This document shows positions 1 to 64,000 of a stretch of 64,000 bases of DNA, in pieces. Numbering within the stretch: the stretch's first letter is position 1; each line of letters starts with the position of its first letter. The position numbers were made by a program, and so were the translations under genes. The notes under the pieces were generated by a model. It saw nothing but the letters and a program-made list of their open reading frames with translations. It did no database searches and had not been told where the DNA came from. This DNA is from Absidia repens (Eukaryota > Mucoromycota > Mucoromycetes > Mucorales > Cunninghamellaceae): assembly GCA_002105175.1 (NCBI GenBank), contig MCGE01000002.1, positions 1,488,001 to 1,552,000 of the forward strand, given 5' to 3'.

Positions 1-27
1 CTATTATGTTTATTTATTTGTGAATAG

Positions 28-3208
<3,181 letters not shown>

Positions 3209-4176
3209 ATAAGCTGAAATTAGATTAGTGGTTAGATTAGAATTATTTTTTTTCTTCTATTTTTACTCAATAAAATGTATTTGATTGAAATTTACCCAAT
3301 GTTTGTGATGTTGAAGGATGTTTGTACTGCTGCGATGACAAGACGAGGGCGAAAAAAATACATTTACTGAATTTTTTAAGCGGAGACGATCATGGCATGA
3401 AATCAGGAATCATACGACTCAATGAACAGGTACGGTATTTGTGCTAATCACAGATACTAAAAATTGTCTATGCTCTGTATATTTTCTCAAGATATACAAA
3501 AATACGAGTCTTGATAGTATTGGATAAGGCATTAATTTGCAACAGCAACATGCAATAGTTACAACAAAAAAGGATGGATCACAAGTTGGGCACGTGAACA
3601 TGTTTGATCTCAGCCATGAAGGCATGGGATAGAGTTATCTTGGCATTCGACCCTTTTCGTCAAGTGTAACATCCGACAACAACGTTGCAATTACTTTTTA
3701 TACAATATTCCAAATATCCAAAATTTGTGCTACTAGCAAGGGCTTGAATGCATCTTAACAAGGTTGTATACATTATTATGTAAAAAAGAAAAAGAAAAAA
3801 CGCTAGCAAAAGTTGAGTGTAACTGAACGCCCAAAAATTCCTTTCATTGGCCCATTCAACCCTGTCTAAAAAAATATGTCGGACCTTTATTTTTCGGGTG
3901 TCTTTTTCTCTCACTTTTCCCCTTCTTCTCACTTAATAACTCGATCGAAAATACAAGGTAAATCAGCTACAAGCGACCCCATCCTTCTCCCATTTTGTTT
4001 TTCATATTTCATGGCTTAAAAGTAGCATGACTGGATTGATTATGGGCGGGCATAAGTGAACGATTACGTGGCACACAAGATAGATATTATCCATTTTGTA
4101 TTTTATTTTACTAATTTGCTTTTTCCTATAGATAGCATCACAATTCAGTGTTTTGATTGATTGACTGATATTTACC
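3209..4176. other. Intergenic spacer, PEX1 3' UTR and MADS-box promoter
   Basis: The PEX1 poly(A) signal AATAAA is at 3269-3274. The rest is AT-rich with short poly(T) and poly(A) runs. Open frames on the minus strand here have no recognisable domains and no splice logic, so I see no gene. The last few hundred bases should hold the promoter and 5' UTR of the MADS-box gene. Confidence 0.6.
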
Positions 4177-6413
<2,237 letters not shown>

Positions 6414-6721
6414 TCAATAGTAGTAGAATATAGTGGTTGTTTTTAGTTTAGCTTATTATTTTTTCTTTTCTCTTTTTTTTTTGCCGTATACTATTTATTT
6501 TTATTACTTTTTTATATTGGATTGTATATACTTCTCATATTCCATATTCGCCATTCCATCTCTCATAGTTTTACCCACCCATTTTGACAAAATGTAGTTT
6601 GAAATTCCGCTTGTTACGTTTTTCAAGAAAGGAAAATAATAAAATTTTTCTTTTTTTTTTTGGTGCCTCTCTTTTGTCTTCCCCCATTCCTTTTTTTTTT
6701 TTTTTTTTTCCAACGCTGATC
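6414..6721. other. MADS-box 3' UTR and LIPT2 promoter
   Basis: This is a short AT-rich spacer between two plus-strand genes. It holds several T runs, the TTTGAAATTCCGC element (6598-6610) and a T20-type pyrimidine tract about 15-30 bases before the LIPT2 start. No gene is seen. Confidence 0.55.
6598..6610 (+). promoter_or_regulatory. TTTGAAATTCCGC element upstream of LIPT2
   Basis: The 13-mer lies about 112 bp before the LIPT2 ATG. The same 13-mer lies about 96 bp before the uS15m ATG (59357-59369), and variants occur upstream of the trehalose gene and at the 5' edge of repeat family A. Its role as a transcription-factor site is inferred from position and recurrence only. Confidence 0.4.
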
Positions 6722-7709
6722 ATGACTCGACGCTCATTATTTCAATTATCCTCAGGACTTACCAAAAGATGTATGACCACAGCCTGTACAGCATCATCAA
6801 CTCAACCTGTGCGATCTGGACCAATGGGCTATATCAACATTACCCGACCTGTACCTTATGATGTTGGTTTACAACTACAAGATCTCCTAGTCCAACGACG
6901 ACATCGTTTGACAGACGAACTGAAAACCAATCCTCTACTAGAAAAAAACCACAACGCCAGTAATCCTTTAGATGTTGTATTACTTTTACAGCACACACCA
7001 ACCTTCACAGCGGGACGTCGGATACGAGGTGAAGTCGAAGAAGGGAAACGATTGAAAGCCTTGGGTGCTGAATATGTAGAGGTAGGGTCATATGCAACCA
7101 AGATCTAGCACTGAAATTAATAGATCACTTTATTAATGTAGACTATGCGTGGCGGACAAGTAACCTTCCATGGTCCAGGACAACTAGTTGCATATCCTAT
7201 TTTGGATATCCGTGATTATAAGGTACGGTACATGAAGAGAGAGAGGGAGTGAGGGGAAGGGGGGGGAACAAGGCAGAAACAAATGCTGATTCTATTCTAC
7301 TGATATGTTTTTCATGCAGCTAACTGTGCGGTGCTACGTCTCTCGTTTGGAAAAGACCATTATTGACGCATGTAAAACCTTTGACGTGGACGCCAATACA
7401 ACAGAAAACACTGGTGTCTGGGTTGGTCAAGATGATAAAATAGCGGCTCTTGGTGTACACTTGCAGCGATATGTCAGTAGCCATGGTTTTGCATTGAATT
7501 GTGATGTAGATTTGGGTTGGTACAAGCAGATTGTTCCTTGTGGTCTACCAGAGAAAAAGGTGACTTCTCTAAGCAAACAATTGGATCGTCGAGTGTCTGT
7601 CGCTGAAACTGTGCCTGTCATGGTCCACAGCTTTGAAAAGCTTTTTGGAAAGCAACTGGTGCCTGTGCGGATAGACGAAGTGGATAGTCTACTGGATAGT
7701 TATCTTTAA
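6722..7709 (+). CDS. LIPT2: Mitochondrial lipoyl (octanoyl) transferase, LipB/LIPT2 family
   Basis: The enzyme moves the octanoyl group from acyl carrier protein to apo-proteins such as GcvH, the first step of mitochondrial lipoate synthesis. Three exons (6722-7081, 7142-7222, 7320-7709) give 276 residues, typical for LipB. The family signature [20 protein letters not shown] is at the second exon. [20 protein letters not shown] contains the catalytic Lys, and IVPCGL contains the catalytic Cys. The N-terminus ([17 protein letters not shown]) is Arg/Ser rich and acid-free, consistent with a mitochondrial presequence. The ATG at 6722 was chosen because it follows the pyrimidine-rich leader and opens this presequence. 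A poly(A) signal AATAAA lies at 7754-7759. Confidence 0.94.
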
Positions 7710-7933
7710 GTTTAGTATTGTATTAGTATTAGTATTTTAGTCTATTTCTTGTCAATAAAAATTGCTAGTTCTATTTTTTTACTTCGTCTTTATATGACAT
7801 TATTGAAAAACCCCGCTTACCATTCCAACATGCGGTGGGGGGTTTTTTTTTTTTTTTTTTTTGTTATTTTATTGGCCTCCTCTTAATTCTCTTCTCACCT
7901 CTTTTTATTTTATTTATTTCATATTCATCATCC

Positions 7934-10573
7934 ATGTCTACACAAGCTGCAGAACAGCTTCCACCAATAAATACAACAAATCTTGGCCAAAATGAATCTT
8001 CACCAATCACTGTTACCGACATTGATGATCCTTCTCATCCACTTCATCATCACCGACGAACTGTAGCTGACTTTGACTATGGAGAAGCTTTAGGGGAAGG
8101 AAGCTATTCTACGGTAAAGAACATACTCGCTACTTAGATCACGCACGAATTTGTTTGTAATATCTTACTCAATTACATTGCATAGGTTCTTATAGCCCGG
8201 GACAAGAAAACAGACAAACAATATGCCATCAAGAAACTGGACAAAGCTCACATTGTGAAGAATGATAAGGTCAAATATGTCATGATTGAAAGGGATGCTC
8301 TCAGTCGTATGAACCATCCGGGAATTGTAAAATTATACTGGACTTTTAGAGACAATCGTAGTCTTTGTAAGTATCGAAAAAAAAATAGTACATGGAACCA
8401 GTGGACTATATTGACCATACTACTCCTATTTTTTCAAAGATTATGTTATTGACTTGGCTCCTCATGGCGAACTCTATACTTTCATCCGAAAGGTAAACTG
8501 GAGCGTCAAGTTTTAGTAGAGATTAGCTGCTCACTTTTTTTTTCTTTGTTTGTTAAACATAGCTGGCCCCTCTTGATATGGAAACAACTCGTTACTATGC
8601 AGCAGAAATTTTATTGGCAGTGGATCATATTCACAGCAAAGAGGTGGTGCATAGGTAAGAATATATTTGGTTAAAAAAACATCCTTTACTAAACTAACAA
8701 TTACTGTTCTTTTGTTTTGTTTATCAGGGATATCAAACCAGAAAAGTAAGCAAATCAAACATACTTTTTTTTTCATTTCATTGTCTGACAAACAACTGTA
8801 TTTTGACGTTATATAGTATACTTTTAGACGATCATATGCATATCAAGATTGCGGACTTTGGATCAGCCAAACTATTGTCTGACACTGGCCCTAATCAAAC
8901 CTCAGGTAAGAGAATCGGGTACTGGAAAATACGCAGGCTTCTTACGTATATCTATCTATGGACTTTGTGATGGACTTTAGGTAGTGCTCGGTCATTTGTG
9001 GGTACAGCTCAATACGTTGCACCGGAATTACTACGAAGCGATCCAACGTCAAAAGAGTAAGTTTGACATGTAAATAATGAATTTTTGAATTTTATTTGTT
9101 GGATGCTAATAAAGATGGGTGCGTTTATTATAGGGCAGATTGGTGGGCTTTTGGTTGTGTTATATTCCAAATGTTGTCAGGTCGATCACCTTTCAAAGCT
9201 GCAACGGACTACCTTATCTTTCAAAAAATCAAGAATCTCGACTACGAATTTCCTGAAGACTTCCCTGACGTAGCGAAGGACCTAGTACAACGATTATTGG
9301 TACTGGATGCTGACAAACGACTTGGATCGGATGCTATGGGTGGGACTGATTCAATAAAAACGCATCCGTTTTTCGAAAGCGTGGATTTTGATCAAGTCTT
9401 CCGCCAACCCGCACCATTGAAGGCTCGACAATACATGGAAGATTGGCAATGGCAGCAAGCTCAGCAACAATTGAATCGGGAATATGGAAAGGCACGAGGC
9501 GATGTTGATGACGATGATGACGGATTTGAAACGTGGTTCAATGGAAGCGAACAACAACAGCAACAACAACAGCAACAGCAACAACAACATGTAGATCATG
9601 AAATGAACCAATCTTCACCACGCCAACGCCGTCAACAACGATATCAGCAACCTCAATATCATGAAGGATCAACTATCGTCACTCATCTGGACAATCCTTT
9701 TAGTGATGATGCGGCTACAAGTCCTACCGACACAGTCGCGGCAGACTCGGCAACAATCATATCGACCCATCCGGAACTGACGACTCACCCACCAACATCA
9801 CCGACATCACCGAATGCAATATCTAACCAACATAGATCCGGTGCTCCGATTCCTACAGTCTCTGTATCATCACCATCTGCATCTAGTACAGCTATTCACA
9901 TCCCTCATGCTTCCTCTTCTTCACCTATCACCGACAATTTACCCCACTCTCCGTCATCTCAGCAATCGCGATTTATTACTTCAGCCAGCACACGCGCATC
10001 CTCATCTACTAGGCTCTCAACTCATGAAAGACTAGGCAACCAATCACACTCCCCTTGGTAAAGAGAAAAAAAAAAGCGAGATAAAGAGAAGTTTTTTTTG
10101 GGGGGTTTTTTGACCATTTTGTTTATTATCATGGATGATGATTACATATAGGATAGCTCATTTATATCCCAGCGAATCCATTGTACGGGCAGGTAGGGTG
10201 AGTCGGCGCCGTGGTTTGTTTTCCAAAAAACGATACCTTATCTTGACGGATCGACCTAGGCTGCTTTATTTGGATGAAGGACAAGAACAGGATGGATCTG
10301 GTGGTGGATTGCGATGCGAAATTGGCTGGACTTCCAAACTGTTGCCTGAATTGAAAGGCAAATCAGTTTTCTCGATTCACACTGTAGGAAAAAAAGAAAA
10401 GAATTGAAGAATTTGATTGAATCTTCGGCTTACACATGTTCACCCTTACCTTTTTTTTTTTTTTATGGTAGCCGGGAAAATCATATACCTTCGAAGTTGC
10501 CAAAGGTCAAGCTGAAGACTGGGTTAATACCATCAATACCATGTTAGTAGATAGCTTTGGGCTAGCCACTTAA
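7934..10573 (+). CDS. PDK1: PDK1-type (3-phosphoinositide-dependent) protein kinase with PH domain
   Basis: Ten exons (7934-8113, 8186-8366, 8440-8492, 8563-8654, 8728-8745, 8817-8905, 8981-9056, 9134-10057, 10152-10383, 10472-10573) join to 648 codons. PDK1/Pkh/Ksg1 kinases phosphorylate the activation loop of AGC kinases. Visible motifs are the glycine loop GEALGEGSYSTV, lysine YAIKKLDK, the catalytic loop HRDIKPEN (split over a microexon), ADFGSAK, and the PDK1-specific activation segment SFVGTAQYVAPELL containing the conserved Ser. A Gln/Ser/Pro-rich linker includes a Gln run near 9550-9588. The C-terminal PH-like domain (from YPSESIVRAGRVSRRRG through AEDWVNTINT) lies in the last two exons. 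Reading through 10057 would stop at TGG TAA, but splicing there keeps frame and adds the PH domain expected for this family. A poly(A) signal is at 10623-10628. Confidence 0.92.
8728..8745 (+). other. 18-nt microexon encoding the kinase catalytic loop
   Basis: This exon sits between acceptor TTTATCAG and donor GTAAGC. It supplies G-GAT-ATC-AAA-CCA-GAA-AA, the DIKPEN part of HRDIKPEN. Skipping it keeps frame (18 nt) but deletes the catalytic Asp, so skipping would give an inactive kinase. Confidence 0.85.
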
Positions 10574-11003
10574 TCTCTCCTAGAATATTAGACTATTAGA
10601 ATATTATTCCTATTGAAATCAAAATAAAATTTGAATGAACATATATATTTTTGTCTATGTCTTCTTTTTTTATTCTTTTTCTTTTTTTTCTGTGTGTGCG
10701 TATGTGTGTATGTGCGCATATATGTATATTTGCATTATCAATAATATTTCTATATATGGTATGATTTGACTTCCAATGATTAAAAAATACACACAATTTG
10801 ATGCCATTATTTTGTTTTGAATAAAGTCGGATATATGGTGGAATATTTTTTTTATTAGATACATGTGGATGATTGAGTGTAATTAATAAGGGTAATGTAA
10901 CAATGTATGGAGTATTCATGGGTATTTTTACGCTTCTATATACTACTGTAAATGAAGACTATATCTATCCTAACGTTTTGGTACAAAAAAAAAAAAAGTA
11001 TAT
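10574..11003. other. Convergent 3' UTR spacer between PDK1 and REV1
   Basis: Two genes end towards each other here. The spacer is AT-rich, with the PDK1 AATAAA at 10623-10628 and T-rich runs that read as A-rich 3' UTR of REV1 on the minus strand. No further gene is seen. Confidence 0.6.
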
Positions 11004-13922
11004 CTATCCTAAGGGTGCACCATACACTATGATCATTTCGTGTGACACCGACTCTTTCATTCCTTGTACAGAATTTGCCCAGGTCGTCTTATTGATGCTG
11101 TCTGCTTGTGTGATTCGGTCCAAATGCATCAGCAATAGTTGTACCTTTTCCAAATCCTTGCACCAAACCAGTTCTTTCAGGTAATTTGTCACCGTTTGCA
11201 CATCCTTTGAATCCGGAGCGGAGGAAAATTCATGCACCCAGGCACTAAGTAAAGTCCGCACATCTGCCAAATTCGACTTGCCCATTAATATTGGTTCCGT
11301 CTGTATCTACAGAATGATTGATCAATCATATGTGAATATAAAAATGGAGCCTTTTTTTTTTTTTTTTTTTTTTTTTACTAATGAGGGAGGAGGGGCTATT
11401 TCACTTACAGGAGCTGAAGGTATACGTTTTTGGACGTCCGTGACAGTCTTGTTTTGGATTCGTTTTTGCCGTTGTTCCTGATAGTATGTTTGCAAAAGTT
11501 CTTGTTGAATATCTGTAAGCCCCCCCCCAAAAAAGCAACCATCCATTTAGCGACCACCATTTGCATCTTTTCTATTGTTTCATTTCTTACCTTTTGGAAG
11601 TTGTGGCCATATTTCCATTGACTTGGGATGGGTTCCGTTGACCAATGTAAAATCACTAGGGTTTAAATCTCTAATTGCTGGTGCTAAACCGTTACCTTCC
11701 ATTGTATATCTGTCAGTTGTCCCCACCATCAATTGAGCACCGGTAGTATTGCCATCACCAGACAGAAATAGGGCACCCTCATCATCTTCGACATTTTGAA
11801 TAGTGGTTCGTTTTGGACTGGGCGGGAAAAGTTGTGTTAAAGTAATGCCATTTAAATTCTTTTTCTTGCTAAACCTTGGTTTTGAGCGTCGTGGTGATGT
11901 TGATTTCGTGATTTTTCCATAATCTCCATTTGCTGATGTATTTCCAGACAATGATGGTTTCAATGATATCGGTTTCGATCCTGTATCTGCTGTTGTTGTC
12001 GTATTGTCAATGTATTGATGTTTACTGGAAGTCGATGATTTATAAGCTTCCAAGACTTGCTTTTGCATATTTTGTGGTAGCGCCAGCAATGCTGAAGGAT
12101 CTAACTGGGACCAGTTCGGAAGGGCAGGTAAAAATTGAGATGGATCTTGGGTAACCACTGCAGGGGGTGGGGTGATGTTTTCATTGGAAGCAGCTGGTTC
12201 TGGTGTTTGGTCCTTTTGGTGCAGTTCCGTCGGTCTATCTTCTTGTTGTGGGTTTGTGATGAATTCCAATTCATGTTCTTCATTCAATTCGCGTTGAATA
12301 TCTTGAGGCAATTCCATATACATTTCATAATCAATCGCCTATGTTCCCAATAATAAATATAACGGACATTAGCTTCCCAACAACACCATAGCCAGATTAT
12401 TTTTAATCTTACCATTTTGCTTTTACTTGATTCAGGTTTATGTTGATTTGAGTGAGTCACCGCGTCATGCACCGAATCAAATTTGAGTCTTCGTTGTTGA
12501 TTATCTACATATACATTAAAACAATCAAGCTGAATGTCTAGTAATTTCATATCACCTGGCATATCGTAATCAATTACCTTCAACGCTGATATTTTGATCA
12601 GCATCATTGTTGAGCTTTTGGATTTGTATGCTGAGGCCTATAAGATAGAGATAATCAAACACAAATTCCATGCTATCTACACTTTTGCTGATATTTTTAC
12701 CTCGAATATCCACTGCCAAGAATGTAAATGATTTTAATGCGTGCTTGACATGCTTCGCAATAACATCAGCATCATCGGTAAAAAAATCCAGCACCACAGA
12801 TTTGGAATGACTATCACATTCACCACAGCCAAGATGTTTCGCTGCTTCACCTGCATGTTTCGCACGCACCAGAACCTGTGGTAAATGATGCGAAGTTTAG
12901 CCATGTCTATTTCAACTAACTCCCCATTGTAACTATTACCTTGAGTGTAATGCTTTTTCCTTTTCTGTCAATGGCCTTGAGTCGTTCACTGATTTCACTT
13001 GATAACGAGCCTAAAAATGCCTAAAAATACAAACACCAAAGTCAGTGAAGATAATGCGAGCGAAGTGAAGGCAAGGATAGTACATACTTCTATTTGCTCA
13101 TTGTTTTCAAATCGGACTCCCCACTATAAAACAGATAAAAATCATGATGAACAGTAAGCAAACAACACTCTTTTCCAAATCAAATGATTACTTACGTTTA
13201 CTTCAGCACTAACGGACTGTCTAGGCTGCTTTGTAATAAGACGACGATCATCAATACCCCTGGAAAAATCATATAAAGTTTGACCGGTTTTTGGACCAAA
13301 TTTGGACAACAAGATGGATTTTGCAACTTGCCGGAGCTGCCCGACGGTGGTAACACCCTAATTCATAAAATGATGATTAGCAAACAAACATAAGTACAAC
13401 GGTAGTAAGTAGACTTACCATATCTTGGAATTTCGACTTCATAGCATACCCGACCTATGAAATAAAATTGTGTCTGTAAATAACCTGAGTGTCAATGCGC
13501 AAAGAAAAATCACTTACACCTGGTAAATCTTCCACTTTTTGTTCTGATAAAAATGCAGCGACATCTTGCGGATCACAATAATAATGGTTACATGGTTTTG
13601 CCTTTTTAGTCGCCAGTCTAATCATCAATTTGCGTCCCCCGCCCCGGAAAGCAAGATGTTACAACGGTTAGAAATGGTGTGTAACAAAATCAATAATGTT
13701 TTTTTTTAAGTATTTACCTAGCTAGTAATATGTTTGCTCCCATGCCAATACTAGCTTCACACCCTGTTTTTTTCCTGATTTCATTCCGGACCATCAATGC
13801 CAAGGATTCTTCTTCATTCCGGCCAGCTACTGTAATGTGAGAGCCCATTTCCAATAATGCTTCGTCTACACTAACAGCTTGAATTTCATCAGCATATTGG
13901 AATAGGATCTGTACGTAAAAGT

Positions 13923-13965
<43 letters not shown>

Positions 13966-15701
13966 CAAAGTTACTATTGATTCATGTAGCGCTGTACTTA
14001 CTAAATGCACTTACGCCATAAAATATTTCAGACACCTCCTTGTACTTTTCGAATTCGTATCTATTTTTTAAAGACAATACAGAATTAGCATCATATATTG
14101 TTAAATGCCTCTTTTGCAAAAAATTCTATTTTTTTCTAATTACGGTATTATTTGAAGATTAGGACAAAGTTCTTTAGCTCTTCCGACGCTATAAAAAGAT
14201 TGTTAGAATATATATAGCTGATCAAGTTCAATTTTTTTTCCCCTTACTGCATTCCATTGCGAACACCAAAAGATCGTGCTACATAATTGCATGAGGCTAG
14301 CCGACAAGTAATGGTTAGTATAATGTTGCATATTTTTACGACTCTTTTTCGTTTTTGCTCTCTGTTACCTATATCACTTGATGAATTCTTGCTAAGGCCT
14401 TTCCCATGCGAAACCGCGACCTATTTTAACAAATAAAGGGCGGGAAGGTAAGTAAGTATGATGGTAAATCCCTTCAACCCTTTTCTGAGCTTCTCAGTAA
14501 TTTGACTTACCGGTAATTTGGCTAATTCGGGTCTAGATTTAATCCCAACGGAAGCAAAAAAGCAATCAAAATCGACATGCATTACCAACCGATGACTGTC
14601 GTTTCTTTTTGATGATATTGGTCGTAGTCTAGTTGATTCTTGTTGCTGCTCTTTGGCTTTCCGTACAATATCCTTGAGCTCTGCCTTCCAGGAAGATAAA
14701 TGATGTAGTCGTGATGATTGATAGTACTTTTTAATGAAATCAGGATTGGTGCTTGAGTTGTTTCGATTCCAAGGATTCGCTAATAATGCTGTGTTGAGTT
14801 CTTTTCCAGAAGGTAGTTGATTTTGTTCTTGTTCAGTTGTATAATGTGGCGAGATTGGCATGGATATATCGGTATAAGGTTGTGGTGTAGATATAGATTG
14901 CTGTAACTGTGGTAATGGCAACAAAGGTTTTGATGTTGATTCAGTTCTAGTTGATAAAGATTTTGCTTTTTGTAGAGTTGGATCTGGTTTTGCTTTTGGA
15001 GTCGTTTGTCGTGTTTGAAGTGGTGATGATGAAGCTTTCGAAGTAAGTTGAGGGCCAAAAGATAGTTCTCTTTGGGCGCTTTGATTTTGAATGACCCTGT
15101 ATTCTGTCCATGGTAAAAGTTGTCCTTGTTGGATAGAGTCTGTTATCCAGTTTGGTGTCACCACTTTATATGCTCTATTGGATATAAGCAAATGAAGTAA
15201 GCACATATAGTAGTAATACAGGATAATATCGTGCTTGTTTTCTGCGATACCTGAATTCTTCCATTTTTGAATTGGTCAAAGTCGTTGCGATAATATGAGT
15301 CACTTTGGATTTTTTTACTACAAGGTAGAATATTAGAATTCAATAAACATCAAAACAAAAAAAAAAAAAAAAAAAAAAAAACTTACAATAATGTTGGTAG
15401 TCACCACCATACTGGACAATAAGGCGTCGCAATTCACTTTGAGGAGGATCAGTGTAGCCATTGACATGAATGGAGAGACCTTGTAAGACAGGAATAATAC
15501 CTGATTCACCTTGATTTCCTCTAACAGTAATATAACATGAGTATGACTTGACATCAAATTCAGATTATGCATGTTGATTAGATCTTGATGAGATACAACT
15601 TACAATATAGATTCCTGTTCCTTCAGTTTGGATTCTTTGTTTTGCATGTATTTGCGAAACTCCCCAAATTTAATTGCACCATATGGATCTTGATCAGCCA
15701 T
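11004..15701 (-). CDS. REV1: DNA repair protein REV1 (Y-family translesion polymerase)
   Basis: REV1 is a deoxycytidyl transferase and scaffold for DNA polymerase zeta. Twenty exons, from 15701-15604 to 11306-11004, join in frame to about 1077 residues. In order: an N-terminal helix; a BRCT domain (LQGLSIHVNGYTDPPQSELR through WITDSIQQGQLLPWTEYRV); a Ser/Thr/Pro linker; SSRLHHLSSWKAELKD; the polymerase palm with MHVDFDCFFASV and VSVDEALLEM, holding the metal-binding acids; the little-finger region; ubiquitin-binding-like motifs (LPQDIQREL, LPKDIQQEL); and the C-terminal domain (VRTLLSAWVHEF through LLLMHLDR) that binds other Y-family polymerases and REV7. The order and key residues match fungal REV1. 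The open frame continues upstream of 15701, so a start as far up as 15845 cannot be excluded; the ATG at 15701 fits the usual short N-terminus. Confidence 0.93.
13926..13963 (+). repeat. A38 homopolymer inside a REV1 intron
   Basis: A run of 38 A (T on the coding strand) lies in the REV1 intron just before the exon encoding the VSVDEA motif, so it extends that intron's polypyrimidine tract. It is a likely hypervariable site and a likely sequencing-error site. Confidence 0.9.
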
Positions 15702-16674
15702 AGATTGAAGTTCAAAAGGATAAATAAGAATGAAGTAATAAATTGAGGTAACAAGACAAATGAAGGTAGTGACCGCAGTGTGGCCCATAGAAATATGTCG
15801 ATTTAAATCCCCGCTGAATTTTCTAGAAGTGGAAGCTCTTCCCAAAGACTAAAAAAGAGGCAGGATTAAAAGAACCTTATTGCTACAGGCTGCATTGTTG
15901 GATAATTGAAATGTAGACAAATCTTGCCACAGACCTGTCGGGTTTAGGTATAATATTAGCTTAATCGACTGTATGCACAGAAGTATCCTCTGAGTGAATA
16001 GTATAACCTTGGAAAATACCACCTATAAGAGAGTGACTTTCGATAAGCAAGAGTCGAAAAAAAAGGAAACCTCCAGATATTATTTGAAAATTTCAGTCTA
16101 GTGCCAGGACGGGGATCAGGAAGGATTGGTAAAAAAAGAAAAAAAAGGCAAGTAGGTATTTGGACGTTAAGCTAAACTCTCGATATATAAATTCGTGCAG
16201 TGCTTGACTACCAATATGAAAATTGCGCCCGCCTCGTATCTGTACTTAACACTAAATGATAATAGCAACTGATTGTCTCGTTGATGAAGCAGAGGCAGAA
16301 AAACACGAAGTTTCACGACAAATTTCATGAAAATAAGCGTGCTAAATTGACCAGACATTTGGGTCAGAGCTAACGCAGGGCGAAACCAGAAACATATAGA
16401 CCATTTATTTCAACTTCTTTCTCGACATCATAATTTCATTTTTATCAATGCATTTTTTTTTATTAATTATTCAACCATCATGCTGGTCAATGTCCAACTT
16501 TTGCTTGTATGTCTCGCACTGATCACCAAAGTTACATTTTCTAACAAATGTTTGCTGTTACCCCATTATTTGCGGTGTTTGAATCGATGCTGGTTTCAAT
16601 TTTGTACCCTGTGCTCTCGTTTTTTTATGTGTCTCTTCCTTTAGTTTTACTTTATTTATAATTTTTTAATTTTG
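15702..16674. other. Divergent promoter region between REV1 and the CCDC90-family gene
   Basis: This nearly 1 kb AT-rich spacer separates two genes transcribed away from each other, so it must hold both promoters. T-rich stretches precede the plus-strand start at 16675. No conserved coding segment is seen. Confidence 0.6.
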
Positions 16675-17383
16675 ATGCTCTCACGATCCATACCACGACC
16701 TCTATCCCGCTCTATTTTAGAAACAAACGTTACAAATTTTAGACAGTGTCGATCCTTTGGTGACCAGTCTCGCCCATTCCCATCTCCATACCCCAATCGA
16801 CCTGTTTATGAAGACGACAGCACTAACGATCAGACTTCAACCGACACAACGGACGACATTATGGACGTCATCTCATTATCATCCAATCCAGCTGACGATA
16901 TAAACACCAGCAACAAACTGAACGACAAACCTAATAGCAACAACGACCGAAACCTTGGGAACAATAGCGATAACCTATCAAGTGATGAATCCACAGCTAT
17001 TCTCAATACGCAATCGAGTTTGTCTGTGGAAGATCCGTCACTCTCTTTTTACCGACGACATCATTTTGACACCTACCGACTACTTCAATCTCTGGAACAA
17101 CAAGGATTCTCCCGACAGCAAGCAGAGGTAGTGATGAAGGGTATCAAATTCAAACTACGGGAAAGGTAAAAGATATACAAACTATTGTGTGGGGGAAAAG
17201 GTCATGCAACGGCAGTCGCTATTGAGGTACATAGCTTACTGATTATTTTATTTATGTAACTGACGTTGATGTGGGGGGATATCTAGTACGGCCCTTCTAA
17301 GGAAACAACTTTTGCTTCGATCAGATCTCGAGAATGTAAGTGTCGCGACCAGAGTTTCAGGTTAACCAACAGTATTCTTATTT

Positions 17384-17443
<60 letters not shown>

Positions 17444-18016
17444 TGGGGGATAGGAATCATATCTTTTCAAGGCAGAACTATCCGAACTTCGAACAGAAAT
17501 ACAAATTATGCGACGGAACGACACACAAATGTTACAAACGGAAGCAGCAATGGTAACTCGAGAAGTGGAGGCCCTGGCACAACGATTACGGGAAGATGTA
17601 GCTACAATGAAGAATGATGTCACTTTGGACATGAACAACCGTAAAAACGAAACACAGGAAGAACAGAAGGCAATTGACATGAAGATTCAGGAAATCAACA
17701 ACAAGTTTACAGTACAAATGGGTGAAGTGCGAACGGAATTGGAGGCTGTACGCTGGGAAACTATTTGGAAAGGAATGGGTAAGGTCTTACAATAGCAGTG
17801 GTTTACTTCCTGGAAAAAACTCACAGTATATTATTATTACTATTATTAGCTGGTGTTGCTGCTGCGGGTATTAGTATTTTTACCATTGGATATCTGTTGA
17901 CACGATTTGCAGATCGACAAGCTGAAGCGGCATTGATAGAAAAATTGAAACGGAAGAAACTCCTCAAAGAAGAGGCTCGACAATCCGGGACAGCCGACAT
18001 GGAAGTTATATACTAG
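16675..18016 (+). CDS. CCDC90/MCUR1 (DUF1640, Fmp32-like) mitochondrial inner-membrane coiled-coil protein
   Basis: Four exons (16675-17165, 17287-17335, 17454-17778, 17850-18016) give 343 residues. The family signature is the FDTYRLLQSLEQQGFSRQQA segment, followed by a long coiled coil (LSELRTEIQIMRRND onward). A single C-terminal membrane span (AGVAAAGISIFTIGYLLTRF) follows, and then a short basic tail. Animal members (MCUR1, CCDC90B) and yeast Fmp32 sit in the mitochondrial inner membrane and are linked to the calcium uniporter or to cytochrome oxidase assembly; the fungal function is less settled. The N-terminus MLSRSIPRPLSRSILE is basic and acid-poor at first, fitting a presequence, and is followed by an acidic Asn/Ser/Asp-rich low-complexity segment. 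A TTG codon directly precedes the ATG; the ATG at 16675 is the start. A poly(A) signal is at 18116-18121. Confidence 0.85.
17416..17439 (+). repeat. (GT)12 microsatellite after a long T run, in the second intron of the CCDC90-family gene
   Basis: About 29 T (17387-17415) followed by twelve GT dinucleotides lies between the exons ending 17335 and starting 17454. It sits close to the acceptor and is a likely length-variable marker. Confidence 0.92.
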
Positions 18017-18342
18017 AAATAGATTTGTTATTATTATTATATTATTATTATTATTATTAACAGTAGTAGTAGTGGTAGTAGTATTAGTCGTAGTATTTTT
18101 AGTGGGTCTAGTCAAAATAAAGGACATATGCCATTTTTTACAAAAATCAAAGACTTATTACTGTTGGAACCAGGGGGAAGGGGCGGGTTATCATAGAACG
18201 ACGTTTTTACCATTCTTGTGATTATTATGATATGGTCAGGCGGGTTTGGAAAAAAACTTTTAATGAAAAGCATTCACAGCTCAATGGCTTTTTCTTATAT
18301 ACTTCTCCTCTTTTATCTCTTTTGTATAGTTTTACATTATAG
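18017..18342. other. 3' UTR and promoter spacer
   Basis: The start of this spacer is rich in TTA/TAG-type trinucleotide repeats (about 18028-18095), followed by the AATAAA at 18116-18121. The remainder would be the promoter of the next plus-strand gene. No gene is seen. Confidence 0.5.
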
Positions 18343-20634
18343 ATGCAAATGTCACCTTTGCCTCATCATCAGACCTCTTCAACGAAAACACCATACACCA
18401 TGTCAAGCTCTGCTAGTATTACACCACAAGTCGAGCCATCAATGACCATTAAAACGAAATCATCTTTCTCAGAAATCGAACAGCTCGTTGATCCTCATCA
18501 CACATCGAAAAATTACTCCTACGGTACATCTCAGCTACAGCTTAATAAACTAACCGAACCCTTTGTTAGTCCTTTGACTGAAACCAACTTGAATTATCAT
18601 AAATCAACTGTAAGTACGAATGAATAATACCTGTTCATGCAAAATCGACTGACTCCCAAAACGAGGGGTCAATCATCAGTGGGAAATACCGGGTTACACA
18701 GAGTGATTTTATTTATCGACTCATTTTTCTTCCTTCCTTTTTTTACTTCGCATTGTATTCAGTTTCCTCCTAGTCGTGAAGCCAAACAGCGCTATGTGGA
18801 CTCTTTTATACAGAATCAGAGGGTGCTACTGGAACAAGAACTGGATCTCCAACGTAGAACAAAAGCTGAAATACAATCTATGATACCTCTAGACACTAAA
18901 TCAATTGATGAGGAACTAGTCAGGGATGATCAACATCACCTACGGAATGGTTTTTCAAGGTCATTGGCACAATCACCACGAAGTCGAATGTCCTCTTCAA
19001 CTTCTCTTGGTACTCCTCAACGCCGTCACTCCACCCTGGTTCAACATCGTTTCTCAAGCCATCACGATGAACAAGACTTGGCACCCCTAGACACAGCCGA
19101 AAACGAACAGCAATCAACACCACAGATGGACAATGACACCAAAATACAACCAAGCAGCTCCTCAAAAAAGCCATGGATGAAAGCCTTGACTCGTTGGATT
19201 CTCCCTGGGCAGGCAAAGAAGGAGGATGGCGACGAATGTAACGATAATGGGCAACAGCAACAGCAACAATCAGTGACAACTGTAGCGGCAGAAGTGGCAT
19301 CATCAAGGGTACAGCAGGAAAACGAAACTTTACGTGCGGATGTAGATCCATCATTATCTTCGACTTCAGCAGCAGCAACAGCATCAGCACCAGCGTCAAC
19401 ATCAACACCAACACCGGTACCAGCGTCAGTATCAGCATCAGTGTCAGCACCGACATCAGCACCTGCACCTGCACCGACATCAACACCAGCACCAGTGTCA
19501 GTACCAGTATCAGCAACAGAAGCAAGTCAATTCCATGACCCTTATCGACAAACCAACCAACGGCAAGCAAGAAGGGCAGCGAGACATGTCTCTTGGTCCG
19601 GTGGTACCTCTTTTGAAAGATACAAGCAACAAAAGTCAAGCATGATCGAAGAAGGTTTATACGGACTCAGCAATGCCAATATCGCCCGGGCTTTAGGTAG
19701 CTCACAACAAGGCTCGCGTGCACCTCTTCTTTTCCTTCCACCAAGAAATACGACAACTTCCTCATCCAACACCAATTACGCAATGTCCTTGGAGGCAACG
19801 ACACCAGAACCCGCAACAACACCAGCACCGACGCCTGAGTTACACGACACACCTGATTCACATACTTTATCGTCTATCTCAACAAATCAAAAAAAGGACC
19901 CTGCCATCTCATTTGTACAGCAAACTCTATCTTCAGCTAAATCGCTTTTACGACCACGCAAATCTATACGAAAAAAATCGAATCATGTTGATCCACAGGA
20001 GACTCGACAACCGCCGACAATCAACAGCAACAGCAATAATGATGACGGTGGTGGTGGTGGTGGTGGTGGGGGTATCACTCTTACTGATTCTCAAGAGGAC
20101 ACAATACATCAGCAGCAACAACAACAACAACAACAACAAGAAAAAGAAAGGCGGAGACGGAGCACCCTGGGTGCTGGACGATATTCACCAAGTCTATCAG
20201 CGTTGAAGGAAGAAGAATGGGTAGGGATGCCTGGGTCTTGTCAAAACTTGGTGGCTTTCCGATACCCAAAAATGGTACGAATCAAGGACTTGCGTGATGC
20301 GGCGATACATATCCTTTCGACCTCTGATGCTGACGATGATGATGATGATGGTGATGATGATGATGATGATAATGAAATGGATTATATGGCAATGACTGGA
20401 TATAGTTGCCGAAATGGGGCTCGCGGATCGCTGTCTCAGAACAAACCGAAATGGAAAACTGCACACTCTGATCGTTATGACGATGATGGCGACCATGATG
20501 ACTACCATGCTGATGACTTGAACAGGTGTGCAAAAAAATATCGAAACTCTATGAAACGCTTGTCTGACCCTGGCGCAGGTTTATCTCCACCCCCTTTCTC
20601 AATTGGACGGCCGATATCTTCAATATACAACTAG
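18343..20634 (+). CDS. Unrecognised low-complexity Ser/Gln/Pro-rich fungal protein
   Basis: Two exons (18343-18609, 18763-20634) join in frame to 712 codons. I do not recognise a domain. More ordered islands are FPPSREAKQRYVDSFIQNQ (a likely short coiled coil running into VLLEQELDLQRRTKAEIQSM), RRAARHVSWSGGTSFERYKQ, EEGLYGLSNANIARALGSS and VAFRYPKMVRIKDLRDAAIHI. Between them lie degenerate Ala/Ser/Thr/Pro repeats (19366-19518), a Gly run (about 20047-20072), Gln runs and Asp runs (20331-20370). The islands suggest a scaffold or signalling protein, but no function can be assigned. The start could be the ATG at 18343 or a later in-frame ATG at 18400. The ORF carries through the repeats without breaks, which supports coding. 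A poly(A) signal is at 20777-20782. Confidence 0.75.
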
Positions 20635-22164
20635 CATACTCCCTATATGTATATATATGTAGCTCAGTTAATCTAGTTTAGCCAAGTTTTTTTCTGTGTC
20701 TCTATTTTTATGGGGTTTTGATTTTTATTATATATTATCACCGTTTAATTGTTTATTATATTTTATATTTTATTACAATAAAAAAAAAAGCTTATGTCAA
20801 CCAATTGTCCACAAAGAATATTGGTGATGATGAGAGGGGGGAAGAGGTGATGGGCCGGTTATAACTCAGATTACAATATTTTTGTTATGAAGTGTCATAC
20901 TATATCTAGAAATACAATGGCCTTCTGGAACACTTTATTTTATCTTATTTTATTTTGCCTCATCGAACTGAAGAAGTTTATCGGTGAATTGGTCTGAGCT
21001 GCAGTTCAGCAAGGGACTTTTGGTTTTTAAATCCCGCCCACGTGAAATATTTATTTTCTCCTTCTCGCCTGTTTTTTTTTTGGCTCTCTTTCTTTTGATT
21101 TTTTTTTTTTTTTTTTTTTCCTTCACCAGTCAAATTCTATAGTGTTATATTGGACTTGGAATAGTATCAGGACTAGTTTAGAAGCGTTTCCAGCTCAGGG
21201 AGTACAACAGGAATGGGGAAATCCTTTCATTTTGGATACAGGATTTAGAACCACCATTAGCTAGCTTTTTGGAACCGTCATTAGCTTAGTTTAGTATTAC
21301 TTTTGTCCGTAGTTTGTATCTTCATCTCAATAAATTACGTCACTATTTATACACTCTAATGAAAATTTTCCCATTAGTCTCATTCATATCTTGTGTTATA
21401 GATCCCTTATTTTTACTGTCTTCACCTACCCCCTTTTTGATTAGTGTTTAATAAAATATATCCTTTGATCTTCCACATACCATGTACTTTACACTATACT
21501 ATATTCCTTTTTCACTCGTACCTTTAGATTAGTATTGACCATTCTCCAGAGGCCATTGAACTCACTGAGGAGCAACTCGGCTTGATTTAGTTTAACCTCT
21601 CTGATGTAGCATAGTTTACCACTAATTGTAAAATAGTTTGTCATTCAACATAGAATAGCTTACTCTACGTCATGCTCCTTCTACAGCAAGTTATCCCTCT
21701 CTTCATTATATCCATCAACCCCCCCCCTCCTACACACTCCAGCACATTCTAGCTACAATAAAAATCACATCTTGAACCCCATCTTTTTTTTTTCAACATT
21801 GACAGCATCTGACCCTATATTTGATTATATATAATTTTTGAATAAAACAATGATTTCTCTAAGATTTCTTTGGAGAGCAGAAACGACGGTCTTATGTGGC
21901 GCTAAAACTACAGTACTATGCAGGGCAAATAATAACAATAAAAAAAAAGCAATGGTGGACGCATAAAATTGGTAAAGCACATTCTGTTTTTTAAAAAAAA
22001 ATTATACAGTGGTTTTTATTTTAAAGACAAACTAATACAAAGAATAAGGGGGAGAGGGGAATAAATACTATAGTGTCAAACAACCAAAACAAAAACCAAA
22101 GGACGGGTGAGAGGAAAGGGGCTATACAAAAAAAAAAAAAGCTAGTGGTGATGGGGTAAGTGTT
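20635..22164. other. Spacer holding 3' UTRs and repeat copy A1
   Basis: The spacer lies between a plus-strand and a minus-strand gene end. It contains the AATAAA at 20777-20782, the dispersed repeat A1 (from about 21034) and T/C-rich sequence. Open frames are short and unconvincing. Confidence 0.55.
21034..21560 (+). repeat. Dispersed repeat family A, copy 1
   Basis: The copy starts AAATCCCGCCCACGTG, then a T/C tract, then the conserved core with GGACTAGTTTAGAAG, TTTCCAGCTCAGGGA, TGGGGAAATCCTTTCATTTT and TTAGCTTAGTTTAG, and an AATAAA-like CAATAAATTACG. The same order is seen in copies at about 28850, 38978, 49065-50170 (minus) and 54595. Similarity downstream of about 21560 is too weak to call. 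Confidence 0.8.
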
Positions 22165-25100
22165 TCAGGACAGCAATGAAGATGGGGTGCATAAATAAGC
22201 TAAAAGCTGAATAACTTGATCCACATTGTTAATATAATACTGAGCTTCGGTGCTTCGGGACCCAACAGTGCAAGTAACCACAGTCGCTTTGGAAATTGTC
22301 TGTTTGTTCAAAAACGAAAACATATCTTCGTCCGTCCGATCATCCCCAATGGATAGCACAAAATCAGGCTGAGTATCTTGAAGGACCCTGTTCGCGATGC
22401 TACTTTTATTCACCTCATGCGGCATAACCTATGAATTAAGACATAATAAGGAAGCAGTTGTGGTGAGAATAGCTGTAAGCAATAAGCAACCATACGTGGA
22501 AAGATAAACATCAAGATAAATACACTACCTCTATATTGGTTCGTCCGGCCACCGCATGAACAGCGAAGTTCTTGTTGACTGAGTCGGCAATATGATTTTG
22601 ACATTCTGCCGCTTGCCATGCACTAAATGAAAGAGAACAATTTCAATACTAATAGATTGTGGTAAATTTCTACATTGGTTACTTTTTGCTTACACATATT
22701 GAGCATCAGGCCCGGGCGCTGTGCGATAGTGCTATCAAGAGAAAATATTAAAGTTAGTGAGTTAATTATGCTTATTCCCATTATTGATCTTTTCTTCTGA
22801 ATAATTACCCAAACAATAGATGATTCTTTTGTTTCAATATAAGCACCGGGAGTTCTTTCTGTATAATATTGGAAGATCTAAACAAAAGGTGATCAGTCTC
22901 ATTTGCAGAGCACTTCCCCTTTTTTTTTTTTTTTAACTGTCTTACTTCTTTGACGGCTGGTTTCCAGGATAGGTCGATCTGGTCGAACAAGGATTGCCAA
23001 CCTTCACCTCTTGGTTTGATATAGTATCCATTTTCAGCGCTACACAAAAAAGGCAATCAATTGATCTGCTTCAAACACTCTCTGTAGATACATACCTGAG
23101 ACCCAAATTTGGTACTTCACCGAGATCACGCTCCACCTCCAGCTTGGTGCGACCAGAAATGACATAAACAGCATTTCGAGGATCACTGGCCAGCTGTGTC
23201 AAAACGCGAATCAAGCGTTCCAGTTCTTTGGCACTGGCAATTTTTCCATGTGAGACCAAAGTACCACCATAATCGAATAGAAATCTATGCAAAACATTAA
23301 AAAGAAAAAGTCAGGAGTGGGAGAATATTAGTATAAAATATTGATACTTTTGTCTCTTTTATATATATATATATATACTTACACTCGTTTTTGGGTTGAT
23401 TCGAATGCTTCCTTTAGTCGATCAATTTGTAAAGGTGGAATTTGAGCAGAGAAGCGACGACCAGTAGCGCTGTGGACCTTGGATAATTCTGAGATAATGG
23501 TTGCTGCAAAGTTTTGTGCTGAGTTTGCTTCAATGCTCTTATATAGTTCGTTCCACCTTGATGCCTTTTCTTCATTGGACATGGATAATGCTTCGTGGAT
23601 CGCATCCCCGATTTGCTAATTTATAAGAGAAGAAATGAGTGCCATTATTCTTTTGTTTTTGTTTGTTTTAGTATGTCATACCCGATAGTCCCAGGGATTC
23701 ACTCGTAGGCATGCCCCGAAGCTTCCATAAGTACCAGTAAACTAGAATATCAATCAGTTAATAATTGTAAAGCGAGATATAATTATGAGGATCCAAGCTT
23801 TCCTTTTTTTTTTTTTTTTTTTTACTTACTTCACTTAATATCAATGGATTGTGTTGATGTTCTTGGCATACAATGTATTCATGGGAAGTCAGATTCATAC
23901 CATCGCGTAAGGGAGTAATCAAAGAGGCATCGGCAGATGTCAGTAAAGCCAGGTACTGAGGGAAAGAAATATCTTGATGAAGAAAAACAATTGGTTGATA
24001 TGAGATATTGCTGAATTTGGAGTTCACCCGTGACACCACATCCGAAATATGGGCCCGCAGCTCGTTTTGTTCTGAGGTAGATAGTGCTATTTGTATCAAA
24101 ACCACCTTCGCGATTTAAGAAAAAGCAATGTGAGTGAATAAAACTAAACACAACAATAAAAGTTATATCCTTCCCTTTTCTTACCTTCCCACGCCATTCT
24201 GGATGTCGAATCAGAAATTGTTCAAATGCCAGGAGCTTTTGTCGTACACCCTTAACGTAATCCAATTTATCCCGAGCCACAATTAGCTTCTTTCCAGCGT
24301 ACTTTTCCTTCAGCATGGCCATCCAGCTTGCAACGTCAGGATTTTTTCTAATTGTAGGGAAAAAAAAGAAGATAAATTGACACGATCATATATAGATATT
24401 TCTATATATATGTATACCTCTTTTTGTTGAGCGCAGAAATATCAATGCCAATAGGATACATGCCAACAGCCACATAGTGAGAATCCATTTGAATGCCCGA
24501 CGGAGTCGTATCCAAAGAGAGTATCCGAGAACAGGTTTGTAAAAAGTGTCTTGCAAAGGAATACGTTTGAAATCCAATGAGATCAGACTGGAGCATCCCT
24601 TCCAATAACTGTTTGCGAGAAGGTAAGCACCGAAACAATTCAGACGATGGAAATGGAATATGCATAAAAAACCCAATTATGGCATTTGGTAGCTTTTCAC
24701 GTAGCATACCAGGCAAAAGCATCAAATGGTAATCGTTCACCCAAACTACAATATAAGAAGTATAACTAATCCATATTCTACCATCTTCACTCTTATTTTG
24801 GGTGGTTTTCTCTATGATTTTACTTACTAATATCGCCTTTTTGGTATAGACCAGCTATCGCGTCAGCAAATTCTTGGTTGAGCTTGATATAGGATTTCCA
24901 TGGTTCATTGTAATGCATCTTGTTTTGAATATCATCTTGCACAACATAATGGAAGTAAGGCCAAAGAATCTATAATAACAATAATACAAAATTGACATCA
25001 ATAAGTGCAACCCTCGCCCCTTGTGCTTTTGAAACTCTAGATGTTTACCTGTTTACAATATCGATTGTAATGACCATCAAATACAGCATCAGTAGGAATG

Positions 25101-25738
25101 ATAGGATATGATTGATACTTGTCGATCAAAGTGCGGCTGATTTTTTCCTTGGTCGAAGGAAGGAGGCAATCCATCGAAGAAGTGCCTAGTGTCCCCACCC
25201 AAACGTGTTGATCTAAACGATGACGTACAGAATGAATTGCGTTTTGAAGTCCAATATTCCCAGATATACAAGGCTTTATCTTCCAGTTTACCCCCGAGTC
25301 ATTGTGGTCATCGCTGTTCAGTGCTACTCCAACAGTATCCGCCGCCCTGGTTGAATCCACCGTGTCTGAGTTGTTGTCAGCTAGGGGAAAGGAACCTGAT
25401 AACGTTACATCTGCCTTGGAGTTGTCATTTTGCTTTTGCTGAGATTCCAACGTAAAAAGTTCTTGTTCACTTTGATTGAGGACCGGTGTGAGGTGCTTTT
25501 TCTGTGCTGCCAACGTATCAATCAAGTTCCTTGGGCCAGTATTGGTGTTTGAGACTGCAGAGACTTCGATAACAGGTTCAAGGCTTGTAGTTGTTGTTGT
25601 TGTGGTGGTGGTGGTGGCGGCAGTAGAAGAAGTTGGTGGATTGAGAGATTCCTTTTTTTCAACCAATTCAATATCAACAGTATAAGGAAGGAAGAAGGAT
25701 GCTGTAATGACTCTACTAGTGGTAATTCTATTTGTCAT
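22165..25738 (-). CDS. Trehalose-phosphate synthase/phosphatase-like protein (TPS2/TPS3 type), probably a non-catalytic phosphatase
   Basis: About 13 exons from the ATG at 25738 to the TGA at 22167-22165. After a Thr/Ser-rich N-terminal region comes a glycosyltransferase-20 domain: WVNDYHLMLLPGMLREKLP, the sugar-nucleotide motif DKLDYVKGVRQKLLAFEQFL and LRDGMNLTSHEYIVCQE. A HAD-type trehalose-phosphatase domain follows: FLFDYGGTL, VYVISGRTKLEVERDLG, SAENGYYIKPRGEGW and SIGDDRTDEDMF. Active phosphatases read DYDGT; here the second Asp, the general acid/base, is Gly (GGT codon near 23270). The synthase motif has Lys where catalytic synthases have Arg (DRLDY). Together this suggests a regulatory subunit like yeast Tps3/Tsl1 rather than an enzyme, although the first (nucleophile) Asp and GDD are intact. 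It would act in the cytosolic trehalose synthase complex. Start choice: the only ATG opening the RITTSRVITASFFLPYTV segment. Confidence 0.88.
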
Positions 25739-26996
25739 GATGGAATGGCATATAAATATAGAATATGTTTATTGATGGTTTAAAGAAGAATTTTGGGTAA
25801 GAATAGAATATTGAAGGGGTTTAATGTAGAAGGGGGAGATGTGGTGAATGCGTATCTCCTTGTGATTGACTATTCACAAAAACGAAGAGCCAAAAAGGTT
25901 TTTTTTTTTTTTCTGGCCTTGGACAATTCCCGCTGTCCAGGTCAAGTGAATCGGCCCGCCAGCGGTAAGCGGGATTTGAAATGATTGAATGGAGCGCTCT
26001 TCCGATTACAACCGAGGATCAAAAGGAAATTCAATCATGCAAAATACTAGTGACCGTACCCTGTGCCAATCATGTTCTGCTTTTACATTTTTTCTATTGG
26101 TGATAATATGAAAAATGAAGCTGTTGAGAGTGCTAGTGTTTAAATCATCTTTGTGTCGTTGGCCATCATCCTATCATGCAAAAAATGATGGATCAGCTTT
26201 GTTGGGTTCACACCTGTGATATTAAGTATTAACAGAACTTGGGTCACATGCAAAAAGTGAGAAGCTCAAATCCATAGAATCCAGCACTTCTTAACTTACC
26301 ATCGGCCATAAATATTTATCCGAGCTTTTATTCCTGGATTAAAATCAGGAACTGGCGGTGGCAATCTATTTTTTTCGGCGACATTTAGGTGTTGGCTACT
26401 GAAGGTATGAAATATACGTCAATTATAAATTTCGAAGAAAATATATTCTGTGAAAATATCTGATTGAATACCTGAAGGCAACAATAGTCTAATAAATGCA
26501 GGCCCAATTATTAAAAATATACTACAATGGAGAGTAGGTAGAATATATAGAGTGTTAATGTAGTGTAGAATTGAATCCCGATTATTTTTCCGGGAATGAA
26601 TGCTGAACGCCATCATGCTGGACGGTTTTCAACCAGGGCGTACTTTTGATTTCATAAAATTTTCGGTTGAGATTGAGGATGAATATTTTCATGTATAACC
26701 TTGGAGACCGAAACTACCTCCATATACAAAGGGGAAAAAATTGATACAACCAAGGGCGCATACTAATTTGTTTTGAGTACTGTTGCAACTTGTACCTTTG
26801 GAGTTCATCTGTGTTCTAGCACTCGTGTGAATTTTTAGTCGAGAATCTGGACAGACATACAAGCAGATTCTCAAATATCGGCGGCGTTTAAATCACAGGT
26901 CGCGTTCTGTACGACGTTGTCGATCAAAATTAAAAACGGCCAGTTTTCTTTTTTCCTTTTCCTGGCCCCTTCAAATATTAATTAATCCTATCAATC
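25739..26996. other. Divergent promoter region, trehalose gene and MDH pseudogene
   Basis: This spacer of more than 1.2 kb has no convincing coding sequence. A minus-strand TTTCAAATCCCGC (25968-25980) lies about 230 bp upstream of the trehalose gene start. A pyrimidine-rich leader (about 26945-26970) directly precedes the MDH-like ATG at 26997, so the pseudogene kept its promoter-type leader. Confidence 0.55.
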
Positions 26997-28223
26997 ATGG
27001 TTAAAGTTACCATCTGTGGTGCTTCTGCAGGCAATGGTCAACCTCTCTCTTTGCTTCTGAAACAAACTGATCTCATTACTCACTTGTCCCTCTACGATAT
27101 TGTCAACACTCCCGGTGTTGCTGCCGAATTTAAGTCATTTCAGCATCAAGTCCAAAGTTACTGGTCATGTTGGTGCTGCTCAACTTGAAGAAGCCATCAA
27201 GAGTTTTACTGTTGGTAAGTAACGAATGCTTCATGTTTGAAGGAAATGAAGTCGAGATTATGGTGTTGATTCGTAACTCAAGCTTTTATAAATATATATT
27301 TATATATGAATAGTTGTCATTCCTGCTGGTGTTCCAAGAATACCTGATATGTCTCCTGATGACCTCCTCAAAAATTAATGCTGGTATTGTCCGCGTTCTT
27401 GCCATGGCTGCCGCCAAATTTGCATCCAAGGCGTTCATGTGCATCATATCTAATCCTGTCAACTCTACTGTCCCCATTGTCACTGAAGTTTTTAAGCAAC
27501 TCAACGTCTATGATTCTGAAAGGTAAGTGCAGACAATGAGGCAAGTGTTCCTTTCAGTGCCTCAAGGGTTAATTCTTTTTATTATTATTTATTTATTTAT
27601 TTGGTGGGAAACTATAAACTGATCTTTTCTATTATCATCTTTTGTTACTGCGCTATAGGATTTTCGGTGCCACCACTCTTGATATTATCCGTGCCTCTAC
27701 CTTTGTGTCTGAACTTGCTGGGGCTGAAGCGAGCGCTCTTCGTGTCCCTGTTGTTGGAGGTCATTCCAGTGTCACAATTCTGTCTTTGTTGAGCCAAGTT
27801 GCTGGTACCGATAAGTTGACCAAGGAACAAGTAGAAAATGTAGCCAACCGTATTCAATTTGGAAAGTGGTCAAGGCCAAGGACGGTGCTGGAAGTGCTAC
27901 TCTCTCTATGGCTTTTGCTGGTGCTCGCTTTGCGTTGAATATACTCGAAGCCTCTGTCAACGGTACACCCAATGTAGTGGAATGCTCTTATGTTCATTTG
28001 GTTGCTGACCAGCAAGGTGCCCATGATGTCAAATCTATCGTTGGCAATCAAATCGAATACTTCTCTGTCCCTGTTGAATTAGGCGTCAATGGTGGGTAAA
28101 AAATTCTGCCTATTGGTTCAATCAATGACTTTGAAAAGGGAATTGTTTGCCGCTGTTGTACCTGAACTGAATAGCAATATCAGCAAGGTCTCTGCTTTTA
28201 TTACCGAAGAAGCCAAGCTGTGA
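26997..28223 (+). pseudogene. Malate dehydrogenase pseudogene (introns retained)
   Basis: Exons 26997-27214, 27314-27522 and 27659-28223 match NAD malate dehydrogenase along its length: [63 protein letters not shown] (active-site His), [17 protein letters not shown] and TPNVVECSYVHLV. The frame is broken several times: an extra base near 27126-27131, an extra A near 27370-27374 with TAA at 27376-27378, a 7-base loss near 27861-27866, TAA at 28097-28099, and a further shift near 28138-28150. The NAD-binding glycine motif reads GASAGNGQ instead of GAAGGIGQ. Splice sites and the AATAAA (28338-28343) are intact, so it is a decayed gene copy, not a processed one. No mitochondrial presequence is present. 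Assembly error is unlikely to explain so many independent lesions. Confidence 0.88.
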
Positions 28224-28849
28224 ATATGGTCTAGTCTACCTTAGTTTAATTTTTATACATTCTTCCCCATCGTTTGGTTTTTACCACCGTGTCATCATCC
28301 TCTTTTTAGCTTATATTATTTGTTGTCCATTTTACACAATAAAAAAATTTACGTACTTTTACAAACTACTGTCTTCGATTTTCATAATCCATGAATTTAA
28401 CAATTAAACTCAGCAAGAACCACATGTACATCAATTATTATTATGGGATATTTTTTTTTATCTTCTCATAAATAGGACAACTATATTATATACATTATCA
28501 CCACTTCCGCAAGTTTTATTATGTACCTAAATATTATTGTCATCGTCGTTCATAGGCAACAAGCACTTTTTGCTACTGCTCAGTAACGCTCACCACCAGT
28601 ACTCTATATTAAACCGTGATACCGATAAATACGGACACATGCAACCTTTATTAAAACACTATCTTCTATTGTAGAATAAAAAATATCCAGAAAGAGATAT
28701 CCAAAAATAAGGTTGCGATATTTTAGAGGTACATCTATTGGTTTCACATGCGGCTAATAATTGGACACCCCTCCCCCCAGATAATGTATAGGCACTTTTT
28801 TTTTCGGGGCGGTGGACATTGCAGGCACTAAAAGTGTACTAAAACATTA
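28224..28849. other. Spacer between MDH pseudogene and repeat A2
   Basis: AT-rich sequence with the pseudogene poly(A) signal at 28338-28343. No coding segment is seen. Confidence 0.5.
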
Positions 28850-29890
28850 AAATCCCGTCCACGTGGCGAACTTTTTTTTTGCTTACTCCTTTTTTTTACC
28901 GTCTCTCTTTTTTCCTTTTTTTTTTTCCTCTTCTTTTTTTCCTCACCATTTCAACTTTTTTAGAGCCATGATAATCTTAGGTTAGTGTTAGGACTAGATT
29001 AGAAGGGTTTTCAGCTCAGGGAATACAAGATGCATGGGGAAACCCTTTCATTTTGGATCTAGGATCTGAAACCTTCATTTGATAGTTTTTTTAAGCCTTC
29101 ATTAGCTTAGTTTGTCCATAGTTTATATCTACACCTGAATAAACATGTCTCATTTTACTTGCATTAATGAAAACTATCCCATAAGTCTCTCATGGTTTGT
29201 TTGTGTAATGGATCCTTTTTTCCATTGCCCCTTAGATGTATTGTTTTACTTCAATAAAGGGTATCCTCCGGTCTTTCTCTTGCCTATACAGCACACATAC
29301 CCTTTTTACAATTTTCCCCTTAATTTAGTGTTGGCTATTCTTTTAATCCCACATTAGTCGCCCTCAATCTTCCTGCAATAGATCTTTTCATCAAATCCGT
29401 TGTTGCAATGAATCCCCATCCATAGCTTAAAGATCTATTAGTATATACTAATATACTTCAATAAAATATTTCCTTTTTACTTCTTCTGACACATAGTATA
29501 GTGAACAATGTCTTTATTATAACTGCTTTTTTGAGTGCCTTATTATGCTCTTGCTTTCTAGTTTACCACTATGGCCACTTTTTTCCCGTAGTAACTCCGA
29601 GGAACTGGTTGACAGTACTAGATTACTTACTATCAAAGATAGCTATGGTCATGCTCGATAGATCATACAAATGGTGCTAGGGTGTAATGTGCATGTGGCT
29701 GCCGCTATAGGACATGCTACACTTCTCTCTAGCATATCTATAACCACCCACATACCTAACGGCTGCTTTTCGCAGTTCTAAACTACTTGATATGAAACGT
29801 AGCCATATCCCCGCTCTATCGTTCATATTTATCAACTCGGGCTGTATATACCGCCACCGTAGCGTTTGCTAAACTGGACATATTGTATAT
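28850..29890 (+). repeat. Dispersed repeat family A, copy 2 (about 1.05 kb)
   Basis: Begins AAATCCCGTCCACGTGG, then pyrimidine tracts, then GTGTTAGGACTAGATTAGAAG, TTTTCAGCTCAGGGAATACA, TGGGGAAACCCTTTCATTTT, TTAGCTTAGTTTGTCCATAG and ACACCTGAATAAACATGTCT. Homology to copies 5 and 6 continues through a second AATAAA (TTCAATAAAATATTTCC, about 29458), the CTGGTTGACAGTACTAG segment and the end segment TAAACTGGACATATTGTATA. It has no long open frame. Confidence 0.82.
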
Positions 29891-30309
29891 AATTTTTTTA
29901 GGTCTTTGGAGGTACCTCTTAGCTTTTTTATTGATATTTAGAGGTACCTCTTGTTGTCATATGTGTCCAAATTATCAACTCCCACAAAAAGTAAGACATT
30001 CATTGATAAAAAATATTGTTTAAAATTGTTTTTTATTGATATATAAGAGGAAGGAATAAAAATAAAACTGTGAGCTAAGATATATTGAAAACTTTTAAAC
30101 TAATCCTATTTGATGATACAGTGGTTGCCGTCAGTGATAGACTACTTGCAGAGTTCGTGATTAGCTGTGGGCTTGAATCCAATCTACACTGGAATCCATA
30201 TAGACATCCTCTACATAAAATAAAATCAGTATCGGCTTGGCTTGATTAACTTTCCCGTCATCTCATAAAAATACAACATACGGATACTTTTGATCATCGA
30301 TTTTATTAC
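29891..30309. other. Spacer between repeat A2 and the CAF1 relic
   Basis: AT-rich. It may include the degraded 3' end of the CAF1 pseudogene, but similarity is too weak to place. A short direct repeat GAGGTACCTCTTAG / GAGGTACCTCTTGT lies near 29909-29955. Confidence 0.4.
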
Positions 30310-31230
30310 CAAAAAAAAAAAAAAAATGTCGCGCTTTGAAAAGTTACTGCATGTCAACAGGATATCACTACCAGCTTGACGTTGTGATCTAATGCGTGCG
30401 AACTATTCAATAGATATATAAATAAGCGACTCGGTCATATTATATTACCATATTTACCTGTAGAGCAGAAGCAATTTTTTCCAGACCGCCTTTGAGACCT
30501 TTGTATCCTTTCATCAGATGTTTAATATCATAAACGTATGGAAGTATTCCTGAGTATATCAAAAAAAAAAAAAAAAAAACAGATTCATGTACTGTCGTGA
30601 ATGAGAAAGTCAGTATGTTCAATAAGTAGCCAAAATCATATCCACTAACGAACAGGAAAAAAATAAATTGATGAATTCCTAAAAGTAGTGTCATATTGAG
30701 CAGAGAGTCAGACATTACCTGTGGAAGGACCTCCATTTGACATCATCTAGCAAAGCGAAACCTGAGCTGATCGACAGCTCTCCAATAGTACTCTATGGCC
30801 ATTCCATATTCTCCATGTTTCTTGAATTCAATGCCTGGTTTCGCCAATAGTTCAATCGAGCCTTGAGCATACATATCTTCACTTTGCATAATAGACAAAT
30901 AAAGATGTACAACACGCCAAAATAAAATAAAAAAGGGGAGAGAGAGAAAGAGAGGTCAGTATACTAAGTCTTCGGGTGCTGTCTCGTTTTTCCCACGTAC
31001 TCCATATTAAACTTGAAGTTGACAAAATCAGTTCCTCTTCTATGCTGCATTTCCATACTTTTCGAATATACATGGAATCATTGACCGGCATATTGTAGGT
31101 TGTATAGGATGGGAAGCATACATATTCATCAAAAGTAAGAAAAAAAGAAAGGTGCAAAAAAGAAGCGAATCGTCTGATAATAAAAATGTTCCAACCATAT
31201 CGGAATTTGAATCTGCAAAGTAATCAAAGC
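30310..31230 (-). pseudogene. CAF1/POP2 (CCR4-NOT deadenylase) pseudogene
   Basis: Colinear fragments on the minus strand match CAF1/CNOT7: VNFKFN (cf. QFNFKFN), EDMYAQGSIELLAKPGIEFK, SISSGFALLDDVKWRSFH, SGYDFGYLLNILT, YDIKHLMKGYKGLKGGLEKI and, after an intron, ARIRSQRQAGSDILLT. They lie in different frames. An extra base near 30795 separates EDMYAQ... from GELSISSGFALL, and stops interrupt the upstream part. The N-terminal DTEFPG motif with the first catalytic acids is not found. Intron-like gaps with GT...AG remain, so this is a decayed genomic copy, not a retrocopy. The intact paralogue is presumably elsewhere. Confidence 0.72.
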
Positions 31231-31457
31231 ATAAAAAAGGATGATATATATAGTTTATTAAAATAAATAAAGGCAAAGAATAAATTAAAATAGATAAAAT
31301 GAGAATGAGGAATATATGTACACAAAATAAAATAAAACTAAAAACTATATAATAATACTAAATAAACAGAACCAAGGAAGAGAGAGGAAGGGGGAGGAGA
31401 GGTGGAGTGGGGAGAGTAGGTCAATCACCAGCAGAGAGAGTAGGGGGAAATAAATCA

Positions 31458-32783
31458 TCAGCTTTGTCTTAACAGTGTCAAAACCGCTGCAGCTTCCACG
31501 TCATCTGCACCAGCATCCAAAGGCAGAGCGTCCTCACCACCGTTCAACCCCAGTTTTTCGGAATAAGATAAAGCTAAGAGACTGCGGTGTTGTTGTGAAT
31601 CCATCGACATGGGCGGTGACGAGTCTGGTGTAGATGTAAAAGAGGTCGATGGACTATTGTAAATCGATTCAGACGATAGCATAACTGCATGTTGAGATGA
31701 TAATACCGTAGATGAAGTAGTAGAATGAAGGCGTTCGCCTTTTGTCATTGCCATCGCTGTAAGCGATGCTGTGGTCGTCGTTGCTGTTGTTGTTGTTGAG
31801 GTGGTGGTGGTGGTGGAAGCGGGTGAGGAGGAGGAAGGAGAGCTCAACTTTCTTTCATTGTCGTAAATGGTGGATCGGAAGGTTTGATAATGGTAGCTAT
31901 CGTTTGTTGTTATTGACGATTCACTATGTCCGCAACTGCCTTTGAGCGAATGCAAATCAATTGGCGTATCCGTGCTATCTTCCTCGTCAAGGGTGGTAGA
32001 GGTGGTATCTTTTGTTCTATTCGCTTTGGTTGTTGTGGTAGTTGTTTTGACTTTCTTTTCTTTTTTGGTCCAAGTTGTTGATTTTTTCTTTTGTTGGGGA
32101 TACTGTTGAATTCTTCCGGATCAGTGTTCGACGAGCCATGGTTTTGAGAAGAATTGCTGTAGCCAGATAATATTTTGCCGTGTTTCCATTTGACACCACA
32201 AGCATTACAAAGTGTACCCGCGCCTTCTGGACCACGCCGCCACATAGGAGTGCTGGTGACATTGCAATAAATACATTTTCTCGTACCTGTTGAAGATTCT
32301 TTACCGCGGCTAGATAGGTTTCGCTTGTTTTTCTTCTTTTTGGTGGGTGATGATACATAATCTACAAGAAAGAAAAAAAGAGAAAAAGCATGTTACTTTT
32401 TTGTCGTTTTCCGCTTTCCTTGCTTACCTTTGTCAAAATCTTCAATTTTATTATCGGTCCCAATAGCTGAATGTTTTTTCTTGTTGCCCGGCCACTCTTT
32501 AGTGTTGATGGTCATAACGTCAAGTTCGTCAGTATCTTGTTCAATGCCACCAGTAAGAGAGGATTGTCGCTGACCGATGTAGTCATGCTGCTGGTTGGGT
32601 GATGATGACGATATACCAGCCGACTTGATATTGGCTTTGGTTTTTTTATGATGAGACTTCACAAATTGGTCATGCGTCTTTGATAATGTCGACTGTTGTT
32701 CAGATGATAAAGGGTGTTCAAGATTAAGGGAGGATTCGGTCTTGTATGATGTTGCCCGTTGGTTGTGGAGATATAACTATGGT

Positions 32784-32817
<34 letters not shown>

Positions 32818-34015
32818 TGCATGAGATATAATTAATTTTTGATGGTGTGCGGTACTGATTTATTAATAATTCTTACCAAATTCGCCATCTTTTGACACGA
32901 CGCTTGGTATCCAGATACAGATTGTTTCAAAGAATAATAGACATCGCCTGCAGCACCAGATATTTCAACATTGACAAATTGATTTTCGGAAGTGAGGGAA
33001 GATGGATCCATCAACTGGTTTTGTACTTGATCATGGGGGTCAATGGAGAGAAGACGATCACTTGAATCACATACAGCAGCAAATTCTTCCAACGTTGTAC
33101 GATATTTGGTTTTTGAGGATGGGGAATGGGACGATATGAGGTTGTTGCTAAAAGTCCATGTGTTTTGGAGTGTTGAAGACGGATTGGAGAGGTGAAATGT
33201 ACAAAAAATCTAATGAGAAGAAAATGGATGAGAATGAAAGCACTGTGTCGTATAAATATATCGATTGATGCGGAACGTATTATACATACTTGGAAAGGGG
33301 CCATATCATTGACAACATTCATCAAGGAATTCTGAGGGAAGAGATAGTAGGTACAATCAGGAGATAAAGAGGATACATCTTGATGGGCTTGATGATCAAT
33401 TGTAAGAGAGAAAATCACACAATGTTGTATCACTGTTCGTTTTTTCCGTTTTTTGGGAGGCAAGGCTGAAGAAGATACCACATTAGCAGTAGTAAAAGAA
33501 TTTGATCCAGGTAAAGGGGTATGCGCAACTTCGGATAAATAAAGTAGAGCTTCGGCATCTTTGGAAGGAGTTACACCACTACCACCACCTCTCGTATCAG
33601 GAGTATCCAAATGAGTATCAGTACCGCCAATACCAGAAGAAGAGCGTTGCGAGTATCGTTTCACTTTCTTGAGTTCTGATATCTCCGACCTTGTTATCTC
33701 GTAAAAGTTGGCCAGGATCGCCGAGAAGCAACCAGATTTAAGATAGGCGGGACCAAGATGGCGTACTTGACATTGATGGTGAGTATGCTCATCAAGAGGA
33801 TCAACTGTATCTTGACCAATCTCCGGAGGTATTTCATAACAATCAAACACATCAGCAATCCAAGTACTAAAAGTAAGAGATCAATATAAGATGACAAAAT
33901 AAAATGAGTATTTTTCACATCATAAGCATTTTTTCGGTCAGAATAGTACCAACCTAGAGGTAAAGCCAGTAGGTGTCATCTCACTGAGAGCTTCGTTTTT
34001 CACCAAATCAGACAT
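31458..34015 (-). CDS. GATA-type zinc-finger transcription factor with apparent -1 frameshift before its C-terminus
   Basis: Exons 34015-33954, 33866-33290, 33209-32877, 32776-32428 and 32361 onward join in frame. The single GATA finger reads [20 protein letters not shown], then [18 protein letters not shown], with four Cys spaced CX2C-X18-CX2C. Basic runs flank it ([16 protein letters not shown]). The N-terminal region ([39 protein letters not shown]) is not recognised; it does not look like the PAS domain of WC-2. In the finger's frame the protein ends at 31910 (590 aa). A Ser/Thr-rich open frame in the -1 phase continues to 31458 and ends [18 protein letters not shown] plus a short tail; it looks coding. 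The two frames overlap over about 32128-31910, which contains A AAA AAG (32066-32060) in the zero frame. A missing base, or frameshifting, would give 741 aa. The family call is firm; the gene's end is uncertain. Confidence 0.82.
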
Positions 34016-34291
34016 ATAAAATCACAATGCGGTGGAAGATCCCAAAGAAGGAAGAAGGATCCAAATAGTAGATTGGTGAGGTAAGGTAGACAGTGACAAA
34101 AAAAAAAAAAAAAAAAAAAGGAGTACAGTTCCAAGACGAGATCTACTTTCGTTTCGTATTTTTTCGATCCAATCGAAGTAGCTTTTTACAATCAGATAGA
34201 CAAAACGAGGATGTCAGATATACGATCTATGTATATGGTATGAGGAAGGTATTGTATGTCGATAAAATAGAGAATTGGTAACTAGCTTTTT

Positions 34292-34336
<45 letters not shown>

Positions 34337-34960
34337 TGAAAAATAGAAATATTATCCGCCTTGTCTTAAACTTTCTCCGCTGACTTTCCACAGACCACGT
34401 CGAACTTTTATTGTACTGCACTCTTCGCTCCCTTTTCAGTTTTTTATTCTTGGTCTCAATTTCAAGTTAAAATACTATGATAAACCTCTTCCTCATTACT
34501 GTATATCTTCGTTCTACCTAGAAACCTTGCTGACTACACGGTAAAAAAAAAAAGCCATTATTCCTCTCATTGTCTGTGCTTCTTACCAAACCCTTTGTTT
34601 TCGAAAATAGTCTCCAAGCAAATGTATATTCATCGATATCAATTAACCCATTCAATATCATCATGCGATTTCCATGAATTACGGGGTTGATGGTCGGATG
34701 GTCGGATGGTCGGGATTTAAATTTAACTTGCCTTCTTACAAACGGCAGTAATGAAGTGATCTTCTTTGCGTTTGCCTAAAAGTTTCTATATGTAGTGCGC
34801 CAGTTAAATATACCTTCCTGAATCGCTCGGCAATTTACTTTATCTATTAATTACTAAACAGATCAAAACTAGACTTTTCTTTTAGCATAAAAGGAAAATC
34901 ACGAGACCTTCTGAATGGTTTGTACTTTTATATTACCAAGCGACCTAAAAAACAAAGTGA
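34016..34960. other. GATA-factor promoter and tRNA upstream region
   Basis: AT-rich with poly(A) runs at about 34098-34119 and 34296-34333. A direct repeat GGTCGGATGGTCGGATGGTCGG lies near 34691-34711. No gene is supported. Confidence 0.5.
34296..34333 (+). repeat. A38 homopolymer
   Basis: An uninterrupted run of 38 A lies in the intergenic region upstream of the GATA gene. No target duplications or other retroposon signs are obvious at its ends. Confidence 0.9.
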
Positions 34961-35031
34961 GGTTGCATGGTCTAATGGTTATGACTCCAGACTTTGAATC
35001 TGGCAGCCCGAGTTCGATTCTCGGTGCGACC
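34961..35031 (+). tRNA. tRNA-Gln (anticodon TTG)
   Basis: The 71-nt cloverleaf has acceptor strands GGTTGCA / TGCGACC, the D arm around TCTAATGGTTATGA, and anticodon stem CCAGA/TCTGG with loop CTTTGAA, giving anticodon TTG that reads CAA. The T arm is CCGAG-TTCGATT-CTCGG. There is no intron, and CCA is not encoded. A TTTTT Pol III terminator follows directly (35032-35036). It is the only tRNA seen in the window. Confidence 0.95.
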
Positions 35032-35423
35032 TTTTTGCATCTATCAATGGGTGGTTTTGTTAGTTTTATTTTAGCCTAAATGTTACGGCTTCTTCTGGTT
35101 ACAAATTCATAGCTGGAAATTGTTTTTGTAGGTTTTATTTTTTTATAGTATGAGCACCAGAACGTTTTAGGATGATGTTACGGCTATTTTTGAGTTTGAT
35201 ATAGGCAGTAGCGGTGTTGATTCAACTGTTGCGGCTAAATTTGTGATTTTAGTCCAACTGGATTGTGTTTTTGTAGGTTTTTTATGTTTTTCTGGGTTAA
35301 ATAGGATGTCTTGAGTGATCCTTTGGTGTAGCTTTGATCGTTTGGAGCTTTGAAAAATAATTTTCTTCCTTCGGCGGAATTTGAAATATTTTGTTCCTGA
35401 ATCGGACAAAAATAGATTTGATA

Positions 35424-35456
35424 GTAGTGAGCACCAGAACTTTTGTAGATAAAGTC
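35424..35456 (+). repeat. Family C motif, copy 1 (33 bp)
   Basis: GTAGTGAGCACCAGAAC plus TTTTGTAGATAAAGTC. A copy differing at one base is at 36255-36287, same strand. Shorter relatives lie at about 35150 (GAGCACCAGAACGTTTTAGG), 37723 (GGAGCACCAGAGCGTTTATT) and 37961 (GTGAGCATCAGGACATTT). Confidence 0.85.
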
Positions 35457-35793
35457 CAACTGTAGAGAAAGTTTATAAAAAATAAACTTGAAAGAGTAAA
35501 ATAAAATAAAATAGAAAAGTATTGACCTTTGTTGGTTCAATAAAAATAAGTGTATAACACACAGTAAAAATAAATAAAAAGAGGACTTGTAGTCACAAAA
35601 GATAAAAGAAAGTTTCTATATAGATGATAGAAACAAAATAAAAATAAGACAGTGATTTGGTGGTTAAAAAACCTTTGTACTGAATTTTATAAAAAAAGAT
35701 TGAGTAAATATATATATGATAAGAACTAAAGAAAAGAGAATTGGCGGGGAAAGGTGGGGTATTTATACTAAAAAATAAAGTGGCGGCGAGTGG

Positions 35794-35883
35794 GTGTCAT
35801 GTACCTGACAAGTGTTATGTGCATGACAAGTGTTATGTGCATGACAAGTGTTATGTGCATGATAGGTGTTATGTACGTGACAG
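35794..35883 (+). repeat. Five tandem copies of an 18-bp unit (GTGTTATGTGCATGACAA)
   Basis: The middle two units are identical. The first, fourth and fifth differ by two to four bases. Each unit carries TGTGCATGACA. The minus strand reads open through the array as an ITLVMH-like hexapeptide repeat, which I take as incidental. Confidence 0.93.
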
Positions 35884-35970
35884 AGGTAGTAATTTGATGA
35901 GAAGATAATATATATGAAAGAACCAATAAAAATAAGATAATAAAAGAAAAAAGAAAATAATTATACACCT

Positions 35971-36048
35971 TTATTCCTCCATTGCCCAACCAAGAGCATC
36001 AGTTACGCCAAAGGCGGCAGCAAGGAAATTGTCGTTGTTCGTTTCCAT
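35971..36048 (-). other. Small orphan open frame (25 codons)
   Basis: ATG at 36048 to TAA at 35971 encodes METNNDNFLAAAFGVTDALG followed by WAMEE. Its composition is protein-like in an otherwise AT-rich, stop-rich stretch. It could be the start of a decayed retroelement gag or a micropeptide. There is no evidence of expression. Confidence 0.25.
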
Positions 36049-36254
36049 GACACAACCTTTTTGTTAAAGCTTCAGTTACATTTTACACCAGATGTATAGT
36101 GTATAAGAGTATTCTTGTTCTTATTTGAACGGATTTGTAGTGAGGATCAAAAAATATTTTTCCCTTGAATCGGGATTTGAAATTGTCCTTTTTTTGAATA
36201 CCCAAACTGTAGTCTTGAAAATATATAGAGAGCACCAAATTTATATTGATTATA

Positions 36255-36287
36255 AGTAGTGAGCACCAGAACCTTTGTAGATAAAGT
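36255..36287 (+). repeat. Family C motif, copy 2 (33 bp)
   Basis: Matches the copy at 35424-35456 at 32 of 33 positions, in direct orientation 831 bp downstream. Both are preceded at 40-90 bp by a GGRATTTGAAAT-like sequence, so the duplication extends beyond the core. Confidence 0.85.
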
Positions 36288-36620
36288 CAGACTTGAAAGT
36301 CCGAGTTTGTGATGTATTATTTTCAAAAGTGAAAATAATAATGTCAATAAAATGAATAGACTAGGTCAAATCAAAAAAGAAAAATATAATACACTTCAGA
36401 CTCAGCTGTCAAAAGTTTATGATAAAAGCGCTCCAAAAATTGGAATAAAAGGAAGACAAACAAGTTTTGGGTGGTTTTAAGAAAATCGTTTTAATAAATT
36501 TATTAATATTTTAAAAAGAGCATGGTGTCTACTTATCTAAGATAACCATCTATGACTTTAAAATTTCCTACCTTTCCTCCATTCACATCACCGTATCTAA
36601 TCCCTTACCCATTTTTTTTT

Positions 36621-36730
36621 AGCACGACGGTTGGGTCCCAAGGCGTCCATCCTTTTTTCTCAATCGGTGCCCACCCATAGTGCCAAATCACAGAGTCTTC
36701 CATCCCATCCCATCAAAATCCACACTTCAA
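36621..36730 (+). repeat. Dispersed repeat family B, copy 1 (5'-truncated)
   Basis: AGCACGACGGTTGGGTCCCA, ATAGTGCCAAATC and CCCATCAAAATCCACACTTC align in order with the copies at 37426-37693. It lies 50 bp before a minus-strand family A copy. Confidence 0.7.
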
Positions 36731-36779
36731 AAACCTACTGCCCCCAGTAGCTACATAATTAATACAATTCTCAACTTTG

Positions 36780-37060
36780 CTCTTCAATATACCCCACCAC
36801 AATAAAATACACTGTAATAGCTGTTTTTTTACACAAACTCATCCCTGTTTTTTTTTTTCTATCCATATGTAATACACATTCAATGAAGCTCATAATGTAA
36901 ACGTACACAGAGATACTAATTATAATAAAAAGAACATATTTATTCAGACGTAAATACAAACGATGACAAACTATTACTAAACTAATGAGTGCTAATCTAC
37001 TGAGGCTCCCAAATCCTACATCCAAAATGAAAGCGTTTTCCCATGATGTTTGTTTCGCGT
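36780..37060 (-). repeat. Dispersed repeat family A, copy 3 (partial, reverse)
   Basis: On the minus strand: CATGGGAAAACGCTTTCATT, GATGTAGGATTTGGGAGCCT, TAGCACTCATTAGTTTAG and CTGAATAAATATGTTC. This is the core and first poly(A) part of family A. The E-box end is not recognisable. Confidence 0.7.
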
Positions 37061-37425
37061 TTTTTAAAACGCCCCTAATCCACGATCCTAGAACACCAGT
37101 ACCCCAATGAGCCTTGCCATCATATCATTCAGACTATCATGAAGGAAAAAAATAAAAAAGAAAGAAAAAGAGTGGGAAAAAAAATGGGGGCCAGAAAAAA
37201 TAGAAAGCAAAATGCGGAGCCTGAATCATCCAGCCTTTTTTTTTTGTCGAAAAATCAGGGAAATGCAAAGAAAAATTAAATGAAAGGGGGATCGTCATAA
37301 TTATCGTAGTGCTCCGTAGTCCAACATAATTCTCATATTCGTTTATCTTCCAATGGAAAGACAGCTACAACACATACATAATCAAACTCTTGTTCTCTCC
37401 GCCTTTCAAGGAAGCTATAATTTAA
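37061..37425. other. Spacer inside the repeat cluster
   Basis: AT- and A-rich sequence with no gene and no further recognised repeat core. Confidence 0.4.
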
Positions 37426-37693
37426 GCACACAAAAAAAACCCATCGCCGACGCGCTGAGCACGACGATTGGCCCAAAGTGGCTGCCCACCATAGTGCGAA
37501 ATGGCGGAGGCTCTAAACCCTTCCCTATTTTTTTTTTTTTCAGCACACATAAACAACCCATTGACGACGTGCTGAGCACGACGGTTGGACCCCAAGGGGT
37601 TCCCCACCAAAGTGCGAATGGCGGAGGCTTTAATCCTATTCCATCAAAACCCACACTTTGATAAAAAAAAAAACTGTGACACCCAATAAATCG
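37426..37693 (+). repeat. Family B tandem pair (period 117 bp)
   Basis: Units start at 37426 and 37543 with GCACACAAAAAAAACCCATC and GCACACATAAACAACCCATT. They share CGACG(C/T)GCTGAGCACGACG, then CCCACCA(T/A)AGTGCGAA and TGGCGGAGGCT. CGTGC-TGA-GCACG is a short inverted repeat. The second unit ends CCATCAAAACCCACACTTTG and GTGACACCCAATAAATC, which carries AATAAA. The overlapping 102-aa frame simply repeats with the DNA. Confidence 0.85.
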
Positions 37694-38519
37694 AAAGATT
37701 TCCAAAAGCTCCAGCGGAGAGCGGAGCACCAGAGCGTTTATTGATAAAATAGAAATAACGTAAAAGATTGATCGATAGATACTAAAAAAAAGCAGATTTC
37801 TTTTTCCCTCAGTATTTATACTTTTTTTAAAAAGGTTGCTCTTGTGTTGAATATTCACTACTGAATTTTCATTACTGCATTTTTTAAAATTCGGCCACTA
37901 AGCGTTCATCGTGGCACTAGCACAACCATCTATTTTTATTGTTTTATATTTTTGATCCAAGTGAGCATCAGGACATTTCAGGTCAAGCTCAATCGTTTGT
38001 AGTAAAATAAAAAATGCATAATGAAATGGAATTCTTAAATGTCCAATTCAAGCTAAACATTATTTTCTAATTTGTCAATAATTAATCCGTTGGTTTCAAC
38101 GCCACTAATACACGCTATTTGTTTTTATTTCTGTTTGTGAAAATGCCTATCAGTAATGATTTTGATACTTCTAATTTTCTATGAAGTGTTTTTTCTGTTT
38201 TTACAAGTGAATATTAATTGGGCAATATGACACCCTTCCCTTTTAAGGTAGTTTGCATTGAATTTGTGATCAATTTACACCACTGTTACAGTAAGTCCAT
38301 ATGAATTATCGACGGTCATTGCAGAAAGCTACTCTAAGAAACATGTCGAGCTATTACTACACTAAGCCTCATGAGATTTGATTACGCTTTATTCATCATA
38401 TCACTGCTTATTTTTTTATACACACTTCATTGCCCTTTTTCATGCACTACCACCGCCATTTTCTAAGGCTATTTAAGAAATTCCTTTCATCTCTTGTATT
38501 TTAAAACCCTATACATTAG
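37694..38519. other. Gene-free AT-rich stretch
   Basis: Two family C relatives lie near 37723 and 37961. Otherwise AT-rich with no supported gene. Confidence 0.45.
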
Positions 38520-38552
38520 ATGGAGTGTTGAGCACGACCAGTTGGCCGATGT
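38520..38552 (+). repeat. Family B fragment
   Basis: ATGGAGTGTTGAGCACGACCAGTTGG resembles GACGTGCTGAGCACGACGGTTGG of the other copies. Only the inverted-repeat core remains. Confidence 0.55.
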
Positions 38553-38639
38553 TATCTCATACTTGATCTTTTTTTTTTATTTTTGAACAATGGGGGTATC
38601 ATCATTTAAAAAATACAATCTAAAACTTATGAGAGACGA

Positions 38640-38720
38640 TGTAAAATCAAAAAAGGCACGACAAATTTTATTCAGACAGAAATGTAAACTATGACAAATA
38701 AACTAAATTAACATAATGAT
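38640..38720 (-). repeat. Family A fragment, copy 4 (reverse)
   Basis: On the minus strand: TAGTTTATTTGTCATAGTTT and ACATTTCTGTCTGAATAAAA match the segment just before the first poly(A) signal of family A. Similarity outside this is not clear. Confidence 0.55.
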
Positions 38721-38977
38721 AGTACCATGACACCTATCTAACGATGAGGTAATTAGCAGTATATGTGCTCAAATGGGAAGTATGGGAGTCTAAACTAGTC
38801 GGAGTCGTTCCATGTTGATCTCAAAAGCATCATTAGAAGAGGGGACACCATGCTCCCAATGTCGAATGGTCTTACTTATTGCCATGAGAGATGAACCACC
38901 ATGTCGATGATGGTGTTAACTACTTTAAATAAAAATCGCAAACCAATCTCATGGGAGAGAATATGTATATATATTTA
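38721..38977. other. Short unannotated spacer
   Basis: No gene or recognised repeat core. It separates an inverted A fragment from the forward copy A5. Confidence 0.35.
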
Positions 38978-40028
38978 AATTCCGCCCACGTGAAATTTAT
39001 ATTTACTCCGTTTTTTTTTTTCTTTCTTCTTTTTTTTTTTTTTCACCATTCAACTTCTTTGAGGCCATGATGGACTTTGCTTAGTGTTAGGACTAGTTTA
39101 GAAGAGGTTCCAGAAGAGAGTTTACAAGATGCATGGGGAAACCCTTTCATTTTGGATCCAGGATTTAAATGCACCATTAGCTCGCTTTGGAACCTCCATT
39201 AGCTTAGTTTAGACATAGTGTATATATATATCTAAATAAAACATGTCTCCTTTTATCTGCCTCAACGAAAAATGTCCAATTAGTCTCTTCTTGTGTACTG
39301 TGCAATATATACACGTTTTTCACTACATCATTCCTTTCGTTTAGTGTTGACCGCTGTTGTGATTCAATAACAGATCTCCCTTTAATCTTCCTCATGTTTT
39401 GTACAATATACTACCCACCCCATTTGAAATTGTCTCTTTATATTAGTGTTGATTATTTATCAGATTGCGTCTTAATCTCTCCTTATGCTTTTGTCAATAG
39501 TCCTTTCACTAAATCCGTTGTTACCATGAGCCTTCTCATTTAGCATAGTACCTACCAATATGCTTCAATAAAATATCCCTTTTTCATAACCATTCTCTGA
39601 CTCACTTGATAGTGAAAAATTTGCTATTTTAGCTGTTTTGTGAGAGCTCTACGAAAATTTACGTTCTAGTACACCTACTATGACTATTTAGCACCCCTCC
39701 TAAAGATCCAGGGACTGACTGACAGTCTCAGATCATTTTCTACCAAAGATAACCATATTGCTGCTGGACCTATCATATAAAATAAATATAGACCATTCTA
39801 TGTATGCATCCTCCACAATAGATCACTTTGCACTACTTTCTATCGTATTTGTTTCTATTTACTCTATTCCTCCCCAAGGCGTAATGACTGGTTGACAGTT
39901 CTAGGTCACTTAATGTACAACATGACCATATTTCCCGCCCTATCATTCATTTCACTCAATCTATACCATGCTCTCAGCGTGTACTCCATTAAACTGAACA
40001 TTTTGTACACATCCAGCATGCTGTTTTC

Positions 40029-40035
<7 letters not shown>
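38978..40035 (+). repeat. Dispersed repeat family A, copy 5 (about 1.06 kb)
   Basis: Starts AAATTCCGCCCACGTGAAAT, then pyrimidine tract, CACCATTCAACTTCTTTGAG, CTTAGTGTTAGGACTAGTTT, TGGGGAAACCCTTTCATTTT, TTAGCTTAGTTTAGACATAG and CTAAATAAAACATGTCTCC. Homology to the minus-strand copy 6 runs on through TGTTGTGATTCAATAACAGA, ATATGCTTCAATAAAATATC, CTGACTCACTTGATAGTGAA and GGTTGACAGTTCTAGGTC to a TCCAGCATGCTG end, after which a T41 run follows. No long open frame. Confidence 0.85.

Positions 40036-40070
<35 letters not shown>
40030..40070 (+). repeat. T41 homopolymer at the end of repeat A5
   Basis: The run directly follows the last sequence shared with the reverse copy A6. It is not present at the same place in A6 or A2, so it is probably a separate expansion rather than an element tail. 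Confidence 0.9.
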
Positions 40071-40074
<4 letters not shown>

Positions 40075-40381
40075 CTTTTGGTGTGTAGTATGACAATAAT
40101 AATTTAATTCCAATGCCGCTTATTGAGATAGTCAACAAAGAAGGGAATTCTAATTTCGTCAAAAATCACACGTCAACAACCTTTCTTGATATCTAGTAGA
40201 TCATATTTTTTGCAAATATAAAAAAGGTTTATAAAAGAAGTTGCAACAATCAAGGCTTTGTACCATAGTAAAGCCATAACAACATCAATAATAAAATAGT
40301 TATTATAATAAGATGTACTTTTATTCAATGCAAAACAAAACGTATAAACTATATCTATATATATACACTACTAAAACTAAA
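40071..40381. other. MSH1 3' UTR region
   Basis: AT-rich, ending at the MSH1 stop codon. The minus strand carries AATAAA-type signals near 40317-40325. No other gene is seen. Confidence 0.5.
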
Positions 40382-43300
40382 CTATTCCACATTGTCGGAT
40401 TCGATTTGATCAGGTAGAGATCTATCAATAAATAAAGAGGAGCCATTGTTTAAAGAGTACCTAACCGAGCGAGCGACATCTACCACAGATGAAGGGAGAC
40501 CTACCATAAAAAACCGAAAAATGAAACAAATACTCCTTGTATTATTTCCCCACCCACCACCCTTTTACCTGCAATTTGAGCCACTTTGAGCCCATGTGAT
40601 TGTTTACACACCCCAGGTTCCACTCGATGCAAAAAGGAGAATCCGTACTGATCTTCATGAAGACTGGTTTTGTAGCATTTCAAATTCGCAAATGACGCCA
40701 CGGCACCCGCTAATTCATGATAGTGTGTTGCAAAAAGCGTCCTACATCCCACCCTTCGACTCAAATCATCCAAAATAGCATAGGCTAACGCAAACCCATC
40801 CGATGTAGATGTCCCACGCCCAACTTCGTCCATAATCACGAGTGACTTTGATGTCGCATGTTTCAATATCGTCGCCGTTTCCGTCATTTCAACCATAAAC
40901 GTCGATTGATCCTGAGCCAAATTATCCGCTGCGCCAACACGACTGAAAACCCAATCCGTCAAACCGATCGTTGCATGCTTCGCTGGTACAAAACTTCCCA
41001 TATGCGCCATGACCACGATGATTGCATTTTGCCTGAGAAACGTGCTTTTCCCTCCCATATTCGGACCAGTCAATAGCCAAAGCCGGTGGCCTTCCCGTAA
41101 ATCACAATCGTTCCTGATAAAAAGTCGTCCTTTCTTCGCCAAATGTGTTTCCACCACCGGATGCCGTCCACTTACAATTGTTGTATCCAGGTTGCTGCTG
41201 ATGCTGGGTCGCGTCCAATTGTTTTGTTTGGCGAGCCAGGAAAATGTCGTCAAGGTATCCAATTGTGCAAGGGCGTGACAACTTCGAATGATGCTGCTGC
41301 TTTCGGCAAGTAGTTGATTCACCACCTGTTCAAACACCTGTCCTTCAATCTGTACAATGTGAGCCACCGTGTCGTCCAATTTCATTGACATGTCCGTCCA
41401 TGAAGGTAGATGATATCGTCGTTTACTTTTCGTTTGGTGTACAAGGGTCAGTGATTGGAGTTCGCAATACGCTTCCAGTTTCTTTGATGGTACTGTGTTC
41501 ACTTCGACCACGTGTCTATAGGGAGCTTGTGAAACCAGACAAAGTGATCTACCACATACAGTTCGTAATTCGTCTAGGAGCGTACTTTTGCGCTGTTCAA
41601 GTTCTTTTAAATCGTCGTATAGTCGCCGTAAAGTCGAGGTATAGTTTGGGTTGACGTAGCCATATCCATCTTCCCTTTGTTGTTTGTCGAAGGTATCATC
41701 ATCGCCATCATCGTCATTGTCGTCTTTTGCTGTGTTTTCATCCACTGAGCTACGATCCACAAACGCCCGCTGTATTTCATTGATCAGACTTTCATGAGGA
41801 TCCAATGTCGCCAATAAAGAAACCAGAGGTGGAGGTAAAGCGGTTTTCTGAAACAAAAGCTGGATGGATTTCATAGTATTGAGAGTGTTGTTGATTTCAA
41901 TTAAATCAGAGTACTGTCCTCGCCGCATTGCCAATCGTTGGAGCGCCCGTTGTGCATCAGTACTTTGTTTCAGTAGATAGCGAACATCGTCGACGGTAAA
42001 TGGGTTTTTGTAAAAATAATCCACAATTTCCAAACGGGTTTGAATTGCTTGATGAGATCCAAGGGGACACGATAGCCATTGCGAAAGTAATCGAGACCCT
42101 GCGCTTGTTGTTGTACGATCGAGCATTCCAAGTAAGCTATCTTGCCTTCGTCCATCTTTCAGCCCTTTGAGCAGTTCCAGAGAGGTCATTGCAGCACTAT
42201 CAATACGGAGCGTGTCTTCCACCTTGAACGCTATCGGTTGTAATAGCCTTGGTTTTCTACCGACATGTGTTTGATCAATATAGTGTAGAAGAGCCATACC
42301 AGCAGCCATAGACTGATCAGAAAATATATCCCAATTGAATTTTGCTGATGCCATTTTGATATCCCAAGTTGTGTCATCTTTACTGATCATAGATTCCAGT
42401 GTAGCTTGGCATTGAGTAGCGTCAAACGTAGTTTGGGGTTGGTAAGTCAGTGAGATTGTAGGGTCCAATGAAAGTATGCGAGTGACAGGATCGAATGAGT
42501 CGTCATCCAGCGAGACTGCTTCGTGGAAATTGTTACCATCACCAGTAAAAGAAGAAGAACCCCGATCCATCCACTGAGGTAGAATGACCTCCCTAGGGCG
42601 AATACGTGTAATGTCGTCCTTGAATGCCCGCAGTGTTGATTGTTGCAACGTGAATTCCCCCACAGATAAGTCCACCCATGCCAAACCAATAGGTGATAGA
42701 TCACTTGTCAAGTCCTTTGTTGGGAGCACAGCCAATAGGTAGTTGTTTGTATAAGCAGACAGGTAGCGTTCCTCAATCACAGTTCCTGGAGTAATGATTC
42801 GGGTGATATTTCGTTGCATTCCAAGGATAGATCCATCGTCACGCGTGCAGGTTCCCAGTTGTTCGCAGAGTGCGACTCGACACCCCAAGCGATTCACCAA
42901 TATATCTACATAACGATCCAAGGCCCTTGAAGGAAAGCCAGCAAAATCAACCACTTGACCAGTAGCCACCTTTTTACGAGTCAATTTCAAATCCAAGAGA
43001 GATGCATAATTGGTGGCATGGGCTTCGTATAACTGGTCAAAGCAGTAATTGTAAATTAGTAAAAAAAAAAAAAAGAAGAAGTCCATTTCGTAAACAAACT
43101 TACTTCATAAAAGTCACCAACTTGAACTAATAGCACACATAAAGGGTGCTTTTGGGTATATTCACGCACAGTGTCTAGTACAATGGAGCCACTTGTTTTT
43201 TGCTTCAATTCCAAGGACGTCAAACCATCAATAGAGGAAGGTTCGGCTGTGTTTTTCTTGGGCTGTTTTGACTTTTTGTTGAGTGGCTGCAAGAGTTGAT

Positions 43301-43421
43301 CAACGGTGCCTTGACTGATGCGTTTAGCAAGGAAGGAAGAGGACGAGAAAGTTCGCAATGATCGTAAAGATTGAAAGAAGTGATACCTAGGCCGAAGTGC
43401 ATAACATAAACGGTAGAGCAT
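40382..43421 (-). CDS. MSH1: Mitochondrial MutS homologue MSH1
   Basis: Three exons (43421-43104, 43032-40569, 40500-40382) give 966 residues. MSH1 recognises mismatches and maintains mitochondrial DNA. The N-terminus MLYRLCYALRPRYHFFQSLR is basic and aromatic with no acids, consistent with a mitochondrial presequence. The mismatch-binding domain starts at VLLVQVGDFYELYEAHATNY, with the MutS F-Y-E element split by the first intron. The connector and lever domains follow. The ATPase shows Walker A GPNMGGKSTFLRQ, VEMTETATILKHATSKSLVI, Walker B MDEVGRGTSTSDG and TLFATHYHELAG. The Asp-rich insert near 41700-41745 is low complexity. The upstream open frame continues past 43421 but lacks family features, so the ATG that opens the presequence is preferred. 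It lies 0.3 kb downstream of eEF2, same strand. Confidence 0.94.
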
Positions 43422-43739
43422 AAGAAAATAAAATAAAATAAAATAGGCGTGGAAGAAGGGGTGGTAGAGTAGGGAGGTCGGGTTTTTTTTACACCAACCG
43501 GAGATTGAAACAAATTTAAGCACACAAATCTGCAAACCACCACAGAACTATTCCAAATACCCAAACTGTATTAATATCACCAAAACACTAAATAGACTAC
43601 AACCACATTTTTATTTAAAATTCACTATATATAAAAAAATCTAACTATACAAAATAAAATAGACATAGAGAATAATAAAGGGATGGAATAATAAGAGGCG
43701 TAAAAAAAGGGGAAGGATATAACCAAACCAAGAGCAGAT
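43422..43739. other. MSH1 promoter and eEF2 3' UTR
   Basis: AT-rich spacer between two minus-strand genes. The minus strand has AATAAA-type signals near 43606-43611. No gene is seen. Confidence 0.5.
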
Positions 43740-46700
43740 CTAGAGCTTATCGTAGTATCTGTCGAGACCAGGGATATCTTCAGTAAGACCCTTTCTCTTA
43801 CGGACATTGCGGATGATGTCGTAGACCTTGTTACCGGCTTCCAAGGGGTCACCACTCATAGCTTGCCAGTGATCGAAGACAGCTTGAGGGAAAGCTTGAC
43901 CGGAGGTGGCGGCACGGAGATCGGAGTTGAAACCGAAAGATTCGTTGACGGGCAAGTAGGCCTTGATGTTCATCATGGGGGTACCAGGACGTTGTTCTTC
44001 AGAGAATACAATACCACGACGTCTGTTAAGGACAGAGTAAATACCACCAATAGCGTTTTCGGGACATTGGACTTCAACAAGGTACATAGGTTCTTGAATA
44101 CCAGGAGCAGCAGTCAACACGGAAGCATAGACAACACGACGGCAAGTAGGAATGATTTGACCACCACCTCTGTGGATAGCATCAGCGTGAAGAGTGACAT
44201 CCAAAATGTTGAATCGACAGCCACGCATGTTTTCTTCGGCAAGAGGACCTTCCTTGGTAGCCCATTGGAAAGCAGCAACACAAGAATCCTTGATTTCATT
44301 GAGGTATTGGACAGCCTTGGTGACATCAACCATCTATGAATCATTATCAACATAAATTCAAGTTAGATAAACCATCATACCCTTTGTTCTTTTTTTGGGT
44401 CATAACATAAAACAAAATCTTACCAAGTTAGGACCAGTGGCGTCAGGACCGAAACACCAAATCTTACGAGCTTCAGTGACATCCCAGTTGAATTGGTCGG
44501 CGAGAATACGAGCACGAGACTTGAAATCATCCTTGGGACCAACCTTACCAGCTTCAATGGCGTTAGAGAGTTCATCATCCAAAGGAAGAGCACGCATGTA
44601 GATACGGTTGTGCTTGTTGGGGGATTTGGACAAACAGTCAATGGTGGATTCAGCAGTGACAGTTTCACGGTATTGGACAACGGGGTCACCAGTCTTCAAA
44701 GGTACTTGAGCATGATCTTCTTCAAGATCCTTCAAACAGATTTCCAAATGGAGTTCACCAGCACCAGCAACAATGTGTTCACCGGATTCGGAAGTGTAGG
44801 TCAAAACACAAGGATCGGACTTGGAAAGACGCTTGAGACCTTCGACAAGCTTGGGAAGATCGTTGGCGTTCTTGACTTCGACAGCCACTTGCACGACAGG
44901 AGAGACAGAGAACTTCATGACCTTCATGTTGTGAGCAGTTTCGGAGGTGGTGATGGTACCAGACTTGACCAAGAATTGATCGACACCAACAAGACCAATG
45001 ATGTTACCAGCAGGACAGTCATCAATAGCTTCAACACCACGACCCATCATGAGGACAGTACGTTGGACAGACTTGATATGCAAATCAGTCTTGGTACCAG
45101 GGATGAAGTTGGGTCCTTGAATACGGACCTTCAAACCAGCACGGACGGTACCAGAGAAGACACGACCGAAAGCGTAGAAGCGACCCTTATCAGAGGTAGG
45201 CACCATCTTGGACACGTACAACATGAGGGGACCCTTGGGGTCACAGTCACGGATACCAATAGCACATTCATCGTCAGTAGGACCTTCGTACAAGTTAGGC
45301 ACACGGTAACGTTGAGAAGTGATAGGAGAGGGCAAGTGGATACAGATCATTTCCAAAAGAGCATCACCACAGGGCAAAAACTTGCGCATGACAACCTTGA
45401 GCAAAGCCTTTCCTTCCAAATCCTTTTCATCAGACTTGAGTTGAATGTCCAATTTTTCCAACAAAGTAGTGGTTTGTTCCTTCTTGAAGTTCATCACGGA
45501 ATCGAAGATCTTGTAGATAGGATCCAAAATAAACATGTTGAAGGCACGTTCCAAAGGCTTACCATCGGCATCGTTAGACTTGGTGGTCCACTTCTTGGTC
45601 TTGGGATTGAAGTAGTTTTCACCCCACAACTTGACCATCATCTTTTCCTTGTCAACACCGAACTTCTTGGAGTAACGTTGAGCGAATTGACGGAGAGTGA
45701 AACCCCAACCGTGGAGAGCAGAGGCGAAGGCAACAGTACCCTTTTCGGGGTGGACTTGGACATCACCGAGTTCTTCATCGAGGTAGGTGGCAATGATCAC
45801 GTTGACGGATTCGATAGTACGAGCAAAGGCCTAATTAATGATAGCAAGTGATGGTTAGTCATATATCTCCAGCAACACAGTTTCTGTTTTTTTCTTTTTG
45901 AAATTTTGGCTATACTTACATTGTACAATTCTTCCTTGCCCAATTGCAATTCGAGAAGAGCACGATCGACCTTGTTGATGACAACGATAGGCTTGATACG
46001 TTCACCGAGAGCTTGACGCAACACAGTTTCAGTTTGGACACAGACACCATCGATACAATCAACAACAACGAGAGCACCATCAGTGACACGGAGAGCAGCA
46101 GTAACTTCAGAAGAGAAATCGACGTGACCGGGAGAATCAATCATGTTGATCAAGAAATCAGAACCTGAAAATTTGAAACAAGCAAAGAAAGATGAGTGAT
46201 ATAGTTCGATGTTGATGCTTTCACTAATAAAGTAGTAAATTTTTCTTACCGTTGGTAATTTGGCCCTTGATTTCCTTGACATCTTCAGGATCAGGAAGTT
46301 GGAAATAAAGAGAGATAGCAGTAGACTTGATAGTAATACCACGATCTTGTTCATCTTGACGAGTATCCATGAAACGAGTTTCACCAGCACGACCAGCAGA
46401 GATAATACCAGCCTTGGACACCAAGGAGTCAGACAAAGTAGACTTGCCGTGATCGACGTGAGCAATAACGGACATGTTACGGACGTTGGTAACCTTGTCC
46501 ATAAGGCCGCGGATTTCGTCAACAGTGAAATTCTGTTGAAAAGGAAATGTGGTTCAGTCAGTACATTTGTTTTTTTTCTGTAGTTTATAATATATATATA
46601 TATTACTTACAACTAAATCAAGTGATCAGATGTGGTATGACATATAAGAACGGGTGATCAAGGGTATAAAGGTATAAGAATAATAAAAACCATCACAAAA

Positions 46701-46912
46701 ATAACAGCAAAAAAAAAAGGAGGTGAGTGATAAAAAATCCAAAAAAAAGGCACAGAATAAATATGGATCCCCGCCCAGCCAAATTATCCATCCATCCATT
46801 TTTTTATATTTTTCCATCCATTTCATCAATATTTCATCCATTTCTCCATTTTTTGATCCTTTTTTTCATTTTTTGGTAAACCCATTCATTAGATGATACT
46901 ATACTTACCCAT
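43740..46912 (-). CDS. EFT2: Translation elongation factor 2 (eEF2)
   Basis: eEF2 is the GTPase that translocates the ribosome. Exons 46912-46909, 46612-46611, 46532-46250, 46164-45920, 45830-44424 and 44333-43740 sum to 844 residues, the usual length. GTPase motifs are [18 protein letters not shown] and INKVDR. The diphthamide His lies in [16 protein letters not shown]. The residue usually phosphorylated by eEF2 kinase (Thr in RFTDTR) is Met here ([13 protein letters not shown]). The expected start [13 protein letters not shown] can be rebuilt only by joining ATGG, a 2-nt exon TT, and AATTTC; all splice sites are consensus (GTAAGT, TTTAG, CAACAG). Codon use is strongly biased towards a few C- and G-ending codons, as in highly expressed genes, and this creates a long false antisense frame. 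Confidence 0.96.
46611..46612 (-). other. Predicted 2-nt microexon (TT) of eEF2
   Basis: The minus strand reads ...CTTGATTTAG|TT|GTAAGTAATA. Upstream, ATGG|GTAAGTAT ends in phase 1; downstream, CAACAG|AATTTCACT starts in phase 0. Only a 2-nt insert gives ATG GTT AAT TTC (MVNF). No other AG lies nearby upstream, so a longer exon is not available. The site also looks like a recursive-splicing point. Confidence 0.7.
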
Positions 46913-47583
46913 ATTGAACTGTGGAAGAGTAAAAAAGTAGAATTTGGTTAAAGAAACAAGGGAAAATAAGAAAAATACACTAGTGAATTTTTTTAAAAAA
47001 AACCCTTGACATTTTTCGGTAACTGAAAATACGTGATCAGATGAGTGCGGAAAGCAGATAGCAGCGATTTAGTTTCTTTCAATCGCTACACACCGGTCAA
47101 AATTTTGGTTTCAGTTCTATTTTTTTTCGCACTAAAACAAGCTGCAGATCAGAGCAGGGGCAGGGGATTTTATTGAGAATTAACATAAATAAATAAAAAA
47201 AAAAAAGGCGTCGTGAATCAAAACAACGTGGGTAATAAAAGACAAGAGAATGATGTATTTTTTTTTATTAAAGGGCGTGTCAAAAATAGGGTACATTGGG
47301 AAGAATTGTATAAAACAAATAAGCATGAAATGATAACAGCAACATAAAAAATAATGATAATAATGGAAATATAGAAACAATAGTAATGATAGTAATGGTA
47401 GTATAATAATGATGATGATGGTAAAATATATATATATATATATATATAATCTAGTACAGGATATGTAAATAATAAAATGTACAAGGAACTAAACAATAAT
47501 ATTCGTGCAGGGGAAATAATGAAGGTATATATTGGATGGGTGGGAGGTGGTTATAGACTAAAAAGGCTACATATAAATCATAT
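46913..47583. other. eEF2 promoter and nucleotide-sugar transporter 3' UTR
   Basis: Contains the eEF2 promoter (about 46913-47160), then AT-rich 3' UTR of the next minus-strand gene with TA and ATT/ATG simple repeats (about 47340-47450). No gene is seen. Confidence 0.5.
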
Positions 47584-48811
47584 TCAATGAGGCTTCACCG
47601 GCACCAACCTCTTCATAAAATCAACACCATAGAGATAAGAGGAGACCATAACAATACATGCACCTGTCATAAAGGTCAATGTTGGCTGGAAGTTGAAGAG
47701 ATAAAAGCTGATGACACCCGATACTATGATAGATAGACTTGTTGCAAACCCTTTCAGAATATTGTCCGCAAATTTCACCACAATAGCTACCAACAACCCG
47801 CCTAATGCTTGGTTCACCACCACAATCCAGGTCAAACCATCGTATCCTTGTAATAGTCCGCCTTCACGAATAGGTTGCATATCATACGCCAGCATCCCAA
47901 CCAATGAAAAGAAGGCGCCTGAAATTCCAAGTTGTATATTTCGTACCCACATTGATGTCTCTGACGTTTTGAGGATCTTTTCAAAATAACAGCCAGCAAA
48001 TCCAGATGAGATACAGCTGGTAATCACCGCTATCAAGCCAATAAAAGGAGATTGTGTTACTAGTATGTTGCCCATATCATCCTCTGTTAATTCATCCGCT
48101 AATAAGTGTTCGGCATCATCTACTGTACCAGGTTGTTGTTGCGGTGGTATTGATGGTGGAGTTGCTGAAGATGCCATACTTTGAGACTGAACTAGTGTGA
48201 CACCGATCATCAGCATCACTAAAGCTACCCATTTGTCGCGTTGTAAGGTCCGCTTTAATAGCACCACAGAAAAAATGGCAGTTGATAGAATCTTCATTTG
48301 ATAAGTCACTTGAAATGTTGCCGCTTCCAAATTGCTGAGTGCCACATATAAGAGGTTGTTTTGTAGCGCATAAAGTCCAGAAGGGATGAGCATCTTCAGA
48401 GTTTCGCGAGGTCGTCCTAGAAGTTCCGTTCGTATAAAGCCCACGAAGTGTTGCCACGAAGGTTGCTGATATCGCATAACCACAAGGCACGCTATGATCT
48501 TTAAAAGTTCAGCCAGGAAGACCGCCGTTGAAGCAATGTACATTGGTTGACCGACCTTCTGCACAATACGAGAATACCGCATCAGTAGAACGAGTGTGCT
48601 GTTTTGAACCACGAGAATGATGAGAGAAAGCTGTTTCCGAGTAAGGCCAAAAAATAAAGGTTCTGCTATGTAAAAATAGTAACAAATATCAATATAAATG
48701 ACATTTAATAAAAAGTCATGAGTAGTTGGTATTACCTTCATGGTTATTGTTTGGGACAACGGTTGGTAACAAATCATCCTTTCTTGGAAATGCCCGTCGG
48801 GAATCGGACAT
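47584..48811 (-). CDS. Nucleotide-sugar transporter, SLC35A family (UDP-GlcNAc/UDP-Gal type)
   Basis: Two exons (48811-48736, 48665-47584) give 385 residues. The family exchanges cytosolic nucleotide sugars for lumenal UMP in the Golgi/ER for glycosylation. It shows about ten hydrophobic spans and SLC35A signatures: LVLLMRYSR, STAVFLAELLKIIACL, IPSGLYALQNNLLYVALSNL, AATFQVTYQMKILSTAIFSV, GFAGCYFEKILK, WIVVVNQALGGLLVAIVVKF and KGFATSLSIIVSGVISFYLF. A hydrophilic loop (about residues 195-235) is longer than in animals. Substrate cannot be decided from sequence alone; UDP-GlcNAc or UDP-galactose are the most likely. The short first exon encodes a polar cytosolic tail (MSDSRRAFPRKDDLLPT), and splicing to the second keeps frame. 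Confidence 0.9.
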
Positions 48812-49064
48812 TAGGAAGCAGGAAGACAGTGAAGGATGGCAGGGAGTAGGGAATAACGAGTGATGGAGGGCAAAATAGAGTGGGGGGGGGGGAGGGAGGG
48901 GGAAGAAAAACGAAGTTTAGAAATAAAATCAGTACAGTCTATTAACCTTAAATTGGGACGACGGGTGAGGATAAAATAAAATTGAGATGCGGGGTGTAAC
49001 AGGGCAAAAAGAAACTGAAATGAAGGAGAACAAAAATTTAGGCGGAAGATATTTGAAAATAAAA
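48812..49064. other. Promoter of the transporter gene
   Basis: G-rich on the plus strand (a G/A run near 48882-48903 includes ten G), so the minus strand has a C/T-rich tract upstream of the start. No gene is seen. Confidence 0.45.
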
Positions 49065-50170
49065 GAAGAAAACAAGCTGGATATATATTATATGTCCAGT
49101 GTAGCGGAAGTTACACTAGTGGAATGGTCTAGGTTGACTTATATAAATAGTAGAGCGGGAACAGGGTTACGTTTCATATCAAGCGACCTAGAACTGTCGA
49201 CCAGTCGCTAGGCCTCAGGAGCAAGGAAAGTGGTCATAGATAAGCGAGAAACAGCGCAAAATGCTCTATAGCAGGATTACATGCATAGTATGGCCTAGGT
49301 TTACTTTAGATGGTAGGTACAGCAGGAATATGACTATCTTAATAGAATGCGAATTTAATATTGTCATGCACCCCCGGGTCTTTGGCGGAGGGGAAGTTGT
49401 CATAGTGGGTGTACTAGAAAGTAAACTTTGATATGGTACTCACGAAACAGCCACAATAGCAAAATTGTTCTCTATCAGATGAGTCAGAGGATGATTGGAT
49501 GATTATGAAAAAGACATATTTTATTGAAACATAATGGCAGATACTAAAACTAAAGGAAAAACGTTCATCGTAACAAGGGATACAGTGGATGGGCTATTTG
49601 GCAAAAGCATGAGGGGAGACTGAAGTGAGCTCTGAAGAATATTCAACACTAATATAAAGGGACGGTTGAAAAAACGGGAACTAATTTACTGTATAAGATA
49701 TGACAAGAATTAAAAGGTGTTCTGTTATTGAATCACAACAGCGGCCAACTCTAATCAAACGGGTTGATGGTAGTAAAAACATGTATCTATTGCACAAGGC
49801 ACGAGAAGAGTCTAATGGGACATTTTTCAATGAAAAAAAACAAAAACTGACATATTTTATTCAGAAGTAGATATAAATTGTGACGAGCAAAGACTAAACT
49901 AAACTATTGAAGGCACTAAAAAGCCAACTAATGGTGCCTCCAAATCCTGAATCCGAAATGAAAGGGTTTCCCCATGTATGTTGTAATCTCTTTTCTGAAA
50001 ACCCTTCTAAACTAGTGCCAACACTAAGTAAAGTCCATCTTGATCCCAAAGAAGTTGAATGGTGAAGAAAAAAAAAAAGAAGGAAAAAAGAAAATGAAAG
50101 AAAGAGATAGCGGAAAAATAAAAACAGGGAGAAAAAAAATTCACGTGGGCGGAATTTGAATGGGTTATTT
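49065..50170 (-). repeat. Dispersed repeat family A, copy 6 (about 1.1 kb, reverse)
   Basis: On the minus strand it starts AAATTCCGCCCACGTGAATT, then pyrimidine tract, CACCATTCAACTTCTTTGGG, CTTAGTGTTGGCACTAGTTT, TGGGGAAACCCTTTCATTTC, TAGTTTAGTTTAGTC and TTCTGAATAAAATATGTCAG. Then follow TGTTGTGATTCAATAACAGA, TATGTTTCAATAAAATATGT, CTGACTCATCTGATAGAGAA, ACTGGTCGACAGTTCTAGGT and ACACTGGACATATAATATAT. These segments match copy 5 in order over the whole length. Open frames on either strand are short. Confidence 0.85.
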
Positions 50171-51102
50171 TTTGTCTGTTGTGTGGATTTGGTTTGCGAT
50201 TTATTTATTTTTTTAAACAAGCAAAACCAAACATCTACACGATAGTTTTATTCACATAAATATTTTTGAAATCAACACGGAGCGACTGCTCCTATTTTAA
50301 CCCACCCCGTCACTGTAGAATAATTTGTCACCCACATCAGGATAGCTTGCCCGCTTTGATTGGACTAAACTGTCTTATGTTATGTTTGTTCTACAACAAG
50401 ATACTCCCCCTACACTCCCCTCTGAGTCACATATACCAATACTTGCCTCATATTTAGATAGATGTCATGATATAATATTATAATATTGTAGTCTACAAGT
50501 CACAGTGTATATTTTCACCTGATTAGGCTATATCTTGTCATTTATTTTTTACTCCACTTTTAGTCACATTTACCTCCAATTGCCTCATCTTTAGATAGAT
50601 GTCATGATATATCATTATACTAATTTAGTATACATGTCATGACGTATATTTACACCTGAATAAAACATATCTTGTCATTTATTTTTACATCGTTCCTTAT
50701 ATGTTTAATTTGTCTCGTCGAATAGATATATCCGCATTGTTAGAGCAATACATGTCAGGTAGAAAAAAGGAGGTGCCGTGTATGTCTATGCGTGTGTTCG
50801 ACAAAGGCTAGATATGAAACGGCTTCGCCCAAATTATACTGACCTTCAGGACTATGAGAGATTTCTTGTATGGTTTTAAAAATGGTCATGGCGGTGTAGA
50901 AAAAAAATATCACGAAGAACGCTTTAAAAAGTAAACAGCGAGACGTGCACAAAAATAGGAGAGTCGCATAATTTTTTTTTTTTTTTTTTTGGTCTCGGCG
51001 CCTCATCCAAAACCGACCAGCTTCAAATGCCTATGACTTTTTCTTCCATGAAATAAATCCATCAACCACGTAACTTTGTTCCATTTCATCTTTATTATCA
51101 TA
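50171..51102. other. Gene-free stretch around the tandem duplication
   Basis: AT-rich with T runs (about 50971-50990) and the tandem pair listed separately. No gene is supported. Confidence 0.45.
50427..50698 (+). repeat. Tandem duplication, period about 137 bp
   Basis: Units start at 50427 (TCACATATACC) and 50564 (TCACATTTACC). They share TTTAGATAGATGTCATGATA, a TATATTTTCACCTGA / TATATTTACACCTGA segment and ATATCTTGTCATTTATTTTT. The second unit carries ACCTGAATAAAACATATC, which resembles the poly(A) segment of family A, so the array may derive from that family. Confidence 0.85.
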
Positions 51103-51600
51103 TTACGTGGTTGAAATGCTTATCATAAGTAAGAAAACGCTATCCCCAGCATACTCTCTGCGACCTATTTTTTTTTTTTTATGTTCTTCCTGAATTCTAC
51201 CATAAATCTTCCAAAAATTTGATTTCCTTTTATGCTCAAACATGTATAATACAGGTATCCCAAGAACGTTTAGTGCCATTTGTAAGCCAAAATATCTTAA
51301 TATTGTTAAAGTAACATCCACTTTTTCCCAAAAATAGTAAGCGGAAATTATATATTTTTCCATTTCTTGCTCGCCAAGGACCCGCTCATAGTGCAGGGCC
51401 AACTTGATATTGATTTCCAGGCGTTGAATACACGCACCGTTGATATTAATGCTCTGAGGCTGTATGGCTCAAATGTGCTCTGCTAATCTCAATTACAAAC
51501 CACCTTTGCAATTATACCGCCTCTTAAGACAAAAATAATCCAAGATTTCAGCAGATCGACGACTCCACAACAAGGCACCAGACTGTATGTCTCAAAGGTT
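51103..51600 (-). pseudogene. Unidentified coding relic
   Basis: The minus strand reads in one direction through SGALLWSRRSAEILDYFCLK, two stops, then GACIQRLEINIKLALHYERV, GEQEMEKYIISAYYFWEKVD and TLTILRYFGLQMALNVLG. The composition (Trp, Tyr, Cys, charged helices) is protein-like, unlike the AT-rich surroundings, but stops interrupt it, there is no start, and I do not recognise the family. It could equally be an unrecognised exon cluster of a small gene. Confidence 0.3.
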
Positions 51601-51710
51601 GGTCGAACAAGCTAGGCATACCGGAGTATTAAATTCATAGTTTAAAAAATAAAAAAAGCCTTTTCTATTTTTTTGTGGCTCTTTGACTTTTTTTTTGATC
51701 TACTTCACAT

Positions 51711-54062
51711 ATGGGTATTCATGGTCTAGCTTCCTTTGTTCAAAACTATCCCTCGTTGAATTTACAAAAAGCATGGGCTTTCAAGGATGCGTCTCACAAT
51801 ACGGATCATCTTATTTTTGATGGTAATGCCTTTGTGTATCACTATGCATATCTTCATCGTGAACACTGGACACATGGAGGTAAGATCTGACAGCACAACA
51901 CAAACAACACGGCATTAGTTGAACATTTTTTTTTAGGACAATATAGATACATGGCGCAAGTTATTCAGCATACAATCACGGCCTTAAAACAAGCAGGGTT
52001 TGCTCTGACGTTCTTATTCGACGGTGCCCTCCCTCAGGACAAGGAAAACACAAGGATCAAGCGATACAAGGACTATGTAGAACGGACTGTTTTGACTATG
52101 GAAAACCTCTCTCCTATTAATGCCGCCAACAAGAAACAATCAACTGCTTTCTTACTCGAAGGACCTCAATACCGTAATGATCTTTATGTGATTCCGCCAA
52201 TGACTCTAGAGGTATGCATCCAAACTCTTTATGAATTGTCCGTCCCTGTATATATTTGCTCTGGTGAAGCTGATAGTGTGGTGGCTCAATATGCGGAAGA
52301 AACCTGTGGCTATATTGTATCCAAAGACTCTGATATGCTTGTCTATCCAAGGTGCGGCAAAGGCTATATTCCCTTAGATACGTTATCTGTGCCTTCCTTC
52401 AATGACTTGGCAACAACAGCAACACTGGAGACGACGACTGATATATCTATCTATGCCATTGTATACCAACCTCAAAATCTGGCCAGCCTTCTTCGATTGG
52501 ATTTGCATATGCTTCCATTGTTTGGTACTTTGATGGGAAACGATTATATGAATATACAGGTGATCAAGTACCCAATCATGGCGTGGTGCTCAGAAAATGC
52601 CAAAGCGTCTGGTCACCAACTAGGATCCTCTCAGTGGCCGAAGTGTGTTGCTGAATTTATACGACTTATGGATCAACGTTCTGCTGCTCCCGGAAAGTAC
52701 TCCTCCATTATCTCTACTATTGTGTCTGAACTGGAACCGGTCATTTTGGGAACCAACATGTCCAAGAAAAAAGAAAAAGTGAATACTCTGGCACAAAATA
52801 TTACTGATTCTGTGCAACGGTATATCTTTGAAGACTTATCAGCATCGACACCAACTCAGTCACCAAACACCACCTCCACCACCCTTAGTCGTCATATGTC
52901 AACACATCAGTATAGTAGGCACGTCCTCGATTTATGGGCAACACAGTCCTTTTGGGGTAGCATTTTTTTAGAGGATTTGCAACAAGAATCAAGCTGGTGT
53001 GTTAGCAGGTCTTTACGACAGGCCATGTACCGATTGGGTGGAATGGATCAGATCAATGAATACGTACGGGAAAAACATCATCTAACGCATCATGTCATCT
53101 CTGCGGCGAACGACTTGACTCTCAATAGCAACATGAACTTCAAACAGCGCCAACGTTTGTTTTTACAACTACATCACACCAGCACACCACTGATCGATAC
53201 ATTAATCAACACGGTGGCCTCACCTCTCCGACCTCTTATTGTCTGTCTGCGCTATTTTATTCAACAATGTATCAACACAGGCAATCCCCTAGCGGACCAT
53301 GAAGTGGTGGCTATTCTTGTGGCTAGCATGATCGATTTGGTGCCTACGGTTATGCCCAAGGAATTTAACGAATCAGACGGACCACCTTACTTGACAGCGT
53401 TGGGATCAGCAATCTTCACGAACAAAACATCATCATCCGCACCAACAACAGCAAACAATGGACAAGAAACCGAAGAATTAAAAATACCTTCCTTGAAAAA
53501 ACGGTCCATCCAACTGGCATCGCAGTGGCAACATACCCTTCTCAGCTCGCAATATTTATCCCAGGTACTATTATCAACAGGTCAGGATACCCAAGGTATT
53601 TGGCAGCATTTACAACAATCCGGTGTTTTAGCATCAATGTATAACGGTCTGGTGATGCACACATGTTTGCAAATGGGACGACTTGGGGCAAGCATGGGTC
53701 GAATGATGCTGGGTGCTTCGACAAAATGGATGTTTCTCTTTGGCACGCTCTATGACTTAGTGACAGGAAACAGTAATGGAGGCATGGGTAGGCAAGTGGA
53801 AAAGGTGTTTGATTACAAGTTTTCCAAGGTGACTTGCTTGATGGACATGGAACAACGACGATCAACCATCTCGTGGATGAAATCTCGGATACTCAAAAAA
53901 ATAGAAAAGCAGGACCGGCGCATGATGATCAACAAATCAACAACAACATCACCACACACCAAGAAATCGATGAAAATGACGGCGGATGGTGGCGGTGTAC
54001 GCAAGTCCAGTGGGAATGCGTTTAGTGTGCTTAGCTCTGGGTGTCACTTTGATGATGAATAG
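51711..54062 (+). CDS. Asteroid-family (ASTE1-like) XPG/FEN-type nuclease domain protein
   Basis: Two exons (51711-51879, 51937-54062) give 764 residues. The start MGIHGLASFVQNYPS is typical of the Asteroid branch of the FEN1/XPG superfamily, in which the initiator ATG precedes the conserved N-terminal Gly. Metal-binding acids are visible at HLIFDGNAFVYH, LTFLFDGALPQDKENTRIKR, VYICSGEADSVVAQYA and YIVSKDSDMLVY. Human ASTE1 is a structure-specific endonuclease acting in the shieldin branch of double-strand break repair; the fungal role is not known to me. The C-terminal half (Ser/Thr linkers, helical segments) is not recognisable beyond this family, and the tail is basic. A poly(A) signal lies at 54096-54101. 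Confidence 0.85.
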
Positions 54063-54329
54063 CTAGCTGTCTTTTGTACCTTATTATTTTACAAGAATAA
54101 AAAATTGTGCAAACAATAGCATCATTTACACTTGGCGTAGGGAAGGGAAAAAAAAAACGGTTATGCTGGTCAAATGCTTTTTTTTTTTTTTTTTTTTTTT
54201 TGGGAGGTGATCTCTATGTTACTCGCCTGCTTTAATGTAGATTTAGTTTAGCTTACCTCTAGTTTTAGATAGCATCTAATTTACAATAATAAATAGTCTG
54301 GTACTCTACCGAAGTTTTGGGAATTATTT
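54063..54329. other. 3' UTR of the Asteroid-like gene
   Basis: Contains AATAAA at 54096-54101 and a T run at about 54178-54201. No gene is seen. Confidence 0.5.
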
Positions 54330-54470
54330 GATTTATTGGGTGTCAGGTGGCAGGTGCGGGATTGAAATGTGGGGTTTGATGGGACTGGGTATTAAACGAC
54401 TTTGTCATTTCGCACTTTACAATGCAGCTCCTTTAGGCCCAACAGTGCTTAGTACTACATCGGTGAGGGG
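54330..54470 (-). repeat. Dispersed repeat family B, copy 5 (reverse)
   Basis: On the minus strand: ACTAAGCACTGTTGGGCC, AAAGTGCGAAATGAC, CCCATCAAACCCCACATTTC and GACACCCAATAAATC, in the same order as 37557-37693. It lies 125 bp before a forward family A copy, mirroring the B(+)/A(-) pair at 36621-37060. Confidence 0.72.
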
Positions 54471-54594
54471 ACCATTGTGTTGAAAAAAACAAGAAAAAAA
54501 AAAGGGAAAAGGATTAGACCACTTGTCTATTTCAACTATGATGGACAACCACCATCGCACTCGGTCCAGAAAAAAAAATGGATGTGGTGTCAAC

Positions 54595-54910
54595 ATTCAC
54601 ACTCCGCCAATGTGATTTTATACTCATTTTATTTTTTGTCATTTACGCTTTTCTTTCTCTTTCTCTCTTTTTTTCCCTTCATTAAAACTTCAGTGGAATG
54701 ATGGTGATCTTGGATTAGTACTAAAACTTGAATCAGGGGCATTTTGAAAAATGCAATATAAAACTCATGGGGAAACCCTTTTATTTTGGGTTCGTGATTT
54801 AGGACCGGCAATAGATTAGCTTCCTCTTAGAATAGTGTCATCTGCTTAGCTTAGTGTTCGTTTGTCATAGTTTATATATATACATATCTGAATAAAAAAT
54901 ACCTTGTCTC
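54595..54910 (+). repeat. Dispersed repeat family A, copy 7 (partial)
   Basis: CACTCCGCCAATGTGATTTT (diverged E-box), pyrimidine tract, CTTGGATTAGTACTAAAACT, CATGGGGAAACCCTTTTATT, TTAGCTTAGTGTTCGTTTGT and ATCTGAATAAAAAATACCTT. It ends soon after the first poly(A) signal. Confidence 0.75.
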
Positions 54911-55120
54911 TTTTTTATCATTCGTTTCTCTGGCATACATTACTTTCACATTGTCTGTTATGGTCGAATGACTAAAGCAACAAAAAAAAAGGGAACTTCC
55001 ATTTTTATTACCGAAAAGAAATAAAATACAAAATACAAATAAAAGGGGAATGTGATATGGTCAGAGAGTGTGGGTATAGAAATAATCATATATATATATA
55101 TATATATAATATTACGGGGA

Positions 55121-56344
55121 CTAGGATTGTGATTTCAAAAACTGATCGATTTGATGGGTGATATCCTTTCGCATAGTGGGGAGATCATCCATGATTTTCG
55201 TCAAGGCTAAGCGGAGGTCAAAAGAGGGATGCAAGTGCTTGAAGCATAGGGAAAGTAGTTTATGCATGACATGATCCGTACAATAGCCAATAGGATATTT
55301 TGCAAAAAAGGAAATAAAAGCATGGGCAAAGATATCAAGGTCATCCACAGGTGTTGATTTTTGAATAGTAGACGGGGTCGTTTTCTTTTTGCCATACCAA
55401 CCAGGGCCCTGAATAGCAGCAGGTGTTGCAGCAAACCGAGACATATTGTTGTTGTGTGGTTTAATAATGCGATGGAGGCAAGCTAACTGTTCATGGTGGT
55501 GATCCACTGAATGGTGTGTAAACGACAAGTCCAGTAAAAATAAAAATATGCATTCCCATAGCGCGTGACATGCGTCCATGTCAAACGAGAATACCGGAGA
55601 GATAGAATCAAAAAGATCAGGGCGAGTATCTGCAAGCCGAATCAATTGACGCGAGTAGCTGGATCCACCAAATACAACAGGAGCAGGTAGAAAACAATAA
55701 TCATGTATCGCCTCTTGCCACGCATGCATTTTTTTTTCAACAACTGCATTTTCTGCCACCGTCGGCATCATTAATCGATGATAATCGTCCTGATCCGGAG
55801 AAACCAATATGTTCCCATATAATTGAAATCCATGATGTATCAAAATAGCATATCCTGAGAATGGGAGTTGTTGAATGCTTCGTATAAAAAGAGAGGTGAC
55901 TGTCGGTTGAGTAGGGTTTTTGCCGTAAAGAGTGACTAGCTGCTGTACCAGATGGCGAGAAAGCAATGCACCTTGATTAAATAGAAGACGAATAAAATGA
56001 TCATCACATAAATGGGGCATGGCAAGGATTGCATAATAAATAGAGAATCGATGACCCTTTTGTTTTGTCAACCAGCAAGCAAGCGACCGAGGTGTGGCGG
56101 CGATTGAATACATTTTCTTATTGCTTAATGCGTACTGATATATGGTGGAGAGGGAGTCCAGTTGTTCAAAGATGCAAGTAAGTATTTCGTCAGGCAAGTC
56201 GTCGAAATAGTTTTCTTTCTTTTTTGATAATGATAACGATTCATGAGTTTTTTTTATCTTGCCACCACTGGTTTTTTCTCGAGAAAAAGAAAGAAAACCA
56301 GTAATACGGTGTAAAGATGTATTTGGTAGAGCTGCACAAATCAT
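55121..56344 (-). CDS. F-box domain protein
   Basis: A single-exon frame of 407 residues runs from the ATG at 56344. An F-box-like motif occupies about residues 46-85 (FDDLPDEILTCIFEQLDSLS, ending in SNKKMYSIAATPRS). The F-box binds Skp1, so the protein is probably the substrate receptor of an SCF ubiquitin ligase. The remainder is helical and Leu/His rich with no WD40, LRR or Kelch pattern, so the substrate is unknown. The N-terminal 40 residues are basic and Ser/Lys rich. A pyrimidine- and A-rich leader precedes the start. Lack of introns is unusual among its neighbours. Confidence 0.75.
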   Translation of the reverse strand: MICAALPNTSLHRITGFLSFSREKTSGGKIKKTHESLSLSKKKENYFDDLPDEILTCIFEQLDSLSTIYQYALSNKKMYSIAATPRSLACWLTKQKGHRFSIYYAILAMPHLCDDHFIRLLFNQGALLSRHLVQQLVTLYGKNPTQPTVTSLFIRSIQQLPFSGYAILIHHGFQLYGNILVSPDQDDYHRLMMPTVAENAVVEKKMHAWQEAIHDYCFLPAPVVFGGSSYSRQLIRLADTRPDLFDSISPVFSFDMDACHALWECIFLFLLDLSFTHHSVDHHHEQLACLHRIIKPHNNNMSRFAATPAAIQGPGWYGKKKTTPSTIQKSTPVDDLDIFAHAFISFFAKYPIGYCTDHVMHKLLSLCFKHLHPSFDLRLALTKIMDDLPTMRKDITHQIDQFLKSQS

Positions 56345-57007
56345 ACAGAAGAGAAAAGTGGACGAAATAAATAAAAAAAAAGAATGTGTGAAAAAAAAAA
56401 AAGATATACAGCGTTGATCTTTTATACATGGATGAAAAGAATAAATGGAAAAAGTGGAATCAAGTATTCCACGTTGACGGATTCTAAAATTTGATTGGTC
56501 AATTCATGCCCAAGTCAAGTTGCCAGAGTGTCCTCATGCTCACCTAAAACCTTTTTTTTCCCATATTTTTTGACATGACAAAAAAGAACTTCTTTGGATA
56601 GTCTAGTCTACTTGAAAGCTTTGCCTTGATTTAATAATCAAAGCACAACAAGCCAATAAAAACGACAAATAATATAGTAATGCACCGCTGTTCACGATAG
56701 AGAGAGTATGTGTGTATGCGTGCGTGGGCGTGCGTGTGTGTTTTTTTGACTACAGTATAAACATTTGGAATAGTCTATCAAATAAAAATGGGATTGATGT
56801 TACACTTAAGACACATTTTCAAAAACAACAAAGACTTCCATTCTATACACAAAATAAAAAACATATCTGGGCACAGAATAATAATAATAATAAAACAAAG
56901 CTTTATTTGATATTCATGATAAAAACAAAAGAGGAACTATTCTACTAAGTGATGAAAGGGAAGGGAAGCAGGGTAAATCTAATCTAAATTTGACAGCAGA
57001 TCTTGAA
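56345..57007. other. F-box promoter and PPX1 3' UTR
   Basis: A short GT-rich stretch (about 56707-56750) and ATA/ATAA simple sequence (56878-56893) are present. No gene is seen. Confidence 0.5.
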
Positions 57008-58326
57008 TCAGAGGCCAAATTTGTTTCCGAGATAACTTGATATTTTTTGATTGTAAAATCCAATTCGTCCACCCTGATCGTCGACATTTTCCTTCCCCCA
57101 AAGCGGTAGCAGTGATGTCATACCCACATCCTGTTGGTCATTCAGCGCATTCTTGACTTGTAATAGCTTGTCGTTTGCCACAAAGAATGCCAGTTCACGT
57201 TCATATACCCCGTCGGATTGTTGTTTTGAATGATCGTACGAAGTCAGCACCACCAACATGTCCAATTGTTGTTCACCAATAAACGCCCATGCATCCTTTA
57301 CAATTTGATCATAGCCATCACGATCCACCCATGCTTTGAGGTACCACGACATTGAGCTTGTTCCAACAGTATATCCATTGATCGTCCATTGTTTGTAATC
57401 CTTACGTAAAAGATCACGGGTTGAAAGATGGTCTACCTGTGATTTGATGTGTTCGATATCGTTGTAATAGGTTATTGCCTGTGGTGTCAAATAACTATTC
57501 GTCCCATCTGGTCCGTCTGATTTTGTTGTTGATGCTGCTGTTAAAGAAGAGGTGAAAGCTAGAGGGCCTACAATTTTGAGTGCGTCGACGTCTTTCTGAG
57601 TTGTCTTGCCCAAATTCCAGCAAAGTCCAATCGTGTCGACTAAAATAGGTGCTGCTGCCAATGTTGCCACCGCTTTTTTGTTCACATCCGATAGCGAATT
57701 GATTTCATCGTGGAGAAGCAATACCACTTGGGACGTACAAGAACCAACCACTTCAATCCATCTCAAAGGAGCATCCAAATAGAAACCTTCATCCACATGA
57801 TGGTCCACAACGCCAACAATTTGGCAGTGCTGTTCAAGGTGACTGAGGGGAGGTGTGAGCCGATTGTGATCAACCAGAATGATATCAGGCCGAGCCATCA
57901 GCGTATCGTTACCAATACTTTCCAAATAGCTTGTGTCCAACTGGTCAATGCAAATAAGCTTGGTGGTATCAATCCCTGCCTGCTCAAACACATAAGTGAC
58001 TTCGGGTCGGAGAGCCAGATCACAAAAAGGAACCTTGATAAGTGGTATATAGATTGTATTGCTTGAGCCATTCTTTTTCTGACTTAGGTAGGCCATCAAC
58101 AATGCTGAAATGATAGAATCTAAATCTATTGAAGAAGTAATCTTGTAAGTTATTTGTGTAATACATTCGTGTTTAGATTTGTTTTTTGTTTTTCTCTAAA
58201 AAAAAAAAAAAGATAGCATTGGAACTTACCTGCAGAGTCATTACCGGTAACAAGTACAAGTCGGGCATCACTAGGCTTTTTGTCGAGCGCTGCCCTTGCT
58301 GTATCCAAAAATTCGTTGATCGACAT
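57008..58326 (-). CDS. PPX1: Exopolyphosphatase PPX1-like, DHH phosphoesterase family
   Basis: Two exons (58326-58230, 58119-57008) give 402 residues. Fungal PPX1 removes terminal phosphates from polyphosphate, mostly in the cytosol. Motifs in order are TGNDSADS spanning the intron (motif I, metal-binding Asp), DIILVDHNRL (motif II), VGVVDHHVDEG (the DHH motif) and VGSCTSQVVLLL. A DHHA2 domain follows, with WYLKAWVDRDGYDQIVKDAW and MLVVLTSYD. Prune and GTP pyrophosphohydrolase relatives share these motifs; the length and order favour PPX1. The ATG at 58326 opens MSINEFLDTARAAL, the usual N-terminal helix. Confidence 0.9.
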
Positions 58327-58558
58327 TTGGAAGAAAAGTAGGCACAAGAAAGAAAGACGAAGTTTATTTTTTTGACTGGGTTCAAAAAGGAGAGGAGGGG
58401 AGATAAAAAAAAAAGTGGGGTGGGATGGCGTGGGGGAATGTGTAAAGACGGAAGGTCCAGGTGGTGGTGGGTACAAATAATGGGGTGGGAAAGAAATATA
58501 ATATAATAGACTAAAACTAAAACAAAATAAAAATAAATCACAAGCAAACTACGCTAGA

Positions 58559-59300
58559 TGGGCAGAAGGGGTGTGACCGGAGCGGAGTCGAGGAAGAGGC
58601 CTTGTTCATTAAGGTCGTCGAGGTTCAACATGTTCAAGGTGTTGTAAGTATTCCTGTTCCCATGTTGAAATACAAGTGATGGGTTTGAAGTGTTTCCGGC
58701 AACTGATGACGAAGCATGGATGAGGTGGGTGAAATAGGGACGCGACCAAGGAGGAAGAACATAGAGTCAGCTGCAGTGGGGTAGGCAATAGCAAGGCGTG
58801 AGAGGAAGTGGAGGAATTGGAGGGCTAGTTTCTTGGTGAGCGCACGCGTATTGGGGGCATGGGATCAAGTTGGCGTTTCGTATGATACTTTTGGAAAAGT
58901 GTGAAGTGGGAGCGTTGCTGGTTGAGTGCTTCATCCTAGCGAGCCTTGGGGAGGTGGGCGGTATCGACATACAATCTTCTTCCATGGAGAGCCATGAGAC
59001 CAGTGGCTTCTGCTGCAGTTTGCGCCAAAACGTTTTTTCCTTCAGGAGCTGTTTGTGTCCAACAATCGTCTCATTTCGGAGATCAGTGTGTTGTTGAGTT
59101 GTAGGCTGTGGAGCGTCCCCCCACTGATGGGTTATTGGTGAGGCAGGTGCATGATTCTGGTAGGTGATCTGTGATATGCTCCATATATACGTCAAATGAA
59201 GGTACCCTGTGGCGATTACAGCTGTTTTCATTGTATTTGGTGGTGACAGCGATGGTTAGGTCATATTGGTATAAGGAAATGTCGTTTTTTTCGGGAAGCG
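58559..59300 (-). pseudogene. Argonaute-like relic (N and linker-1 region), heavily decayed
   Basis: Colinear fragments on the minus strand resemble the start of Argonaute. DISLYQYDLTI (about 59283-59253) is like the conserved YQYDV strand, followed by NRHRVPSFDVY. ALHGRRLYVDTAHLP (about 58993-58949) is like the YDGRKNLYT-LP motif. FTLFQKYHTKR follows, then LQFLHFLSRLAIAYPTAADS and HHLYFNMGTGILTTP (about 58640-58670), like the linker that precedes PAZ. They are spread over three frames with stops. No PAZ, MID or PIWI sequence follows before PPX1 starts. The identification rests on motif order from memory of the family and needs a profile search. Confidence 0.42.
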
Positions 59301-59356
59301 GTTGTAAGAAAAGGAGAGACAAAAAATGCGCTCGATTTTTTTTTGTTCTGTGCAGT

Positions 59357-59369
59357 TTTGAAATTCCGC
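59357..59369 (+). promoter_or_regulatory. TTTGAAATTCCGC element upstream of uS15m
   Basis: The 13-mer is identical to that upstream of LIPT2 (6598-6610) and lies at a similar distance from the start codon (about 96 bp). Both genes encode mitochondrial proteins. Function is inferred. Confidence 0.4.
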
Positions 59370-59464
59370 GGCAGTCACCACCAAAAAAAAAATAAAAAAT
59401 AAAAAAAAAATGTATTTGAGGGGCCTGGGTTGTTTTTCTTTTTACTACTTCCAATATTACCAAT

Positions 59465-60391
59465 ATGTTTAATCGTAGCCAACAACAGTGGTCTCGTTTA
59501 GGTAACTAAAATATTTTCCAGAAGTAAAAATATGATGCGTCGAAACTGAAGCATTCAAACATTTTTTTATTTCATTTTATTTCTAGCTTCCTCTTCTAGA
59601 AGCGCCTTGACTTTCCAACAGCAACAGCAACCCGTACTACGACAAGGATTTCATGGATCAACAACGGCCTTTGCCAAAAAGCATCCCAAGCAAATCAAGA
59701 AAGAAAATTTGGCTAAACGTGCCCAACGTGTAGCTGAATTTGAACGCACAAAGCCCTCACCTATTGTTTCTCGTCATGCACCCTTCTTTAACAGCTTGCA
59801 AACACCCGCCAGTGCTTACAGTGGATCCAACAAAGCTCTTTACCAACATTTTTTGAACACAGAAGATCAACAAAAGCTTTTCGAACAAACACCCAAGGAT
59901 ATTGTGGAAAAAAATCATTTGGCTGCCGTGGGTGGTGTCGAAGATGCTTTGGCTAAAGAACAACACAAAGTCGATACCTTGCAAAAATTGGTTGGTCTTC
60001 AAAACGGCAACGCAAAGGCAGTACAGTTGTGGAATGTGCACCAAGCTATTGACTGGTTTAAACGAAAAGAAGGTGATACTGGCAGTCCTGAAGTACAAGG
60101 TAAAAAAAAAAATCCTCATTTCGTTGATTTGATCATTGGCTAATTGTTTTTTGTTTTGTTTTTGTTTTTTAATTGGTAGCCGCTATTTTGACAGTACGCA
60201 TTCACAACCTCAACTCTCATCTTCAACAACACAAAAAGGACAAGCATAACTACCGACAATTACGTTTGATGGTACACCAACGGGCGAAATTACTGAAATA
60301 TTTGAAGTCCAAGGATGCCTCTCGATATCACACCTGTTTGGAAGGTCTCGGTTTGGAACCTCGCGCTGTGGAAGGTGAAATCACATTGTAA
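59465..60391 (+). CDS. Mitochondrial small-subunit ribosomal protein uS15m
   Basis: Three exons (59465-59501, 59587-60099, 60180-60391) give 253 residues. The C-terminal part is the uS15 fold: FKRKEGDTGSPEVQAAILTV, then RIHNLNSHLQQHKKDKHNYR, QLRLMVHQRAKLLKYLK and ASRYHTCLEGLGLE. G-D-T-G-S-P-E-V-Q and H-x3-H-K-K-D are the rRNA-binding signature. A long N-terminal extension with a basic, Gln-rich leader (MFNRSQQQWSRLASSSRSAL) is typical of mitochondrial forms such as yeast Mrps28. The ATG at 59465 was chosen because the 37-nt first exon joins in frame to the second. A poly(A) signal is at 60474-60479. Confidence 0.93.
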
Positions 60392-61252
60392 TTTAGTTTT
60401 TATTCATATGCCTAGTTTATTATAGTAGTTATAGATTGTTTATTATATTTTTTTGTTCTGTTTTGTTTGTCTCAATAAAAATCATTTGAATCAATATCCA
60501 TTATATATATATATGCCCAAAGTATTGATGTGTAGAACTGCATATACAATTCACTTTTTATTTTTGCCCGTTTTATCATGCCCCACATTTATACTTCAAT
60601 GATATAGTTCAACCTGTTTTCTCTTTCTGCAACACAGTTATCCGTCACTGATTTGAATTCATTTTGAATTATAGCAGTCTCCCTTCATCGTTCCGAATAT
60701 GTTTTTGATATTAGCCTATGAATTGATTTTTTACTTTTTCATTATTTATCTGCGGCACGAAAGCATCAACCAGTATCAGTAATGAAGAGTAGCATAAGTT
60801 ACATCCATTGCGATATAGCTATTATATTGCCAATATCACAATACACAACTCACCATACTGTAGTCTCAAATGATCATCTAACAACCAACTTTCTATATAC
60901 ATTCACAAACTTTTTCCTATATATATAATAGAAACCCGTGAACAAATTATCAAATAGCTAGCATTAGAGTGTATGCGTCACCAATATACACCATTAAATA
61001 ACCGCAATACTGTACTCTGCATAAAGTATATTCAAAAACACAGTTGTTTTATTTTATTTCCGGGATGGGACATCATAGATTTTAAAAAAATATAAACATG
61101 TGTGCATTTATTTGCTATGATTTCTAATAAGCTATAATATATGGAAGAGAAGGGTGAGATATAGATAAAGGGAAGTAATATATAGACTAGTCTCTACGAC
61201 GGATAAGGAATATATGTATATATAATATGATATAATAAATAATAAATCTACA
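60392..61252. other. Convergent 3' spacer between uS15m and the permease
   Basis: AT-rich throughout, with the uS15m AATAAA at 60474-60479 and TA repeats. No open frame of interest and no recognised repeat core. Confidence 0.55.
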
Positions 61253-63568
61253 TTAATGACATGTTCTTGAGACCATCCAACACGACAGACAAACAACCAC
61301 GCACAGCGCCAGGCCGGCATAGTTTGCATTGGAAACTAAAAATAAATACAGGGGAAATGAGATATGGTAAGTAAAGATCATGCTTTATATTGCATAAAAA
61401 AAATATACAAACTTACCAGTGATTGGCCATTTACTGGGCAATGCAAAAGCAACCACAGCACAGAGCGCCCAAATAAATCCAATGATATTGACAGGTTTTG
61501 AGAATCGGCCCAAATGGAAGCGCCCTTTCTTATCACCGGTTCCAATAAATAACTTGCAGCCGAGAGTAATGCTATAGGAAGTACACGCTGAAATAGTGGC
61601 AGCACTGACAATAATCATAAAAATATGGTCTGACAATGGATAAGGCAAGATCACACAGCAGGCTACGAGAAACGTAGCAAAGATGGCCATCCCAGGAACG
61701 TCGTGACTGTTCAGTTTCTGTAATTGTGGAGAATAAGGCAACCGACCATTTCTTGCCAGATTATATACTTGTCTGGAGCAGATGGTAAATATCGCTGAGC
61801 CTGAGCAAAACTGACAGAGAATCATCAATAGTAAAAACCCAATCGTCAAAGGCGTACCAAGGGCATCCTATATTCAAGATGATGAAAAAGAAGAAAAGGC
61901 CATTTAAAAAAAATCCATTCGACGTCTCTGTCACCATGTCTTTTGACGTTACCATAAATACTTGAGTCACAGGTAAGTTGTACGCTGTTGTCAATACAGC
62001 GTCCATATCTTGGATAGAAAATAGCAATACCAACAAGTAGATACAACCAAAAACCCAAGCCGTGATAATCGAAGTAACGATGGCGCTACAAAGTATAAAT
62101 TAGCGAACGTGAGTATGCATGTGAAGTAGTGTGTATATATTTGGTTCTTCCTTACATAGGTGCAGCAATGCTGGCATTTTCTGTTTCTTCTGTCAGAGCT
62201 GCACTACCTTCCGCACCTATTAATGGAAATGAAAGAGTGGCGAGAAAGAGAAATTATTAGTATTGTGTCGATATGCGATATATATATTCAGTAAGGCTTA
62301 CCGAATAAAGCGTAGGTAGCACCGACCATGCCCAGTACAAATACGTAATAGGGGTTCTCAAAACCAGTTTGATTTTCAAAGTGTGTAAATACCCAAAGAG
62401 GATCTTGATGCTGTTTTGTGACGAAGGACAGAAGGAGCACCACCAAGAAAAGACCAGCACAAGACCAAAATACATTCAATTGGTTCAACCAAGACAGTAC
62501 ATTCAGATATCGACAGTTCAGCACCAAGTGAATTACCATAATGCATAGAGTGATTCCAAGAAGCTCGGTTTTAGAAAGTCCATAATCAAATACGATTTTC
62601 AGAAGAGATCCTAAAGAAAGAGCTATGTCCCCCCCCGAAAAAAAATAAAAAAGAAATAAAAAAGTAAATTTCAAATCCCGTTCGCGTGCATAAAATCTAG
62701 TGCATACCAACACTCATGTTAGTGGCCCCAATGGTAATGACATTTCCCATAGTGTAAATGCAGCCCGAGAAAAGTGCACTTGAAAAAAACAAAACAAAAA
62801 AAAAGTAAGTATGGGAATAATTATAGTAGAAGTTGAAAAAAAAGAGATTACATTGCTTTTGCTTTATTTTCTGTCCTTGGGTGTCGTCTCAGCATTTCAT
62901 AGTTCCACATGCGCAACCCGCCACCGGCAGGGTAAATGGAGCATAATTCTGCAAAATTTAATGCTATGCAAGTCATAAGAATTGCCACTGTATTCCAACC
63001 TAAAAGTACAGTAATGGGACCTCCACGAGATAAAACTAAGAAACAATAGGTCAATACCCAATTCGATTTGTATGATATAAATCACGATATGTCGTCGATC
63101 GATCCATCCATTTTACCTGTTTGGAAAGTTGCCGATGAATTAGCAAGGATACCAATGTTACTAAATGCCAGACCTAGATACATAATAGAGTGAATCATTA
63201 GCAAGCAGTAGTAGGCTTTTGTTGGGGGCTGGTCCTCACCAAAACTGGAAAATGTTGAAAAACTCCGCCTGAGTTCCTGAAATTTGTTATGTAAAATCAA
63301 TGCACACGTTATTACTGTTCATCCACAATACCCTCTTGGTCCCCCCTTTTTTTTTTTAACTCACCTGCTTGTTGGCATATTCTGTTTGTATTGTTGATTT
63401 ATCACTGTCACTTTGAATGGTTGTGAAGGAGGATATGGATAGAGTACGTTCCAAGAAAAAATCGGATGAAGCAAATGAAGAAGAAGAAGAAGAAGGATAG
63501 TAGTCAATACTACCATATTGAGGATAATTCATCCAGGGTTGTAAAGGTTTTGCGTAATCTTTCTCCAT
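61253..63568 (-). CDS. APC-superfamily amino-acid/GABA/choline permease
   Basis: About eight to ten short exons run from the ATG at 63568 to the TAA at 61255-61253. After a cytosolic Ser-rich tail come typical spans of the amino-acid/choline transporter family (yeast Uga4, Hnm1): LGLAFSNIGILANSSATFQT, GGPITVLLGWNTVAILMTCI, LNFAELCSIYPAGGGLRMWN (family signature E-x3-YP-x-GGG), IYTMGNVITIGATN, VFVLGMVGATYALFGAEGSA, ALTEETENASIAAP, GFLLLMILCQFCSGSAIFTI, RQVYNLARNGRLPYS and FSKPVNIIGFIWALCAVVAF. About twelve membrane spans fit the plasma membrane or vacuole. The substrate is not decidable from sequence. Exon borders in the middle are approximate, and the tail exon (VSNANYAGLALCVVVC) joins in frame after WPIT. 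Confidence 0.85.
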
Positions 63569-64000
63569 TGAATAAGAATTAAGATAAATTGGAAAATAAA
63601 ACAGCTTTGATATTTCTAGATAAATAAAGGTCTTTATATATCCAAATATCCAAATATATAAATGATTTATCCTCACGTGAGGATATATGCTATTGTGCCA
63701 TGTATCTTGTCATGCCATCATTATACATTATACATCATACATTATCCATCATATCGTATTTTTTTTTTTTTTTTCGCTCTCGCCCGGTATGGGAGAGGCC
63801 ACCGGTAATGATATGCCAGTTGTCATTTAGAATCAGGTGGATTGTGCAAGATTCAGTTGATCCCTTTCAAACCTTAATGATTTTTTAAAATCCGCTTTAC
63901 CCTGACTTTGAGTGTACCATTCTGATTGGCCATATTTGAATTTCTTTTTTGTACAAAATAATTATTTTGCCTCACGGTCCCTTCTGGTTCTTTATAAAAC
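63569..64000. other. Permease promoter region and window edge
   Basis: AT-rich, with CACGTGAGG at about 63675 and a T run at about 63759-63774. No gene is seen before the window ends. Confidence 0.45.

Follow-up and report, generated by a model that had tools for sequence, protein, structure and literature searches.

Mobile elements that have died are expected to lose their promoter and poly(A) signals in step with their remaining sequence. A high repeat content is known in the Mucorales (for example 35% in Absidia glauca, as given in PMC4133162); no description of the repeat reported here, family A of the soil fungus Absidia repens, was found in the open-access literature searched. Solo LTRs carry a promoter and an AATAAA followed by a T-rich stretch and lie dispersed in both orientations, and the AATAAA is given among the most conserved LTR features (PMC2664473). 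Family A has all of these properties as far as sequence goes, namely a promoter-like head, an AATAAA followed by a T-rich stretch, and dispersal in both orientations. It is unlike solo LTRs in a sharply conserved 26-bp core piece, in a second AATAAA 320 bp on, in an inverted left arm found in part of the copies, and in that no paired copies around a coding interior were seen in limited tests and no TG...CA with a short target duplication was recognised.

The T+ SINEs of mammals (B2, Dip, Ves) are short noncoding units in which AATAAA signals matter for the family; they are described as Pol III units of tRNA origin that bear an A-tail and occur in mammals only (PMC8466645). Family A is alike in having an AATAAA near the 3' end, but in many copies a tail follows, and it is unlike T+ SINEs in its CACGTG/pyrimidine head, in the lack of an Rfam match in the window copies and in the lack of an A-tail at the ends inspected. 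MITEs and fold-back elements are likewise noncoding, present in thousands of copies and furnished with inverted repeats, and family A also forms palindromic pairs (at two loci). The inverted pair of family A, however, is not terminal: it pairs the left arm with the 3' end of the core, with the tail beyond. The ends of one copy (A2) form a direct repeat, and no short target duplication of the MITE kind was recognised.

Copies in the window and in the genome

The 64,000-nt window (the whole stretch of DNA analysed) holds units in which a head with CACGTG is followed by a pyrimidine tract, a core of about 210 bp that closes with AATAAA, and a tail whose own AATAAA, the second, lies about 320 bp beyond the first; some copies also have a weaker left arm, about 450 bp long, 5' of the head. 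Copy A1 (21026..21560, plus strand) consists of a head (21026-21114), a core (21121-21343) and a partial tail to 21560. Copy A2 (28716..29965, plus) has its head at 28841-28936, core at 28943-29151 and tail at 29153-29891; its ends, inferred from relatives, lie at about 28716 on the left and at 29899-29900 or up to 29965 on the right. An imperfect direct repeat is found there, with a left member at 28717..28750 and a right member at 29933..29963 containing the palindrome AGAGGTACCTCT (29940-29951), and its score of 30 compares with 22 at the 95% level and 32 at most in 500 shuffles. Copy A3 (plus) has a left arm at 38621..38933, a head at 38973..39037 with a pyrimidine tract, a core at 39042..39249 holding the mini-ORF, the conserved 26-bp piece and the first AATAAA (39235-39240), and a tail at 39251..40018 with an AATAAA at 39567-39572. 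A convergent ORF at 40501-43104, presumably MutS-like, has its 3' end about 480 bp from the end of this tail. Copy A6 (49074..50169, minus) is made up of a head (50169-50073), a core (50067-49849) and a tail (49838-49074), and its left arm (50175..50708) contains a 137-bp tandem duplication at 50414-50686. Two copies are divergent: A4 (36912..37228, minus; core 37112-36934) has a degenerate head without CACGTG and retains AATAAA, and A7 (54592..54904, plus) has a head without CACGTG (54592-54672) and a core with AATAAA (54681-54904).

The sequence-only reading had listed about seven copies, of which six are borne out. The supposed reverse copy at 38640-38720 is not a separate one, being the inverted core 3' end (38660-38746) in the left arm of A3, and the reverse copy placed at 36780-37060 exists with a true span of about 37228 to 36912. 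Part of the copies exceed the length of about 1.1 kb that had been given for the longest ones, through the left arm 5' of the head. CACGTG was located in all four heads for which it had been claimed, at 21039-21044, 28860-28865 and 38987-38992 on the plus strand (A1, A2, A3) and at 50142-50147 on the minus strand (A6). The hexamer is not enriched in the window as a whole (7 found vs 7.26 expected), and its fixed place is what matters. The mini-ORF of about five codons also holds good, as an ATG stands near the core start in 54 of 61 matches with a complete 5' core; the frame has at most 8 codons in 46 of these 54 and exactly 5 in 26. A like tract ahead of host genes, also proposed, was glimpsed in ORF translations and may be real.

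Family A is confirmed as a genuine dispersed repeat of A. repens, and a far larger one than the window alone could reveal. With up to 3 mismatches allowed, 4,491 places (2,227 + 2,264) in the 47.4-Mb assembly match the 26-bp core piece, against 0 and 0 for its reversed sequence. The piece is exact at 963 places, and the two counts together imply about 94% identity per site in the piece and some 4,800 copies. A genome search with A3 gave at least 42 matches (40 of 2,572 candidates scored). A profile search recovered the six window copies, starting at 21026, 28841, 38972 and 54593 on the plus strand and at 50166 and 37228 on the reverse, with E from 1.6e-43 to 3.1e-244, values that are partly by construction since the seed included window copies; independent support comes from the window self-comparison, the genome search and the pattern counts. 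Searches for the exact 26-mer in viral contigs and in prokaryote ones gave 0 and 0. The copies are not evenly spaced along the chromosome, the exact ones on C1 fitting a random arrangement (CV 0.99; random 0.80-1.22) in a sample of 74 positions, one of them 25 bases off.

The copies are old, because the top-scoring relatives of three tested copies, with 40 candidates scored per search, are 73-83% identical: 83% over 250 bp for A3, 83% over 1 kb for A2, and 73% over 1 kb for A6 (highest over half the unit, 77%). Terminal branches make up 91% of the tree length among 58 sampled copies. When 60 loci were compared all against all, no young copies were found; two local palindromes excepted, the best match was 86% over 237 bp.

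A protein-coding family was rejected, as there is no conserved open frame in the core. The longest plus-strand majority frame there is 44 aa, for which no homologue was found, and the same search gave no spurious annotated ORFs of the family in sister species; 22 codons from ATGCATGGGG are kept in 28 of 55 copies, and no third-position pattern was seen (0.847, 0.905, 0.872). A structured RNA was rejected on the absence of covariation, a weak fold and the absence of an Rfam family: across 70 core copies, three pairs of columns stand clearly above all ten shuffles and none of the three is complementary, the single-sequence fold has a z of -1.15, and the Rfam gathering scan of the window returned one tRNA at 34961 and nothing in the family A copies.

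Retention of CACGTG and AATAAA in drifted copies

The first AATAAA is exact in 0.91 of 81 matches and ranks second among 1,021 hexamer windows (mean 0.24). The second (column 614) is exact in 0.80 of 56, above all 29 other A/T-only tail hexamers; A/T-only hexamers of the tail average 0.32. In a decay test, in which the expectation is letter-matched and set by each copy's own decay, the first AATAAA was intact in 64 of 72 matches vs 16.6 expected (z ~14), the second in 45 of 57 vs 12.6 (z ~10) and CACGTG in 47 of 59 vs 8.1 (z ~15), on a calibration that is overdispersed (sd of z 1.94 over 233 tail hexamers). A third AATAAA (column 423) is barely above its surroundings (24 of 67 vs 14.7; 4 of 11 in the strict set described below).

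Most matches were chosen via the core, so conservation is overstated there (columns 171-205 score 0.949 in centre matches vs 0.858 in the strict set). The strict set comprises matches that were not the reason for fetching their locus, minus their continuations and palindrome arms. In it the first AATAAA is exact in 16 of 18, the top of 581 windows, although about six of the 18 are short and probably inverted left-arm ends; the two exceptions, A2 and A4, come from gaps in the alignment, and the letters of both copies read AATAAA. The decay test on this small set gave 10 of 12 vs 2.4 for the first AATAAA, 5 of 9 vs 1.4 for the second and 5 of 7 vs 1.0 for CACGTG. The strict set thus agrees with the larger one, most weakly for the second AATAAA and with no weakening of the first. 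Genome-wide and free of alignment, AATAAA stands at the expected spacing in 775 of the 963 exact-core places, vs 35 in a displaced window. The neighbouring consensus hexamer TATGTC, an imperfect control in being polymorphic (CATGTC in A2 and A3), is found in 270, and the second AATAAA, which has no displaced-window control of its own, in 299. CACGTG and two AATAAA signals are therefore kept beyond the decay of the same far-drifted copies.

Origin and possible role of the family

The explanation that we favour, at about an even chance, is that family A is an old, abundant, mobile-derived non-autonomous element with its own Pol II-type noncoding cassette, the signals of which would be maintained copy by copy. 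From the window, the family had been read as laid out like a short Pol II transcription unit, and this prediction is strengthened by the retained CACGTG and two AATAAA. A CACGTG-binding factor would act at the head, and transcription would start near TTCACCATTC, within the pyrimidine tract or immediately 3' of it. The RNA would contain an ORF of about five codons followed by many TAG stops, and would be cleaved and polyadenylated after the first AATAAA (~220 nt), with back-up polyadenylation after the second (~540 nt). The absence of CACGTG from A4 and A7 counts against this explanation.

A mobile origin is likely, and is favoured by one subfamily with common ends: A2 has six relatives at 78-83%, of which four start at query 617-630 and three end at 1800-1801, and these ends, shared on several contigs, show that this subfamily moved as a unit. 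The earlier choice among a solo LTR, a non-autonomous element and an ncRNA family is thereby tilted towards a mobile source; on the solo LTR, the evidence comes down on neither side. The main rival, possible though doubtful, holds that the copies derive from an old retroelement group of many lineages, as its solo LTRs or as some other portion of it (head as U3, core as R, tail as U5), with signals selected before insertion and copies now decaying neutrally. The order of promoter, AATAAA and T-rich stretch, the movement of the A2 subfamily as a unit and at least 150 reverse-transcriptase (RT) matches in the genome agree with it, and with very many long-lived lineages conservation could predate insertion. 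Yet for the three copies tested (40 candidates scored each) no relative matched the greater part of a copy at more than 83%, which leaves little room for pre-insertion conservation. The family was not seen as the LTR of RT elements, none being found within 1.5 kb of the 20 RT loci examined, where the sole matches were two short ones (34 and 29 bp), one of which falls in a T-run past the tail. Same-strand neighbours on C1 are not in excess (31 of 73), and inspection by eye of the inferred A2 ends (28716, 29899-29965) recognised no TG...CA with a short target duplication.

It is improbable that the element is a bidirectional 3'-end barrier between convergent genes, its AATAAA signals (forward in the right arm, inverted in the left) stopping the neighbours' read-through. 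The inverted core end in the left arm fits this (left-arm-model matches overlap a core on the opposite strand in 64 of 101 cases and on the same strand in 0), as does the inverted TTTATT, the best-kept left-arm stretch (hexamers 0.46-0.52; mean 0.11). The neighbours of 60 copies, called crudely as ORFs within 1.5 kb, also lean this way (the upstream ORF is on the same strand for 23, divergent for 9 and absent for 28; the downstream ORF is facing for 9, on the same strand for 4 and absent for 47), but the same bias is expected if insertions survive mostly in 3' intergenic regions, and the retained CACGTG and pyrimidine tract are left unexplained. Least credible is a neutral repeat whose A/T-rich motifs seem conserved through slower A/T mutation or through alignment and copy selection: A and T sites are better kept (in the initial stretch of the tail ~0.80, whereas C and G stand at 0.67-0.68), some of the sampling went through the core, and the decay calibration is overdispersed. 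Against this, the column-614 AATAAA exceeds both the other A/T-only tail hexamers and the letter-matched, copy-specific expectation, the strict set and the alignment-free counts both uphold the first AATAAA, and a mere A/T effect is disfavoured.

Under the favoured explanation of a non-autonomous element with its own cassette, the copies would be transcribed, and selection would have acted on single copies after insertion. Signals kept in far-drifted copies suggest that these may still be read and may be of importance to the fungus or to the element. The most likely reason would be that each copy is a complete self-terminating noncoding unit with a useful RNA, serving the host or rare further movement; a useful RNA is preferred to mere containment of read-through since the promoter box, and not the terminators alone, has been retained. 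A bolder form, which we hold only tentatively and think rather unlikely, is that about one individually selected Pol II noncoding unit per 10 kb makes up a genome-wide array, in use by the host, in which thousands of promoter-to-poly(A) cassettes derived from mobile DNA would act either by way of a UUAG-rich RNA that holds a minimal ORF of five codons or by being transcribed as such. Old copies, probably thousands of them, appear to keep their signals in a little-studied fungal lineage; if this is true, family A would lend itself readily to testing how frequently mobile DNA survives in the form of transcription units and what function these have between genes.

Size and anatomy of the family

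The dispersed repeat claimed by the sequence-only reading, family A, proved real and large when the 47.37-Mb assembly was searched (79 contigs, the window's own being 2.51 Mb, with the window at 1488001-1552000): allowing up to 3 mismatches, the 26-base piece of its core has 4,491 places (2,227 forward, 2,264 reverse), 963 of them exact matches, while the reversed 26-base pattern, used as a control with up to 3 mismatches, occurred at 0 places in the whole assembly. If all sites are taken as equal and independent, the ratio of exact to mismatched places implies about 4,800 copies with a per-site identity of about 94%. A search with 288 bases of A3, the copy at window 38973, gave matches of 76-83% on many contigs among the 40 candidates scored of 2,572. 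Along one contig, the 74 exact copies were spaced like random points, with no strand order seen (same-strand neighbours in 31 of 73).

The layout read earlier was recovered by aligning 35 and 30 copies and by a profile of 1,047 columns (101 distinct hits, some being fragments of a single copy): from 5' to 3', a head with CCCGCCCACGTG, a pyrimidine tract, TTCACCATTCAAC, an ORF of about five codons, a TTAG-rich core, the 26-bp piece, a first AATAAA at column 294, a T-rich stretch, and a tail carrying further AATAAA hexamers at columns 423 and 614. The 60 nt preceding the core have a mean pyrimidine share of 0.86, and a share of at least 0.85 is reached by just 0.5% of the window's 60-nt stretches on either strand. 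In agreement with the reading that no protein is encoded beyond the mini-ORF, no conserved reading frame was found in family A and the one frame searched had no homologue; complementary covariation was absent among 70 cores, and no Rfam family was found in the window copies.

Some copies have, upstream of the head, a left arm about 450 bp long, the far end of which repeats the core 3' end in inverted orientation. With a left-arm model, 48 of 101 hits extend into the arm and the remaining 53 match the far end only; of the 101, 64 overlap an oppositely oriented core and 0 a core in their own orientation. The stretch at 38640-38720, formerly counted as a family copy, is instead such an inverted far end. 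The majority sequence holds TTAG 19 times and its complement CTAA 0 times, and the arm has CTAA:TTAG of 5:1; the strand bias therefore flips at the head. A 137-bp tandem duplication, 81% alike, lies inside the left arm of the reverse copy A6 (window 50414-50686). The copies at 54593 (A7) and 37228 (A4, reverse) and the genomic locus L035 are divergent and without CACGTG; A7 and L035 share a head resembling ACACTCCGC, and in A4 and A7 a short inverted repeat, seen by eye, precedes the conserved piece.

Ends, age and retroelements

A 2.6-kb query around A2 (window 28841) found six relatives of 78-83% on five contigs with ends in common with A2: they start at query positions 617, 619, 623, 630, 698 and 934 and end at 1800, 1800, 1801, 1768, 1851 (second piece) and 1866, the left end being the sharper, and a seventh relative (72%) also starts at 617. 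This pattern looks like that of a unit moved whole. The A2 ends bear a 34-bp imperfect direct repeat with a palindrome (window 28717-28750 and 29933-29963), and the palindromic motif AGAGGTACCTCT lies close to both; allowing up to 2 mismatches, the window holds 5 matches to it, against 1.31 expected, and 3 of the 5 lie at A2. GAGGTACCTC was absent from the 84 loci in which it was sought, and the left flanks of A3 and A6 are unlike that of A2.

Copies have diverged far: in an all-against-all comparison of 60 loci the maximum was 86% over at least 200 bp, apart from two head-to-head palindromes whose arms are 98% alike, against at least 14% difference among other copies. The palindrome of L012 (494 bp; arms 1276-1767 and 2768-3259, starting almost exactly at the head) and that of L033 (411 bp; arms 609-1019 and 1283-1687) point to recent inverted duplication or gene conversion. 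The top-scoring relative of A2 was 83% alike over 1 kb. That of A6 was 73% alike over 1 kb, and further relatives reached up to 77% across roughly half of the unit. For the core region of A3 it was 83% alike over 250 bp, among the candidates scored genome-wide; for the A3 tail it was A6 of the same window, with 71% identity across 586 bp, and further relatives reached 77% over shorter stretches. Terminal branches make up 91% of the length of a tree of 58 copies, a share inflated by sampling 58 of about 4,800, so that the true terminal branches are shorter.

At least 150 reverse-transcriptase matches were found genome-wide (150 scored of 213 candidates), and none of the 20 loci examined had a family A copy within 1.5 kb. 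Several groups of these matches score identically and have open frames of more than 1,000 aa; young retroelements therefore probably coexist with the old family A. Among the open-access papers that literature searches listed, as judged by titles and the openings of abstracts, no description of family A was recognised.

Retention of the promoter box and poly(A) signals

The AATAAA at column 294 is present in 74 of 77 ungapped hits. With gaps scored as losses it is kept in 0.91 of 81 hits, which ranks it second among 1,021 hexamer windows, whose mean is 0.24; the AATAAA at 614 is kept in 0.80 of 56, as an isolated peak, and CACGTG in 0.75 of 68. Tail hexamers composed solely of A and T have a mean of 0.32, and the highest value among those free of AATAAA overlap is 0.49. 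In a decay test, in which the expectation for each copy was derived from its own identity at same-letter tail sites, the first AATAAA was kept in 64 of 72 copies (16.6 expected), the second in 45 of 57 (12.6), CACGTG in 47 of 59 (8.1), and the middle one (column 423) in only 24 of 67 (14.7). Calibration on 233 tail hexamers (every third column) gave a z of mean 0.10 and sd 1.94, an overdispersion that makes plain P values too bold; z was about 14, 10 and 15 for the first AATAAA, the second and CACGTG, and 6.3 for the top AATAAA-free tail hexamer.

A strict set of 25 hits was left after removal of the 60 hits through which loci were fetched, 11 possible continuations, 4 palindrome-arm hits and A3. 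There the first AATAAA was kept in 16 of 18 hits (about 6 of the 18 being short and probably inverted left-arm ends), the top of 581 windows (mean 0.22), and the two misses come from gaps in the alignment of A2 and A4, where the actual letters read AATAAA. The second was kept in 5 of 9, the middle in 4 of 11 and CACGTG in 6 of 10; the decay test gave 10 of 12 (2.4 expected) for the first, 5 of 9 (1.4) for the second and 5 of 7 (1.0) for CACGTG. Strict-set identity was 0.858 in core columns 171-205 (0.949 in the hits used for fetching), 0.696 in tail columns 316-700 and 0.673 in 701-1047; thus the core is kept better than the tail there too, less so than in the fetching hits. Free of alignment, AATAAA stood 78-106 bases downstream of the exact core at 775 of 963 places, against 35 in an equal-width displaced window; the adjoining consensus hexamer TATGTC was found at 270 and the second AATAAA, within a 31-offset window, at 299.

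Gene neighbours and interpretation

The surroundings of 60 copies were surveyed out to 1.5 kb for crude ORFs of 130 aa or more. Upstream, the neighbour was on the same strand in 23, divergent in 9 and absent in 28; downstream, it was facing in 9, on the same strand in 4 and absent in 47, and the core overlapped a crude ORF in 3. Copies with a visible neighbour tend to favour a 3' intergenic location. The window ORF at 51951-54062 and BCR42DRAFT_342717 of Absidia repens are identical. A tRNA-Gln gene (anticodon TTG) lies between copies at 34961-35032, and window 5017-5390, within an ORF, is a very long run of glutamine codons (CAA/CAG) with a period of 12 bases.

Copies with far-drifted tails mostly retain the promoter box and the first poly(A) signal, and often the second. 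The copies might derive from very many lineages, their signals having been kept before insertion, as in LTRs; we regard this as possible but doubtful, and it has against it a lack of close relatives, tested on just three copies. The retention of CACGTG is left unexplained if read-through is simply being contained, and a neutral dead repeat would not retain signals that persist beyond the decay of the same copies. The best reading, to which we give about an even chance, is that each copy would be maintained as a transcription unit.
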